From IMG/VR virus record IMGVR_UViG_3300044971_002992, positions 1-38,105 of that record: a stretch of DNA of 38,105 bases; one strand, 5' to 3'. Below, piece by piece: positions 1 to 38,105 of the stretch. The stretch comes from a virus. The number at the start of each line of letters is the position of its first letter. Positions within the stretch are counted from its first letter, which is position 1. The notes under the pieces are model-generated. The model ran no database searches. It had not been told where the DNA came from and worked only from the letters and a program-made list of their open reading frames with translations. Both the position numbers and the translations under genes were made by a program.

Positions 1-319
1 TCATGATTCCGACACCACCACTAAAGCGTCCACCGTTCTGCCAATTGCTGCCAGTCTCGCAGCGGGCCAGCTCGTCCCAGAACTCGATTCTGGGCTTTGG
101 CCTGTCCGTCTTTGTTAGCTGATTGCGGTCGTAAAGACCTGCTTCCAGAGCCGGGGACTCGGGCTCCTCTTTCGGAACCTCGGCTTTTTTAACCATCTCA
201 GTATTGCTATTCACCCCCTCATTCTTTGCTTCCGTTTCTGTCTGTGGCCAGAAGGACCAGCCGACCAGCAACGGAATAAGGGCATATATGGCAATGGAAT
301 AGAGACGGTTAGTCTGCAT
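1..319 (-). CDS. Rpf/transglycosylase-like secreted or membrane-anchored protein, partial
   Basis: The gene starts at the ATG complementary to 317-319 and runs off the left edge, so the C-terminus is missing. The 106 visible residues begin with a hydrophobic segment (about residues 5-23, IAIYALIPLLVGWSFW), a signal anchor or signal peptide, then an acidic/proline linker (30-70). At about residue 82 begins FWDELARCETGSNW, the start of the resuscitation-promoting-factor/transglycosylase-like fold, where the Glu of CETGSNW is the catalytic position in that family. Such proteins cleave peptidoglycan outside the membrane. AGGAAA lies 6 nt before the ATG and supports the start. Family assignment rests on the short N-terminal motif only. 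Confidence 0.75.
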   Translation of the reverse strand, partial: MQTNRLYSIAIYALIPLLVGWSFWPQTETEAKNEGVNSNTEMVKKAEVPKEEPESPALEAGLYDRNQLTKTDRPKPRIEFWDELARCETGSNWQNGGRFSGGVGIM

Positions 320-415
320 TGGTTTTTCCTGACCTCGGTGGATAAGACGCTCGTGTTAGTAGCCGGAGCACCCGATATCTGGGGTACATCTATTTTACCC
401 CCAACATCCCAAAAA

Positions 416-529
416 GTGCAAACAACCCCCTAGCCCGCGCCCCCCGCCGGCCGCCGCAACCCCAATAAAAGCAACGCTTTTAGAACAAAGCTGTATACCC
501 AAAAAAATTTTTGGGAACGACCCTCTTTT
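416..529 (+). other. AT-rich palindromes upstream of 590
   Basis: Two palindromes sit in this intergenic stretch: CCCAAAAAAATTTTTGGG near 498-515 and the perfect 14-mer GGATAAATTTATCC at about 532-545. They lie between the divergent start at 319 and the start at 590, a usual place for an operator. No protein is implied by sequence alone. Confidence 0.35.
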
Positions 530-559
530 TTGGATAAATTTATCCGGGAACCCTGTACA

Positions 560-589
560 TGCTCATATATTTGCGTTACCCTAAATCCC
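560..589 (+). promoter_or_regulatory. Candidate leaderless promoter for 590
   Basis: TGTACA, 17 bp, TACCCT, then 7 nt to the ATG at 590. The -35 matches consensus at only 4 of 6 positions, but spacing and position fit a leaderless start, and no Shine-Dalgarno sequence is present. Confidence 0.4.
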
Positions 590-883
590 ATGACTACATA
601 TTCCACCGACTATGAATTCGACCCCATCGGAGAGAGCTTCAAATACAAAGAGTCAATGGTCTTTGTGACAAACGACAACAGTGAATGGTTGGTCGTTTTT
701 GATGGTGAAAGGGCCTACCTCTACAGGATGGAACGCACAGAATCTGGCGGCGACAAAATCGCGCGGCACTATGCAAGCTTCCTTGCTTCAGGAAACGAGT
801 ATTTCGAGTTCCTAAACGACCGCTCTGGAACGATGGTGAATTTCGCGCGGCGCTTATTATCTTCTGTCTCTTCCACGAGCTAG
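590..883 (+). CDS. Hypothetical protein, 97 aa
   Basis: No family recognised. An upstream in-frame ATG at 530 would add 20 residues, but I chose 590 (MTTYSTDYEFD) because a TANNNT -10 ends 7 nt before it and the extra residues look non-coding. The protein is soluble, acidic in the first half with aromatic residues, and ends in a basic then Ser/Thr-rich tail. It stands alone between the minus-strand Rpf-like gene and a minus-strand gene at 1020. Coding status rests on length and amino-acid composition. Confidence 0.5.
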   Translation: MTTYSTDYEFDPIGESFKYKESMVFVTNDNSEWLVVFDGERAYLYRMERTESGGDKIARHYASFLASGNEYFEFLNDRSGTMVNFARRLLSSVSSTS

Positions 884-1019
884 AACGCTGTTAAGACGGT
901 CCAGTAAGGCTAGAGAGCCACTCTGGGGAACCGATTACAGGTACATACCCCCGGGTACGAACACCAGAAGCAACAGCAAAAGAACAATCAAACAAACAAT
1001 CAATACATCAATTAGCTCG

Positions 1020-1229
1020 TCAGCCATCCATGCGTTCCATGACGAACGAAGCAATCATGGGGTCAATCTTGTCCCTGTGAAACGGGTCATGCACATGACC
1101 TCTTACCTCTACTGCGATGTCTGGAGCCACCTCGTGGAGGGTGTTGAAGTAGGCCTGCCCGAATCGCCATTCGCCGGCCATCGAATCATGCTTTTCGTGA
1201 ACAAGGGCAAGAAACTCATCGTATGTCAT
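1020..1229 (-). CDS. Small conserved phage-type hypothetical protein, 69 aa
   Basis: MTYDEFLALVHEKH, then EWRFGQAYFNTL and a C-terminal DPFHRDKIDP segment. This layout (helix, WRxGQxYFN motif, DPF tail) resembles a small protein common in actinobacteriophage genomes, whose function is unknown to me. No membrane segment or cysteine is present. The start has AGGAT 7 nt upstream, and TAGGAT there could instead be a -10 for a leaderless start. Confidence 0.65.
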   Translation of the reverse strand: MTYDEFLALVHEKHDSMAGEWRFGQAYFNTLHEVAPDIAVEVRGHVHDPFHRDKIDPMIASFVMERMDG

Positions 1230-1879
1230 ACGGCCATCCTATCGCCGGCCGCGACCCTATCGCCGGCTCCTAGGGCAGGTTTGGATAAATTTAAGTGAAG
1301 TAATTTGGAGTCCAAAATTTCTGTAGTAGCTGGCCACCGGTTGGGGGGTGCCAGTGAAAGTAGGCGGGGCTCACAGCGCATGGGGTCGGCGTCCGTGCAA
1401 TGATGGACTGCCACGCAATGAGTCACGGGGTGAGCGCAACACACACGCACACGCAACGCACACACACACGCACACGCAACGCAGTAGCAACGCACACGCA
1501 ATGCGCAACGATTACGAAAGTGTGTCAAGCAATTGCGCAACACATACGAAGCGCTTCACGAAGTGCCTATGAAGTGCCTATGAAGTGCTATGAACTTGCC
1601 TACGCCATTGCCAACGCAACGCAACACGAAGTGCGCACGAAGTATGTCACGACACGAAACAATAAACGCATACATACATAGTGCGTCAAGTGTTCACACG
1701 CAGTGTGTTACACACGCACACACGTACGCCGTTGTAAGTGTGATGCGAACACACACGCAAGCAAGCGACAAGCAAACACACAAAGTGTAAGTGAGTGTGT
1801 GTGAAGTGTTGAGAGACAAGCAGTGTGAGTGTGTTACGCACAAGCAGTGAGCAAGGCTAGCGATACAGTGAGCAATGCG
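1230..1879. repeat. 650-base gap of low-complexity ACGCA/GTGTG sequence
   Basis: No convincing gene. From about 1436 to 1790 the plus strand is T-poor and rich in overlapping CACACGCAA/ACGCACAC words, with a short tandem repeat of GAAGTGCCTAT around 1557-1590. From about 1790 to 1870 it switches to GTGAGTGTGT-type G/T-rich sequence. Open frames here translate to His-Thr or Cys-Arg-Val low complexity and are probably spurious. The stretch could be a non-coding RNA, an origin-like repeat region or a degenerating segment; sequence alone does not decide. Confidence 0.5.
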
Positions 1880-2122
1880 TCAGTGAGTAGGTGAGTCACT
1901 ATCGTGCTCGTTGTCATAAGTACGCAGAGAGAAGTAGAACAAGGCAGAGTACACACACGCCACGGGTAGCCAGCCGACATACCACCCACCTAGTGAGGCA
2001 AGCCCTAGTAGTCCCATACCTATCGCCGTGTAGGCACGCACGACAACAGTGCGCCCATCTACCTCAGGCAGTGAGCGTTCAGGTATCGCCCTCTCCCACC
2101 CATCTTCTTGACCGAATGCCAT
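1880..2122 (-). CDS. Small membrane protein, 80 aa, two predicted TM segments
   Basis: An acidic N-terminal tail of about 28 residues is followed by two hydrophobic helices (about 33-50, AIGMGLLGLASLGGWYVGW, and 53-67, PVACVYSALFYFSL) and a short charged C-terminus. It should sit in the cytoplasmic membrane. No family recognised. TAGGGT lies 6 nt upstream of the ATG and could act as an AGGG ribosome site or as a leaderless -10. The low-complexity gap lies directly downstream. Confidence 0.6.
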   Translation of the reverse strand: MAFGQEDGWERAIPERSLPEVDGRTVVVRAYTAIGMGLLGLASLGGWYVGWLPVACVYSALFYFSLRTYDNEHDSDSPTH

Positions 2123-2148
2123 ACCATTACCCTAGTCATTGGTCGCCC

Positions 2149-2161
2149 AAGTGCCACGGGT
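2149..2161 (+). repeat. AAGTGCCACGGGT, copy 1
   Basis: The 14-mer CAAGTGCCACGGGT occurs here and at 3009-3021, each time just before a TAAATAAG/CTAAG box-like sequence. It may be a duplicated regulatory block. Confidence 0.4.
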
Positions 2162-2188
2162 GAGCAGGTAAATAAGTCGCACGAACCC

Positions 2189-2217
2189 TTTACATTGACA
2201 CACCCACCCACTACTGT
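2189..2217 (+). promoter_or_regulatory. Leaderless promoter for 2225
   Basis: TTTACA (2189-2194), 17 bp, TACTGT (2212-2217), then 7 nt to the ATG at 2225. A variant box GTAAATAAGTC lies at 2168-2178 just upstream. No Shine-Dalgarno sequence precedes the ATG. Confidence 0.6.
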
Positions 2218-2224
2218 GAGCGGT

Positions 2225-2410
2225 ATGGATACAACAACGACCCACATACGACCCAGGGTCATTCACGCCCTGCCCCTTGGCAGTGTGGTACAAGTGTTCG
2301 CCAAGAGCACTGATACAGATGGCGTCTCACACACGCAGGTAGACACCATTGAGTGTGTCTCCCCTGAGCAAGCAGTTGCTATTGCGAGGTTCTATGAGGC
2401 GATAGGCTGA
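2225..2410 (+). CDS. Hypothetical protein, 61 aa
   Basis: Starts MDTTTTHIRPRVIHALPLGS and ends in a helix, SPEQAVAIARFYEAIG. No family recognised. Longer in-frame extensions upstream are unlikely because a -35/-10 pair ends 7 nt before this ATG. It is followed after 4 nt by the gene at 2415, so the two are probably co-transcribed. Confidence 0.6.
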   Translation: MDTTTTHIRPRVIHALPLGSVVQVFAKSTDTDGVSHTQVDTIECVSPEQAVAIARFYEAIG

Positions 2411-2414
2411 GCCA

Positions 2415-2594
2415 ATGAGCGAGACATTCCGACTAACAGTCGCAGTGCGCAAGCACAAAGACCTTGACAATCCGACAACAGTTGATGAGGCTGTTGCAAC
2501 TGTGTACAACCTCTTGACACAAGGCGCACTCATAGAAGTAGTGAGCGTGTTGCCTGAACAAAAGAGTAGTGGCAATGAGGTCAAGTGGGGATAG
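2415..2594 (+). CDS. Hypothetical protein, 59 aa
   Basis: Begins MSETFRLTVAVRKHKDLD and ends NEVKWG. It reads as beta strand, helix (DEAVATVYNLLTQG), beta strand (ALIEVVSVLPE), a small ferredoxin-like half-fold. No family recognised. It follows the previous stop by 4 nt with no separate promoter and is likely translated from the same message. Confidence 0.55.
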   Translation: MSETFRLTVAVRKHKDLDNPTTVDEAVATVYNLLTQGALIEVVSVLPEQKSSGNEVKWG

Positions 2595-2623
2595 GTGACA
2601 CGTCTCTCACGCAGTGATACTGT
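2595..2623 (+). promoter_or_regulatory. Leaderless promoter for 2632
   Basis: GTGACA (2595-2600), 17 bp, extended -10 TGATACTGT (-10 at 2618-2623), then 8 nt to the ATG at 2632. No Shine-Dalgarno sequence. Confidence 0.6.
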
Positions 2624-2631
2624 TGTGAGCA

Positions 2632-3003
2632 ATGAACACCTATCTGTTTGTCACGCCCTATGCGGTATTGCGTGAACGCATAAGTGTTGGTGCGCCGTCA
2701 TTCTTTGAGATAGATGAGCGTGAAAGAATGACGAGAATTCACCTCGCAGCACTGTTCACCACCAAAGTGCTTGATGCTTGTCGTGCGCACGACGTAACGC
2801 CGTGGAGCTCCACGGGTGTCCCATTTCAGATGGTATCCCTGATGGCGGAAGCCGAGAGACAGTTAGGTATCGCAACATCGGATACCGAACTGGAACTAAT
2901 GAACAGATGGAAGCGGTACGAAGCGCAGTACATCGCAAGCCAACGCAAGCAGTATGCCTACTCAACATTCATACGAATGACCTCAGGTGCATTCAGTAGA
3001 TAA
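2632..3003 (+). CDS. Hypothetical protein, 123 aa
   Basis: A soluble, mostly helical protein: TRIHLAALFTTKVLDACRAHD (about 33-54), an aromatic loop, then MAEAERQLGI and a long charged helix ending in a Ser-Gly tail. No motif lets me assign a function. A strong -35/-10 ends 8 nt before the ATG, which favours this start. It is followed by the promoter at 3024. Confidence 0.65.
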   Translation: MNTYLFVTPYAVLRERISVGAPSFFEIDERERMTRIHLAALFTTKVLDACRAHDVTPWSSTGVPFQMVSLMAEAERQLGIATSDTELELMNRWKRYEAQYIASQRKQYAYSTFIRMTSGAFSR

Positions 3004-3023
3004 GGCGCAAGTGCCACGGGTTG

Positions 3024-3050
3024 CTAAGTTTGTCCCCAGTGTGGTACGCT
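3024..3050 (+). promoter_or_regulatory. Box-class promoter, leaderless, for 3058
   Basis: CTAAGTTTGTCCCC, 8-bp linker after GTTTGTCCC ending TGG, then TACGCT at 3045-3050; the ATG at 3058 begins 8 nt after the -10. This is a member of the rigid GTCTGAACC promoter class with only half of the upstream box. Confidence 0.7.
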
Positions 3051-3057
3051 CGCAGTT

Positions 3058-3444
3058 ATGAGAGAAAAGAACTATGCAGTGTGTTCGGCGTGCGACACAC
3101 GCACTGAGTGCAACTCGCAACTCATCTACCCTGATAATGGTTGGGTCTTACCATTTGACACATTCGGATACTACGGTGGATTTGACGATATGATGCCTGT
3201 GCTCGCAGGCGACCAACGAACGAGAGAATGGATTTTCTGTCACGATTGCGTTGTGAAGTTTCTCGAGCTTTTCCCCCGACTCGCTGAGAAACTCGGAGCG
3301 AACTGTCACCCTTGCGATGACGAAGTGCCGTGTTGCCGTCACGCTTGGCAAGGCACAGACCTGTTCGGCACTGACATCTATGGTGTCCACGCTCGTACTG
3401 CCTGGCCTGATGGCCAATGGCACGATGACCCGCCGACTACCTAA
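3058..3444 (+). CDS. Cysteine-rich zinc-binding-like phage protein, 128 aa
   Basis: CSACDTRTEC at about 9-18 and CHDC at about 61-64 pair as a likely zinc knuckle; CHPCDDEVPCCRHAWQGTDLFGTD (about 82-105) is a distinctive C-terminal block, followed by GVHARTA and PDGQW. Proteins with NYGGFDD, CHDCVVKFLELFP and CCRHAWQGTDLF motifs recur in actinobacteriophages as hypothetical proteins; I do not know a function. The start is fixed by a -10 ending 7 nt before the ATG, so the message is probably leaderless. Confidence 0.75.
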   Translation: MREKNYAVCSACDTRTECNSQLIYPDNGWVLPFDTFGYYGGFDDMMPVLAGDQRTREWIFCHDCVVKFLELFPRLAEKLGANCHPCDDEVPCCRHAWQGTDLFGTDIYGVHARTAWPDGQWHDDPPTT

Positions 3445-3458
3445 CTACGGGTAGATAA

Positions 3459-3686
3459 CTAGTTTCCCTTGCGTTGTGTGTGTCTGATTGACTCGTAGCA
3501 ACGGAGCATCGCTTTCACTATTGACGTGCACGAACCACTTGCCCAGTAATCACTAGGCGTGCCGTCTTCAAGCGTCGGTACGCCACGTTTCCACGCAGTG
3601 CATTTCCATTGGCCAGCGATGTTCGTTAGTTGGAAGTCCATGCCATTGAGGTGAAACCACTTAGTGAACTGCGTGATGTCACTCAT
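3459..3686 (-). CDS. Hypothetical protein, 75 aa
   Basis: Begins MSDITQFTKWFHLNGMDFQL and continues with beta-strand-like WKCTAW and a C-terminal helix SCTSIVKAMLRCYESI. I chose the internal ATG because GGAGG lies 8-12 nt upstream; a start 48 nt earlier is open but has no ribosome site. It is convergent with the gene ending at 3444. Family unknown. Confidence 0.6.
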   Translation of the reverse strand: MSDITQFTKWFHLNGMDFQLTNIAGQWKCTAWKRGVPTLEDGTPSDYWASGSCTSIVKAMLRCYESIRHTQRKGN

Positions 3687-3757
3687 ATCGTTCCCGTCCT
3701 CCGTGCTTGTGGAATGTCCGTAAAGTACTGGCATCTCGTCAGCATACCGCTAATCAG

Positions 3758-3821
3758 CGGGGCTCCCGGCAGGGTGCAAGGCTGGGGCTTGCTGTGGCGT
3801 GGGGTGGCAGGTAGATAAGTC
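3758..3821 (+). repeat. Partial hairpin module (right half) with box
   Basis: CGGGGCTCC at 3758-3766 and GGTGGCAGGTAGATAAGTC ending at 3821 are the right half of the repeated intergenic module. The left arm is not recognisable here. It sits upstream of the promoter for 3888. Confidence 0.55.
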
Positions 3822-3832
3822 GGGAAATACTT

Positions 3833-3859
3833 GTAAGTCTGTACCACGTGTGATACGGT
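3833..3859 (+). promoter_or_regulatory. Box-class promoter for 3888
   Basis: GTAAGTCTGTACC, 8 bp, TACGGT (3854-3859) with extended TGA; 28-nt leader with GAAAGGG ribosome site. Confidence 0.7.
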
Positions 3860-3887
3860 GAGTGTGTCGCCAAACGAAAGGGAAAAA

Positions 3888-4166
3888 ATGGCTACTACAC
3901 ACCACACCAACCGAAACCGAGCGCAAGACGTGACAGTAATGCGCACTCTCGCTGTCCTGTCGTGGGCGTTCCCGTTGTTCGGGGTTGCTCTGCTGGCAGT
4001 GTCTTACTACTCACACGCTCTGTACGACTTGCTCGTGGGCGGTGTGTTCGCAGTGTTCGGGTCAATCGGCGCAACGCTGATGACAATCGCAATGAGCAAC
4101 GCACTTGCCGAAGAGCGCAACCACGAGCGCCAAGCCCACCCGTCCTATCCGTTCCGTAATCGCTGA
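3888..4166 (+). CDS. Small membrane protein, 92 aa, two TM segments
   Basis: A charged N-terminus of about 17 residues precedes two hydrophobic segments (about 20-40, TLAVLSWAFPLFGVALLAVSY, and 47-69, LLVGGVFAVFGSIGATLMTIA), then a polar charged tail rich in Glu, Arg and His. It should be an inner-membrane protein with both ends on one side. The ATG at 3888 follows GAAAGGG; an upstream in-frame ATG at 3858 overlaps the -10 box and is rejected. It is probably co-transcribed with 4181, 14 nt downstream. Function unknown. Confidence 0.7.
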   Translation: MATTHHTNRNRAQDVTVMRTLAVLSWAFPLFGVALLAVSYYSHALYDLLVGGVFAVFGSIGATLMTIAMSNALAEERNHERQAHPSYPFRNR

Positions 4167-4169
4167 AAG

Positions 4170-4180
4170 GTAGATAAGTC
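4170..4180 (+). promoter_or_regulatory. Box inside the ribosome-binding region of 4181
   Basis: GAAAGGTAGATAAGTCATG: the box GTAGATAAGTC fills the spacer between AAAGG and the start codon, so protein binding or RNA folding at the box could affect translation of 4181. Confidence 0.6.
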
Positions 4181-4879
4181 ATGACAACCGCAACCGACAC
4201 CAAAACCGCCGAGGTCATTGCTGAAATGCTGACCGAGAATACGGGTAGGAGTATGCTTGATAGTGGCGACTACTACGGCAGACACTACGAGAAAAACGCA
4301 GGCAAGGTGCTTGCTGATTTTGAGAGCGAACCGCAAGCGTGGGCGAGTTCCTACGGCGTGACGCTTTCCGTGTTTCACTATCTCACGGCGCGCGTCAAGT
4401 ATGACGACTCACTCAATGCTGAGTGGGATTCGTTCTGCTCTCACAATGCTGATGACGGGTACTTCTCACTCATGCAGGATTTCGCCAATGAGCGCGATTC
4501 GTCGGCGCATACGTGGAACACCTACAACGGGGACGATTCACTCTCGCAAACCTTGCAGGGTGTCACGTTCGCAATCGGTGAGCGTGTGTACGCGCTGATT
4601 CAGATTCACGGGGGTTGTGACGTTCGCGGTGGCTATACGCGTCCGCGCGCATTCCGCATTGAGATGAGTGACGCGTCATACTTTCCATGCGATAACGATT
4701 CCTATCACGTCACGTGTGACAGTGGCGAAGAGACTCACGGACTCTCGTGGTACGGCGAGTGGATTTCGTGGGAAGGTTCTTGCGCTGACGATTCGTCCTA
4801 TCCCGAGTACACGGGTGAAGGCATGAAGTGCGCGCAGTGTGGCGCAGGCATGACCGTACACGCGCCCGAGCCCTACTAG
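4181..4879 (+). CDS. Conserved phage-type hypothetical protein, 232 aa
   Basis: The N-terminus carries a TENTGRSMLDSGDYYGRHYEKN block (about 17-39) that I associate with a family of hypothetical proteins in actinobacterial phages. The middle is acidic and aromatic; the C-terminus ends with CAQCGAGM (about 217-224), one CxxC knuckle. A central GGYTRPRAFRIEMSD segment and repeated acidic/Tyr stretches suggest a beta-rich fold. Function unknown. The start follows AAAGG with the box in the spacer. The stop codon lies inside the stem of the terminator just downstream. Confidence 0.7.
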   Translation: MTTATDTKTAEVIAEMLTENTGRSMLDSGDYYGRHYEKNAGKVLADFESEPQAWASSYGVTLSVFHYLTARVKYDDSLNAEWDSFCSHNADDGYFSLMQDFANERDSSAHTWNTYNGDDSLSQTLQGVTFAIGERVYALIQIHGGCDVRGGYTRPRAFRIEMSDASYFPCDNDSYHVTCDSGEETHGLSWYGEWISWEGSCADDSSYPEYTGEGMKCAQCGAGMTVHAPEPY

Positions 4880-4906
4880 CAAGCGTTCCCTATCTCCGCT
4901 TGCTAG
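4876..4906 (+). terminator. Hairpin terminator of 4181
   Basis: CTAGCAAGCG and CGCTTGCTAG form a perfect 10-bp stem with an 11-nt loop; the stop codon TAG of the gene is in the left arm. No U-tract follows. Confidence 0.6.
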
Positions 4907-4926
4907 TCCTGCCCCTGCCCTGCTTA

Positions 4927-5029
4927 GTAGATAAGTGGGGTGGGGGCTAGGTCTTATCTACCTACTTGCATTCTCTGCCCGAGAGCAACCGAAGCGCGAA
5001 CGCGCGAGGGCGCTAGCAGCCGGGGCTCC
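4927..5029. repeat. Box inverted pair plus partial hairpin module
   Basis: GTAGATAAG at 4927-4935 pairs with CTTATCTAC at 4953-4961. It is followed by CCGAGAGCAACCGA (repeated near 20917) and the orphan right arm CGGGGCTCC at 5021-5029. It lies between convergent genes, where a bidirectional terminator would be useful. Confidence 0.5.
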
Positions 5030-5042
5030 TGAGTGAGTAGTG

Positions 5043-6293
5043 CTACCTCGTCACTGTCACGATGCGAGGCTTATCTACCACTTCATCTGTTGCGCTTCCA
5101 CCTCTGCGGTGCGCATTTATCCAGCGAGCACGGTGCATCTGTTGCGATGGATACCACTGATTACGCCAGTGTCCACGCACAAGGTGTGCGAGCGATACCT
5201 TGCGCCCTGTTGCTGAATCACTATCACCGTAGAGCGCCCTGCGTAGTTCTAGCGTGGTGATACTGTCAGTGTTCACGCGTCCAGCCCTTGCGCCCCTGCG
5301 AGAGAACGGGCGAGGCACACGGGTTGTTTCAACATCTACGTACTCATTCATCAAACGCAACAGTGCAACGATGAATCTACGAGACCTGCGATAACGGTCA
5401 AAACTTGACTGATTCATTGCTTCTTCAAACGAGTCATTTTCAAGTTGAAAACCATCTTCTCCATACATAAAGTAGTAACTGTCAATCAGATTCATTTTCA
5501 ACGAGATGAGTGGGTTTCTTACGGCAAGTGTCAAACCGTCAATCTCTGAGCTGACAATACGCCCAAACACACCAACGATGATTGCGTTCATCGGGTGCTC
5601 TGTTCCGTCCTCTTCAACAAAACGTGCGTGATTCAATTCCTCCTTCTCGTAGTGTTCCAACTCAAGTTGGAATTTGTATTCAGGACTAGCAGTGCCATAC
5701 TGCTTCGCTACCGATTCAAGCACGTGAGGATAGATTGACTCGCAATCGCCCCACGAAAATGCAACGATTTCGTAAACGTCTACGCCATCAAGGTATCCGT
5801 CCTCTGTCTGCGTGTACTTACGGGTTCCCTCAACGGTTCCACCGTATTGACGAACCTTATCTACTATTTCGTCAATGTCATCCGATAAGCATCCAGCGTG
5901 AACCCTCACCTGGATTGGGCGTTCAAGGAAAACCATTGCACACGGCGTGTAGACATCAGTGCGAAAAAGAACTTCATCAGGCATTGACTCCGATGCTGTG
6001 TGCACCAATTCGTGCAGTTCTTCCGATAGGTACACGGTGTCTGCACGGGAAATGATTTCATCATCCGTCAAACGCCACACGTTATGAGCAACGCGCGAGT
6101 CTGCGAACTGCTTTTCTCTGTTCTCCAATGTAACTACCGACTCAAACAATCCATTCTGCTGAGCAGTCCACTGAGATGCGTGCAATAGTCGGTCTGCGCT
6201 CGGGTGGCCTTTGCGCCACACCAGGTATTCAGTCTGCATTTCATGTGCCTCTAACGGCGAGGTGAACCCCTTTGGGCTTTCAGTACCAGTCAT
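5043..6293 (-). CDS. Large conserved hypothetical protein, 416 aa
   Basis: No catalytic motif recognised. The C-terminal 60 residues, with VRGHWRNQWYPSQQMHRARW, then IxxHxRG and VDKPRIVTVTR, match in style a C-terminal block I associate with hypothetical proteins on actinobacterial plasmids and prophages. The N-terminal two-thirds is acidic, with an alpha/beta pattern. Two boxes (5070 and about 5858) are in-frame as Val-Asp-Lys. The ATG lies 6 nt after TATTAT of a good sigma-A-like promoter, so the message is probably leaderless. A DNA- or RNA-linked role is only a guess from the basic C-terminus. Confidence 0.75.
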   Translation of the reverse strand: MTGTESPKGFTSPLEAHEMQTEYLVWRKGHPSADRLLHASQWTAQQNGLFESVVTLENREKQFADSRVAHNVWRLTDDEIISRADTVYLSEELHELVHTASESMPDEVLFRTDVYTPCAMVFLERPIQVRVHAGCLSDDIDEIVDKVRQYGGTVEGTRKYTQTEDGYLDGVDVYEIVAFSWGDCESIYPHVLESVAKQYGTASPEYKFQLELEHYEKEELNHARFVEEDGTEHPMNAIIVGVFGRIVSSEIDGLTLAVRNPLISLKMNLIDSYYFMYGEDGFQLENDSFEEAMNQSSFDRYRRSRRFIVALLRLMNEYVDVETTRVPRPFSRRGARAGRVNTDSITTLELRRALYGDSDSATGRKVSLAHLVRGHWRNQWYPSQQMHRARWINAHRRGGSATDEVVDKPRIVTVTR

Positions 6294-6299
6294 GTCACC

Positions 6300-6328
6300 A
6301 TAATAAACAATGCAAAGAGAAAAATCAA
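6300..6328 (-). promoter_or_regulatory. Sigma-A-like leaderless promoter for 5043-6293
   Basis: On the minus strand TTGATT (6323-6328), 17 bp, TATTAT (6300-6305), then 6 nt to the ATG at 6293. This is the best consensus promoter in the window. Confidence 0.75.
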
Positions 6329-6334
6329 CTCTTC

Positions 6335-6471
6335 GACTTATCTACCTGTCCACCCCAGCTCACCCTGGTCAGCGGGGCTCCTGCTGGACTTATCTACCCA
6401 TAGATAAAGGGGGCGAACCGATTGGCTCACCCCCTCAATCAGGGAACCCTCGCTTGGCGAGACTTATCTAC
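6335..6471. repeat. Cluster of three minus-oriented boxes and an orphan CGGGGCTCC
   Basis: GACTTATCTAC at 6335-6345, 6387-6397 (as GGACTTATCTAC) and 6461-6471, with TAGATAA at 6401-6407 facing the second, and CGGGGCTCC at 6373-6381. The last box contains the stop codon of 6468-6767. Confidence 0.6.
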
Positions 6472-6767
6472 ACGCTGTCTGTGTGCTGTGTGATTGCGCC
6501 ATCAACGGCTCGCTGAGCGTTCCGAAGTCCTGCGGTCTTGCAGGTCGTGGCAAGCAGTTGAGCGATTGTCTGTTGCAGACAAGATGCGTAGAAGTCGGCC
6601 ATCGCTGGTGTCTGGGTGACCTTCTCAAACGCGTCCTGTGCTTGCAGGGCGAACTGGTGGAACTCACGGATGATGTGACCATCGAACATGTCGATTTCTC
6701 GTGCGAGGTATGCGCTGAGAAGCGATGGCATCGCCTCTGCTTTCACTGGGATGATTGGTCTGGACAT
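6468..6767 (-). CDS. Hypothetical helical protein, 99 aa
   Basis: Begins MSRPIIPVKAEAMPSLLSAYLA and is almost wholly helical (IREFHQFALQAQDAFEKV, then CLQQTIAQLLATTCK). No family recognised. The stop codon TAG is the TAG of a box (TGTAGATAAG on the minus strand). Transcription is from the box-class promoter at 6815-6845 with a 47-nt leader carrying GAAAGGGG before the ATG. Confidence 0.65.
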   Translation of the reverse strand: MSRPIIPVKAEAMPSLLSAYLAREIDMFDGHIIREFHQFALQAQDAFEKVTQTPAMADFYASCLQQTIAQLLATTCKTAGLRNAQRAVDGAITQHTDSV

Positions 6768-6814
6768 GGTGACCCCTTTCGGTCGGTTCGGGGGCGTTGG
6801 TGCCTCCTATCAAC

Positions 6815-6845
6815 ACTGTACCACATACGGTTCAGACTTATCTAC
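6815..6845 (-). promoter_or_regulatory. Box-class promoter for 6468-6767
   Basis: Minus strand: full box GTAGATAAG joined to GTCTGAACC, 8 bp, TACAGT (6815-6820). Confidence 0.8.
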
Positions 6846-6878
6846 CCGTTCCCCGTGCGCCCAACCCACCCCCAAGGG

Positions 6879-6932
6879 GGAGCCCCGCCTGAAATCATCT
6901 GCCTGAAAGGGGGTACTTTCAGATAGATTTAT
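6879..6932. repeat. Orphan GGAGCCCCG, CTGAAA hairpin and TAGATTTATCTA palindrome
   Basis: GGAGCCCCG at 6879-6887, CTGAAA/TTTCAG hairpin at 6903-6922, and the palindrome TAGATTTATCTA just after it, upstream of the DUF932 gene. The palindrome is a symmetric version of the box, as at 34071 and 24259, and hints at a dimeric binder. Confidence 0.5.
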
Positions 6933-6960
6933 CTACAAGCAAATAGCGAACGGAGACGAA

Positions 6961-7986
6961 ATGTCACACGACATAGAAATCAACGAAGACGGCACAGCCA
7001 GAATGGCTTACGCCGACAGGGAAATCCCTTGGCATCGCCTTGGAACACCAATGAAGGGCTTGCAGACGGCAGAGGCAATGCTCGCCGCCGCCCAGGCCAA
7101 CTTTGATGTCGTGACCACACGGGTAGCAGTGTGTGACGATAATGGCGAAGTAATCAGAAACTCTGATGGCTCGCTCGTTCTAGTACCAGACAGTAGAGCC
7201 ACAGTGCGTGTCAATGGTGACGGCACGTTCAATGGTCTTGCAACGGTTGGCACACGCTACGTGGTGCAGCAAAATCGTGAATGTCTTGACTATGCGCTCG
7301 CTATCGCAGGAGCATCTACGGGTGATGCAGTAGTAGATACTTGCGGTGTTCTCAATGGTGGCAGAGAGTTCTTCTCATCTCTTGACCTAGGTGCGCTTGT
7401 CATTGACCCAATGGGCGTGAATGACCAGATTGAGCGTTATCTACTAGTTCGCAATGGGCACGACGGAAAGACGGCGATTACGTTCGCAAACACAAGTATT
7501 CGCGCCGTATGCAAGAACACTGTTGTTGCAGGTCTTAGCAGTGCACGGAGAGTGTTCACTGCTCGTCATACACGCAACGCCGAGCGTGCGATTGAAGAAG
7601 CAAACAGTGTGCTCGAAATCTCCAATGAATGGGCAAAAGCGTTTACAGCAACTGCTGAGAAACTTCTGTCAATCCCCGTTGCGCCTGGCTCAAAAGTACT
7701 GAACGAAACACTGAATGCAGTATTTCCACTGGAAACAAGTGCAACAGAGCGTCAGAAGCGCAACAGAGACAATGTGCTTTCACTTGTTCGTGCGGTGTAT
7801 GACAACGACAACAACGCAAAGGGCTATGGGTACAACGGGTGGTCACTAGTGAATGCTATTGGTGAATACCTTGACCACTATCGTGATGCAACAGTGACAG
7901 AGCGTGCGCTTGCGTCAATGGATAACAATTCTTGGGTGACTCGTTCAAAGATAAAAGCTCAGGATTTCCTCTTGTCAAGTCGTTGA
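6961..7986 (+). CDS. DUF932 phage/plasmid-like protein, 341 aa
   Basis: Full-length member of the DUF932 (TIGR03299-type) family found in phages and plasmids. Typical features are the early EIPWHRLGTPM segment (about 22-33), the NGLATVGTRYVVQQNRECLDY region (about 90-110), and the middle block with KTAITFANTSIRAVCKNT (about 169-187). The biochemical role is unknown; family members often neighbour DNA-metabolism genes, as here with a SNF2 helicase. GGAGA lies 5-6 nt upstream of the ATG. No box-class promoter is visible; a symmetric box palindrome lies about 30 nt upstream. Confidence 0.9.
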   Translation: MSHDIEINEDGTARMAYADREIPWHRLGTPMKGLQTAEAMLAAAQANFDVVTTRVAVCDDNGEVIRNSDGSLVLVPDSRATVRVNGDGTFNGLATVGTRYVVQQNRECLDYALAIAGASTGDAVVDTCGVLNGGREFFSSLDLGALVIDPMGVNDQIERYLLVRNGHDGKTAITFANTSIRAVCKNTVVAGLSSARRVFTARHTRNAERAIEEANSVLEISNEWAKAFTATAEKLLSIPVAPGSKVLNETLNAVFPLETSATERQKRNRDNVLSLVRAVYDNDNNAKGYGYNGWSLVNAIGEYLDHYRDATVTERALASMDNNSWVTRSKIKAQDFLLSSR

Positions 7987-8007
7987 TAACAATTCCCTGT
8001 ATCATTG

Positions 8008-8018
8008 ACTTATCTACG
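8008..8018 (-). promoter_or_regulatory. Single box between 6961 and 8035 genes
   Basis: GACTTATCTAC lies in the 48-nt gap between two co-directional genes, with no partner and no -10 nearby. Confidence 0.6.
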
Positions 8019-8034
8019 GACATAGCGAGGCCTA

Positions 8035-8478
8035 ATGAGCGAAGACGACGAGAACTTTTACGAGTTCCTCTCTGACGGCGATGGCGACATGCCTACACCG
8101 GCAGAACTTGCCGTCTGGCTATCCGACTTCATGTCTCAATCACAGAAAGCGCGACAGATGTATCGTTCGCATTTTTGCAACATCATCGCCAATCGTATTT
8201 GGGATGAGTTCGGCGTTGAGGGTATGTGCGACCTCATGATTGCTATTGACAAGAAGGCTGGCTGGATTTCAGACATCATCATTGAAGATGCTGACATTCA
8301 TGATGCTCTGTTCAAGACGTACGGTGTCTATGACAATGATGCGATAATAAAAGCACGAATGAGCCGTGAAATGATTGAGTTGAACAAGAAGATTTGGCGC
8401 CTTCGCAGAAAGTACTCGAAGTTGATTGCCGAAGAAATCTTCCGTGGCGTCTCGCCAGAAGAAGAAGACGCTAACTAA
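8035..8478 (+). CDS. Acidic helical hypothetical protein, 147 aa
   Basis: Starts MSEDDENFYEFLSDGDGD; ends with a basic helix (KIWRLRRKYSKLIAEEIF) and an acidic tail. The middle contains HFCNIIANRIWDEFG and CDLMIAIDKKAGW. No family recognised. GAGG is 7 nt upstream of the ATG. It follows the DUF932 gene on the same strand, and its last 8 nt overlap the convergent SNF2 gene. Confidence 0.65.
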   Translation: MSEDDENFYEFLSDGDGDMPTPAELAVWLSDFMSQSQKARQMYRSHFCNIIANRIWDEFGVEGMCDLMIAIDKKAGWISDIIIEDADIHDALFKTYGVYDNDAIIKARMSREMIELNKKIWRLRRKYSKLIAEEIFRGVSPEEEDAN

Positions 8479-10387
8479 TCTTGTCAATCATGCTCAGAAT
8501 GAGCTGAACCGCTCCATCGTCCGCAACCATTTCTCCGCCCTCTACTGCTGCATTCACTACTGAACGCTTGTTCTCAATTAGTGAATAGATGTCCTCGTCT
8601 ATCGTGCCAGCAGTGAGCATGTAGGTGGACGTAACGCTCCCCTTTTGCCCAATACGGTGAAGACGGCTGTATGTCTGGTCTACGTCTGCGGGTGTCCATG
8701 GCAACTCAATGAACAAGCATTCTTCCGATGCGGTGAGAGTGTGACCAGTCTTGGCTGCTTGTATCGAAAGAACGATGACTGGCGCCTTATCTACCGAGAG
8801 TGTCTGGAACTTGTGCTTATTGTCCTCTACTTCCTCTACTGCCATTCCGCCCTGAATACGAAGGTTGCCATACTTTCTAGAAATCTCATCCACGATGTCT
8901 CTGTGGTGAGCGGCAACTACGACTTTTTTACCATTTTCCACCCGAGCCTGAATCCATTCCATTGCGGCTTCCATCTTTGCCTTTGCTGAAAGCCGGCGAA
9001 GAACGGACAAACGAACCAAATGCTCGTTTGCCTCTGCTCTAATCATTGCGGCAATGGCGGCACCGTACGATGGCTTGCCTTGCTCGATTGCCATTTGCCG
9101 TGCTCTGTCTGCGATGTAAACAAGAATGTCATTCTCTGCCTTCTTGTATTCCTTCATCGCCGCGCTCTCGCCCTCAATGAGAATCTTGCTGTGAATCACG
9201 GGTGGTAATTCGGAGAGAACTTGGTCTTTCGTACGCCTGATGTAACACGTGCCTCGCAGGCGCTCATTGAGTTCATCTAGGTGCGAGTGTCCACTGATGT
9301 TCCACTGACCGAACTTGTCCTGATAGGCAGCGCAGTAGCGTCGGTAGAAGCCCCACAGACCACCAAAGTCTTTGAGTCTTCCAAGAATCTCGAGCTGAGA
9401 GGCGTATTCATTCGGCCTGTTTGTTACTGGCGTTCCAGTGAGACACAGAACAATGCCCTCTTTGGGGGCGCTACGGGCTATCTTGACTGCTGCTTTAGTG
9501 CGCTGTGCTGTTGGCGTTTTGCAGTAGTGACTCTCATCGAAGATGTACGAGCGGTGACCAGACAAACTCTTCTCCCATGTTGCGAGATTGGAATAACCAA
9601 CCACTACAACGTCATAGGAGCCAGCGTCAGGGAACTCTTTTCTATTGGTCACCGTGGCGACTCTCCGATGTGGCAACCACTTACGGTATTCAGACGCCCA
9701 GTTAAGTACAAGGCTTGGAGGACACACAACAACGGCTGGATACGAGTCGTAGACATACTCAACGGTCGCCAGTGCCTGAATGGTCTTTCCTAGACCCATC
9801 TCATCTGCAATGAATGTACGTAGTGCTTTTGATGCATAGGCAACACCTGCTCGCTGATAGGGAAGTAGGTCACCCTGCAACTTATCTACCTGCACCCCAG
9901 CGTCCGTGGAACGAGAAGCCTCAATAAACTCGTTCATTTTTTCCGTTACGTCATCTGCTATCGCGATTACTTCGGGCTCGACATAGACGGAGAATGTTTC
10001 TGCCCAGTTGATGACTTCCTTGACGGATGAGAGGGGCGCCTGCCATGCAGACTTCTTGCTGTCCCACGAGACTGCGGGTATTTGCTTAACCGCTTTAATG
10101 ATGACCCTCTCGTAGGGGAACCTCATTATTATTGAACCATCCAGCAAGAATACCCTTGCTGAGGCTGTCTTGGGCTTATCTACCAAGAACTTCATTGCAT
10201 CCAGCGCAACTTCAAAGTCGTGCTTCATTGCGAAATCTCTGCCCTCGTTCATTGAGGTGATTGGGAGGCGCCACACTTTGCCAAGCTTGTCCCATTTGGC
10301 TCCAGTGATTTTCTTGATTTCATTCACCTGGCCAGCGTCGTACGGAAAGTCCAGTACTACTTCGCCATTCTCTAGGTACATCCTCAT
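8471..10387 (-). CDS. SNF2-family DEAD/H helicase with two N-terminal HARP-like repeats, 638 aa
   Basis: Residues about 1-70 and 75-145 are two similar modules (MYLENGEVVLDFPYD...KVWRLP and VFLLDGSIIMRFPYE...SAWQAP) that resemble the HARP repeats of annealing helicases such as SMARCAL1. The ATPase core follows: DEMGLGKT (Walker A, motif I), FDESHYCK (motif II, DESH), LTGTPVTN (motif III) and QTYSRLHRIGQKGS (motif VI). Members translocate on double-stranded DNA and remodel forks or bound proteins; an annealing or fork-remodelling role is inferred. I chose the ATG at 10387 because TAGGCT with extended TGC ends 7 nt before it. Three boxes occur in-frame as Val-Asp-Lys. Confidence 0.9.
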   Translation of the reverse strand: MRMYLENGEVVLDFPYDAGQVNEIKKITGAKWDKLGKVWRLPITSMNEGRDFAMKHDFEVALDAMKFLVDKPKTASARVFLLDGSIIMRFPYERVIIKAVKQIPAVSWDSKKSAWQAPLSSVKEVINWAETFSVYVEPEVIAIADDVTEKMNEFIEASRSTDAGVQVDKLQGDLLPYQRAGVAYASKALRTFIADEMGLGKTIQALATVEYVYDSYPAVVVCPPSLVLNWASEYRKWLPHRRVATVTNRKEFPDAGSYDVVVVGYSNLATWEKSLSGHRSYIFDESHYCKTPTAQRTKAAVKIARSAPKEGIVLCLTGTPVTNRPNEYASQLEILGRLKDFGGLWGFYRRYCAAYQDKFGQWNISGHSHLDELNERLRGTCYIRRTKDQVLSELPPVIHSKILIEGESAAMKEYKKAENDILVYIADRARQMAIEQGKPSYGAAIAAMIRAEANEHLVRLSVLRRLSAKAKMEAAMEWIQARVENGKKVVVAAHHRDIVDEISRKYGNLRIQGGMAVEEVEDNKHKFQTLSVDKAPVIVLSIQAAKTGHTLTASEECLFIELPWTPADVDQTYSRLHRIGQKGSVTSTYMLTAGTIDEDIYSLIENKRSVVNAAVEGGEMVADDGAVQLILSMIDKIS

Positions 10388-10394
10388 GGGCAAA

Positions 10395-10400
10395 AGCCTA
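10395..10400 (-). promoter_or_regulatory. Candidate leaderless -10 for the SNF2 gene
   Basis: Extended -10 TGCTAGGCT on the minus strand ends 7 nt before the ATG at 10387. A weak TTACCT lies 17 bp upstream. A degenerate box (GTAGATAGG at about 10412) is in the -35 region. Confidence 0.5.
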
Positions 10401-10514
10401 GCAATAAATAGGTAGATAGGTAAGGCCGGCGAGATGCGTTCCGAGGTGTACCGAGAAAGGAGTGGAACGCACCCCACCAGCCCTTGTAGTCAACATACCA
10501 GCATTTACCATTAT

Positions 10515-10544
10515 TTGCCAAGCCGGCGATGCGGCATGTATCCT
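10515..10544 (+). promoter_or_regulatory. Leaderless promoter for 10552
   Basis: TTGCCA (10515-10520), 18 bp, TATCCT (10539-10544), then 7 nt to the ATG at 10552. Confidence 0.5.
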
Positions 10545-10551
10545 GTAGCGC

Positions 10552-10644
10552 ATGAACCGAGAGAATAGAGATTCAATGATTATCCTTGGGATAGTTTTCT
10601 TTGTCGTGATGGGCCTTCTTTGGGCCATAGACAGGATTCGCTAA
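10552..10644 (+). CDS. Single-TM miniprotein, 30 aa
   Basis: MNRENRDS followed by one hydrophobic helix (about 9-25, MIILGIVFFVVMGLLWA) and DRIR. The charge pattern suits a small inner-membrane protein. It has its own leaderless-type promoter, and its TAA stop overlaps an ATG (TAATG) of the next frame, which suggests translational coupling. No family can be assigned at this size. Confidence 0.5.
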   Translation: MNRENRDSMIILGIVFFVVMGLLWAIDRIR

Positions 10645-10853
10645 TGAGCGGAGGAATACCAGCAATGTATCGCTGCATTGTCTGCGATTTGCCAATCCGC
10701 CCCCAGGACGGAACAACCGTTCGTCTTGCTGTTGTGTGGCTAAAGTCAAAAGGCACCACAATTAGCCGTGTCCAGGAAGAACTTCATAACTACAAGCACG
10801 AGTTCTGTGACGAGCGCAGACTTGAAGAAGCAATGCAGCCGAGCTTGTTTTAA
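10644..10853 (+). CDS. Small phage protein with CxxC, 69 aa (62 aa from the internal start)
   Basis: MYRCIVCDLPIRPQDG carries one CxxC; VRLAVVWLKSKGTTISRVQEELHNYKHEFC and a helical tail follow, with a third Cys. The TISRVxEELHxYKHxFC block is one I associate with small actinobacteriophage proteins of unknown role. Two starts are possible: ATG at 10644 overlapping the previous stop, and ATG at 10665 preceded by GGAGG 10 nt upstream. I give the longer form; the shorter may be the true one. Confidence 0.65.
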   Translation: MSGGIPAMYRCIVCDLPIRPQDGTTVRLAVVWLKSKGTTISRVQEELHNYKHEFCDERRLEEAMQPSLF

Positions 10854-10943
10854 AATCTGAGCTACAAGTCGACAACAAAAAAACGAAAAATCGACACGCC
10901 CTGAGTTCCCCTGTAGAAAAGTCACCTATGGGAAACTATTGCT

Positions 10944-11081
10944 ATGGCAAAGCGCGACCAAGACCCAGCACCAAATCCCGAATCTGCTGCTGTCCCACCT
11001 AAGAAACGTTCCGTTCTTGTGTCAGACGCAAAGAAAGCGACCCGCCCCCCCAAGGCAGGTCGCCGTCCTTGTTGTCCGTAA
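10944..11081 (+). CDS. Basic proline/lysine-rich miniprotein, 45 aa
   Basis: MAKRDQDPAPNPESAAVPPKKRSVLVSD, a Lys/Arg/Pro-rich segment, and a terminal Cys-Cys-Pro. It is disordered and basic. The ribosome site is weak (GGGAAA 13 nt upstream). A box variant GTAGAAAAGTC lies at about 10914-10924. Coding status is plausible because the next gene is convergent and leaves this space, but evidence is thin. Confidence 0.35.
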   Translation: MAKRDQDPAPNPESAAVPPKKRSVLVSDAKKATRPPKAGRRPCCP

Positions 11082-11098
11082 TTTTCGGACCGACTTAT

Positions 11099-11356
11099 CT
11101 ACTTGTTCTCCGTATAGTGGTTTCGCCATTGCGAAGGTGAATGCGCGTGCTCGACAGCATCTTTATGCTGCTCGCTTTCGTACATTCGAACGATGTGAAT
11201 ACAGGGGTCGTGGCCCTCGTCAAACTCTTCGTCTTCCTCAAGTGCAGTAGGGAGACCGTCGTGCGTGTAGCACACTGGCGGTCCACACCATCCACGGGTA
11301 ATTCCTATAGCAATCCAATCGTCAAACGAAATCGACTCTTGGTCAACTTCTGACAT
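11099..11356 (-). CDS. Conserved small phage-type protein, 85 aa
   Basis: [28 protein letters not shown] (about 9-36) followed by an acidic stretch [22 protein letters not shown] and a SPSQWR tail. This pattern is common in actinobacteriophage and actinobacterial hypothetical proteins. Function unknown; the three Cys and paired His might bind metal. Its ATG overlaps the stop of the upstream lysine-rich gene (TAATG), indicating translational coupling. The stop codon TAG is part of a box. Confidence 0.75.
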
Positions 11357-11748
11357 TAGGAATTGCTTTCCGGAGTCGCGTCACTCACTGGTGTAGAGAG
11401 AACGGATACGTATTTCACATCCTTGCGCGTTGTCGACTTGCTACGACGCGTAATCGGAATGACCTTCGCAAGCTTCTTTGCAATCGGCTTCTTCTTCGGC
11501 TGAGCCTTCTTGGCAACAGTCTTTGCAGCCTTCTTAGCCGGAGCCTTCTTTGCGACAGCCTTCTTGGCCGGCGACTTCTTTGCAGCAACCTTTTTGGCAG
11601 GCGCCTTCTTCGCGCTTGCCTTCTTGGCTGCAGGCTTCTTCTTGGCCGGCGACTTCTTTGCCACGGGCTTCTTCGCGGCAGGCTTCTTGGCCACCGTCTT
11701 CTTTGGTGCCGCCTTCTTGGCGGTCTTTTTCGCAGGCTTGGTAGCCAT
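11356..11748 (-). CDS. Histone-H1-like lysine/alanine-rich nucleoid protein, 130 aa
   Basis: Residues 1-95 are nearly all Lys, Ala and Pro in [14 protein letters not shown]-type repeats, followed by a 35-residue less biased tail with [17 protein letters not shown]. Such sequences resemble eukaryotic H1 tails and the C-terminal tails of actinobacterial HU; they bind DNA non-specifically through charge. There is no HU globular domain, so it is the tail alone. GAGGAG lies 6-11 nt before the ATG. A role in condensing phage or host DNA is inferred. The reverse strand also shows a long open frame, which I regard as a shadow of the repeats. Confidence 0.85.
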
Positions 11749-11817
11749 GGTTTTCTCCTCTGGTATCGGGTTACACCCCGGATGGCTCAGGATACAGACC
11801 GGCTGTGGATTTCGTCA

Positions 11818-11862
11818 ACTTATCTACATGCCCACCCCGAAAACGAATCATGGCGGGGCTCC
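11818..11862. repeat. Box plus orphan CGGGGCTCC
   Basis: ACTTATCTAC at 11818-11827 followed by CGGGGCTCC at 11854-11862, a partial copy of the hairpin module lacking the GGAGCCCCG arm. Confidence 0.5.
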
Positions 11863-11920
11863 GGGGGCCGATTAGAGGGGGTGGGGGTCCCCCTCCGCAC
11901 GGTCATTGTTATCTACCTCT

Positions 11921-12073
11921 TTAGAGCCACTCAACCAAATCGCCGTCAGCGATTTCGGAGTAGTCCACCCCGTTCGCATCAGCGATTGCCTGCCACAGGC
12001 TCTCCTCCGTGAGGGGCTCGTCATCAGAGAGGTAGTCCCTCCAATTCCCAGTGGGTTCATTCGGTGTAGCCAT
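11921..12073 (-). CDS. Acidic small protein, 50 aa
   Basis: [35 protein letters not shown] then [15 protein letters not shown]. It is acidic, with one clear helix. It is preceded by GAGAAAGGG and a box-class promoter at 12103-12133, which is strong support despite the short length. AGAGGTAGATAACAATG follows directly after the stop and could start a tiny frame, which I do not call. Function unknown. Confidence 0.65.
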
Positions 12074-12102
12074 TTTATTTCCCTTTCTCTTGGCCTGTCA
12101 TC

Positions 12103-12133
12103 ACTGTACCACTACAGGTTCAGACTTATCTAC
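12103..12133 (-). promoter_or_regulatory. Box-class promoter for 11921-12073
   Basis: Minus strand: full box plus GTCTGAACC, 8 bp, TACAGT (12103-12108). The box also holds the stop codon of the upstream gene 12130-12516. Confidence 0.8.
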
Positions 12134-12516
12134 CAGTGCCAAGGGCCGTAGTGCTTGTGCTTCAGCATCTGTATCCGTGCCTCGGTCAGCGTGTACCTCA
12201 CCACATCGGCTTCCACGATGTTGCCGAAAGCGTAGTAGAAATCCCTGGAAATCGTCACATCGTTTCCATTGGACTCGTCAATCACGAGCGCAAAGCCATT
12301 TAGGTCCAACTCAACCCAAGCGTGAGGAAAGCGAACCCCCAATGCTTCACCACCCGTGCCAATCGGTTCTCCGTGAACAATGAGAACATCGGGGTAGTCC
12401 TTCTCAAATCGCTCCGCTACTTCCACGGCCTTGTCAAAGCAATCGCCATCACCCTTGGGAACATCATTGCCGTACTTGTCTTGGAACTTCTTGTCGTACT
12501 CGGTGGTCTTGGTCAT
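12130..12516 (-). CDS. Hypothetical protein with HAWVE motif, 128 aa
   Basis: An N-terminal charged segment leads to GDCFDKAVEVAERF (about 24-37), VLIVHGEPIGTGGEALGVRFPHAWVELD (about 45-72), and a C-terminal helix. The Cys in the GDCFD block followed by HAWVE and a later Asp (VIDES) resembles the Cys-His-Asp order of transglutaminase/papain-like folds, but this is a weak analogy. It has no Shine-Dalgarno sequence; TAATGT ends 6 nt before the ATG, so it is probably leaderless. The stop codon is the TAG of a box. Confidence 0.7.
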   Translation of the reverse strand: MTKTTEYDKKFQDKYGNDVPKGDGDCFDKAVEVAERFEKDYPDVLIVHGEPIGTGGEALGVRFPHAWVELDLNGFALVIDESNGNDVTISRDFYYAFGNIVEADVVRYTLTEARIQMLKHKHYGPWHW

Positions 12517-12522
12517 GCCAAC

Positions 12523-12553
12523 ACATTACCAGCAATGGGACAGACTTATCTAC
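12523..12553 (-). promoter_or_regulatory. Box-class leaderless promoter for 12130-12516
   Basis: Minus strand: box plus GTCTGTCCC, 8 bp, TAATGT (12523-12528); the ATG begins 6 nt later. Confidence 0.8.
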
Positions 12554-12681
12554 TTGCTTCCCCACGCACGAGCCAGCCTTGGCCCAGGGGGAGAGCCCCG
12601 CGCGGGATGCGCTAGCCAACGGGGCTCCGCCCCGGGCGCGCGCCACAGACAGACAGGTAGATAAGCGGGGGACTTATTTAC
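12544..12681. repeat. Hairpin module, copy with full arms
   Basis: Left box 12544-12553, GAGCCCCG 12593-12600, CGGGGCTCC 12620-12628, right box 12657-12665, then a further degenerate ACTTATTTAC at 12672-12681. The left box is also the promoter box of 12130-12516. Confidence 0.75.
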
Positions 12682-12690
12682 CTGCCGTGG

Positions 12691-12870
12691 CTAAGCCTCG
12701 TGGTCGTGTTCGCGAAATGAGCGCTCCTCCTCGTCTTGCCGTGCCAGCAGCTCCGCTAGCACTCGCTGGCAAGCGGTGCACCAGTTCACGCCGTCCTCGC
12801 AAGCGCAATCGTCTGGAATCGGAAACTCGGGCTCTTCGGGTGGGATTGGGGTGTTGTGTGTTGCTCGCAT
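12691..12870 (-). CDS. Cysteine-rich small protein, 59 aa
   Basis: MRATHNTPIPPEEPEFPIPDD, then CACEDGVNWCTAC (four Cys, CxC and CxxC) and an acidic/basic helical tail ending in His-Asp-His. The Cys arrangement suggests one zinc site. The ATG overlaps the TGA stop of the upstream gene (TGATG), so it is translationally coupled to it and shares its promoter at 13163. No family known to me. Confidence 0.65.
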   Translation of the reverse strand: MRATHNTPIPPEEPEFPIPDDCACEDGVNWCTACQRVLAELLARQDEEERSFREHDHEA

Positions 12871-13133
12871 CAGAACCTATCCTCCGCATCGTAAAGGTCT
12901 CGTGGGTCTGAAGGCTCAAACCAATGGCGACCATTCGCTGGGCAAAGTTCGCCAAATTCGCCACCATCGTGAGCGCCGTCACAAACCTTGCAATAAGTGA
13001 TGAGAGCTTCTGCTTCGTCACAAGCATCACGATAATCACGACAAACCGCACAAATATCTTTACCCCAAATATTTACATCGGGGGGGCAAGTACAACCCTC
13101 TGGCTTGTACGGAGCTTCTTGCAGTGTTGCCAT
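12870..13133 (-). CDS. Cysteine-rich zinc-binding-like protein, 87 aa
   Basis: CTCPPDVNIWGKDICAVCRDYRDAC at about 14-38 and YCKVCDGAHDGGEFGELCPANGRHWFEP (about 47-74) give eight Cys plus His, consistent with two zinc sites. The GAHDGGxxxELCPANGRHWFEPSDP block also recurs in actinobacteriophage hypothetical proteins. Function unknown. The ATG follows GAGAAAGGG. First gene of a two-gene operon with 12691-12870. Confidence 0.7.
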   Translation of the reverse strand: MATLQEAPYKPEGCTCPPDVNIWGKDICAVCRDYRDACDEAEALITYCKVCDGAHDGGEFGELCPANGRHWFEPSDPRDLYDAEDRF

Positions 13134-13162
13134 TTCGTTTCCCTTTCTCTTGGCTTGACATC

Positions 13163-13193
13163 AATGTACCACTCAAGGTTCAAACTTATCTAC
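13163..13193 (-). promoter_or_regulatory. Box-class promoter for 12870-13133
   Basis: Minus strand: box plus GTTTGAACC, 8 bp, TACATT (13163-13168). Confidence 0.8.
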
Positions 13194-13325
13194 TTGCCAT
13201 CCCGTGCCAGCAAGCTAGCCAGCGCCACCCCACGCCCGCCGGGGGCGGAGCCCCGCACCAATCGCACGAACCAACGGGGCTCCAGCCCCAGGGGAACCCA
13301 GGGAACGGGTAGGCAGGTAAATAAG
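13184..13325. repeat. Hairpin module between divergent promoters
   Basis: Left box 13184-13193, GGAGCCCCG 13247-13255, CGGGGCTCC 13275-13283, right box variant GTAAATAAG 13317-13325. Both outer boxes are the upstream elements of divergent box-class promoters (13163 minus and 13317 plus), so the module links two transcription starts. Confidence 0.75.
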
Positions 13326-13347
13326 TCTGAACCGTGCGTGGTACAGT
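13317..13347 (+). promoter_or_regulatory. Box-class promoter for 13387
   Basis: GTAAATAAGTCTGAACC, 8 bp, TACAGT (13342-13347), 39-nt leader with GAAAGGGG. Confidence 0.8.
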
Positions 13348-13386
13348 TCAGGGGAAGGCGAGAAGGGCTCGCCAGAAAGGGGAGCA

Positions 13387-13671
13387 ATGCTCGACACAGA
13401 CACACGCACCATCACGGTGATTTGGAAGGCCTTCGGAACGCCGACCCAGACCACCGTGAAGTGGACCAGCATCGCAGATGTGAACGAACGCACGGTTTGC
13501 GAGTTCGTGTTCCACGACACCAACACCTACACAGGTGAGTTCTGGAACCTGCTGGAGCCAGTCCTGCCCGAGGACCGCACCCACACGGCCCTGTCGGTCG
13601 GTGACGAGGTTGAGGTCGACGGCAAGCGGTTCCGTTGCGAGTCGGTCGGCTGGCAGGAAATCACCGCCTGA
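13387..13671 (+). CDS. Hypothetical protein, 94 aa
   Basis: A beta-rich protein: TRTITVIWKAFGTPTQTTVKW at the N-terminus, CEFVFHD in the middle and a final GDEVEVDGKRFRCESVGWQE hairpin. No family recognised. The ATG follows AGAAAGGGGAGCA. It is alone in its transcription unit between two box-class promoters and is followed by a box palindrome. Confidence 0.65.
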   Translation: MLDTDTRTITVIWKAFGTPTQTTVKWTSIADVNERTVCEFVFHDTNTYTGEFWNLLEPVLPEDRTHTALSVGDEVEVDGKRFRCESVGWQEITA

Positions 13672-13689
13672 CCCAAGGCGCACCCGCCC

Positions 13690-13721
13690 ACTTATCTACC
13701 CACAAGGACAGGTAGATAAGT
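13690..13721 (+). terminator. Box palindrome, 11-bp stem
   Basis: ACTTATCTACC, 10-nt loop, GGTAGATAAGT: a perfect inverted box pair 19 nt after the stop of 13387-13671, in the position of a terminator. Confidence 0.65.
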
Positions 13722-13736
13722 CGGGCGAGGGGCCAA

Positions 13737-13816
13737 GAGCCCCGGCTACAGCGGGCAACCAGCGGGGCTCCGCCTTGCGGTGGCTAGGCGTGTGGTGCGG
13801 GGGGCGAGTAGATAAG
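13737..13816. repeat. Hairpin module, copy before 13872
   Basis: GAGCCCCG 13737-13744 and CGGGGCTCC 13763-13771, right box 13808-13816. Its left box is the right arm of the palindrome just upstream. Confidence 0.7.
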
Positions 13817-13838
13817 TCTGTACCTTTACTGGTAATGT
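13808..13838 (+). promoter_or_regulatory. Box-class promoter for 13872
   Basis: GTAGATAAGTCTGTACC, 8 bp, TAATGT (13833-13838); leader with AAAGGAG. Confidence 0.8.
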
Positions 13839-13871
13839 TTCGTACACACCAACTACAAAGGAGTTAGACCA

Positions 13872-14042
13872 ATGAAGTTCTCTGCCAACATCATTCTGGA
13901 AGTGAATGAGTTTGAGGCTGACAGCGAGGAACACGCCGAGCGCATAGTCAATGCCTACATTGACAGCCTTGCCAAGACAGCCAACCTCTCCCTGACTTGG
14001 GATGAGTGTGACTACAACATCAGCGAGTCCGTATCAGCATAG
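13872..14042 (+). CDS. Small hypothetical protein, 56 aa
   Basis: MKFSANIILEVNEFEADSEEHAERIVNAYIDSLAK, then LSLTWDECDYNISESVSA. The beta-helix-beta pattern with an acidic surface resembles a half ferredoxin-like fold seen in small phage proteins. Strong ribosome site (AAAGGAG) and its own box-class promoter. The stop TAG immediately precedes the next box. Confidence 0.7.
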   Translation: MKFSANIILEVNEFEADSEEHAERIVNAYIDSLAKTANLSLTWDECDYNISESVSA

Positions 14043-14073
14043 GTAGATAAGTCTGTGCCGTGTGTGGTACGCT
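14043..14073 (+). promoter_or_regulatory. Box-class promoter for 14107
   Basis: GTAGATAAGTCTGTGCC, 8 bp, TACGCT (14068-14073). It begins 1 nt after the preceding stop codon. Confidence 0.8.
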
Positions 14074-14106
14074 CACAAGACCGAGCCAAGTGAAAGGGGC
14101 AAAGTA

Positions 14107-14622
14107 ATGGGAATGGATGTGTACGGCAAGAAGCCGACCAACGAGACGGGCGAATACTTCCGCAACAATGTGTGGTGGTGGCGACCCCTGTGGGACTACT
14201 GCGTGACGGTTGCTCCCGAACTCTGCGAGGGCGTGTCTGGTCACTACAACGACGGTGACGGGCTGGATGAGTCTGGTGCGCTGGAACTCGCCAAGCAGTT
14301 GCGCCACGAGTTGGAGACGGGTGCTACCGCCGAGAACGAGCGTCAATACAACGAGTGGAGGGCGAGCCTTCCCCGTGAGAAGTGCGACCTCTGTGACGGC
14401 ACGGGTATCCGTACTGATGACATTGGTCGTGAGATGGGGCAACACGACAAAGAGTTGTCCGTAGAAGTTCAGATTTTGACTGGTCGCACACACGGCTGGT
14501 GTAACGCTTGTGACGGGATAGGCACACGAGAGTCGTGGGAGTCTGGCTATCCGTTCAGCACGGAGAATGTCCGTGCGTTCGTGGAGTTCTTGGAGAACTC
14601 TGGCGGTTTCTCTATCTGCTGA
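14107..14622 (+). CDS. Conserved phage protein with DnaJ-like Cys knuckles, 171 aa
   Basis: MGMDVYGKKPTNETGEYFRNNVWWWRPLWDYC at the N-terminus is a strong signature of a family of phage and bacterial hypothetical proteins. CDLCDGTG (about 98-105) and CNACDGIG (about 139-146) are CxxCxGxG repeats like the DnaJ zinc finger, here two instead of four. The C-terminus (YPFSTENVRAFVEFLENSGGF) is helical. Function is unknown. I chose the ATG at 14107, after GAAAGGGG; an in-frame upstream start at 14062 overlaps the promoter. Confidence 0.85.
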   Translation: MGMDVYGKKPTNETGEYFRNNVWWWRPLWDYCVTVAPELCEGVSGHYNDGDGLDESGALELAKQLRHELETGATAENERQYNEWRASLPREKCDLCDGTGIRTDDIGREMGQHDKELSVEVQILTGRTHGWCNACDGIGTRESWESGYPFSTENVRAFVEFLENSGGFSIC

Positions 14623-14633
14623 CAAGGCTGGAC

Positions 14634-14675
14634 ACTTATCTACCCTCTTAGCGTCGGGCTGGGAGGGTAGATAAG
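14634..14675. terminator. Bidirectional box palindrome, 13-bp stem
   Basis: CTTATCTACCCTC and GAGGGTAGATAAG with a 15-nt loop, between convergent genes 14107 and 14686. A perfect stem suggests termination from both sides. Confidence 0.7.
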
Positions 14676-14685
14676 CCCTGTCCCC

Positions 14686-14949
14686 CTACGAGAACGCTCG
14701 TGACGCTGGTAGACCACACATACCGCACATCTCGTGACACAGGTGCTTGCGTGTCTTGCGTGAACGGAATGTGGGTATCGGCAGGATGTTCCCACCGTAG
14801 GTGGCGTGGAGTTGCGAGAACGAGAAGTCGTCTAGGCAGTATCCACAGATGTAGTTCTCGTTTATCTCGTCATACAGCACGGCACAAGTAGCCAACTCTT
14901 GGTCGTATCTGTCGTAATCGTCCATCTCTTGTCTGTTCCTCTCTCTCAT
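14686..14949 (-). CDS. Zinc-ribbon-like protein, 87 aa
   Basis: ICGYC (about 34-38) and CHEMCGMCGLPAS (about 71-83) give two knuckles for one zinc site, with an acidic N-terminus (MDDYDRYDQELATC). An alternative start at 14925 (MDDYDRY) is also open; neither has a strong ribosome site. No box-class promoter is evident upstream, so its expression signal is unclear. Function unknown. Confidence 0.55.
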   Translation of the reverse strand: MRERNRQEMDDYDRYDQELATCAVLYDEINENYICGYCLDDFSFSQLHATYGGNILPIPTFRSRKTRKHLCHEMCGMCGLPASRAFS

Positions 14950-15004
14950 TTACTTTGAGGTTCGCTAAGTCCCCGTATCGGACATCTGCTTGGAACTTTC
15001 TCAA

Positions 15005-15136
15005 ACTTATTTACCTGCCACCCCATCCACGCCGAGCCAGCACCAGCGAGCTGGAGCCCCGGCCCGTGCCCGAACTGTGCGGGGCTCCGCCCTGCGGGGC
15101 AGGGAGGTGCTGGGTGTGGGGGGACGCGTAGAAAAG
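15005..15136. repeat. Hairpin module with extended inner stem
   Basis: Left box variant ACTTATTTAC 15005-15014, GGAGCCCCG 15053-15061, CGGGGCTCC 15080-15088, right box variant GTAGAAAAG 15128-15136. Between boxes and hairpin, CAGCACC pairs with GGTGCTG and CCACCCC faces GGGGGG, so the whole unit can fold into one long hairpin. Two further boxes (15179, 15206) follow. Confidence 0.75.
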
Positions 15137-15205
15137 TCGGAGATTTGACGGGGGCGAGGGGGTGACTGTGACTGACTAGGTAGATAAGTCCGAGCCTGTG
15201 ACTAG

Positions 15206-15236
15206 GTAGATAAGTCTGTACCACTAGTGATACTCT
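15206..15236 (+). promoter_or_regulatory. Box-class promoter for 15266
   Basis: GTAGATAAGTCTGTACC, 8 bp, TACTCT (15231-15236). Leader GTGTCCACCAAGAGAAAGGG is shared in style with other promoters of this class. Another box lies 27 bp upstream. Confidence 0.8.
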
Positions 15237-15265
15237 GTGAGTGTCCACCAAGAGAAAGGGAACCT

Positions 15266-15742
15266 ATGTCCACTAATGACTTTGACCGAGCCATTGACTA
15301 CTTAGAGGAGAACCACGAGCGCAACTCATTCCTTGCGTCCCTGTTCACCCAATGGCGCACTAAGGGCAGTCTGACCACCAAGCAGATAGAAGCCGTGCTT
15401 CGCAACATTCAGCGTGAGCGTGAGAACGCACGAGGTGACATCAACCCTGTTACCGAGGTTGGTATGTACCGCAACGGCGCAAACATCTACCGTGTGCGTT
15501 GGAACCAAGCAGGCACGGCACTCTACGCATTGCGTTTCGTTCCAGAAGCAACTACCAAGAGCGAGCGTTTGGTTTATGAAGGCGGTGCTATCAAGCGTCT
15601 GTCTGCCAATGACCGACTGACTATCCAAGAAGCGGAAGAAGTCGGTGCGCTGTACGGCATTTGCTGTGTGTGCGGTGCGGAACTAACCGATAGCAAGAGC
15701 GTCCAGCGTGGCATTGGTCCTGTGTGCGCCAAGAAGGTCTGA
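15266..15742 (+). CDS. DUF6011-like protein, 158 aa
   Basis: The N-terminal helical region (FDRAIDYLEENHERNSFLASL) precedes TKQIEAVLRNIQRERENA and a beta-rich middle. The C-terminal CCVCGAELTDSKSVQRGIGPVCAKKV (about 132-157) matches the short zinc-binding DUF6011-type motif (CxxCGxxLTDxxSxxxGIGPxC) seen in many actinobacteriophage proteins. It may bind nucleic acid, but this is not shown. ATG 15266 follows GAGAAAGGG. Confidence 0.8.
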   Translation: MSTNDFDRAIDYLEENHERNSFLASLFTQWRTKGSLTTKQIEAVLRNIQRERENARGDINPVTEVGMYRNGANIYRVRWNQAGTALYALRFVPEATTKSERLVYEGGAIKRLSANDRLTIQEAEEVGALYGICCVCGAELTDSKSVQRGIGPVCAKKV

Positions 15743-15747
15743 AAGGT

Positions 15748-15758
15748 AGGTAGATAAC
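15748..15758 (+). promoter_or_regulatory. Box in the ribosome-binding region of 15760
   Basis: GAAAGGTAGGTAGATAACAATG: the box variant fills the space between the ribosome site and the start codon, as at 4170 and 22302. Confidence 0.5.
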
Positions 15759-15759
15759 A

Positions 15760-15957
15760 ATGGCTAACGAGCGTCATTCCAGCATTAGGGACTACTCGCA
15801 TTGGAACGAGGAAGCGTCCATTATCAAGGCGCAAGAGGATAGGTACGCCGACTACTACGCTGACGAGCCTGACTACGACTCCGAGCCTTACGAGCGTGAG
15901 CCTGACGAACTCTGTGACGACTGTGGCGAGGAATGGGGCGAGTGCGAGTGCGAGTAA
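15760..15957 (+). CDS. Acidic tyrosine-rich protein with CxxC and CxC, 65 aa
   Basis: The N-terminal basic/polar part is followed by a very acidic Asp/Glu/Tyr repeat (DEPDYDSEPYEREPDE) and a C-terminal CDDCGEEWGECECE. The four Cys could bind one metal. Acidic mimicry of DNA is possible but only inferred. It follows 15266 by 17 nt and is probably co-transcribed. No family recognised. Confidence 0.65.
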   Translation: MANERHSSIRDYSHWNEEASIIKAQEDRYADYYADEPDYDSEPYEREPDELCDDCGEEWGECECE

Positions 15958-15963
15958 TCGCCT

Positions 15964-16005
15964 GACTTATCTACCTATGTGGCGTGTTCTATGTAGGTAG
16001 GTAAG
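15964..16005. terminator. Box palindrome after 15760
   Basis: CTTATCTACCTATG and a near-complementary TATGTAGGTAGGTAAG (one G-T pair), between convergent genes. A further minus-oriented box at 16018-16027 contains the stop codon of 16023-16229. Confidence 0.6.
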
Positions 16006-16022
16006 CCCCTGCCCGTACTTAT

Positions 16023-16229
16023 CTACTCATCATCATTGCCAGCCTCGTATGCGTGTGTGAGCCAGCAAATCTTTCGGCATACGGGACAGGCAACTAGCGG
16101 ATAGTACGACTTGGGCTGACCGTCATCATCAAACACCAAGTCACGGCTAATGGGGTGGAGAGAACCACAATGTGAGAAGTAGTAGCGTTTCACATCTATT
16201 AGAAGGTTCGTTGCGTGGGTAAGTGTCAA
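16023..16229 (-). CDS. Zinc-knuckle small protein, 68 aa, TTG or internal start
   Basis: YYFSHCGSLHPISRDLVF then a Tyr/Pro segment and CPVCRKICWLTHAYEA. Cys/His spacing (HC, H, CPVCRKIC, H) suggests zinc. No ATG fits: the longest frame begins at TTG 16229, while a GTG would give an N-terminus at MKRYYFSHC. The start is therefore uncertain. The stop codon is inside a box. No box-class promoter is visible upstream. Confidence 0.55.
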   Translation of the reverse strand: MTLTHATNLLIDVKRYYFSHCGSLHPISRDLVFDDDGQPKSYYPLVACPVCRKICWLTHAYEAGNDDE

Positions 16230-16262
16230 AATAAATCCGAGAAAGTTTGTGGTGGGATGACG

Positions 16263-16393
16263 ACTTATTTACCTGTCTCCCCGTTCACACACCTGCCACC
16301 GCCTTGGGCAGGAGCCCCGCCACAGAGCGAGCCACGCCGGGGCTCCCGCTACGCGAGGTGCGAGTGCTGTGTGTGGGTGGGCGAGTAGATAAG
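16263..16393. repeat. Hairpin module before 16447
   Basis: Left box variant ACTTATTTAC 16263-16272, GGAGCCCCG 16311-16319, CGGGGCTCC 16338-16346, right box 16385-16393. Confidence 0.75.
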
Positions 16394-16415
16394 TCTGAAC
16401 ACTCTGTGTTAGCGT
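16385..16415 (+). promoter_or_regulatory. Box-class promoter for 16447
   Basis: GTAGATAAGTCTGAACA, 8 bp, TAGCGT (16410-16415). Confidence 0.75.
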
Positions 16416-16446
16416 TGTGTTGTGCTACTAACGGAGAGGGATTATT

Positions 16447-16701
16447 GTGCGACCGAAGTTCCAACTTGATTACGACACTTGGTTGTTGAGAGGTAGTGAG
16501 CGTGGGTGCTTGTCATCACAAGAAGAACGCTGGCTGGAAGAATACGACGAAGACGGACTGGAAGAAGACTTAGCTGAATGGCTGACGAAGAATCCTGACA
16601 AGTCACAAGATGACTTCTACGCCTGTGGTGAGTATGACAACTGCCAAGAACGCTACTTGGAGCGTAGGCGAGATGAATGGGACAACTACGACCCCTACTA
16701 A
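16447..16701 (+). CDS. Acidic hypothetical protein, 84 aa, GTG start
   Basis: VRPKFQLDYDTWLLRGSERGCLSSQEERWLEEYDED, then an acidic helical region ending with CGEYDNCQERYLERRRDEWDNYDPY. It is rich in Asp, Glu, Trp and Tyr. The GTG at 16447 follows GAGAGGG 7 nt upstream. No known family. A box-class promoter with a 31-nt leader supports it. Confidence 0.65.
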   Translation: MRPKFQLDYDTWLLRGSERGCLSSQEERWLEEYDEDGLEEDLAEWLTKNPDKSQDDFYACGEYDNCQERYLERRRDEWDNYDPY

Positions 16702-16705
16702 CAAG

Positions 16706-16736
16706 GTAGATAAGTCTGACCCTTGCGTGGTACGCT
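16706..16736 (+). promoter_or_regulatory. Box-class promoter for 16768
   Basis: GTAGATAAGTCTGACCC, 8 bp, TACGCT (16731-16736). Leader with TTGTCCACCACCGAGAAAGG. Confidence 0.8.
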
Positions 16737-16767
16737 GTGCTTGTCCACCACCGAGAAAGGGAATGAA

Positions 16768-17166
16768 ATGACCACCACCGAGATGCCAGTCGCCTATGGC
16801 GAACTGACCAACACTTGCACCTGCACCGTGCACGACCAAGAAACCGATACCTTCACGGATTCTCCCGTGTGTTTCGGTACTTGCTACGAAGATGAGTTGT
16901 ACTTCTTTGGCGAGTGTCTGAACAACTTTCTTTCACAATCTGACACTTTCCGAGTTTCGGGAATCCGTCTTTGGAATCGTGAAGTTGGTGGAGTGTTTCA
17001 GGCTCGCACCGTCTCCGAGTTCGTTCGTGCAATCACCGTGGATTCAGAATGGATTCTCCGCTACCGAGTGTTCTCTGACCGAGTTGAGTTCTCTCTCTCG
17101 CACCACGAAGCTCCAACTGGCAGTGCAAGCCTTGTTGTCCCCGTGTTTGAGTCCGACGACGAATAA
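16768..17166 (+). CDS. Conserved phage-type hypothetical protein, 132 aa
   Basis: Central DTFTDSPVCFGTCYEDELYFFGE (about 27-49), then FRVSGIRLWNREVGGVFQARTVSEFVRAITV and a C-terminal LRYRVFSDRVEFSLSHHEAPTGSAS. These segments resemble a family of hypothetical proteins recurrent in actinobacteriophages. The N-terminal Cys cluster (CTCT) plus CxxxC may hold a metal. Function unknown. ATG follows GAGAAAGGG. Confidence 0.75.
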   Translation: MTTTEMPVAYGELTNTCTCTVHDQETDTFTDSPVCFGTCYEDELYFFGECLNNFLSQSDTFRVSGIRLWNREVGGVFQARTVSEFVRAITVDSEWILRYRVFSDRVEFSLSHHEAPTGSASLVVPVFESDDE

Positions 17167-17181
17167 CTAACTAACCGCACG

Positions 17182-17220
17182 ACTTATCTACCTTGTCTAG
17201 TAACGGCAGGGTAGATAGGT
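17182..17220. terminator. Box palindrome after 16768
   Basis: ACTTATCTACC 17182-17192 and GGTAGATAGGT 17210-17220, an 11-bp stem with one G-T pair. It opens a 319-base gap (17167-17485) that otherwise holds the hairpin module and the promoter of 17486. Confidence 0.6.
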
Positions 17221-17281
17221 CTATGCGTCTGTATGAACACAACCAACCTGCAAGCGTCGTGAACTTGACTGAACTTTGCCG

Positions 17282-17412
17282 ACTTATCTACGCGTCCACC
17301 CGTGCCGGCGTGAGTGTGAGCGAGGAGCTGGAGCCCCGCCACAGACGGAAGAACATCGGGGCTCTCGCCGTGCGAGGGCAGAGGCTCGTGCGTGGGGTGA
17401 CAGGTAGATAAG
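17282..17412. repeat. Hairpin module before 17486
   Basis: Left box 17282-17291, GGAGCCCCG 17330-17338, CGGGGCTC 17357-17364, right box 17404-17412. An open frame through this module (about 17193-17411) is an artefact of its lack of stops. Confidence 0.75.
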
Positions 17413-17421
17413 TTTGGGTTT

Positions 17422-17448
17422 GTAAGTCTGAACCTTGCGTGGTACTGT
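17422..17448 (+). promoter_or_regulatory. Box-class promoter for 17486
   Basis: GTAAGTCTGAACC, 8 bp, TACTGT (17443-17448); half-box only, with a full box 18 bp upstream. Confidence 0.75.
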
Positions 17449-17485
17449 GGTGGTGTCCATAGCAACTGACGAGAAAGGGAAAGCA

Positions 17486-17953
17486 ATGGCAACACGAGGA
17501 ATAGTGGCACACGCAACACACGGCGGAAACGGGTGGCGTGGCAGGTATGTCCATTGGGACAACTACCCACAACGCATTGTGGGAGTTCTTGGCGAACTTG
17601 TAGCACGAGACGGCAGAGTGAATGTGGCACACACGCTCTGCTATGAACACGCTTCGTGGTCTATCATTGACCCACTTGCCAAGCCGAGCGAGGCAGGAGA
17701 GCCGAGCCTTTACGAAGCACACGCTTGCGTGACAGGCTACGGCTACGCACACACGGACACGAGCCTTTACGACCCTTCGGCGTGGTTCACCAATGAGGAC
17801 AAGGAACTTGCGTGGTGCGAGTGGCTGTACATCATTCACGATGACAGGTTGGAAGTTCGGCGCATTACGAAAGACGAGAACGGTAACGATGTTGCCATTT
17901 TTGAGAAGGCTCACCCGTGGGAGAGCATCGCTATTCAGGAGGCAACGGCGTGA
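17486..17953 (+). CDS. Conserved phage-type hypothetical protein, 155 aa
   Basis: MATRGIVAHATHGGNGWRGRYVHWDNYPQRIVGVLGELVARDG is a recognisable N-terminal block of a family spread in actinobacterial phages; it continues with TLCYEHASWSIIDP and ends in EWLYIIHDDRLEVRRI. Mostly alpha/beta, no catalytic signature I can name. ATG follows GAGAAAGGGAAAGCA. The stop TGA overlaps the GTG of the next gene. Confidence 0.75.
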   Translation: MATRGIVAHATHGGNGWRGRYVHWDNYPQRIVGVLGELVARDGRVNVAHTLCYEHASWSIIDPLAKPSEAGEPSLYEAHACVTGYGYAHTDTSLYDPSAWFTNEDKELAWCEWLYIIHDDRLEVRRITKDENGNDVAIFEKAHPWESIAIQEATA

Positions 17954-18240
17954 GGGTAGATAAGTACACCGTGCGCCGTTTCGTAGTGTTCACGCCCATA
18001 GTGTTCGCCCTGCTGTGGGCAGGAGTGTGGGCGGTACGCAAGGCGGTAGAGCCTCCCACCTTTTCCTGCGCCGTGCGTAGCGTTGAGGTAGTGAGTGGCG
18101 ACACGCTAGACGGTATTGCTCGCCGTCATTGTACTGGCGATGTTCTCGCCGTCATTGACACGCTGGTAGCGATGTACGGGGCAGGCATAGACACTTGGCA
18201 GACCATTCATCTCCCCACAGACTCGCCACGCAACCCCTAG
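17950..18240 (+). CDS. Membrane-anchored LysM-domain protein, 96 aa, GTG start
   Basis: One TM helix (about 11-31, FVVFTPIVFALLWAGVWAV) is followed by SVEVVSGDTLDGIARRHCTGDVLAVIDTLVAMYG and TIHLP, the pattern of a LysM peptidoglycan-binding domain (about 48-90). It should face the cell wall. Start GTG at 17950 overlaps the previous TGA (GTGA). A box at 17955-17963 encodes Val-Asp-Lys at residues 3-5. A role in wall interaction or superinfection is inferred only. Confidence 0.75.
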   Translation: MRVDKYTVRRFVVFTPIVFALLWAGVWAVRKAVEPPTFSCAVRSVEVVSGDTLDGIARRHCTGDVLAVIDTLVAMYGAGIDTWQTIHLPTDSPRNP

Positions 18241-18260
18241 CGGTAGCGTAGGCGTTCGGC

Positions 18261-18307
18261 ACTTATCTACCCTCTCTCTCCCCCTTTCTGTGAGGGGGTA
18301 GATAAGT
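18261..18307 (+). terminator. Box palindrome, 12-bp stem
   Basis: ACTTATCTACCC and GGGTAGATAAGT with a C/T-rich loop, 20 nt after the stop of 17950-18240. It opens a 399-base gap that also holds a hairpin module, a TTCACGGTGGTGGAAGA motif at 18511, one box (18553) and the promoter of 18640. Confidence 0.65.
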
Positions 18308-18359
18308 CCGACCCAATGCCGAGCCGATGACATTTCTCTCCGTGCGCCGATGGTGGGCA

Positions 18360-18442
18360 GGAGCCCCGCTGACGCTCATCACCGCCGGGGCTCCGCCGTG
18401 CTGGGGCGGTGAGGCGCAGGAAGGGGTGGGCAAGTAGATAAG
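18360..18442. repeat. Hairpin module before 18640
   Basis: GGAGCCCCG 18360-18368, CGGGGCTCC 18386-18394, right box 18434-18442. The nearest left box is the palindrome at 18261-18307. Confidence 0.7.
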
Positions 18443-18510
18443 TCGCATCAAGTTGCCGAGTTCGTCAAGCCGTGCGGTGAGGCAGGGCGTGACAACCTCT
18501 CCCCAAGACA

Positions 18511-18530
18511 TTCACGGTGGTGGAAGAACC
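18511..18530 (+). repeat. Second dispersed motif, copy a
   Basis: TTCACGGTGGTGGAAGAACC, a one-mismatch copy of the TTGACGGTGGTGGAAGA motif found about ten times in the window. Confidence 0.6.
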
Positions 18531-18573
18531 TCACCAGCGCACTCGCTGACTAGGTAGATAAGTCCCACCCTTG

Positions 18574-18600
18574 CTAAGTCTGAACCGTATGTGGTACTGT
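18574..18600 (+). promoter_or_regulatory. Box-class promoter for 18640
   Basis: CTAAGTCTGAACC, 8 bp, TACTGT (18595-18600); half-box. Confidence 0.75.
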
Positions 18601-18639
18601 CGTGGTGTCCAACCAACCAACCGAGAAAGGGACAACCAA

Positions 18640-19080
18640 ATGGCAACATTCACCGAAAGTGCTTCCAGAGCGGAAGAAATCATTGACGCAGAGGTGGGCT
18701 ACGAAATGGGTAGCGCACACCTCTACTCCGTGAACATTGACCTGAACGGAGAGGTGAGCCTGACGCTCGCTACCGCCGAACGGGATGTGTACGACCTGCT
18801 GGACAGCGATACTGCCGTAAAGGTGGCGCAGGTGTCCGACTACATAGCACTTGTCACGACAGGCTGGGCGGCGCCACTCAACAGCGAGGGCGAAGCCGAA
18901 GGCGCACCGAGCGAACACCCTGCCAAGAGGCGTGTCCGTCTCTCCGTGTTCGCCAGCCGTGAGAGCGTGGTGAGCGTTCTCCGCTTCCAAGACGAGCCGA
19001 CTGAACCAGTCGTGGATGAAGGACAGGCAACGGGTTCACTCGCTGACGCAGTTCAGAACCTGCTGGTGCGAGCCTTCTAA
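18640..19080 (+). CDS. Conserved hypothetical protein, 146 aa
   Basis: YSVNIDLNGEVSLTLATAERDVYDLLDS (about 28-56), then YIALVTTGWAAPLNSEGEAEGAPSEHPAKRRVRLSVFASRE and a tail with GQATGSLADAVQNLL. The TTGWAAP and EHPxRRRVRL blocks resemble hypothetical proteins of actinobacterial origin. Function unknown. ATG 18640 follows GAGAAAGGG; the upstream in-frame ATG lies within the promoter. Confidence 0.7.
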   Translation: MATFTESASRAEEIIDAEVGYEMGSAHLYSVNIDLNGEVSLTLATAERDVYDLLDSDTAVKVAQVSDYIALVTTGWAAPLNSEGEAEGAPSEHPAKRRVRLSVFASRESVVSVLRFQDEPTEPVVDEGQATGSLADAVQNLLVRAF

Positions 19081-19097
19081 CCGAGACCCCCCGAGTG

Positions 19098-19127
19098 AAG
19101 CCCCTGCCCCTAGTGGGTAGGGGCTTT
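19098..19127 (+). terminator. Hairpin terminator after 18640
   Basis: AAGCCCCTGCCC, loop CTAGT, GGGTAGGGGCTTT: 12-bp stem with one G-T pair and a short T run. It is followed by boxes at 19129-19138 and a box palindrome at 19141-19173. The rest of the 345-base gap to 19425 is the next module and promoter. Confidence 0.75.
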
Positions 19128-19140
19128 CACTTATCTACCG

Positions 19141-19173
19141 ACTTATCTACCTAAATGAGAAAGGTAGATAACT
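19141..19173. repeat. Box inverted pair
   Basis: ACTTATCTACCT and AGGTAGATAACT, a stem with one mismatch, plus an extra tandem box just before it (19129-19138). Confidence 0.55.
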
Positions 19174-19206
19174 CTCCGAGCCAACTAAATGCGTTTCTAT
19201 TTCCCG

Positions 19207-19337
19207 ACTTTCTTACTTGCCCACCCACGCTCGCAGTTAGAACCGCCGAGTGCCGGAGCCCCGCCGTAATCGCAGAAGCAACGGGGCTCTGCCGTGCGAA
19301 TGGCTGTGCGCTGGGAATGGGGAGGCAGGTAGATAAG
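19207..19337. repeat. Hairpin module before 19426
   Basis: Degenerate left box ACTTTCTTAC 19207-19216, GGAGCCCCG 19255-19263, CGGGGCTC 19282-19289, right box 19329-19337. The same degenerate left box occurs in the 20991-21120 copy. Confidence 0.7.
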
Positions 19338-19345
19338 TTGAGTTA

Positions 19346-19372
19346 TGAAGTCTGTCCCGTATGTGGTACTGT
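19346..19372 (+). promoter_or_regulatory. Box-class promoter for 19426
   Basis: TGAAGTCTGTCCC, 8 bp, TACTGT (19367-19372). Confidence 0.7.
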
Positions 19373-19425
19373 GCCTGTGCCAGCGGTTCACAACCGAGAA
19401 ATGCCGTTGGTAAGGAGAAAAGGAA

Positions 19426-19848
19426 ATGTCCAAATCACTTCAGGTGAAAGTCAAGGTGAGTGTTCTCTTGGAGGCACTCAAGAAGGCACTTGACGAGCGA
19501 GCCAAGCGGTTCGCCAACAACGACAAGTTGGAAGCCGAGTATGACAAGGCTGTGGAGGCATACAACACCAACCTGCTGAAACTTGTCAAGGCTGGCAAGG
19601 GCAAGGTCACGGAGGCAACCACTTCTCGCTGGCGACCCAACAACAAGGAAAAGGTCGTGACCATTCAGGCGACCTTTGAGTTCCCGAAGTCCACTATCGG
19701 AAGCGAGCCCGAGTCCCCCGAACTCTACAAGGAGTGGAACTGGAAGGCTGACCGAGAGGCTTTGGAACAAGCAATCCGAGTGCTGGAAATGACCGACCAA
19801 GAGTATGTGTCGGCAACCACACTCAAGAGCGTGGCGGAGTACCTCTAG
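19426..19848 (+). CDS. Conserved phage-type hypothetical protein, 140 aa
   Basis: Helical, charged N-terminal half (VKVSVLLEALKKALDERAKRFANNDKLEAEYDKAVEAYN, about 8-47, coiled-coil-like) followed by a basic linker, a beta segment (KVVTIQATFEFP) and a C-terminal helix. The N-terminal LxxALxERxxRxANNDKLEAE region resembles a small protein family of actinobacteriophages. Function unknown. AAGGAGAAAAGG lies just upstream of the ATG. Confidence 0.7.
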   Translation: MSKSLQVKVKVSVLLEALKKALDERAKRFANNDKLEAEYDKAVEAYNTNLLKLVKAGKGKVTEATTSRWRPNNKEKVVTIQATFEFPKSTIGSEPESPELYKEWNWKADREALEQAIRVLEMTDQEYVSATTLKSVAEYL

Positions 19849-19881
19849 CCTCCCTTTCTCTATAAGGGAAACGCCCCAAGC

Positions 19882-19917
19882 AAGGGGGAGTGGGCAGTTG
19901 GTTGCTCACTCCCCCTT
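19882..19917 (+). terminator. Hairpin terminator after 19426
   Basis: AAGGGGGAGTG and CACTCCCCCTT form an 11-bp stem with a 14-nt loop, followed by TCGCTTG. A box palindrome (19934-19978) follows. Confidence 0.7.
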
Positions 19918-19933
19918 TCGCTTGTCTGGGGAC

Positions 19934-19978
19934 ACTTATCTACCTAGATAGTGGGAGGTTCAGGGGAGGTAGATAACT
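19934..19978. repeat. Box inverted pair
   Basis: ACTTATCTACCT 19934-19945 and AGGTAGATAACT 19967-19978, one mismatch. The left arm adjoins the stop codon of the possible minus-strand gene 19944-20123. Confidence 0.55.
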
Positions 19979-20123
19979 CTGAAACCGAGTGGAATGTGGC
20001 TCTGCGGAGGACTGCTCTGTTCTCTGCGTTCTGCGCTTCCACGAACCCGAGGTCTGCTTCTATCTCTGCGAGGCGAATGGCTAGACGAGATAGCCGTAGT
20101 TGGTTGAGTGATGAAATCTCCAC
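19944..20123 (-). CDS. Possible coiled-coil miniprotein, 59 aa, GTG start
   Basis: VEISSLNQLRLSRLAIRLAEIEADLGFVEAQNAENRAVLRRA has a heptad-like Leu/Ile pattern typical of a coiled coil, then a Ser/Pro-rich tail. The GTG at 20121-20123 is donated by a box variant (CAGGTAGAAAAGTGG), the same arrangement as at 23378, where AGG of the box doubles as ribosome site. There is no separate promoter. Codon pattern looks coding, but this is the least certain gene of the cassette region. Confidence 0.45.
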   Translation of the reverse strand: MEISSLNQLRLSRLAIRLAEIEADLGFVEAQNAENRAVLRRATFHSVSELSTSPEPPTI

Positions 20124-20252
20124 TTTTCTACCTGCCCCCCGTACTGAGGTTGCGGGCAAGCCGAGCCAGGAGCCCCGCACCAAACTGCCGAAACAACGGG
20201 GCTCCAGCCGTGCGGAGAGGGCTGGCTGGAATGGGGGGGCGCATAGATAAGT
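20122..20252. repeat. Hairpin module before 20414
   Basis: Left box variant ACTTTTCTAC 20122-20131, GGAGCCCCG 20169-20177, CGGGGCTCC 20197-20205, right box variant CATAGATAAG 20243-20252. Two further boxes at about 20286 and 20324 lie between it and the promoter. Confidence 0.7.
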
Positions 20253-20349
20253 CATCTTAGTTGGCAAATGTGCGAGGCGAATGAAGGTAGATAAGTGCGC
20301 TGGCGTGTGGGCTGTCCCTGACTAGGTAGATAAGTGTCAAGGGAAGTTG

Positions 20350-20376
20350 TGAAGTCTGAACTATGTGGTGTAGAGT
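20350..20376 (+). promoter_or_regulatory. Box-class promoter for 20414
   Basis: TGAAGTCTGAACT, 8 bp, TAGAGT (20371-20376). Leader GTGTCCACCA then GAAAGGG. Confidence 0.7.
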
Positions 20377-20413
20377 GGTGGTGTCCACCACTCAACACGA
20401 AAGGGATACTGAA

Positions 20414-20827
20414 ATGGACAAGCAAGTAACCAACGCAGTCAAGGGCTACCTTGACGCTCTCACCCTCAAAGAGAGGGCAGAGGAAGCCCACGACGAGGCT
20501 CGCCAAATCCTGCTGGACACGCTCGCAAGCCACGGGCTTGACGAAGTGGCTCTTGACGAGGTGACGGTCAAACTGTCCCCCGCCGAACGCCGTTCGTGGA
20601 ACTTGGAGAAACTGCGTGAGGCTGTCTCTCCTGCCGTGTTCCGCAAGGTCACGAAGCCCACGGTGGACACGAAGGCGTGGGACTCCTCAGTTGAGCGAGG
20701 CGAAATCTCCGCAAAGGTCATTCGTACCTGCGTGGAAATCTCTCACTCTGTGCGAGTGCTGGTGCGACCCACGAAGGGCGCAGACAAGCCGAAGGCAGTC
20801 AAGTCCACCAAGAAGGCGACTGCCTGA
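20414..20827 (+). CDS. Hypothetical protein with basic tail, 137 aa
   Basis: MDKQVTNAVKGYLDALTLKERAEEAHDEARQILLDTLASHG is a long helical N-terminus; a beta segment VALDEVTVKLSPAERRSW and a helix (NLEKLREAVSPAVFRKVTKPTVDTKAWD) follow. The C-terminus is lysine-rich. The SPAVFxKVTKxxVDTKAWD block looks familiar from phage hypothetical proteins but I cannot name a family. ATG 20414 follows GAAAGGG; an earlier in-frame start lies in the promoter. Confidence 0.65.
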   Translation: MDKQVTNAVKGYLDALTLKERAEEAHDEARQILLDTLASHGLDEVALDEVTVKLSPAERRSWNLEKLREAVSPAVFRKVTKPTVDTKAWDSSVERGEISAKVIRTCVEISHSVRVLVRPTKGADKPKAVKSTKKATA

Positions 20828-20844
20828 CAGACCCCCAAAGGGAA

Positions 20845-20884
20845 CCCCACCACTTATCTACCTACTTAGGGGAGAGTGGTGGGG
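20845..20884 (+). terminator. Hairpin terminator with a box in its loop
   Basis: CCCCACCACT and AGTGGTGGGG form a perfect 10-bp stem; the loop holds a minus-oriented box (TTATCTACC). Followed by CTTCTCTTTG. Confidence 0.7.
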
Positions 20885-20900
20885 CTTCTCTTTGTCCCGA

Positions 20901-20966
20901 CTTATCTACCTATTACTCCGAGAGCAACCGAGCGTGAGCGAGGGCGGTAGAGAGAATGTAGATAAG
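20901..20966. repeat. Box inverted pair around CCGAGAGCAACCGA
   Basis: CTTATCTAC 20901-20909 and GTAGATAAG 20958-20966 flank a segment (CCGAGAGCAACCGAGCG...GAGGGCG) that also occurs near 4979. The 359-base gap 20828-21186 is filled by this, the terminator, a hairpin module and a promoter. Confidence 0.55.
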
Positions 20967-20990
20967 AAGCAACCACCACAGAAATCTGCG

Positions 20991-21120
20991 ACTTTCTTAC
21001 CTGCCACCCCACTCACAGCCAGCGAGCCGTGCCGAGCTGGAGCCCCGCCACAGTTGGCAGAACCCCGGGGCTCCCACCGCGCGAGAGGGCGAGGCTGGGA
21101 TGGGGGAGCAAGTAGATAAG
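20991..21120. repeat. Hairpin module before 21187
   Basis: Degenerate left box ACTTTCTTAC 20991-21000, GGAGCCCCG 21039-21047, CGGGGCTCC 21066-21074, right box 21112-21120. ACAGCC near the left faces GGCTGG near the right, extending the stem. Confidence 0.7.
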
Positions 21121-21128
21121 TTCGGTTT

Positions 21129-21155
21129 GTAAGTCTGAACCTGTGGTGGTACAGT
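21129..21155 (+). promoter_or_regulatory. Box-class promoter for 21187
   Basis: GTAAGTCTGAACC, 8 bp, TACAGT (21150-21155). Confidence 0.75.
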
Positions 21156-21186
21156 TCAGGTGTCACCAACGGAGAAAGGAATCCAC

Positions 21187-21639
21187 ATGACACAAGCACT
21201 ACTAATCAAGGCAGACGGGGGAATCGCACCCGTCACTCTCCCCGAGGAGAACGCCTATCAGACCATCAACTCACTGGTTGGCGGTTGGATTGACTGCGTG
21301 ACCAATGGCGAGAATCTCGCTGGCTACGTCCACGACGAGGGACTGCTCATCGGTCTTGCTCCGAATCTCGTGGCGAGCGTTCTGTTCGGTCGTCCTCTCG
21401 TGGGTGACTGTGTGGTCGTTGGCTATCTGAATGAGCGTGGCGAGTACGACGGAAACGATTACGACGTGCCTGCCGAGTTCATGGGCGAGCGTTTTCATCT
21501 CATCGCTGGACTCATTCTGAACGATGAGCGAGTGCGCACCACCGTAGAGGCGGAAGTCGCCCGAATCATGGATGACCCCAGTCCGAAGGTCGTATCTCTG
21601 ACCGATGACGAGTTTGACGCTTGGCTGGAAGGGAAGTAA
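21187..21639 (+). CDS. DUF3846-like protein, 150 aa
   Basis: ALLIKADGGIAPVTLPEENAYQTINSLVGGWIDCVTNG (about 4-42) and the following DEGLLIGLAPNLVASVLFGRPLVGDCVVVGYLNERGEYDG match the conserved layout of DUF3846 proteins, common in phages and plasmids and of unknown function. The C-terminus is helical and acidic with a VVSLTDDEFDAWL end. ATG 21187 follows GAGAAAGGAATCCAC. Confidence 0.85.
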   Translation: MTQALLIKADGGIAPVTLPEENAYQTINSLVGGWIDCVTNGENLAGYVHDEGLLIGLAPNLVASVLFGRPLVGDCVVVGYLNERGEYDGNDYDVPAEFMGERFHLIAGLILNDERVRTTVEAEVARIMDDPSPKVVSLTDDEFDAWLEGK

Positions 21640-21642
21640 GCC

Positions 21643-21963
21643 ATGTCAGTAGATAAGTCCCCGACCGACACCTATCCCATGCGCCTGCTCTCTGTGGGCG
21701 AAGTGGTCACGCCTACATCAAGTGACTACGCCTACACCGTCCTCGCATGCTGGCTGTTGCGCCCCTCTGACATAGACACCTACGCCGTGTGGGTGGTGCT
21801 GTGTCTCCTGCCCCACAACCCACTCCACCCGTTCGCTGTGTTCACCGCCTACGACCGTCCCGAGGGCTGGTCTTTCGGGAATGGCGAATACCGTAGGAAC
21901 ATTGCTGACGCTCTCCACGACTACGAGGTGCGAGGCGGCAAGTTGAGAGGGTTGGACGACTGA
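21643..21963 (+). CDS. Hypothetical protein, 106 aa
   Basis: MSVDKSPTDTYPMRLLSVGEVVTP, a central hydrophobic stretch (AYTVLACWLLRPSDIDTYAVWVVLCLLP) that looks more like buried beta/helix than TM, and FTAYDRPEGWSFGNGEYRRNIADALHDYEVRGG. It starts 3 nt after the previous stop, so it is coupled to 21187. Residues 3-5 (VDK) are an in-frame box. Function unknown. Confidence 0.65.
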   Translation: MSVDKSPTDTYPMRLLSVGEVVTPTSSDYAYTVLACWLLRPSDIDTYAVWVVLCLLPHNPLHPFAVFTAYDRPEGWSFGNGEYRRNIADALHDYEVRGGKLRGLDD

Positions 21964-21972
21964 CTGGCGGTA

Positions 21973-22011
21973 GAGGGTAGATAAGTGCGCCCCCCATACT
22001 TATCTACCCTC
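21973..22011 (+). terminator. Perfect 14-bp box palindrome
   Basis: GAGGGTAGATAAGT, 11-nt loop, ACTTATCTACCCTC: the longest perfect box palindrome in the window, 10 nt after the stop of 21643-21963. The 349-base gap 21964-22312 also holds a module, a TGACGGTGGTGGA motif and a promoter. Confidence 0.7.
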
Positions 22012-22034
22012 ACTCTGCCCCCCTGCCTAGGTAG

Positions 22035-22154
22035 GTAGATAAGTCCGAGCCACATACCCACCTGTTCGGCTGGAGCCCCGCTACATGCAGTGGACCGCCG
22101 GGGCTCCCTGCGGGTGGCGGTGAACCCGTGCGCGTGGGGGGACAAGTAGATAAG
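22035..22154. repeat. Hairpin module before 22313
   Basis: Box 22035-22043 in plus orientation, GGAGCCCCG 22072-22080, CGGGGCTCC 22099-22107, right box 22146-22154. Here the left box is not inverted. Confidence 0.7.
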
Positions 22155-22225
22155 TCATGCCTGTTTCAGATTTCTCGCTTTTTTGGTGGGGCTGGTAAAT
22201 AACTCTGACACACCCCCCTAACACA

Positions 22226-22245
22226 ATGACGGTGGTGGATGACTC
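22226..22245 (+). repeat. Second dispersed motif, copy b
   Basis: ATGACGGTGGTGGATGACTC, immediately upstream of the promoter at 22251. The same arrangement is seen at 24340. Confidence 0.65.
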
Positions 22246-22250
22246 GCTTT

Positions 22251-22277
22251 GTAAGTCTGAACCGTGTGTGGTACAGT
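22251..22277 (+). promoter_or_regulatory. Box-class promoter for 22313
   Basis: GTAAGTCTGAACC, 8 bp, TACAGT (22272-22277). A second box at 22302-22310 lies in the ribosome-binding region (AAAGGTAGATAAGAAATG). Confidence 0.75.
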
Positions 22278-22312
22278 CGTTCACATCACCCACCAAGAAA
22301 GGTAGATAAGAA

Positions 22313-22699
22313 ATGGAACGGAAACTCATCGGATACTGCGGAGTGGATTCAGGACAGATTCTCCTGACCGACCCGTGCTATGTCAGCGACTTCCTCAGCG
22401 ATGAGGAGTTTGCGCCGTCAGAGGGAGAGACCCACCCGTACTCGTATAACGGAGCCTGCGGTGCTTCCCTCAGTGAGCAGGGTGGTGGGCAGTTGCTCTA
22501 CAAGCATGGTGGCACTGGTGCTGGCGTGTGTGTCTCATCAGGCTGGGGAGACGGCCTGTATCCCGTATTCGTGGAATACGCAGAGGACGGACGAGTTTCA
22601 TCCGTGACCGTTCAGTTCATCAGCGATGACGAGGATGAGTTTGAGGACGATTCAGAGGACGAAAACGAACTTTGGTCGGACGACGAGGACGAGGAATAG
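22313..22699 (+). CDS. DUF4241-like protein with acidic tail, 128 aa
   Basis: GVDSGQILLTDPCYVSDF (about 9-27) and GGTGAGVCVSSGWGDGLYPVFVEY (about 62-86) resemble the DUF4241-type motif found in phage and bacterial proteins of unknown function. The last 30 residues are almost all Asp and Glu, a tail that may mimic nucleic acid or bind basic partners. The start is fixed by the ribosome site AAAGG and box spacer. Confidence 0.75.
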   Translation: MERKLIGYCGVDSGQILLTDPCYVSDFLSDEEFAPSEGETHPYSYNGACGASLSEQGGGQLLYKHGGTGAGVCVSSGWGDGLYPVFVEYAEDGRVSSVTVQFISDDEDEFEDDSEDENELWSDDEDEE

Positions 22700-22730
22700 G
22701 TAGATAAGTCTGAACCGTTAGTGGTACAGT
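22700..22730 (+). promoter_or_regulatory. Box-class promoter for 22759
   Basis: GTAGATAAGTCTGAACC, 8 bp, TACAGT (22725-22730). It starts 1 nt after the stop codon of 22313-22699; leader has GAGAGGAAAAC. Confidence 0.85.
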
Positions 22731-22758
22731 TACTAGCAACACCTACCGAGAGGAAAAC

Positions 22759-23340
22759 ATGACACAGATTTACGACATTCATTCATACAAGGGCGGAGTG
22801 GGAGTGACCACAACCGCCTGCTCATTGGCTTTGATTCTTGCGAATAAGGGGCGTTCTACTCTGCTCGTTGATTCGGGCTACTCCCCCGACACTTATCCGT
22901 GGCTCAATATTGCATTACCCATTGGTTCCCGTGGAGAGGTTGCCAAGGGCGTGTTCCCCAACTTGGACATGGTGCGTGTCGGTGACAGTGAAAAGATTTC
23001 ATCTGTCAATGTTTCCGACTACGATTTCGTGGTCATTGACAACGGGCGCAACTGCTCACAGGAGTACCCGACCGCTTACACGGTTCAGCGTGTGTGTGTC
23101 GTGCGCAACGAGTACATGAGCCTGCACAACACCGCCAACCGATTCGCACCTAGCACTGAACTGCTGGTCGCTTTTATTGGAGATGGCTTGGCTCTCACTG
23201 CCAAGGATGTTCAGAGTGTTCTCAACCGTCAGCCTGTCGTTGCTTCCATTGACACTAACGCACAGCGAGCCATTGACGCTGGCTTGGCTGCGATGCGAGT
23301 GGATGAGCGATTTGGTTGGGTCAAGGAGTTGCTGGTCTAG
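22759..23340 (+). CDS. ParA/MinD-like P-loop ATPase with altered Walker A, 193 aa
   Basis: YDIHSYKGGVGVTTTACSLALILANKG at residues 4-30 is the deviant Walker A region of the ParA/MinD superfamily, followed by TLLVDSG (switch-like) and a Walker-B-like FVVIDNG at about 92-98. In the canonical motif KGGxGKT the second Lys is required for nucleotide binding; here it is Val (KGGVGVTT). CpaE-type relatives also vary here, so a non-hydrolysing or structural role is possible. It is short for the family (usually 250 or more aa). First gene of a likely four-gene operon (22759-24139) with no ParB-like partner seen. Confidence 0.8.
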   Translation: MTQIYDIHSYKGGVGVTTTACSLALILANKGRSTLLVDSGYSPDTYPWLNIALPIGSRGEVAKGVFPNLDMVRVGDSEKISSVNVSDYDFVVIDNGRNCSQEYPTAYTVQRVCVVRNEYMSLHNTANRFAPSTELLVAFIGDGLALTAKDVQSVLNRQPVVASIDTNAQRAIDAGLAAMRVDERFGWVKELLV

Positions 23341-23368
23341 AAGTAGACTGGCACGGATTCGGAAGGAA

Positions 23369-23377
23369 GGTAGATAA
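23369..23377 (+). promoter_or_regulatory. Box providing ribosome site spacer and GTG of 23378
   Basis: GGAAGGTAGATAAGTGG: the AGG belongs to the ribosome site and the box ends in the GTG start codon. Confidence 0.6.
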
Positions 23378-23590
23378 GTGGCAAAGTACAGAGTTACGGG
23401 CGTAATCCGTGGTACAGAGATTTCAGAGGACATCATTTTTGACGACTCTATCTCTCCCAAGAAACTCAAAGAGGCTTGCGAAGAAGCGCAGAGCGTCATG
23501 CTGGATTACTGGGCAATGAAGTTCTCATTTGACTTCCGCAAGAACCTCACCAGTATCTCAACTATCAAGGTAGAAGAAGTAGCGCAATGA
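23378..23590 (+). CDS. Hypothetical protein, 70 aa, GTG start
   Basis: MAKYRVTGVIRGTEISEDIIFDDSISPKKLKEACEEAQSV reads as two beta strands and a helix, ending in a beta hairpin. No family recognised. GTG is within a box, GGAAGG 7-12 nt upstream. Its TGA overlaps the ATG of 23587 (ATGA), so translation is coupled. Confidence 0.6.
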   Translation: MAKYRVTGVIRGTEISEDIIFDDSISPKKLKEACEEAQSVMLDYWAMKFSFDFRKNLTSISTIKVEEVAQ

Positions 23591-23817
23591 GTGAGCCGAT
23601 GAGCGTGGGCGAACTCACAGACTTCCTATGGACTGAATACAACACTCTCGGTGTCACGCCAGTAGAAGCAATGTGCAACATGTGGGATGACATACGAGAC
23701 GGTCATCTATTTCCATGGATTTCTGATGAGCATGGCGTTGATGCCCGTACACTTGCTCTCGCCGTTGCAGACGCAACGCTCCGTACCGTGGAAGGGGGAC
23801 TCAATGTGGGTAGATAA
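23587..23817 (+). CDS. Hypothetical protein, 76 aa
   Basis: MSEPMSVGELTDFLWTEYNTLGVTPVEAMCNMWDDIRDGHLFPWISDEH and a helical, Ala-rich C-terminus. No family recognised. It overlaps the previous gene by 4 nt and the next by 14 nt. Its stop TAG is in the box GGTAGATAAC. Confidence 0.6.
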   Translation: MSEPMSVGELTDFLWTEYNTLGVTPVEAMCNMWDDIRDGHLFPWISDEHGVDARTLALAVADATLRTVEGGLNVGR

Positions 23818-24139
23818 CTTTTTGCGTCGTTGTGCGTGGACTATCGCAGTGATGTTCACACACTGGTATCACACGGCAACGCAGGGGCGCATACTGGTTG
23901 GTGCTGATGTTGCACTGAAATGGGAAGAAAAGGCTAGCCACCACATTTACGCCTATGTCTCTTTCTCTGCTCCACCTGTGGGTGATGAACTAGACGATTT
24001 TGGCATTGACGATGATGCAGTGTTCCGATACCTAAGTGGAGTGCGTGACATTATCCGTATCGCTTGGCAAGGTAGTGACGAGGGCTGGCGCATTGCCTAC
24101 TCGGAACTTATCTACGCTTCTCCTGTTGAGTCCATCTAA
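23804..24139 (+). CDS. Hypothetical protein, 111 aa
   Basis: MWVDNFLRRCAWTIAVMFTHWYHTATQGRILVG, a weakly hydrophobic N-terminus, then SHHIYAYVSFSAPPVGDELDDFGIDDDAVFRYL and IIRIAWQGSDEGWRIAYSELI. ATG 23804 follows GGAAGGGGG. An upstream frame extension to 23687 overlaps 23587 heavily and is rejected. A box variant encodes Val-Asp-Asn at residues 3-5, and a minus-oriented box lies in the 3' end. Function unknown. Confidence 0.6.
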   Translation: MWVDNFLRRCAWTIAVMFTHWYHTATQGRILVGADVALKWEEKASHHIYAYVSFSAPPVGDELDDFGIDDDAVFRYLSGVRDIIRIAWQGSDEGWRIAYSELIYASPVESI

Positions 24140-24184
24140 GTAGATAAGTCCACCAACTTTCCCTGAAATCTGATAACTCCAGCT

Positions 24185-24271
24185 GGAGCCCCGCTATGCA
24201 CGGACCAGCGCCGGGGCTCACGCCGTGACACCGAAGGTCGCTCGTGTGGGTGGACATTTAGATAAATCTAA
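24185..24271. repeat. Degenerate hairpin module
   Basis: GGAGCCCCG 24185-24193, CGGGGCTC 24212-24219, and the symmetric box TTTAGATAAATCT near 24258-24271. Left box at about 24140 is in plus orientation, next to the stop of 23804-24139. Confidence 0.55.
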
Positions 24272-24339
24272 CTACGAACTTTCTCCAACCGAAAGACGAG
24301 GAGCACGGGGGGACAGGTAGATAAGTCTCCAAAAACCAA

Positions 24340-24359
24340 ATGACGGTGGTGGATGAGTC
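24340..24359 (+). repeat. Second dispersed motif, copy c
   Basis: ATGACGGTGGTGGATGAGTC ends two bases before the box of the promoter at 24362. Confidence 0.65.
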
Positions 24360-24361
24360 AG

Positions 24362-24392
24362 GTAGATAAGTTTGTCCCTGTGCTGGTATGGT
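24362..24392 (+). promoter_or_regulatory. Box-class promoter for 24428
   Basis: GTAGATAAGTTTGTCCC, 8 bp, TATGGT (24387-24392). Confidence 0.8.
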
Positions 24393-24427
24393 ACATCGCA
24401 TGGAACTAAACCCGAAAGGAACTGGAC

Positions 24428-25141
24428 ATGCCTAACTGGTGCTACACAAACATGTTGGTCGCTGGCAATAAGCGTGAACTGCGGAAACTCATCAGCGCAA
24501 TGCGTGAACCGAAGCAGTGCTATGAACTGAACAGACTCGTTCCTCTTGACCCGAGGGGAAGCATTGAGAAAGTCAGCACACACAAGGACAAAGATGGAAA
24601 CGATGTGACCACCACATTCTCGGTGTTCGCAAGCACGGAGTCAGACGGCTTTGACGGATACGCAGACGCAATAGAGAAGTGGGGAACAAAGTGGGGTGCA
24701 TGCAATGTGGAAGTAGACGATGAAAACTCGTATCCACTTCATGTGCGATTTGAGAGCGCATGGTCACCTGCAACGAAGTTGATTCAGTCTGTGTCTGAGC
24801 AGTTTCCGAATCTCGTGTTCTCGCTTTCTTATGATGAAGAAGGTCATCAGTTCTGCGGTTGGGAAGTAATCGCTAACGGAGAAACAGTTGAGGAAGGAAG
24901 CCTTGACACTGACCGCATGCCAGAAGATTTGCAGAAGTTGTATGACGAAGCAACAGAAAAAGACGAAACCATGCTGTGGGATGAGTATTACGAAGCACAT
25001 AACGACTGGCGCAACAACAACACAGACATGATGTACACAGATGCTGAAACCGTAATGAACGAGTATCTCGTTTGGAAGCGGAAGGCAGACAGACAACGCA
25101 AGGAAGGAAGGTATGTGGAGTCCTTCATTCCAAGCGTCTAA
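24428..25141 (+). CDS. DUF1281/Api92-like ferredoxin-fold protein, 237 aa
   Basis: MPNWCYTNMLVAGNKRELRKLISAMRE at the N-terminus, LNRLVPLDP (about 38-46), WGTKWGACNVEVDD and ARFESAWSPATKLIQSVSEQFPNLVFSLSYDEEG are the classical segments of the Api92-like/DUF1281 family found on phages and plasmids; function unknown. The last 60 residues are helical and basic. ATG follows GAAAGGAAC. An XRE gene follows 33 nt later. Confidence 0.8.
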   Translation: MPNWCYTNMLVAGNKRELRKLISAMREPKQCYELNRLVPLDPRGSIEKVSTHKDKDGNDVTTTFSVFASTESDGFDGYADAIEKWGTKWGACNVEVDDENSYPLHVRFESAWSPATKLIQSVSEQFPNLVFSLSYDEEGHQFCGWEVIANGETVEEGSLDTDRMPEDLQKLYDEATEKDETMLWDEYYEAHNDWRNNNTDMMYTDAETVMNEYLVWKRKADRQRKEGRYVESFIPSV

Positions 25142-25174
25142 TCAGTAGATAACTCCACAGAAACAGAAACCCCC

Positions 25175-25381
25175 ATGACAAAAACACAAGAAACCATTAG
25201 TAAGCGAGTGAAGGAACTGCGTGAGAACGCAGGCTGGTCACAGATAGAACTTGCTTCTCGGGCTGGCATTGACAGAAAGACCGTAAATCGCATTGAGAAC
25301 GGTCACTTCATGCCAAGCGTTGAGACGCTAGTTGCTCTTGGCAAGGCACTCGGAATCCCCACTGACTCCATTATTGGATGA
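25175..25381 (+). CDS. XRE-family helix-turn-helix regulator, 68 aa
   Basis: ISKRVKELRENAGWSQIELASRAGIDRKTVNRIENGHFMPSVETLVALGKALGIPTDSIIG is a complete Cro/CI-type HTH domain (recognition helix about 31-42, RKTVNRIE) and essentially nothing else. It would bind DNA as a dimer. No clear Shine-Dalgarno sequence; a box variant (GTAGATAACT) lies about 24 nt upstream. It is a candidate for a regulator of the box sites but no data here link them. Confidence 0.85.
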   Translation: MTKTQETISKRVKELRENAGWSQIELASRAGIDRKTVNRIENGHFMPSVETLVALGKALGIPTDSIIG

Positions 25382-25423
25382 AGTACATTGCTGACCGTTG
25401 GGGAGAGATAGCCCCATTAGTCA

Positions 25424-25454
25424 GTAGATAAGTCTGAACCATACATGGTATGCT
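25424..25454 (+). promoter_or_regulatory. Box-class promoter for 25488
   Basis: GTAGATAAGTCTGAACC, 8 bp, TATGCT (25449-25454). Confidence 0.85.
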
Positions 25455-25487
25455 TCCATTACCACCAACCCACAGAAAGGAAACACT

Positions 25488-26174
25488 GTGAACACCAAAG
25501 AAGCCATTGAGAGGGACGGTCAGATTCTCGTAGAGGATGTGATTATTCGCTCACAGTTTGCCAAGATAGAGATGTGCAAGTCGGAGCCAATGTCCGATAA
25601 TCCTGCGATTATGCTCATCGCTGTTGAGAGCAATGAAACCAACCCCGAACACGACACCTGTGTTGAGTTCCAGCAGGAAGTTGGTCTGAGCAAGCCCTAC
25701 CACCTTGCAATGATTCCTCTGATTCACAAAGAGGATGTAGTGGACTGCATTGAGGATGTGGTCAAGGCAATGCCCATTGCCAAGTTTGACTTCATCATCC
25801 TCGCTGTTGAGGGCTACACACGCTCATTCACCGACCCCGAAGAAGGTCGTGCGAACATGAAGAACATGAACCGAGGCGACTTGCAGAAGGAGTTTCAGGA
25901 GAATCCATTTACCGATGTGTGCGAGGCTCATGTCATCACCGCTATCAACTGGGGTGCAGACAAGTTGTGGCACAGCGTTGCTCCCTACAAGTACGACGAC
26001 CAAGGAATCCCACAGTTCTCCGAACCAAAGGCAGAGGTCTGCGAACTAAAAGAGGACAGCGAGTTTGGGCGAATCCCCGACACACTCATCGCTATCTGTC
26101 AATACATGGAAATGGCTCTGCGTACTTCCGAGTACCAAGACCTTCTTGCCCGAGCAAGAAAGGAAGGTAAATAA
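25488..26174 (+). CDS. Hypothetical protein, 228 aa, GTG start
   Basis: An alpha/beta protein: AIMLIAVESNETNPEHDTCVEFQQEV (about 40-65), PYHLAMIPLIHKEDVVDCIEDVVKAMP, FDFIILAVEGYTRSF and VITAINWGADKLWHSVAPYKYDD. The pattern of repeated strands and helices suggests a Rossmann-like fold, but I see no nucleotide-binding motif. The GTG at 25488 follows GAAAGGAAACACT. It is followed directly by 26175 with no gap, and co-transcribed with 26321. Confidence 0.65.
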   Translation: MNTKEAIERDGQILVEDVIIRSQFAKIEMCKSEPMSDNPAIMLIAVESNETNPEHDTCVEFQQEVGLSKPYHLAMIPLIHKEDVVDCIEDVVKAMPIAKFDFIILAVEGYTRSFTDPEEGRANMKNMNRGDLQKEFQENPFTDVCEAHVITAINWGADKLWHSVAPYKYDDQGIPQFSEPKAEVCELKEDSEFGRIPDTLIAICQYMEMALRTSEYQDLLARARKEGK

Positions 26175-26324
26175 GTGAACGCCGAACTCATCAAGATGTT
26201 GGACAACGCAATAGCGTCCTGCTCAGGCAGGGACATTATCTCTACTAGTGAAATGGTGGACATGTTGTTGGACATGCGGATTCTCGTACTGCAAGAGGAA
26301 CAACTGGAAGGAGCAGACAAGTGA
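26175..26324 (+). CDS. Acidic miniprotein, 49 aa, GTG start
   Basis: VNAELIKMLDNAIASCSGRDIISTSEMVDMLLDMRILVLQEE then a short acidic tail. Mostly helical. The GTG follows AGAAAGGAAGGTAAATAA, in which a box variant forms the spacer, directly after the stop codon of 25488-26174. Its TGA overlaps the GTG of 26321 (GTGA). Coupling on both sides supports it as real. Function unknown. Confidence 0.6.
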   Translation: MNAELIKMLDNAIASCSGRDIISTSEMVDMLLDMRILVLQEEQLEGADK

Positions 26325-26539
26325 AGCACATAATGACCGTCATCAAGGAAATGCGTGACAACTACATCGGGCGAAGGATAAGACTGGATTTCACTGCCGA
26401 CCCATACACCACGCTCCGTGCTGGTGACGAGGGAACCATTGACCACATAGATGACATTGGCACTGTGTTTGTGAAATGGGATAATGGCAGTAGCCTTGGA
26501 CTCGTATCAGAGGCGGGTGACAAGTTCACCTTCCTCTAA
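26321..26539 (+). CDS. DUF4314-like protein, 72 aa
   Basis: YIGRRIRLDFTADPYTTLRAGDEGTIDHIDDIGTVFVKWDNGSSLGLVSEAGDKFTFL matches the DUF4314 layout (GxRIRL, DPYTxLxxGxxGTVxxID, VxWDxGSxLGL), a small SH3-like family in phages and mobile elements. Function unknown. GTG start overlaps the previous stop. Followed by a box palindrome and a strong terminator. Confidence 0.8.
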   Translation: MKHIMTVIKEMRDNYIGRRIRLDFTADPYTTLRAGDEGTIDHIDDIGTVFVKWDNGSSLGLVSEAGDKFTFL

Positions 26540-26544
26540 GGACT

Positions 26545-26581
26545 GGTAGATAAGTGTTTATTTCCTTTCTTCTTATCTACC
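26545..26581 (+). repeat. Box palindrome before the terminator
   Basis: GGTAGATAAG 26545-26554 and CTTATCTACC 26572-26581 with a T/C-rich loop. Confidence 0.65.
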
Positions 26582-26588
26582 TAGTAGG

Positions 26589-26627
26589 GAGCCACCATCT
26601 GACGGGGATGGTGGCTCTCGCTTTTTT
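26589..26627 (+). terminator. Rho-independent terminator
   Basis: GAGCCACCATC, loop, GATGGTGGCTC, then TCGCTTTTTTA: 11-bp stem with a real T run, the clearest intrinsic terminator of the window. It closes the 25488-26539 operon. Confidence 0.9.
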
Positions 26628-26639
26628 ATGCCCCAACTC

Positions 26640-26863
26640 GCTCAATGCGGTGTGGAGCCCCGGCTGGATTGAGCCCTAGGGCTTAAACCGTGTTCAATTT
26701 TTCGTTTTTTTTACATACCTGCGGCCGGCTGCGGCGGAAAACCAGGGAAGGTAGGCAATGACGGTGGGGGAAGACTTGCCTGGCGGAACTTAGCATTTGT
26801 CAAATAGTTGATTTTTCCATTACCATGCTGGGTGGACACGTAGATAAGTCCGAGGAAGGAAAC
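26640..26863. other. Gap between 26321 and 26864 genes
   Basis: The 324-base gap 26540-26863 contains the palindrome and terminator above, an orphan GGAGCCCCG (26654-26662), AGCCCTAGGGCT (26672-26683), a GCGGCCGGCTGCGGC block near 26721, motif copy d (ATGACGGTGGGGGAAGACTT, 26758-26777) and one box (26840). No box-class promoter is seen for 26864. Confidence 0.5.
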
Positions 26864-27352
26864 ATGAATCAGATAACAAGTGAGGTCATTGACATCCACC
26901 ACGAACAACTGTGGGGTGAGGCCGAGAAGAAATACAAGAACTTGTTCGCAGTTCCAAAGGAAGAAGTGACTCGCATAAACGAGATTTTGCGAGGGATGTA
27001 CGTTGTTCAGATTTGGCAGCGAGATGGTGGCAGTGGCTCGCCTATCTCTGCATTACGCAGTTACTCGGTATCAGAGGAGTCAGCACAGTATGTGCTGGAC
27101 AACCTCGGTTACTCCAGCCTCAAGTACAGCTCAAAGCGTGAGAAGGAAGAAGCTCCACAGAAGCGCGCAAATAAATGGGAAAACTTTGACAAGTGGGCTC
27201 AAGGCCATCGAGGGGAACAGTTCACAACCGAGCAACTGGTCGAGCAGTCTGGGTTCTCGTACCAGACAACACTGAAGTACGTTTCAGAAAGTCCGATTTT
27301 CGTTAAGGTGAAACGCGGGCTGTGGAGCGTCAGTAAAGACGAACGCGACTGA
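26864..27352 (+). CDS. Winged-helix-like DNA-binding protein, 162 aa
   Basis: The N-terminal 100 residues (VIQIW..., SYSVSEESAQYVLDNLGY) are alpha/beta of unknown type. The C-terminal part (NKWENFDKWAQGHRGEQFTTEQLVEQSGFSYQTTLKYVSESPIFVKVKRGLWSV, about 107-160) has the helix-helix-turn-helix-wing order of a winged helix, with the wing near the KRGLWSV end. ATG follows GAGGAAGGAAAC. DNA binding is inferred; a role at box sites is possible. Confidence 0.65.
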   Translation: MNQITSEVIDIHHEQLWGEAEKKYKNLFAVPKEEVTRINEILRGMYVVQIWQRDGGSGSPISALRSYSVSEESAQYVLDNLGYSSLKYSSKREKEEAPQKRANKWENFDKWAQGHRGEQFTTEQLVEQSGFSYQTTLKYVSESPIFVKVKRGLWSVSKDERD

Positions 27353-27680
27353 CTAGGTAGATAAGTCAAAAAGTCAATAAATCTCTCGCCGGCCACAAGA
27401 GCCCCGTTGTAAGCCCGAGCGGTGCGGGGCTCCAGCGCAGGCTGGTGGGCGCAGGCATGGGGGGACGGCTAGAAAAGTCGGAGAATCATCCGTGCGCCAA
27501 CATGCCACCTGCAACGCACCACATAAGAGGTGTGCGCTGATGTAGGTAGATAAGTCGGAGAGCCAATGCTGGCAAGGCTTCTATGTAGGTAGATAAGTCG
27601 GGCTGTCAAGAGTTACTAAGTCTGAACCATGCATGGTATGGTGTGTCTGTCCCTACCAACCGCTTACAAAGGAGCAAACA
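27353..27680. other. 328-base intergenic region of 27681
   Basis: It contains the box at 27355, a degenerate hairpin module (GAGCCCCG 27399-27406, CGGGGCTCC 27425-27433, CTAGAAAAGTC near 27469), two direct copies of TGTAGGTAGATAAGTCGG near 27542 and 27585, and the promoter for 27681. Confidence 0.6.
27616..27642 (+). promoter_or_regulatory. Box-class promoter for 27681
   Basis: CTAAGTCTGAACC, 8 bp, TATGGT (27637-27642); half-box. Leader has AAAGGAG. Confidence 0.75.
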
Positions 27681-28403
27681 ATGGACACCACCACCGAAGC
27701 ACTACCCAAGTGCTGGAAAGATGTTGAGGACGCACTCAACGCTGGCATTGACCGAATCATCCTGTTCGGTCCTGCTGGAATCGGCAAGACCTACGCAGGT
27801 CTGCATTTCGGAGACACCGAGGCTGGCGCATACCGCCTCGTCTGCACCGAGGACATGACCAACATGGATGTCACTGGCGGTTTCATGCCGTCCAACAATG
27901 GTGGCTTCCAGTGGCTTGACGGCTCTGCGCTCAAAGCGTGGAAAGGCAACGGAGCAAAGGGCGGTCGCCTCATCGTTGATGAGGTAGATAAGGCTGGTGG
28001 CGATGTGTTCGCTACCCTGCTCGCAATGCTTGACTCTCCCGAGTCTGCTTCCTACGAGCATCCCGAAACTGGCGAAATCCTGCGTCCTCTCAACGGCTTC
28101 TCTGCCGTTATGACCACGAACATTGAGAACATGGGTGAACTGCCCACGGCTCTCGCTGACCGTTTCCCTATCCGAATCCGAATCAACGAGCCTCACCCCT
28201 CGGCTCTGCTGGCTCTGTCTCCCGACCTGCGTGGATACGCAGTGCGCATGGCTGACGCTGGTGATGACCGAATCTCGCTCCGTGCGTTCCTCGCACTGGA
28301 CAAGTTGCGGAAGTCTCTCGGAATGGAGAGGGCTTGCGAACTCACCTTTGGTCGCCGTGCCAAGCAGATTCTTGACGCTCTCGCAGTGGACAAGGTTCGC
28401 TGA
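27681..28403 (+). CDS. MoxR-type AAA+ ATPase, 240 aa
   Basis: FGPAGIGKTYAG (about 28-39) is Walker A, GRLIVDEVDKAGG (about 94-106) Walker B, and FSAVMTTNIEN (about 139-149) sensor 1; LADRFPIRI near 160 is the arginine-finger region of this class. It ends with a helical lid. MoxR ATPases usually work with VWA proteins, and the next gene, 1 nt away, encodes one, so the two likely form a chaperone-like or metal-insertion pair. A box codes for Val-Asp-Lys inside Walker B (DEVDKAG). Start ATG 27681 follows AAAGGAG. Confidence 0.9.
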   Translation: MDTTTEALPKCWKDVEDALNAGIDRIILFGPAGIGKTYAGLHFGDTEAGAYRLVCTEDMTNMDVTGGFMPSNNGGFQWLDGSALKAWKGNGAKGGRLIVDEVDKAGGDVFATLLAMLDSPESASYEHPETGEILRPLNGFSAVMTTNIENMGELPTALADRFPIRIRINEPHPSALLALSPDLRGYAVRMADAGDDRISLRAFLALDKLRKSLGMERACELTFGRRAKQILDALAVDKVR

Positions 28404-28404
28404 C

Positions 28405-29961
28405 ATGTCCACCACACCGACTCCAAGCAAGTCGGGCAAGGCGTTCCCCACCTCGGTAGATAAGTCCGAGGTGGGGGCGCACAAGCCCGAACCGAACCTG
28501 CTCGGGCGACACGATGTTGCCCATGAGCGTTGGACAGTTGAGAACTGCCGACCTGTGCGTGGTGAGCCTCGCACGAGCATTGACAAGCGTGTGATGTTTG
28601 CACCTGCGACCGACTCCGAACTCGCTCGGGCTATCCGAGGGCATGAACTTATGCATGCCAAGTTGTCTCCGACCGAGGAACAAATGGAGCAGTGGGTTGC
28701 CCGAGGCGTTGCCTCTGCACCTGCAATGGTGGCAGTTGAGGAACTTCGCATGAACTACCTCGCTGAAAATGTTGGCTTCCCTATCAAGACGGAACTCGCT
28801 GACGGAAGTGAAATGGAAGCAGGTGAACGGCTTGCGCAAGCAAATGACTGGGCAGGTGCGGTTGCTACCTGCTTCGCTACTGCTGGCACTGCTGGTCACA
28901 AGAAGTTCCTGACTGGAATCCGTAGGCACAACCGAGCATGGGGTGACGCTCTGCTGGACATTGGCAAGCGAGCAATGCGAGAAATGAAGAAAGCGCACCG
29001 CACAGGTACGCTCGCTTCTACTGGCGTTGAGCGTGACGGTGGACTTGCACCGCATGGATTCTCACACACTGAGCGAATCGCAGAGTGGGTGGACAGAATC
29101 GCCTCGTTCCCACCGCCGAAAGAGCGCAAGGGTGACAAAGGCAAGAGCAAGGCTGGCTCTGACAAGAGCGAGGGCAAGGGAGAGGAAGCCGATGAGTCGG
29201 TAGATAAGTCTCCAAGCAATGAAGGCGAGCCTGACGGTGAAGGCGACCGCAATGGAAATCCGCACAAGGACATGAAGCCGACCGAATACCACGGCTCTGC
29301 TCCTAAGTGGTCGGAACTCCGTGTGAGTCGTGAGCCAATGCCTCGCTTGCATGTTGGCAACATCGGCAAGAAGCGCATTGCGACCAACATGGGTCGCCGT
29401 CCTCGCAGACTGCACCGATACATGACCGACCCTGCAAAGCGTGTGTTTGACAAGAACATCCGTGGCTCGGGTGGAATGGTCATTATTGACGCAAGCGGTT
29501 CCATGTCTTTCACGACACAACAAATCGTGGAAATCGTGGATAACGCAAAGGGCGCAACGGTGGCTATCTATTCCGACAAGAACAGTGACACCGCACCGAA
29601 CATGTGGGTCATCGCTGACAAGGGTCGCATGGTTGAGAATGTGGAATACATTGACTATGGACACGGAAACGGCGTGGACTACCCTGCAATAGTTTGGGGC
29701 GTTGAGAACCGTCAAGGCAAGAACGCTCCGCTTGTGTGGGTCACAGACGGTGGAGTGTGTGGACACAGAGACTCTTTCTCTGAAATCCTTTCCATGCAGT
29801 GCATTGAGTACGCACAGAAGCACGGCTACATCGTGGTTCCCCATGTTGAGGAAGCCATTGAGCAACTGCGCAAACTGCGCACTGGTGGTCAGGCTCGCTC
29901 GGTGTGGGCGTACATGTTCCAAGACACTTACCGCAAGCACATGGGCAGGTCACTGACCTAG
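28405..29961 (+). CDS. Metallopeptidase-like/VWA-domain protein partner of MoxR, 518 aa
   Basis: About residues 71-77 hold GHELMHA, an HExxH zinc motif as in DUF2201-type putative metallopeptidases, with a downstream conserved E (VEELRMNY). A charged linker (about 230-285; SKAGSDKSEGKGEE) contains a box as ESVDKSPS. The C-terminal VWA domain (about 355-510) has the MIDAS motif GGMVIIDASGSMS and a later TDGG. The protein probably binds divalent metal and acts with the upstream ATPase, as in CobS/CobT-like pairs. Two boxes are in-frame. Terminator GTGGGGC/GCCCCAC follows. Confidence 0.85.
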   Translation: MSTTPTPSKSGKAFPTSVDKSEVGAHKPEPNLLGRHDVAHERWTVENCRPVRGEPRTSIDKRVMFAPATDSELARAIRGHELMHAKLSPTEEQMEQWVARGVASAPAMVAVEELRMNYLAENVGFPIKTELADGSEMEAGERLAQANDWAGAVATCFATAGTAGHKKFLTGIRRHNRAWGDALLDIGKRAMREMKKAHRTGTLASTGVERDGGLAPHGFSHTERIAEWVDRIASFPPPKERKGDKGKSKAGSDKSEGKGEEADESVDKSPSNEGEPDGEGDRNGNPHKDMKPTEYHGSAPKWSELRVSREPMPRLHVGNIGKKRIATNMGRRPRRLHRYMTDPAKRVFDKNIRGSGGMVIIDASGSMSFTTQQIVEIVDNAKGATVAIYSDKNSDTAPNMWVIADKGRMVENVEYIDYGHGNGVDYPAIVWGVENRQGKNAPLVWVTDGGVCGHRDSFSEILSMQCIEYAQKHGYIVVPHVEEAIEQLRKLRTGGQARSVWAYMFQDTYRKHMGRSLT

Positions 29962-29978
29962 AAGCCTCGCTAGGAGTG

Positions 29979-29996
29979 GTGGGGCGCAAGCCCCAC
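29979..29996 (+). terminator. Hairpin terminator after the VWA gene
   Basis: GTGGGGC, loop GCAA, GCCCCAC: 7-bp GC-rich stem with a GCAA loop, without a clear T run. Confidence 0.65.
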
Positions 29997-30118
29997 TGCT
30001 CTCGGCGTGACAGGTGGACTTATCTACCTGTACCATGCTCGCCCCTCGGTGGGCTGACTGTGTTGCTCCTTTTCAGGAAAGCCCATCGGGGGGCTGGCAA
30101 CGGCGAGCGAAAAAATCA

Positions 30119-30170
30119 ACTTATCTACCTAGTACCACACACGAGACACAGGCAATGCAGGTAGATAAGT
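30119..30170. repeat. 12-bp box palindrome upstream of 30211
   Basis: ACTTATCTACCT (30119-30130) and AGGTAGATAAGT (30159-30170), perfect. A further minus-oriented box at 30019-30028 lies upstream. Confidence 0.6.
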
Positions 30171-30190
30171 CAGAACATAAACGATAGAGT
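30161..30190 (+). promoter_or_regulatory. Variant box-class promoter for 30211
   Basis: GTAGATAAGTCAGAACA, 7-bp linker, TAGAGT (30185-30190): a deviant copy with a 1-bp shorter linker. Leader with AGAGG. Confidence 0.55.
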
Positions 30191-30210
30191 CAAAAAAAGA
30201 GGTATTAGAA

Positions 30211-30450
30211 ATGAACACGCAAGCAACTACCAAAGAAGAACGAGAAGAAGAACTGCTTGATGAACTCTGTGAAACGATTTCCAAACTCGTTCGCTACTAC
30301 TCGGGCATGCTCGCAGAAATCACGGAAAGCAGATACAGCATTGAGAAGTCAGTCAAGGATTACGACACGCTCACTATGGGCGAGTATGACTTACTGGCAG
30401 TGTTGGGCGACTACATGAACCTTGATGACGATTACGCAGAGAACGAGTGA
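30211..30450 (+). CDS. Acidic helical hypothetical protein, 79 aa
   Basis: TTKEEREEELLDELCETISKLVRYYSGMLAEITESRYSIEKSVKDYDTLTMGEYDLLAVLGDYMN is almost all helix with a heptad-like pattern and acidic ends. No family recognised. Start follows AGAGGTATTAGAA. The next gene begins 12 nt after its stop. Confidence 0.6.
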   Translation: MNTQATTKEEREEELLDELCETISKLVRYYSGMLAEITESRYSIEKSVKDYDTLTMGEYDLLAVLGDYMNLDDDYAENE

Positions 30451-30461
30451 GAGGGACACTC

Positions 30462-30776
30462 ATGGCACTTATCTACCTACTACTGGCTCTATCCGTCATG
30501 GCTCTGACATGCGTTCTTGTGACCTACACGCTCTGTGTGTGGGATGACCGGCACACGGCTCCACAGACACTCACAGAGGCTCGCTGGCAGGCTACGAGAG
30601 ACAGGCTCTCATGGCTCGTCAGTGCCGATGTGTGGCTCGGTCTATCGCTCGCCACACGACCCACAGAATCGCAAGGCTCACGACTTCCACGAGAGACAGA
30701 CTCCAAGACACCACCTCGGCAGAGCGCAGAATCCGTGCGCCAGTCCACAGCACCGCCGAGTTCACCACGACGATAA
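30462..30776 (+). CDS. Single-TM protein with basic tail, 104 aa
   Basis: MALIYLLLALSVMALTCVLVTYTLCVW is one TM helix (about 3-26), followed by a helical Arg-rich stretch and a Ser/Arg/Pro-rich tail. ATG 30462 follows GAGAGGGACACTC. Codons 3-6 (LIYL) come from a minus-oriented box lying inside the coding start. It is coupled to 30211. Function unknown. Confidence 0.55.
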   Translation: MALIYLLLALSVMALTCVLVTYTLCVWDDRHTAPQTLTEARWQATRDRLSWLVSADVWLGLSLATRPTESQGSRLPRETDSKTPPRQSAESVRQSTAPPSSPRR

Positions 30777-30808
30777 ACAGAAAGCCGACAAATGCCTGCG
30801 CTCCGACT

Positions 30809-30853
30809 GGAGCCCCGCTGTGCTTTTGCACCTTCCCTCGGGTTGGAGCCCCG
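30809..30853 (+). repeat. Two direct GGAGCCCCG arms
   Basis: GGAGCCCCG 30809-30817 and 30845-30853 without a right arm, the second followed by GTAGAT; a remnant of modules. Confidence 0.5.
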
Positions 30854-30950
30854 GTAGATTTCGGGTCAGTTATCGCACGGGGGAAACTCCCGAAGGCATT
30901 TCCATAATGTGGTTTTCTTGACGGCATGATGTCTCCTTACGGGTAACCAA

Positions 30951-30978
30951 TTGACGGTGGTGGAAGACCACGTACTAG
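30951..30978 (+). promoter_or_regulatory. Second dispersed motif, copy e, with possible -10
   Basis: TTGACGGTGGTGGAAGACCA, with TACTAG 16 bp after TTGACG (30973-30978). As a promoter it would fire into the 3' end of the minus-strand gene at 30975. Confidence 0.5.
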
Positions 30979-31349
30979 GCGATGTTTAGTTTCTTGATAA
31001 TTTGGTGAACTCGCTGCCGAGACAAATCAAACTCATCCGCAATTTCTCTGAGTGATTTTCCGGCGGCACGCATATTGCGAATTGTTTCATTTCTTGAAGC
31101 ATCAGTTGCCGGCCCTGGCTGGAACGGACCCCACTGCCAACCTGAAATCTGTTCCAGGCGTGAGATGCGAGAATCAGAAAGAATTTGCTTGCGGTATCTC
31201 TGACGGATGTAACCAACCCAAGCTCCCAGTGAGATGTCAGAATTTTCGATTTTTTCGACATAAGTTGCCGGGATTTTCGAATTACCTTCTCGGGCGATGT
31301 ACTGCTCGAGAGCCTGTATATAAATGTTGAATTTTGTGGTGTTGTCCAT
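30975..31349 (-). CDS. Helicase-associated domain fused to HTH, 124 aa
   Basis: The N-terminal half (NIYIQALEQYIAREGNSKIPATYVEKIENSDISLGAWVGYIRQRYRKQILSDSRISRLEQISGWQW, about 6-72) follows the helicase-associated (HA) domain pattern (LGxWVxxIRxxYRxxxLxxxRxxxLxxxxGWxW). The C-terminal RNMRAAGKSLREIADEFDLSRQRVHQIIKKL (about 92-122) is a sigma-region-4-like HTH. A DNA-binding regulator is inferred. I chose the ATG at 31349; one at 31373 is also open and no ribosome site is decisive. Direct repeats of ATACTAG overlap the start. Confidence 0.7.
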   Translation of the reverse strand: MDNTTKFNIYIQALEQYIAREGNSKIPATYVEKIENSDISLGAWVGYIRQRYRKQILSDSRISRLEQISGWQWGPFQPGPATDASRNETIRNMRAAGKSLREIADEFDLSRQRVHQIIKKLNIA

Positions 31350-31430
31350 ACTAGGAATACTAGACGAACACATGTTCGCTTGTCACTAAACCTTTTGATT
31401 TTGAATTTACTGGAGTGATTAATTTGTAGG

Positions 31431-31459
31431 TTGCAATTATCTGCGGTGGTGGATAAGGT
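31431..31459 (+). promoter_or_regulatory. Leaderless promoter for 31466 carrying a motif variant
   Basis: TTGCAA (31431-31436), 17 bp containing CTGCGGTGGTGGA, TAAGGT (31454-31459), then 6 nt to the ATG. Confidence 0.65.
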
Positions 31460-31465
31460 AGTGCC

Positions 31466-31639
31466 ATGGGACTATTAGGAACTGTTGTTACATACAAGTT
31501 CGGCAAGTCACGTGGCGCCAAAGCTGAGCGCAAACGCGCACGTAGCCAGAAGCAGGACACGCGTAATCCAGACTGCATCAATTACCAGAGTTTCTGTAAG
31601 AACTATGGAAGCTGTGGCGGGCAGCGCTGCGAGTACTAA
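31466..31639 (+). CDS. Small basic cysteine-containing protein, 57 aa
   Basis: MGLLGTVVTYKFGKSRGAKAERKRARSQKQD, basic, then CINYQSFCKNYGSCGGQRCEY with four Cys (CxnCx5CxnC). It resembles small hypothetical proteins of phages in which a Cys-rich tail follows a basic helix; a zinc or redox role is only inferred. Two ribosomal signals are possible: AAGG at 9-12 nt, or leaderless from TAAGGT. Confidence 0.6.
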   Translation: MGLLGTVVTYKFGKSRGAKAERKRARSQKQDTRNPDCINYQSFCKNYGSCGGQRCEY

Positions 31640-31654
31640 ACCAAGGGGAACCAA

Positions 31655-31912
31655 ATGAGTAAACATCAATACACCGTCCAGGTCTTGGTCGGCATAAGCG
31701 TCATAGCAGAATCTCCAGAAGAGGCTATGTCCGCTGCCGTGAAAGAGATGACAGAAATCCTTGAGGACCAGGACATTAATGCTGTCGAAAGGTTTTCACA
31801 CCCATGGGTTACGGGACCTGCTTTTTGTGACCCAAGGTATTGGGGTCACAGCGCTATCCCTGGATTCATGGTCTTTAAAAACAAAGAAATCAAAGAGGAG
31901 GCAACCATATGA
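31655..31912 (+). CDS. Hypothetical protein, 85 aa
   Basis: YTVQVLVGISVIAESPEEAMSAAVKEMTEILEDQDINAVERFS is a beta-helix pattern (a strand, then a long helix); the rest is polar with GPAFCDPRYWGHSAIPG. It ends with a charged tail. No family recognised. ATG follows AAGGGGAACC. Its TGA overlaps the next ATG (ATGA). Confidence 0.65.
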   Translation: MSKHQYTVQVLVGISVIAESPEEAMSAAVKEMTEILEDQDINAVERFSHPWVTGPAFCDPRYWGHSAIPGFMVFKNKEIKEEATI

Positions 31913-32229
31913 AAGCTGGAAGAATTATGGACTTTTCGCCGTTCAATGACGGGAACGTCTACCACATCGACATCACCATCGAAACTAGTCACGAGAATTA
32001 TGAAAAGATTCGAATCACTCATGACAGCGAAGAAGACTTCGAACTTGGCGTGCGCTACTGGGGGGCAATCTTCATGGCCAGCGAAACAGTTCATGAAAGT
32101 GGACTTTTTTCACCAGATGAGCTTGAGGCGGACGAGCCGCAGGGGCCGCGTGGATTTCCAAAATTTGGACAATCTCGCGATGAGCCATCTAGTCCATTTT
32201 TCAACTTCGGCATTATCGGGCGGAAGTGA
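31909..32229 (+). CDS. Hypothetical protein, 106 aa
   Basis: MKAGRIMDFSPFNDGNVYHIDITIETSHENYEKIRITHDSEEDFELGVRYWGAIF is beta-rich, followed by an acidic and then a Pro/Gly/Ser-rich disordered tail (QGPRGFPKFGQSRDEPSSPFF). No family recognised. AGGAGG lies 5-11 nt before the ATG. Translationally coupled to 31655. A CCGGCCGGCTGCGGC block lies just after the stop. Confidence 0.65.
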   Translation: MKAGRIMDFSPFNDGNVYHIDITIETSHENYEKIRITHDSEEDFELGVRYWGAIFMASETVHESGLFSPDELEADEPQGPRGFPKFGQSRDEPSSPFFNFGIIGRK

Positions 32230-32264
32230 CCGGCCGGCTGCGGCATGTTTAAAAAATCAAAAAT

Positions 32265-32296
32265 TTGACACATCTACCATCGAGCTCACGTAGAGC
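32265..32296 (+). promoter_or_regulatory. Possible promoter/operator before 32329
   Basis: A perfect TTGACA at 32265-32270 lacks a good -10 at 16-18 bp. The block ATCGAGCTCACGTAGAGC follows, closely repeated at about 34998 after the promoter there (ATCGAGCTCAATAGAGC); it can fold as a GCTC/GAGC hairpin or bind a dimer. Confidence 0.4.
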
Positions 32297-32328
32297 TACT
32301 CGAGACCTACAACAGAAAAAGAGACAAA

Positions 32329-32799
32329 ATGAGCAAAGACCAGGACCCAATCAATCGTCGAATCAGTACAGAAAAGACGGAATTCACCCAGATGCTGGAC
32401 GCCTCTGGTTTGCCTGCGGAAGTTGTGCATGAAGTGAAGAGTCAACTCAAGGACATTGATAGCGGGGAAAGCAATATTGTTTTTCTGTACACCGATGGAC
32501 CGTACGTCGTGACCGGCATTCACGTCCCAGCCTCTGCCCTGGATGATAAGCCGGGCCCAGTGCTCATGCGCGGGGGTGGCGAGAATTCTATTATCGCAGC
32601 ATTTTCTCGCGACTTCATTATTGAATCCTTGAAGCAAATTGATATTCAGGAGTTTCTTGATGAAGAGAGAGCGGGGCTCCAACCGCAGGGCGAAGACCTG
32701 TGGGTGGCTGAGTTGGAGAAGATGGCCGAGATGGTTAAGATGGAGCTAGCGATTAATCCGCCCGAGAAATGGGACGACTTCCCGATGGGGGACAGGTAG
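32329..32799 (+). CDS. Hypothetical acidic protein, 156 aa
   Basis: Starts MSKDQDPINRRISTEKTEFTQMLDASGL; helical N-terminus, a beta-rich centre (SNIVFLYTDGPYVVTGIHVPASAL), then RDFIIESLKQIDIQEFLDEERAG and an acidic C-terminal helix. No family recognised. It ends with stop TAG inside a box (GGTAGATAAG), which leads straight into the next start 5 nt later. Confidence 0.65.
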   Translation: MSKDQDPINRRISTEKTEFTQMLDASGLPAEVVHEVKSQLKDIDSGESNIVFLYTDGPYVVTGIHVPASALDDKPGPVLMRGGGENSIIAAFSRDFIIESLKQIDIQEFLDEERAGLQPQGEDLWVAELEKMAEMVKMELAINPPEKWDDFPMGDR

Positions 32800-32827
32800 A
32801 TAAGATGTTGACGGTGGTGGAAGACAT
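32796..32827 (+). repeat. Box plus second motif, copy g, at a start codon
   Basis: GGTAGATAAGATG then TTGACGGTGGTGGAAGACAT: the motif forms codons 2-7 (Leu-Thr-Val-Val-Glu-Asp) of 32805. It has no -10, so it is not a promoter here. Confidence 0.6.
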
Positions 32828-33500
32828 AAACCCACAGCAGCCAGACCGCTGGCAGGATGCTGCCAAGATTGTGGTTTGTCAGATTTTTGACTCGGTAGAT
32901 AAGGTTTTGGGCCACGTCTCCACGTTTTCAAATTCTGAAGAAAATCGACGAATTGTGAGCTCAGCCGGCGTCGACAGTATTGATGAAAAACTGAACAATA
33001 TTCTCGAAGGCCTCCACCTCCTGGACATTCAGTTCGAGGGAATGCTCAATAATCTGAAGTGGTTCTCAAGTGACTCGATGTACTGGGTTGAAGAATGGCG
33101 AATTCTTGGCTCGATTGCTGCGGCTGCCGGCATTCAAAATAGCGATTTAATGAAGAATGCACTCGACGCCCAGATGGCAAAACATCCAGATTTTGGAAAT
33201 TCTGCATCGGCCGGCGTCCTGGATAGCTGGATGCTCCGCGAAGAAATTACACAAACCCTGATTCGTAAGCAGACTGACTACGGTCCAGAGAACATCAGTC
33301 GGTTTGGCCTGGACGGTCTACTCGTGCGCTGCCATGACAAGATTGCCAGACTGAAAAATCTTCACCTCTTCCGTGGCGGGGAGTCGGCTAACGAAAGTGT
33401 TACCGACACGTACCTAGACATCATTGGGTACTCCGCCATCGGTATGATGTGGGAGAGGGGCTGGTTCCTCCTACCGCTAATCAATGACTCAAGGAAGTGA
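32805..33500 (+). CDS. Nucleotide-modification-associated (Nmad1/DUF1599) protein, 231 aa
   Basis: The C-terminal half has REEITQTLIRKQTDYGPENISRFGLDGLLVRCHDKIARLKNLHLFRGGESANESVTDTYLDIIGYSAIGMMWERG (about 149-224). This is the DUF1599/Nmad1 signature (KxxDYGPENI, GxxVRxxDKxARLxNL, ESVxDTxLDIxGYA), a MazG-related all-helical fold found in phages with modified or hydrolysed nucleotides. The N-terminal 140 residues are unfamiliar. Start ATG 32805 comes after AGG in a box. In-frame box at 32896 (DSVDKV). Confidence 0.85.
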   Translation: MLTVVEDINPQQPDRWQDAAKIVVCQIFDSVDKVLGHVSTFSNSEENRRIVSSAGVDSIDEKLNNILEGLHLLDIQFEGMLNNLKWFSSDSMYWVEEWRILGSIAAAAGIQNSDLMKNALDAQMAKHPDFGNSASAGVLDSWMLREEITQTLIRKQTDYGPENISRFGLDGLLVRCHDKIARLKNLHLFRGGESANESVTDTYLDIIGYSAIGMMWERGWFLLPLINDSRK

Positions 33501-33520
33501 TTGACGGTGGTGGAAAGCCA
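33501..33520 (+). repeat. Second dispersed motif, copy h
   Basis: TTGACGGTGGTGGAAAGCCA just after the stop of 32805-33500, without a convincing -10; the imperfect repeat AGGCCAACCTAATAGGCC follows. Confidence 0.6.
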
Positions 33521-33567
33521 CAAAGGTTAGGCCAACCTAATAGGCCATTACTAGAAATGAGAAAATC

Positions 33568-33768
33568 GTGATTACTGAACGTATTAAGAAGACGTGCCCG
33601 CGTTGTGCAACAAATTTGATTCCAAATAACGAACAATGGGGGATGTACGTCGGAGCTCTCTCCAGGGCCGACAATAAAACGGAAATTTGTTCCTCCTGCG
33701 GCCAGGACGAAGCACTCAAGGATTACTTCGACGGCGGATGTGAACCGGTCACTATTTGGCCTATTTGA
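33568..33768 (+). CDS. Zinc-ribbon phage protein, 66 aa, GTG start
   Basis: CPRCATNLIPNNEQWGMYVGALSRADNKTEICSSCGQDEALKDYFDG has CPRC at about 10-13 and CSSCG at about 41-45, one zinc ribbon. The GALSRADNxTEICSxCGxDEAL core is frequent in actinobacteriophage genomes. Likely nucleic-acid or protein binding; no defined role. Start GTG 33568 with a weak AGAAATGAG upstream. Confidence 0.75.
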   Translation: MITERIKKTCPRCATNLIPNNEQWGMYVGALSRADNKTEICSSCGQDEALKDYFDGGCEPVTIWPI

Positions 33769-33825
33769 TTTTTTCGCCGGCATCAAATAAAATAAGACCT
33801 CAATTAACTACTAAAGGATTGGTCA

Positions 33826-34071
33826 ATGACACTCGACTATTTAAAGTCAAGTAAACACTGGCTCGTTTGTCACTGCGGCAACGAACCCCACATCAATGGT
33901 TTCTACGCGTGCCTTGAAGACGGCACCCTAGTGGAACCCGACATTCATGGGCCATGGGATGGACATCTCTATCTATGCATGGGCTGCGGCGCCATCTATG
34001 ACGCCGAGAGCTTTGAGCAAAAGGGACAAATTGGGGCAGCCGCCCTTGCCGCCCAGGCAGCCAGCTTCTAG
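33826..34071 (+). CDS. Zinc-binding-like small protein, 81 aa
   Basis: LVCHCGNEPHINGFYAC at about 13-29 and YLCMGCGAIYDAESF at about 49-63 form two knuckles. PHINGFYAC with LCMGCGAIYD recurs in phage hypothetical proteins. An Ala-rich C-terminus ends at the box-like symmetric site TAGATAAATCTA, which supplies the stop codon. ATG follows AAAGGATTGGTC. Confidence 0.7.
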   Translation: MTLDYLKSSKHWLVCHCGNEPHINGFYACLEDGTLVEPDIHGPWDGHLYLCMGCGAIYDAESFEQKGQIGAAALAAQAASF

Positions 34072-34080
34072 ATAAATCTA
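34071..34080. promoter_or_regulatory. Symmetric box TAGATAAATCTA
   Basis: A palindromic version of the box, overlapping the stop codon of 33826-34071, also found at about 6923 and 24259. It is a more symmetric site than the asymmetric box. Confidence 0.45.
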
Positions 34081-34098
34081 ACCAGAAAGGCTCAAAAC

Positions 34099-34269
34099 AT
34101 GCCAGACCCATATGACTTCGACTACAGGCCAGACCCTGACCTCGAAATGCTTGAGCATCTCGAACGTTATTACGACGGAGTAGCTGACGAGCTCATCTGG
34201 CAGCACGAGCAAAAAATGAAAAAAATCGAGCAGGCTGTGGCCGGCGAAGAAGACCTCAAGGGGGAATGA
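34099..34269 (+). CDS. Acidic helical protein, 56 aa
   Basis: MPDPYDFDYRPDPDLEMLEHLERYYDGVADELIWQHEQKMKKIEQAVAG then an acidic tail. Nearly all helix. GAAAGG lies 7 nt upstream. Its TGA overlaps the ATG of 34266 (ATGATG). No family recognised. Confidence 0.65.
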   Translation: MPDPYDFDYRPDPDLEMLEHLERYYDGVADELIWQHEQKMKKIEQAVAGEEDLKGE

Positions 34270-34643
34270 TGAAAAAGTGGGAAATTTTTGTACTGGCGCT
34301 GCACGCGCTAGCTTACGTACTTTGGTTTTGGGATTCGAAAACAATCGAGGCCTGGAAAACCAGACGTCGTTACTGGGCAGCTCTCGAAGAAGAGAAGAAA
34401 TACAGTGATGGATTTATGGATGAAATCTATGACTACATCGAACTTCATGAGAGTGCACATAAGGAAGAACGAGAAAAGCAAAAAAAGCAGGCAATGGACC
34501 GGCATCCGACTAGTTATAAACCGGACAATGAGACCTTGGCCCGGCTAGCTCGAGACGAGATGTCGAAAAAAAGAAAGAATCCGCCGCGCAACCGGCCGGC
34601 CAATATGGATTTCTGGCCCATGTTCGACGAGTGGGACAAGTAG
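34266..34643 (+). CDS. Membrane-anchored charged helical protein, 125 aa
   Basis: MMKKWEIFVLALHALAYVLWFW is a TM or signal-anchor helix (about 5-22), followed by a long charged helix (EEEKKYSDGFMDEIYDYIELHESAHKEEREKQKK, coiled-coil-like) and a basic Pro/Asn tail. Cytoplasmic side most likely carries the tail. It starts within the previous stop; AGGGGGA is just upstream. No family recognised. A box follows the stop at 34641. Confidence 0.65.
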   Translation: MMKKWEIFVLALHALAYVLWFWDSKTIEAWKTRRRYWAALEEEKKYSDGFMDEIYDYIELHESAHKEEREKQKKQAMDRHPTSYKPDNETLARLARDEMSKKRKNPPRNRPANMDFWPMFDEWDK

Positions 34644-34683
34644 ATAAGTCTGTGGCCGGCGAAGCTGGGCTATGTTTGCCGGC

Positions 34684-34758
34684 ATGAACATGACGAAGAT
34701 TTTCAATAAACTACGTACCGCTGCAGTAGCTGTCTGGCTCAGGCTGAAGGGCTACTGA
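34684..34758 (+). CDS. Possible miniprotein, 24 aa
   Basis: MNMTKIFNKLRTAAVAVWLRLKGY is basic and amphipathic. There is no Shine-Dalgarno sequence or clear -10, so it is the weakest call on the plus strand here; it may be chance. Confidence 0.2.
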   Translation: MNMTKIFNKLRTAAVAVWLRLKGY

Positions 34759-35354
34759 GAAAGCGGGTCCGGGGAGCTTAGGATGGCCACCTACCAACCC
34801 ATCCCAAGCTCAACCCGGCACCCTGCCCCTCTACGAAGCGAAAGGGGGAACTTCGTATCGGAGCCCCGCTAAAATACCACACATGTAACACGTGAATGGT
34901 GTAAATAGTTCTAATACTGTAACAAAATCCGTCGCCGGCAAAAAAATCTTACGGGAGGTAGTTGACGGTGGTGGAAGAGTCGCTATAGTGTTTCCTCATC
35001 GAGCTCAATAGAGCGAGAGAATGATTCATTCGGTGTAGGCATACACCCACCACCTAGAAAAAAACGACCACCAAATCCTGGTGGGTTCTGGCATGCCCAA
35101 ATGCAAAAGTATTTGCAAAGGTTCCCCCCAGACCCCCCTCCAAAGTAAGTTCTTTACTTCTTCTGCTTTGTATTCTCTTCTGTAGATGAGACAGATTCTT
35201 TTCCAAGAATTACTCATCAAGTTAAGTAAGAGAATTAAGTTTCTAACAGGGGTTTAAGGTGAAGTCTGTTCAAAATTCAAAATGGATAAATTCAAACTTT
35301 GGACTCAATCCAAATACAATATCTGATTGACGCTGGCGGAAGAACGGGGATAGA
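34759..35354 (+). other. 600-base AT-rich non-coding region before the replication genes
   Basis: No gene seen. It holds an orphan GGAGCCCCG (34860-34868), a strong promoter (34962-34989), the hairpin CCACCA/TGGTGG near 35070, a C-rich run near 35127, and an AT-rich stretch at about 35150-35320 with short AAGTAAG/AATTAAG repeats. Position next to the replisome-organiser gene fits an origin of replication, but no iterons are clear. Confidence 0.45.
34962..34989 (+). promoter_or_regulatory. Sigma-A-like promoter with motif copy i
   Basis: TTGACG (34962-34967), 16 bp including GTGGTGGAAGA, TATAGT (34984-34989). The nearest gene is about 360 bp away, so the transcript has a long leader or is a non-coding RNA. 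The block ATCGAGCTCAATAGAGC lies at +8. Confidence 0.7.
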
Positions 35355-35356
35355 AT
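35327..35356 (+). promoter_or_regulatory. Leaderless promoter with motif copy j
   Basis: TTGACG, 18 bp containing CTGGCGGAAGA, TAGAAT (35351-35356), then 7 nt to the ATG at 35364. The earlier ATG at 35355 overlaps the -10. Confidence 0.6.
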
Positions 35357-35363
35357 GCCACAG

Positions 35364-35741
35364 ATGACTACTACACCAAAGGGGCGGGGTCAGAACGCCC
35401 ACAACAAGTCAAAGACAGAACTATCAAAGACTGTCTCTATGACTCTCGTACAGGAAGTATTCGACTACTGGAAAGAGGTCATGGGCAAGAAGCGCGCAGT
35501 AATGGACACCAAGCGCGCACGTGACATCGGCTGGGCAATTGCTGTATACGGCCTAGATGGAGCCAGAGACGCAATCGACGGCTGCAAGGCCTCCCCGTTC
35601 CATATGGGCCAGAACAATCGCAAGACTGCCTACAACGACATTACGCTCATCTTTAGAGATGCAGAACATGTAGAGCGCTTTCATGATGAGCTCGATAAGA
35701 CCAAATCCAGCTCAGCCAAACAGAAGTGGCTCGACTCATGA
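35364..35741 (+). CDS. Replisome-organiser C-terminal-domain-like protein, 125 aa
   Basis: A basic N-terminal tail (about 1-28) is followed by VFDYWKEVMGKKRAVMDTKRARDIGWAIAVYGLDGARDAIDGCKASPFHMGQNNRKTAYNDITLIFRDAEHVERFHDEL. This resembles the conserved helical C-terminal domain of phage replication-initiator/DnaD-like proteins (YWxxxxGK...KRxRxIxxAIxxYGxxDxxxAIDGCxxSPxHMGxN). A winged-helix N-terminus is absent. It overlaps the helicase-loader-like gene (ATGA). I chose 35364; 35355 is an alternative start. Confidence 0.7.
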   Translation: MTTTPKGRGQNAHNKSKTELSKTVSMTLVQEVFDYWKEVMGKKRAVMDTKRARDIGWAIAVYGLDGARDAIDGCKASPFHMGQNNRKTAYNDITLIFRDAEHVERFHDELDKTKSSSAKQKWLDS

Positions 35742-36229
35742 CCAAAGAAGAGCTGATATCTCTAGTAGACCAGGTGCACGCCAGTTACGCCAAAGAGCTC
35801 CCTCAGCGGGATGAGGATATAAAGAATCTCTACACCGCCTGGTGGGAGCTACTGCACGACCTGGGATACGAAGAGACAAAAGCCGCGTTTCTGAAGATGG
35901 CAGTCTGGGCAGAGTTCATGCCGCGACCCGGAATCATCAGACGTGCCACAATTGATGCCCGTACAAAAATGCCCCAATTCGATGAACCCCTTGTTGCTTG
36001 GGGTAAATGGATTACCCTTTCAAAAGAGGTGCATTCCGGTATGCCTCCATCGATACCCGTATCAGATGCACTCAAATTAACTGTGAAGCAGATTGGGGAG
36101 CCGGCATATGCCATGCACACCAATTCAGATAGAGAAGCTTTCTGCAAGACATACGAACGTATAGTCAATGAGATAGAGGCAGAAAAGTACGCCGTTCCGC
36201 CGGCCCCAAAAAAATCAGACAACAATTGA
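35738..36229 (+). CDS. Helicase-loader/G39P-like replication protein, 163 aa
   Basis: MTKEELISLVDQVHASYAKELPQRDEDIKNLYTAWWELLHDLGYEETKAAFLKMAVWAEFMPRPGIIRRATI (about 1-72) has the helical pattern of the phage helicase loader/inhibitor family (W-E-LL-D..YEE...A..K......FxPxxxxI). The rest is a looser helical C-terminus with a basic tail. It probably brings the DnaB-type helicase to the origin together with 35364. It starts within the previous stop codon. Confidence 0.65.
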   Translation: MTKEELISLVDQVHASYAKELPQRDEDIKNLYTAWWELLHDLGYEETKAAFLKMAVWAEFMPRPGIIRRATIDARTKMPQFDEPLVAWGKWITLSKEVHSGMPPSIPVSDALKLTVKQIGEPAYAMHTNSDREAFCKTYERIVNEIEAEKYAVPPAPKKSDNN

Positions 36230-36240
36230 AGGGTAAATAA

Positions 36241-36384
36241 ATGAGGAACTTTCTACTTGCCATATTGCTGGTGGCTTCTACTGTAACCATTTACAAGATT
36301 GCCTATTCGAAGGCCCCATTCCTGTTGAGGATTTTTTGGATAGTTGGCCTGGTAGTTGCAATGAGGGCTTTCATATTGCAGTAA
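36241..36384 (+). CDS. Two-TM miniprotein, 47 aa
   Basis: MRNFLLAILLVASTVTIYKIAYS and PFLLRIFWIVGLVVAMRAFIL are two hydrophobic helices separated by a short loop. It is a small inner-membrane protein. The ribosome site GAAGGG is joined to a box variant GGTAAATAA right before the ATG. Function unknown. Confidence 0.55.
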   Translation: MRNFLLAILLVASTVTIYKIAYSKAPFLLRIFWIVGLVVAMRAFILQ

Positions 36385-36394
36385 ATTCGCTGGC

Positions 36395-36565
36395 ATGATG
36401 AAGCGGAACCCCGGACGTCCAGTCAGCGTGCCAACGAAGCCAGTGGTCACCTTGACCCTGCGCGTCACCAAAGAGTTCAAAGAGAAGCTCATAGAACAAT
36501 CCTCCGCCGTTGACCTGACGCTCACCGCCTACATACAGGCCCTGGTTGAGCGCGATGGGGCGTAA
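36395..36565 (+). CDS. Ribbon-helix-helix (CopG/Arc-like) protein, 56 aa
   Basis: MMKRNPGRPVSVPTKPVVTLTLRVTKEFKEKLIEQSSAVDLTLTAYIQALVERDG: a basic arm, a beta strand (VVTLTLRV) then two helices (KEFKEKLIEQSSA and TLTAYIQALVERD), the RHH fold. It would dimerise and bind DNA through the paired strands. It overlaps the next gene by 11 nt. A small operator-binding regulator is inferred. Confidence 0.7.
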   Translation: MMKRNPGRPVSVPTKPVVTLTLRVTKEFKEKLIEQSSAVDLTLTAYIQALVERDGA

Positions 36566-36899
36566 GGCAGAGAAGACCCGCTGGGTAGATAACTTCGTCA
36601 CCCTCAACATCCGTCTAAAGGGTAGACAGAAGAACGAAATCATCGACTATGCCCGCAAGAAGGGCTTATCAGTAAACGATGTCATTCTGTATGCCGTCTG
36701 GGATTTCATCCGCAGAGACAAAGGCATCCCCTCGCCAGGCTCGGCGCAATTCTCCATCCCATCAATCGATGAAACAGTGCTGGCCTACATCAGAGGCGAA
36801 CACATCCTGCAGCCATGCGGTCAAAAAGATTGCACCAAAAAAATTGTGCAATTAAATGACATGCAATTTTGTGAGACCTGCAATCTCCGCATCTTCTGA
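36555..36899 (+). CDS. Second RHH-like protein with C-terminal Cys knuckle, 114 aa
   Basis: FVTLNIRLKGRQKNEIIDYARKKGLSVNDVILYAVWDFIRRD (about 14-55) is strand-helix-helix as in ribbon-helix-helix proteins, and similar in layout to its neighbour. The C-terminus has CGQKDCTKK and FCETCNLRIF (about 88-114), a possible zinc site. It starts at an internal ATG at 36555; a longer TTG frame is less likely. Box variant GTAGATAAC encodes Val-Asp-Asn near residue 12. Confidence 0.65.
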   Translation: MGRKAEKTRWVDNFVTLNIRLKGRQKNEIIDYARKKGLSVNDVILYAVWDFIRRDKGIPSPGSAQFSIPSIDETVLAYIRGEHILQPCGQKDCTKKIVQLNDMQFCETCNLRIF

Positions 36900-37169
36900 A
36901 TAGCCGAATCGCCGGCCACAAACGCTGCTGCATGCCGAATAGTTGCGCGCGCAATCAGTTTAGTGAAATTAGAGATAGAAGATAATTTGTATTTTGCCAA
37001 CGACAAAACTCGCCAAAATTTTTTTTACCCCCGTACCCCCAAGCTTTTCGGCACTTTTTTGCCCCTTGTGTTTTGGAGCCGGCGAGATATACTTCCCCTT
37101 GCCCTCGCCTGGATTGCTTATCGCACGGAGAAATGTGGGAAGGCACGGTTGATTCAGGCGGGGGCCTTC

Positions 37170-37244
37170 GCCCTTGTAGCTCAGTGGTAGAGCAACCGCC
37201 TTGTAAGCGGTAGGTCGACAGTTCAATCCTGTCCGGGGGCTCCA
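37170..37244 (+). tRNA. tRNA-Thr(TGT) with encoded CCA
   Basis: GCCCTTG pairs with CGGGGGC (two G-T pairs) for the acceptor stem; D arm GCTCAGTGGTAGAGC; anticodon stem ACCGC/GCGGT with loop CTTGTAA, anticodon TGT; T arm GACAGTTCAATCCTGTC; discriminator T and CCA at 37242-37244 are encoded. Complete cloverleaf. Phage tRNAs often compensate for codon bias. Confidence 0.95.
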
Positions 37245-37378
37245 TTCGAACCCTTTACCTTGCGTACTAGCTTGTTCACCATATAGACAGTGTGGAAGAA
37301 GCTGGGTATAAGCCCTATAGCCAGGAAGTCGGTTATCGTGCTAAGCCAGTCTCTGGTCTCTGTGTCAATCAGCTTCAC
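37223..37378 (-). CDS. Small membrane protein, 51 aa, GTG start, overlapping the tRNA
   Basis: VKLIDTETRDWLSTITDFLAIGLIPSFFHTVYMVNKLVRKVKG has one TM helix (about 15-34) and a basic tail. Start GTG is 8 nt after the previous stop. The 3' end overlaps the tRNA on the opposite strand by 22 nt, so part may be spurious. Follows the WhiB cluster on the minus strand. Confidence 0.45.
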   Translation of the reverse strand: MKLIDTETRDWLSTITDFLAIGLIPSFFHTVYMVNKLVRKVKGSNGAPGQD

Positions 37379-37386
37379 AGTTACGC

Positions 37387-37461
37387 CTAGTGGTTCTTTA
37401 TCCAGAATGCAAAGATAAGAAACCCGACGCATCCGCCGATTACTACTAGATAGTCAATCAT
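37387..37461 (-). CDS. Single-TM miniprotein, 24 aa
   Basis: MIDYLVVIGGCVGFLIFAFWIKNH is one hydrophobic helix with a basic end. Its ATG overlaps the TGA stop of the WhiB gene (ATGA), so it is coupled. Short coupled membrane peptides are common in phages, and coupling supports it. Confidence 0.45.
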   Translation of the reverse strand: MIDYLVVIGGCVGFLIFAFWIKNH

Positions 37462-37826
37462 TGTTCCCCCCACATCTGTGCCAGTGTTGGTCTAACTGGC
37501 TTTATCTTACGCTTTCTCTGTTCCTGTGCCAACTGTCTGCTAGTCAGGCCGGCCCATACCCCATGCATATCGGCAGGTGGGAACTCCAAGGCGTACTCTA
37601 AGCACTGGGGCTTCACTGGGCACGACTTACAGATAGCCCTTGCCTGTGCAATATAGGTAATGTCCTTATGTTGTTTGGGGAACATTAGTTCGGTTTTCCC
37701 TTTGCAAGCTGCACTGTCAAACCACGTTTTATCAGGTATATCAGTAGACGATTCTGGTGTGGAACTTTTATTACCGTATTTTTGTGTGGGTGTTTTATCT
37801 GGAATTCCAGAGCTAGAGTTCTGCAT
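37458..37826 (-). CDS. WhiB-family transcription regulator, 122 aa
   Basis: DSAACKGKTELMFP (about 37-50), CKSCPVKPQCLEYALE (about 69-84) and HGVWAGLTSRQL (about 90-101) give the four Cys of a 4Fe-4S cluster (C, CxxC, then C five residues on) and the WhiB G(V/I)WGG-like turn. The basic end (KRKIKPVRP) contacts DNA. The family is limited to actinobacteria and their phages, and often binds sigma-A to redirect transcription, so this is a candidate partner for the odd promoters of this window. AAAGG lies before the ATG. The N-terminal 35 residues are non-conserved. Confidence 0.9.
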   Translation of the reverse strand: MQNSSSGIPDKTPTQKYGNKSSTPESSTDIPDKTWFDSAACKGKTELMFPKQHKDITYIAQARAICKSCPVKPQCLEYALEFPPADMHGVWAGLTSRQLAQEQRKRKIKPVRPTLAQMWGEQ

Positions 37827-37853
37827 TAACGCACCTTTTTTAGACGAACGGCA

Positions 37854-37873
37854 TAATTACTATCATGTAATTA
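37854..37873. promoter_or_regulatory. Palindrome upstream of the WhiB gene
   Basis: TAATTAC, 6 bp, GTAATTA: a perfect 7-bp inverted repeat about 28 nt upstream of the WhiB start, a likely operator. Confidence 0.5.
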
Positions 37874-37916
37874 CGTCTCCGGAAAAGGCAAGTAGTTGCT
37901 GTAAAAGATGTGGTAG

Positions 37917-38105
37917 GTGGGGATTGCCTGTAAGAACCGTTCAGGCACAGTGTTCTACTGCGATGAAAAACAAACTCAAGTTCTTTACTGTCTATGTACT
38001 CCCTATAGTGTCTGTCTTACTACGCCTATGGGGTATTTGAGACCTACGCGGGATTTGCAAACGTGGAAGGAAAAACGCGCGTTTGTTTTCCCCTCTGATG
38101 AGACT
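37917..38105 (+). CDS. Possible protein running off the right edge, GTG start
   Basis: A frame opens at GTG 37917 (VGIACKNRSGTVFYCDEK) and stays open to the window end, 63 codons, with five Cys. No ribosome site is visible and composition gives no clear sign of coding. It may be the start of a real gene or noise; no other feature is seen between 37874 and 38105. Confidence 0.25.
   Translation, partial: MGIACKNRSGTVFYCDEKQTQVLYCLCTPYSVCLTTPMGYLRPTRDLQTWKEKRAFVFPSDET

Follow-up and report, generated by a model that had tools for sequence, protein, structure and literature searches.

The most frequent 9-mer in the window, as we call the whole 38,105-nucleotide stretch of viral DNA analysed here, is GTAGATAAG, a box found in 80 exact copies. 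On balance, we consider this box to be a DNA site that has a direction and is bound by a regulator of the phage's own, which would silence the early region in a manner resembling that of the stoperators. The number of the boxes, their confinement, polarity and placement, the existence of lineage-specific versions and the keeping of in-gene sites across lineages were all observed directly, and are described below together with the alternatives that they bear on.

Sequence and Copy Number of the Box

An earlier note on this DNA had claimed a hyper-abundant box from a hand count of 45 and 35 copies on the two strands, and the exact count of 46 on the plus strand and 34 on the minus strand agrees closely with it. 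When one mismatch to GTAGATAAG is allowed, 107 matches are found in the window, compared to 4.75 ± 2.24 (largest 13) in 100 dinucleotide-preserving shuffles. The first exact copy starts at 2996 and the last at 34640. The extensions and variants reported earlier are all present, with exact counts of 41 for GTAGATAAGTC and 46 for GGTAGATAAGT among the extended forms, and of 6, 3, 9 and 3 for the variant words GTAAATAAG, GTAGAAAAG, GTAGATAAC and TAGATAAATCTA, respectively. The consensus, AGGTAGATAAGTC, is asymmetric, and a palindromic operator was rejected for this reason. A spacing more even than random was also rejected, as the variation of the gaps from box to box is 0.86-1.55 vs ~0.98 expected at random, and so was a known RNA family, the sole find in the window being a tRNA. 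A literature search by motif letters gave no paper on such boxes among those listed, judging by titles. The features discussed in the text are collected in Table 1.

Table 1. Positions in the window of the boxes, hairpins and genes discussed in the text
Feature	Coordinates	Strand	Remark
Region with all 80 exact GTAGATAAG boxes, consensus AGGTAGATAAGTC	2996..34648	.	46 +, 34 -
Box in gap of two genes (stop 4166, start 4181)	4170..4178	+	ribosome site
Three sense in-gene boxes (8786, 9881, 10175)	8786..10183	-	helicase gene 8471-10387
Box adjoining stop codon	14043..14075	+	overlaps promoter-like match of AAGTCTGNNCC-N5-TGGTA type
Inverted box pair	14635..14675	.	end of + gene / opposite-strand ORF of uncertain reality
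Composite module	16264..16393	.	variant box (-) 16264, hairpin 16313-16344, box (+) 16385
Box 5 nt past stop codon	16706..16738	+	overlaps promoter-like match of AAGTCTGNNCC-N5-TGGTA type
Two-way hairpin AGCCCCG...CGGGGCT	17332..17363	.	outward-pointing boxes 38 bp off each side
Box at ribosome site	22302..22310	+	gene 22313-22699
Box adjoining stop codon	22700..22732	+	overlaps promoter-like match before ParA-like gene
Box between ParA-like gene (stop 23340) and next ORF (start 23378)	23370..23378	+	
Variant box GTAGATAAC	25145..25153	+	~30 nt before XRE start, 4 nt past stop of preceding gene
Gene of 68-aa XRE/HTH_3 protein	25175..25381	+	best candidate for box binder, from presence/absence
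Box upstream of 228-aa gene	25424..25432	+	overlaps -35 side of promoter-like match at 25430
Gene of 228-aa protein, beside XRE gene	25488..26174	+	presence pattern same as XRE
In-gene box, codon 17 of VWA-protein gene 28405-29961	28456..28464	+	reads S-V-D-K-S
Second in-gene box of VWA-protein gene	29200..29208	+	in linker where other nine sequences have theirs

Source Phage and Related Box Sequences

The window is 99.99% identical to a stretch of a 151 kb phage contig, in which 83 of the 85 boxes lie within one 40 kb region. The host group of these uncultivated phages of 145-170 kb is probably Actinomycetota; a DUF932 search of bacterial genomes, made to find the host, led no further than a single contig (10.6 kb) of an Actinomycetota MAG. 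The relatives have their own versions of the box, the lineage words including GTAGATAAG, ACTAGATAAG, TGTAGGTAAG and AATAAAGATAG, and there are eight box types altogether. Ten box sequences represent these eight lineages, G013/G018 and L120/L125 being pairs of the same type. Each of seven long contigs holds 43-98 copies, largely in one region, which runs across the contig ends in G015 and G029. It should be mentioned that G018, G020, G021 and G022 are fragments rather than whole genomes, and that G014 was examined to 60 kb of its 134 kb (36 kb for the gene-gap and orientation count). The differing versions of the relatives are absent from the earlier note, as are the mostly sense in-gene copies and the orientation that follows transcription.

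A tyrosine integrase was not found in any of the six genomes searched, nor a serine recombinase in any of the ten sequences searched, and a role in the prophage, as known for stoperators, therefore has no support here. The purpose of the boxes would be early-gene shut-off rather than prophage immunity.

Gene Gaps and Orientation

Genes were taken from a curated list and from a conservation-based list, the latter missing single-lineage genes. Of the 80 boxes of the window, 66 lie in the 30% of 2-35 kb that the curated genes do not cover. Enrichment in gene gaps was seen in all ten sequences tested, from eight lineages (p 8e-4 to 2e-18), where the earlier note had counted a lack of intergenic enrichment in relatives against its proposal. 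The kinds of sites that it had listed, namely promoters, ribosome sites, stop codons, palindromes and gene interiors, are each represented among the boxes of the window, the palindromes as hairpins.

In tandem gaps, 231 boxes are co-oriented with transcription vs 53 opposed, with 11 boxes lacking a gene on both sides left aside. The bias is stronger in the tandem gaps of up to 60 bp (n=127), with a sense box in 42 and an antisense box in 1. Of the 231 co-oriented boxes, 78 lie close to the stop codon upstream of them (within 20 nt), and 24 are located 0-19 nt before a start codon. Within the coding sequences of the ten sequences, 86 boxes are sense and 42 antisense by the conservation-based list. 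Some of its antisense ORFs in L119, L120, L125 and L127, where the coding fraction is 0.82-0.93, seem to be spurious, and the polarity is therefore probably stronger than these counts show.

The fact that nearly all boxes are sense (42 to 1) in the short gaps, which are presumably transcribed, together with the closeness to upstream stop codons and the sense orientation of in-gene copies, would also fit an action on RNA, with GUAGAUAAG at gene junctions being recognised by a phage RNA-binding protein or nuclease that sets mRNA processing, stability or translation. We regard this as a possible but unlikely explanation, on which the boxes at promoters and hairpins bear as follows.

Boxes at Promoters

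At 62 of 79 promoter matches, a box lies over the -35 side or upstream of it (to ~40 bp). Such a box is outside the promoter's own transcript, which argues against recognition at the RNA level and is in line with the putative action on DNA. Among the 19 promoters of the window, 11 have an overlapping box in one register and 8 have a box at varying upstream distance; one has both arrangements and one has neither. The overlapping register is typical of the window and G014, with 0 or 1 case in each of seven other sequences, and elsewhere the spacing varies. A fixed spacing to a -10 was not found at every box, most boxes being elsewhere. Helical phasing of the boxes upstream of promoters is weak (best p 0.056, from 45 hand-entered distances). 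On the downstream side, only 2 of 79 recognised promoters have a box within 110 bp. Boxes would be expected there too under a roadblock model, and this rarity counts against such a model.

The 62 promoters could suggest instead that the box is an activator site or promoter element, at which a phage or host factor is aided in initiating early transcription. The motifs of some relatives are indeed promoter-linked: the commonest motif of G021 and G022 is nearly always locked to a -10-like GGTATAG or GGTATAAT, and a weaker motif similar to it is present in G016 and G020. However, the variable spacing outside the register of the window and G014 and the weak phasing do not favor this explanation, nor does it account for the boxes within genes or for those in gene gaps that lack a recognised promoter. 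We therefore hold it to be improbable.

Boxes around Hairpins

The window has 13 two-way hairpins of the type given in Table 1, starting at 12594, 13249, 13738, 15055, 16313, 17332, 18362, 19257, 20171, 21041, 22074, 24187 and 27400. For a total of 81 hairpins, boxes were counted with at most 2 mismatches, the limit being equal for both orientations. Within 140 bp on the downstream side, a sense box is found at 62 hairpins and an antisense box at 2, and a control with the backwards word gave 3 sense and 0 antisense. On the upstream side, there is a sense box at 53 hairpins and an antisense box at 37. The sense boxes beyond 62 hairpins are located where terminated transcripts would lack them, and the antisense boxes upstream of 37 also speak against an action on RNA. 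The sense boxes upstream of 53 hairpins would be part of the transcript there and favor such an action, so that one argument against it is weakened.

Boxes inside Genes

Among the 14 in-gene copies of the window, 12 are sense, and each of these is read as V-D-K, no other sense frame of the box being free of stops. A case that is kept across lineages is the gene of the VWA protein, which has an exact box core in its linker in all ten box sequences and another near its start in eight, located about ten codons earlier in L120 and L125 and missing from L126 and L127. The amino acids at these boxes vary along with the box version: at the alignment place of the 28456 box, relatives have I-D-N, L-D-K, V-D-N or I-D-K. 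No box words are present in the VWA gene of G016, G021 and G022, which have other motifs. The in-gene copy at 27984 coincides with the Walker B stretch of an AAA protein, a place at which V-D-K is conserved irrespective of the box.

The high copy number of the box and the repeated geometry of the hairpin modules in the window could be taken as the marks of a selfish or mutational repeat that has no function. However, boxes of differing versions are found in the same linker of a gene, where the protein sequence has been adjusted to them, and the sequences flanking the copies are generally unrelated from copy to copy. An origin of this kind is hard to credit.

Candidate Binding Protein

The earlier note proposed a single binding protein, or an RNA function, for the whole set and named several candidate proteins. 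The single binder is plausible but not proven, and the best supported of those candidates, by presence and absence, is the small XRE protein, although covariation did not single it out. HTH_3 is found above cut-off in all seven records with TAGATAA-type boxes and in none of four others. The AlphaFold2 model of the XRE protein is a five-helix fold with pLDDT of 94.6, and its PDB sequence matches include SinR, C.AhdI and the 434 repressor. The neighboring 228-aa protein has no match in Pfam, PHROG or PDB; its confident model is a mixed alpha/beta fold, for which a PDB fold search gave no match at E <= 0.001. Within 330 nt upstream of the XRE gene, a sense box and no antisense box is found at 10 of 10 loci, and the same holds for the 228-aa gene, where the box counted in L128 is the XRE box itself. 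These observations point to the XRE protein, perhaps with its 228-aa neighbor, as the candidate binder.

The seven box genomes have in common 18 ORFs that are missing from G016. In ten of these 18 ORFs, scanned in addition to the XRE and 228-aa proteins, no other Pfam DNA-binding domain was found. In Mantel comparisons, box distance is correlated with XRE distance at r 0.18 with L126 and 0.49 without it, and with the distances of other genes of the region at r 0.40-0.67 and 0.45-0.63, respectively, which does not set the XRE protein apart. The box cores of L120 and L127 differ although their XRE proteins are 89% identical. The stretch DRKTVNRIEN occurs also in XRE proteins from contigs without such boxes, and the box family is present at 27 of 80 loci retrieved with the XRE bait.

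A ParB-like or histone-like phage protein could bind the boxes if they were sites for partition, nucleoid organization or replication, similar to parS or an origin. In the window, the promoter of a ParA-like gene has a box, and a histone H1-like protein is encoded as well. However, ParA is without match in G013, G018, G015 and the first 60 kb of G014 despite their full box sets, and G021 and G022 do have it although their motifs are different ones. Such sites would not be expected to point with transcription or to lie at gene junctions, and none of the ten box sequences tested has a consensus DnaA box, TTATCCACA. Accordingly, parS-like sites were rejected since the distribution of ParA does not follow the box, DnaA boxes were rejected for their absence, and a function of this general kind appears very unlikely.

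Proposed Function and Its Implications

In our preferred reading, the box as a directional site for a silencing regulator, bound boxes over promoters would hinder initiation, while those at gene junctions, around hairpins and in long genes would stop RNA polymerase coming from one side, an elongation block. The boxes may thus work like the stoperators of cluster A phages, being denser and present in one region only. The orientation bias of 42 to 1 makes the choice between elongation block and RNA action directly testable.

A broader proposal can be offered only tentatively, and we find it rather doubtful as a whole: large, apparently integrase-free Actinomycetota phages may have independently evolved a far denser stoperator-like system of one-way, protein-dependent stops for lytic early shut-down, whose recognition may need two proteins, the 68-aa XRE and the 228-aa protein. 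In this proposal, the eight box types imply at least seven specificity changes, with the box sets, in-gene boxes included, rewritten each time. If the proposal is true, large unrelated phages would have a second system that is denser than the first, orientation-dependent transcription blocks would prove to be a more general means of controlling phage genomes, a stoperator-like function would be separated from prophage immunity, and recognition may take two separate proteins instead of one two-domain repressor. The eight natural box versions form a series for studying the joint change of a regulator and dozens of sites, in-gene sites among them.

Comparison with Known Repeat Systems of Phages

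The 17 bp repeats of cluster O phages have dyad symmetry and no meaningful orientation (PMC4351075), unlike the asymmetric and oriented box. As with the box, the copies of these repeats number more than 30 and occur both between and within genes. Cluster O phages have no integrase, and none was detected in the present phages; the same source states that no stable lysogens were recovered in cluster O. The start-associated sequences of cluster K, to which the earlier note had compared the box, lie no more than a few bases from start codons and include AGGAG, which binds the ribosome (PMC3203893, PMC12699233). As described there, they share with the box an asymmetric 13 bp sequence, a mostly uniform orientation and an association with non-structural genes. 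The comparison fits less well in other respects, because the box consensus lacks AGGAG and the boxes are generally not tied to starts (24 of 231), many being at stops, upstream of promoters or in genes.

Stoperators are described for temperate cluster A mycobacteriophages (PMC9283540, PMC6550527), the first source giving more than twenty per genome and the second as many as 30. The present system differs from these accounts in the sequence of its site, in having 80 copies in 32 kb confined to one region, and in belonging to uncultivated 145-170 kb phages in which no L5-type repressor or integrase was detected. A search with the Pomar16 repressor as query, run without a positive control, found an L5-type repressor in none of nine genomes at E <= 1. 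The profile of the 228-aa protein matched this repressor type with 0.1% probability, and that of the XRE protein with 56% probability over only 23 aligned HTH columns. As the L5-type repressor was not detected, membership in the cluster A stoperators is not claimed. As a control, D29 was searched with what we take to be the L5 stoperator consensus, giving 30 sites, of which 21 are in gene gaps. One orientation prevails among them by 19 vs 3, with the 8 sites that lack genes on both sides left out of this count. What the boxes share with the stoperators of L5, Bxb1 and D29, as far as these are described in the sources, is an asymmetric site of ~13 bp in many copies, located at promoters as well as in short gaps between genes, pointing along with transcription, differing in version between related phages, and present upstream of the repressor gene, here that of the candidate XRE protein only. 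The comparison with cluster A stoperators drawn in the earlier note is therefore apt in orientation, gene-gap placement and promoter overlap, and in the signature seen in D29.

Abundance of the box and its lineage-specific versions

An exact count gives 80 copies of GTAGATAAG in the window (46 on the plus and 34 on the minus strand), and with one mismatch allowed there are 107 matches versus 4.75 expected by chance from shuffles. The consensus is AGGTAGATAAGTC, and the flanks of the copies are in general unrelated. The window is a reversed piece of the 151,107-base IMG/VR phage contig G001 (positions 27444-65548, 99.99% identical), to which a third contig of 19.7 kb shows 99.6% identity. All but two of the 85 boxes in G001 lie at 23.2-62.6 kb. 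The G001 terminase, encoded outside the window, finds its best matches in psiM2 (~44% identity) and Gordonia phages (~41%). No close isolate of the window phage was found in the phage collection searched: DNA searches with the window matched at the tRNA gene only, the AAA ATPase matched three phages at 28-31% identity, and the 228-aa protein matched none.

Relatives were found with three baits, the DUF932, VWA and XRE proteins, and their most strongly over-represented words are variants of the window box. Each lineage has its own version: CTAATAGATAACT in genomes G013, G018 and G019, ACTAGATAAGTC in genomes G014, G015 and G017, AGAGTAGATAACT in locus L119 and four more loci, GGTGTAGGTAAGTC in L120 and L125, GAATAAAGATAGCG in L126, GAGTAGATAAGTC in L127, and AATAGATAAGTC in L128-L130. 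Seven long contigs (145-170 kb) contain 85, 68, 45, 78, 98, 68 and 43 boxes versus 0-19 copies of the backwards word (19 in G028); the boxes lie largely in one region of each, which in G015 and G029 runs across the contig ends. Among the best 80 of 138 XRE-bait loci, 27 carry the TAGATAA-type box family (hand count), almost all of which rank with the closest XRE matches, with L131 and L141 as the exceptions in the closest 29.

Orientation of boxes relative to genes, promoters and hairpins

Of the 80 boxes in the window, 66 fall outside the genes on the curated list, the gene-free share of 2-35 kb being 30%; 12 of the 14 boxes inside genes are sense. Enrichment in gene gaps is found in ten sequences from eight lineages (p 8e-4 to 2e-18). 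In the tandem gaps of these sequences, 231 boxes point along transcription versus 53 against it. Among the 231 co-oriented boxes, the upstream stop codon is <20 nt away for 78, and the next start codon is 0-99 nt ahead for 119. Tandem gaps of <=60 bp (n=127) hold a sense box in 42 cases and an antisense box in 1, a bias that would be accounted for equally well if the box acted at the RNA level, which is possible.

The promoter-like pattern AAGTCTGAACC-N5-TGGTACNGT has 22 matches in the window, 20 of them 31-78 nt ahead of a start codon. With a stricter pattern in nine sequences, a box covers the -35 side or lies <=~40 bp upstream in 62 of 79 promoter matches, and a sense box falls within the 110 bp downstream in 2 of the 79. 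A second promoter-like class, TTGACGGTGGTGGAA, has four window copies, two of them followed by -10-like TACTAG or TATAGT. ACGGTGGTG is among the commonest 9-mers in L075 and L076, relatives where the window's box is rare.

Boxes with <=2 mismatches were also counted around 81 two-way hairpins (AGCCCCG...CGGGGCT), with the backwards word as control (0-3). Within 140 bp downstream, a sense box is present at 62 hairpins and an antisense box at 2; thus, a polymerase passing a hairpin usually meets a sense box next. Upstream, sense boxes are found at 53 and antisense boxes at 37. The window hairpins have a sense box downstream in 13/13 cases and an antisense box in 1/13, versus 7/13 and 11/13 upstream, and the commonest distance from hairpin to outward box is 36-39 bp. 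The sense boxes upstream of hairpins could work in RNA; however, the boxes located upstream of promoters and beyond hairpins count against such a role.

Boxes inside the VWA-protein gene

The linker of the VWA-protein gene carries the lineage's own box in all ten box sequences, within ~25 alignment columns. Near the gene start, a box is present in eight of the ten, about ten codons earlier in L120 and L125 than in the others, and the exact core is absent there in L126 and L127. The residues encoded at the VWA-gene box follow the lineage's box, being V-D-K, I-D-N, L-D-K, V-D-N, I-D-K, G-V-G-K or N-K-D. A search with TAGATAA-type box words found none in the VWA gene of the distant relatives G016, G021 and G022. 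Selection acts on the box itself, with the VWA protein sequence following the box and not the reverse.

Features of the window by coordinate
Feature	Position	Strand	Remark
Lysine/alanine-rich protein	11356-11748	-	Histone H1-like HC2, Pfam E 2.4e-10
ParA-like gene	22759-23340	+	Box over promoter, another at gene end
XRE protein	25175-25381	+	68 aa, HTH_3
228-aa protein	25488-26174	+	
VWA-protein gene	28405-29961		
Second promoter-like class	30951, 32808, 33501, 34962	+	
HTH protein	30975-31373	-	Helicase-associated domain, weak sigma-70 region 4 match
tRNA-Thr(tgt) gene	37170-37244	+	
WhiB-like regulator	37458-37826	-	PHROG 472

The ParA-like gene is also matched in L119, G021 and G022, with no match in several other relatives. 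A 10.6 kb contig from an Actinomycetota MAG (L197) encodes a DUF932 protein 76% identical and has 16 TAGATAA words versus 3.1 expected. It suggests Actinomycetota as the host phylum, though it could also be phage DNA that was binned with this MAG by chance.

Candidate binding protein and distant relatives

Ninety G001 ORFs are matched in six other box genomes, and 18 of them have no match in G016. Both the XRE protein and the neighbouring 228-aa protein belong to these 18; Pfam found no other DNA-binding domain in the ten small proteins of the set that were scanned. HTH_3 is present in 7/7 records with TAGATAA-type boxes versus 0/4 others. A sense box, with no antisense box, lies <=330 nt upstream of both the XRE and the 228-aa gene in 10/10 loci, a single box serving both in L128. 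The correlation of box distance with XRE distance is no stronger than that found for seven other genes in the region, and box cores can differ where the XRE proteins are almost identical. Because these two observations count against it, the XRE protein is only a candidate binder and not a result. The 228-aa protein gave a good structure model (pLDDT 88), to which nothing in the PDB was similar at E <= 0.001.

Among the distant relatives, G021 and G022 have enriched words locked, with few exceptions, to a -10-like sequence (49 and 36 sites); the promoter-linked motif of G016 and G020 is weaker. These lineage-specific words stand near GGTATAG, GGTATAAT or GGTATGA in G021 (L107-L108), G022 (L109-L110), and G016 and G020 (L099-L104, L111-L112). 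The upstream half of the family's promoter type seems to change between lineages. Neither TAGATAA-type words among the enriched words nor an HTH_3 protein was found in G016 or in the fragments G020, G021 and G022. The HTH protein at 30975-31373, possibly a reader of the early promoters, is kept in G016, G021 and G022. Consensus DnaA boxes TTATCCACA number 10 in G016, 8 in G021 and 4 in G022, and 0 in the ten box sequences tested. Contig L154 encodes an XRE protein 50% identical, with no match to the 228-aa protein; a different word, TTGGGACGCT then GTGAGA, is present there at 17 sites, some as inverted pairs.

Proposed mechanism and comparison with stoperators

The box is most likely a DNA site for a phage protein. 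The bound protein would hinder initiation at promoters overlapping the box and would stop polymerases coming from its 5' side; antisense boxes lying between a gene end and a hairpin may shield against transcription that enters from the opposite direction. It should be mentioned that two features fit this mechanism poorly: boxes avoid the first 110 bp past promoters, and those antisense boxes are accounted for only by such shielding. As for the purpose, the confinement of the boxes to a single region of small non-structural genes, together with the lack of evident lysogeny genes, would make early shut-off in lytic growth the likelier one.

A known precedent for such a directional site is the stoperator, as described in PMC9283540 and PMC6550527. 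Among the papers listed in the literature searches, none dealt with this box motif or with stoperators in uncultivated phages, and the known systems were recovered. Searches of the box genomes detected no integrase and, run without a positive control, no L5-type repressor; for these reasons, and because binding is only predicted, the box is not assigned to the stoperator system. Mycobacteriophage D29 served as control, with the L5 stoperator consensus. It has 30 sites scoring >=11 of 13, 21 of them in gene gaps, often directly after stop codons, and the 22 sites orientable against a gene divide 19 versus 3 in favour of one orientation. This site pattern is of the same kind as that of the window boxes. 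The sequence, density and genome region of the window boxes, however, are not those of stoperators, and the phage family and probably the protein differ as well; a stoperator-like pattern combined with these differences is what appears to be new here.
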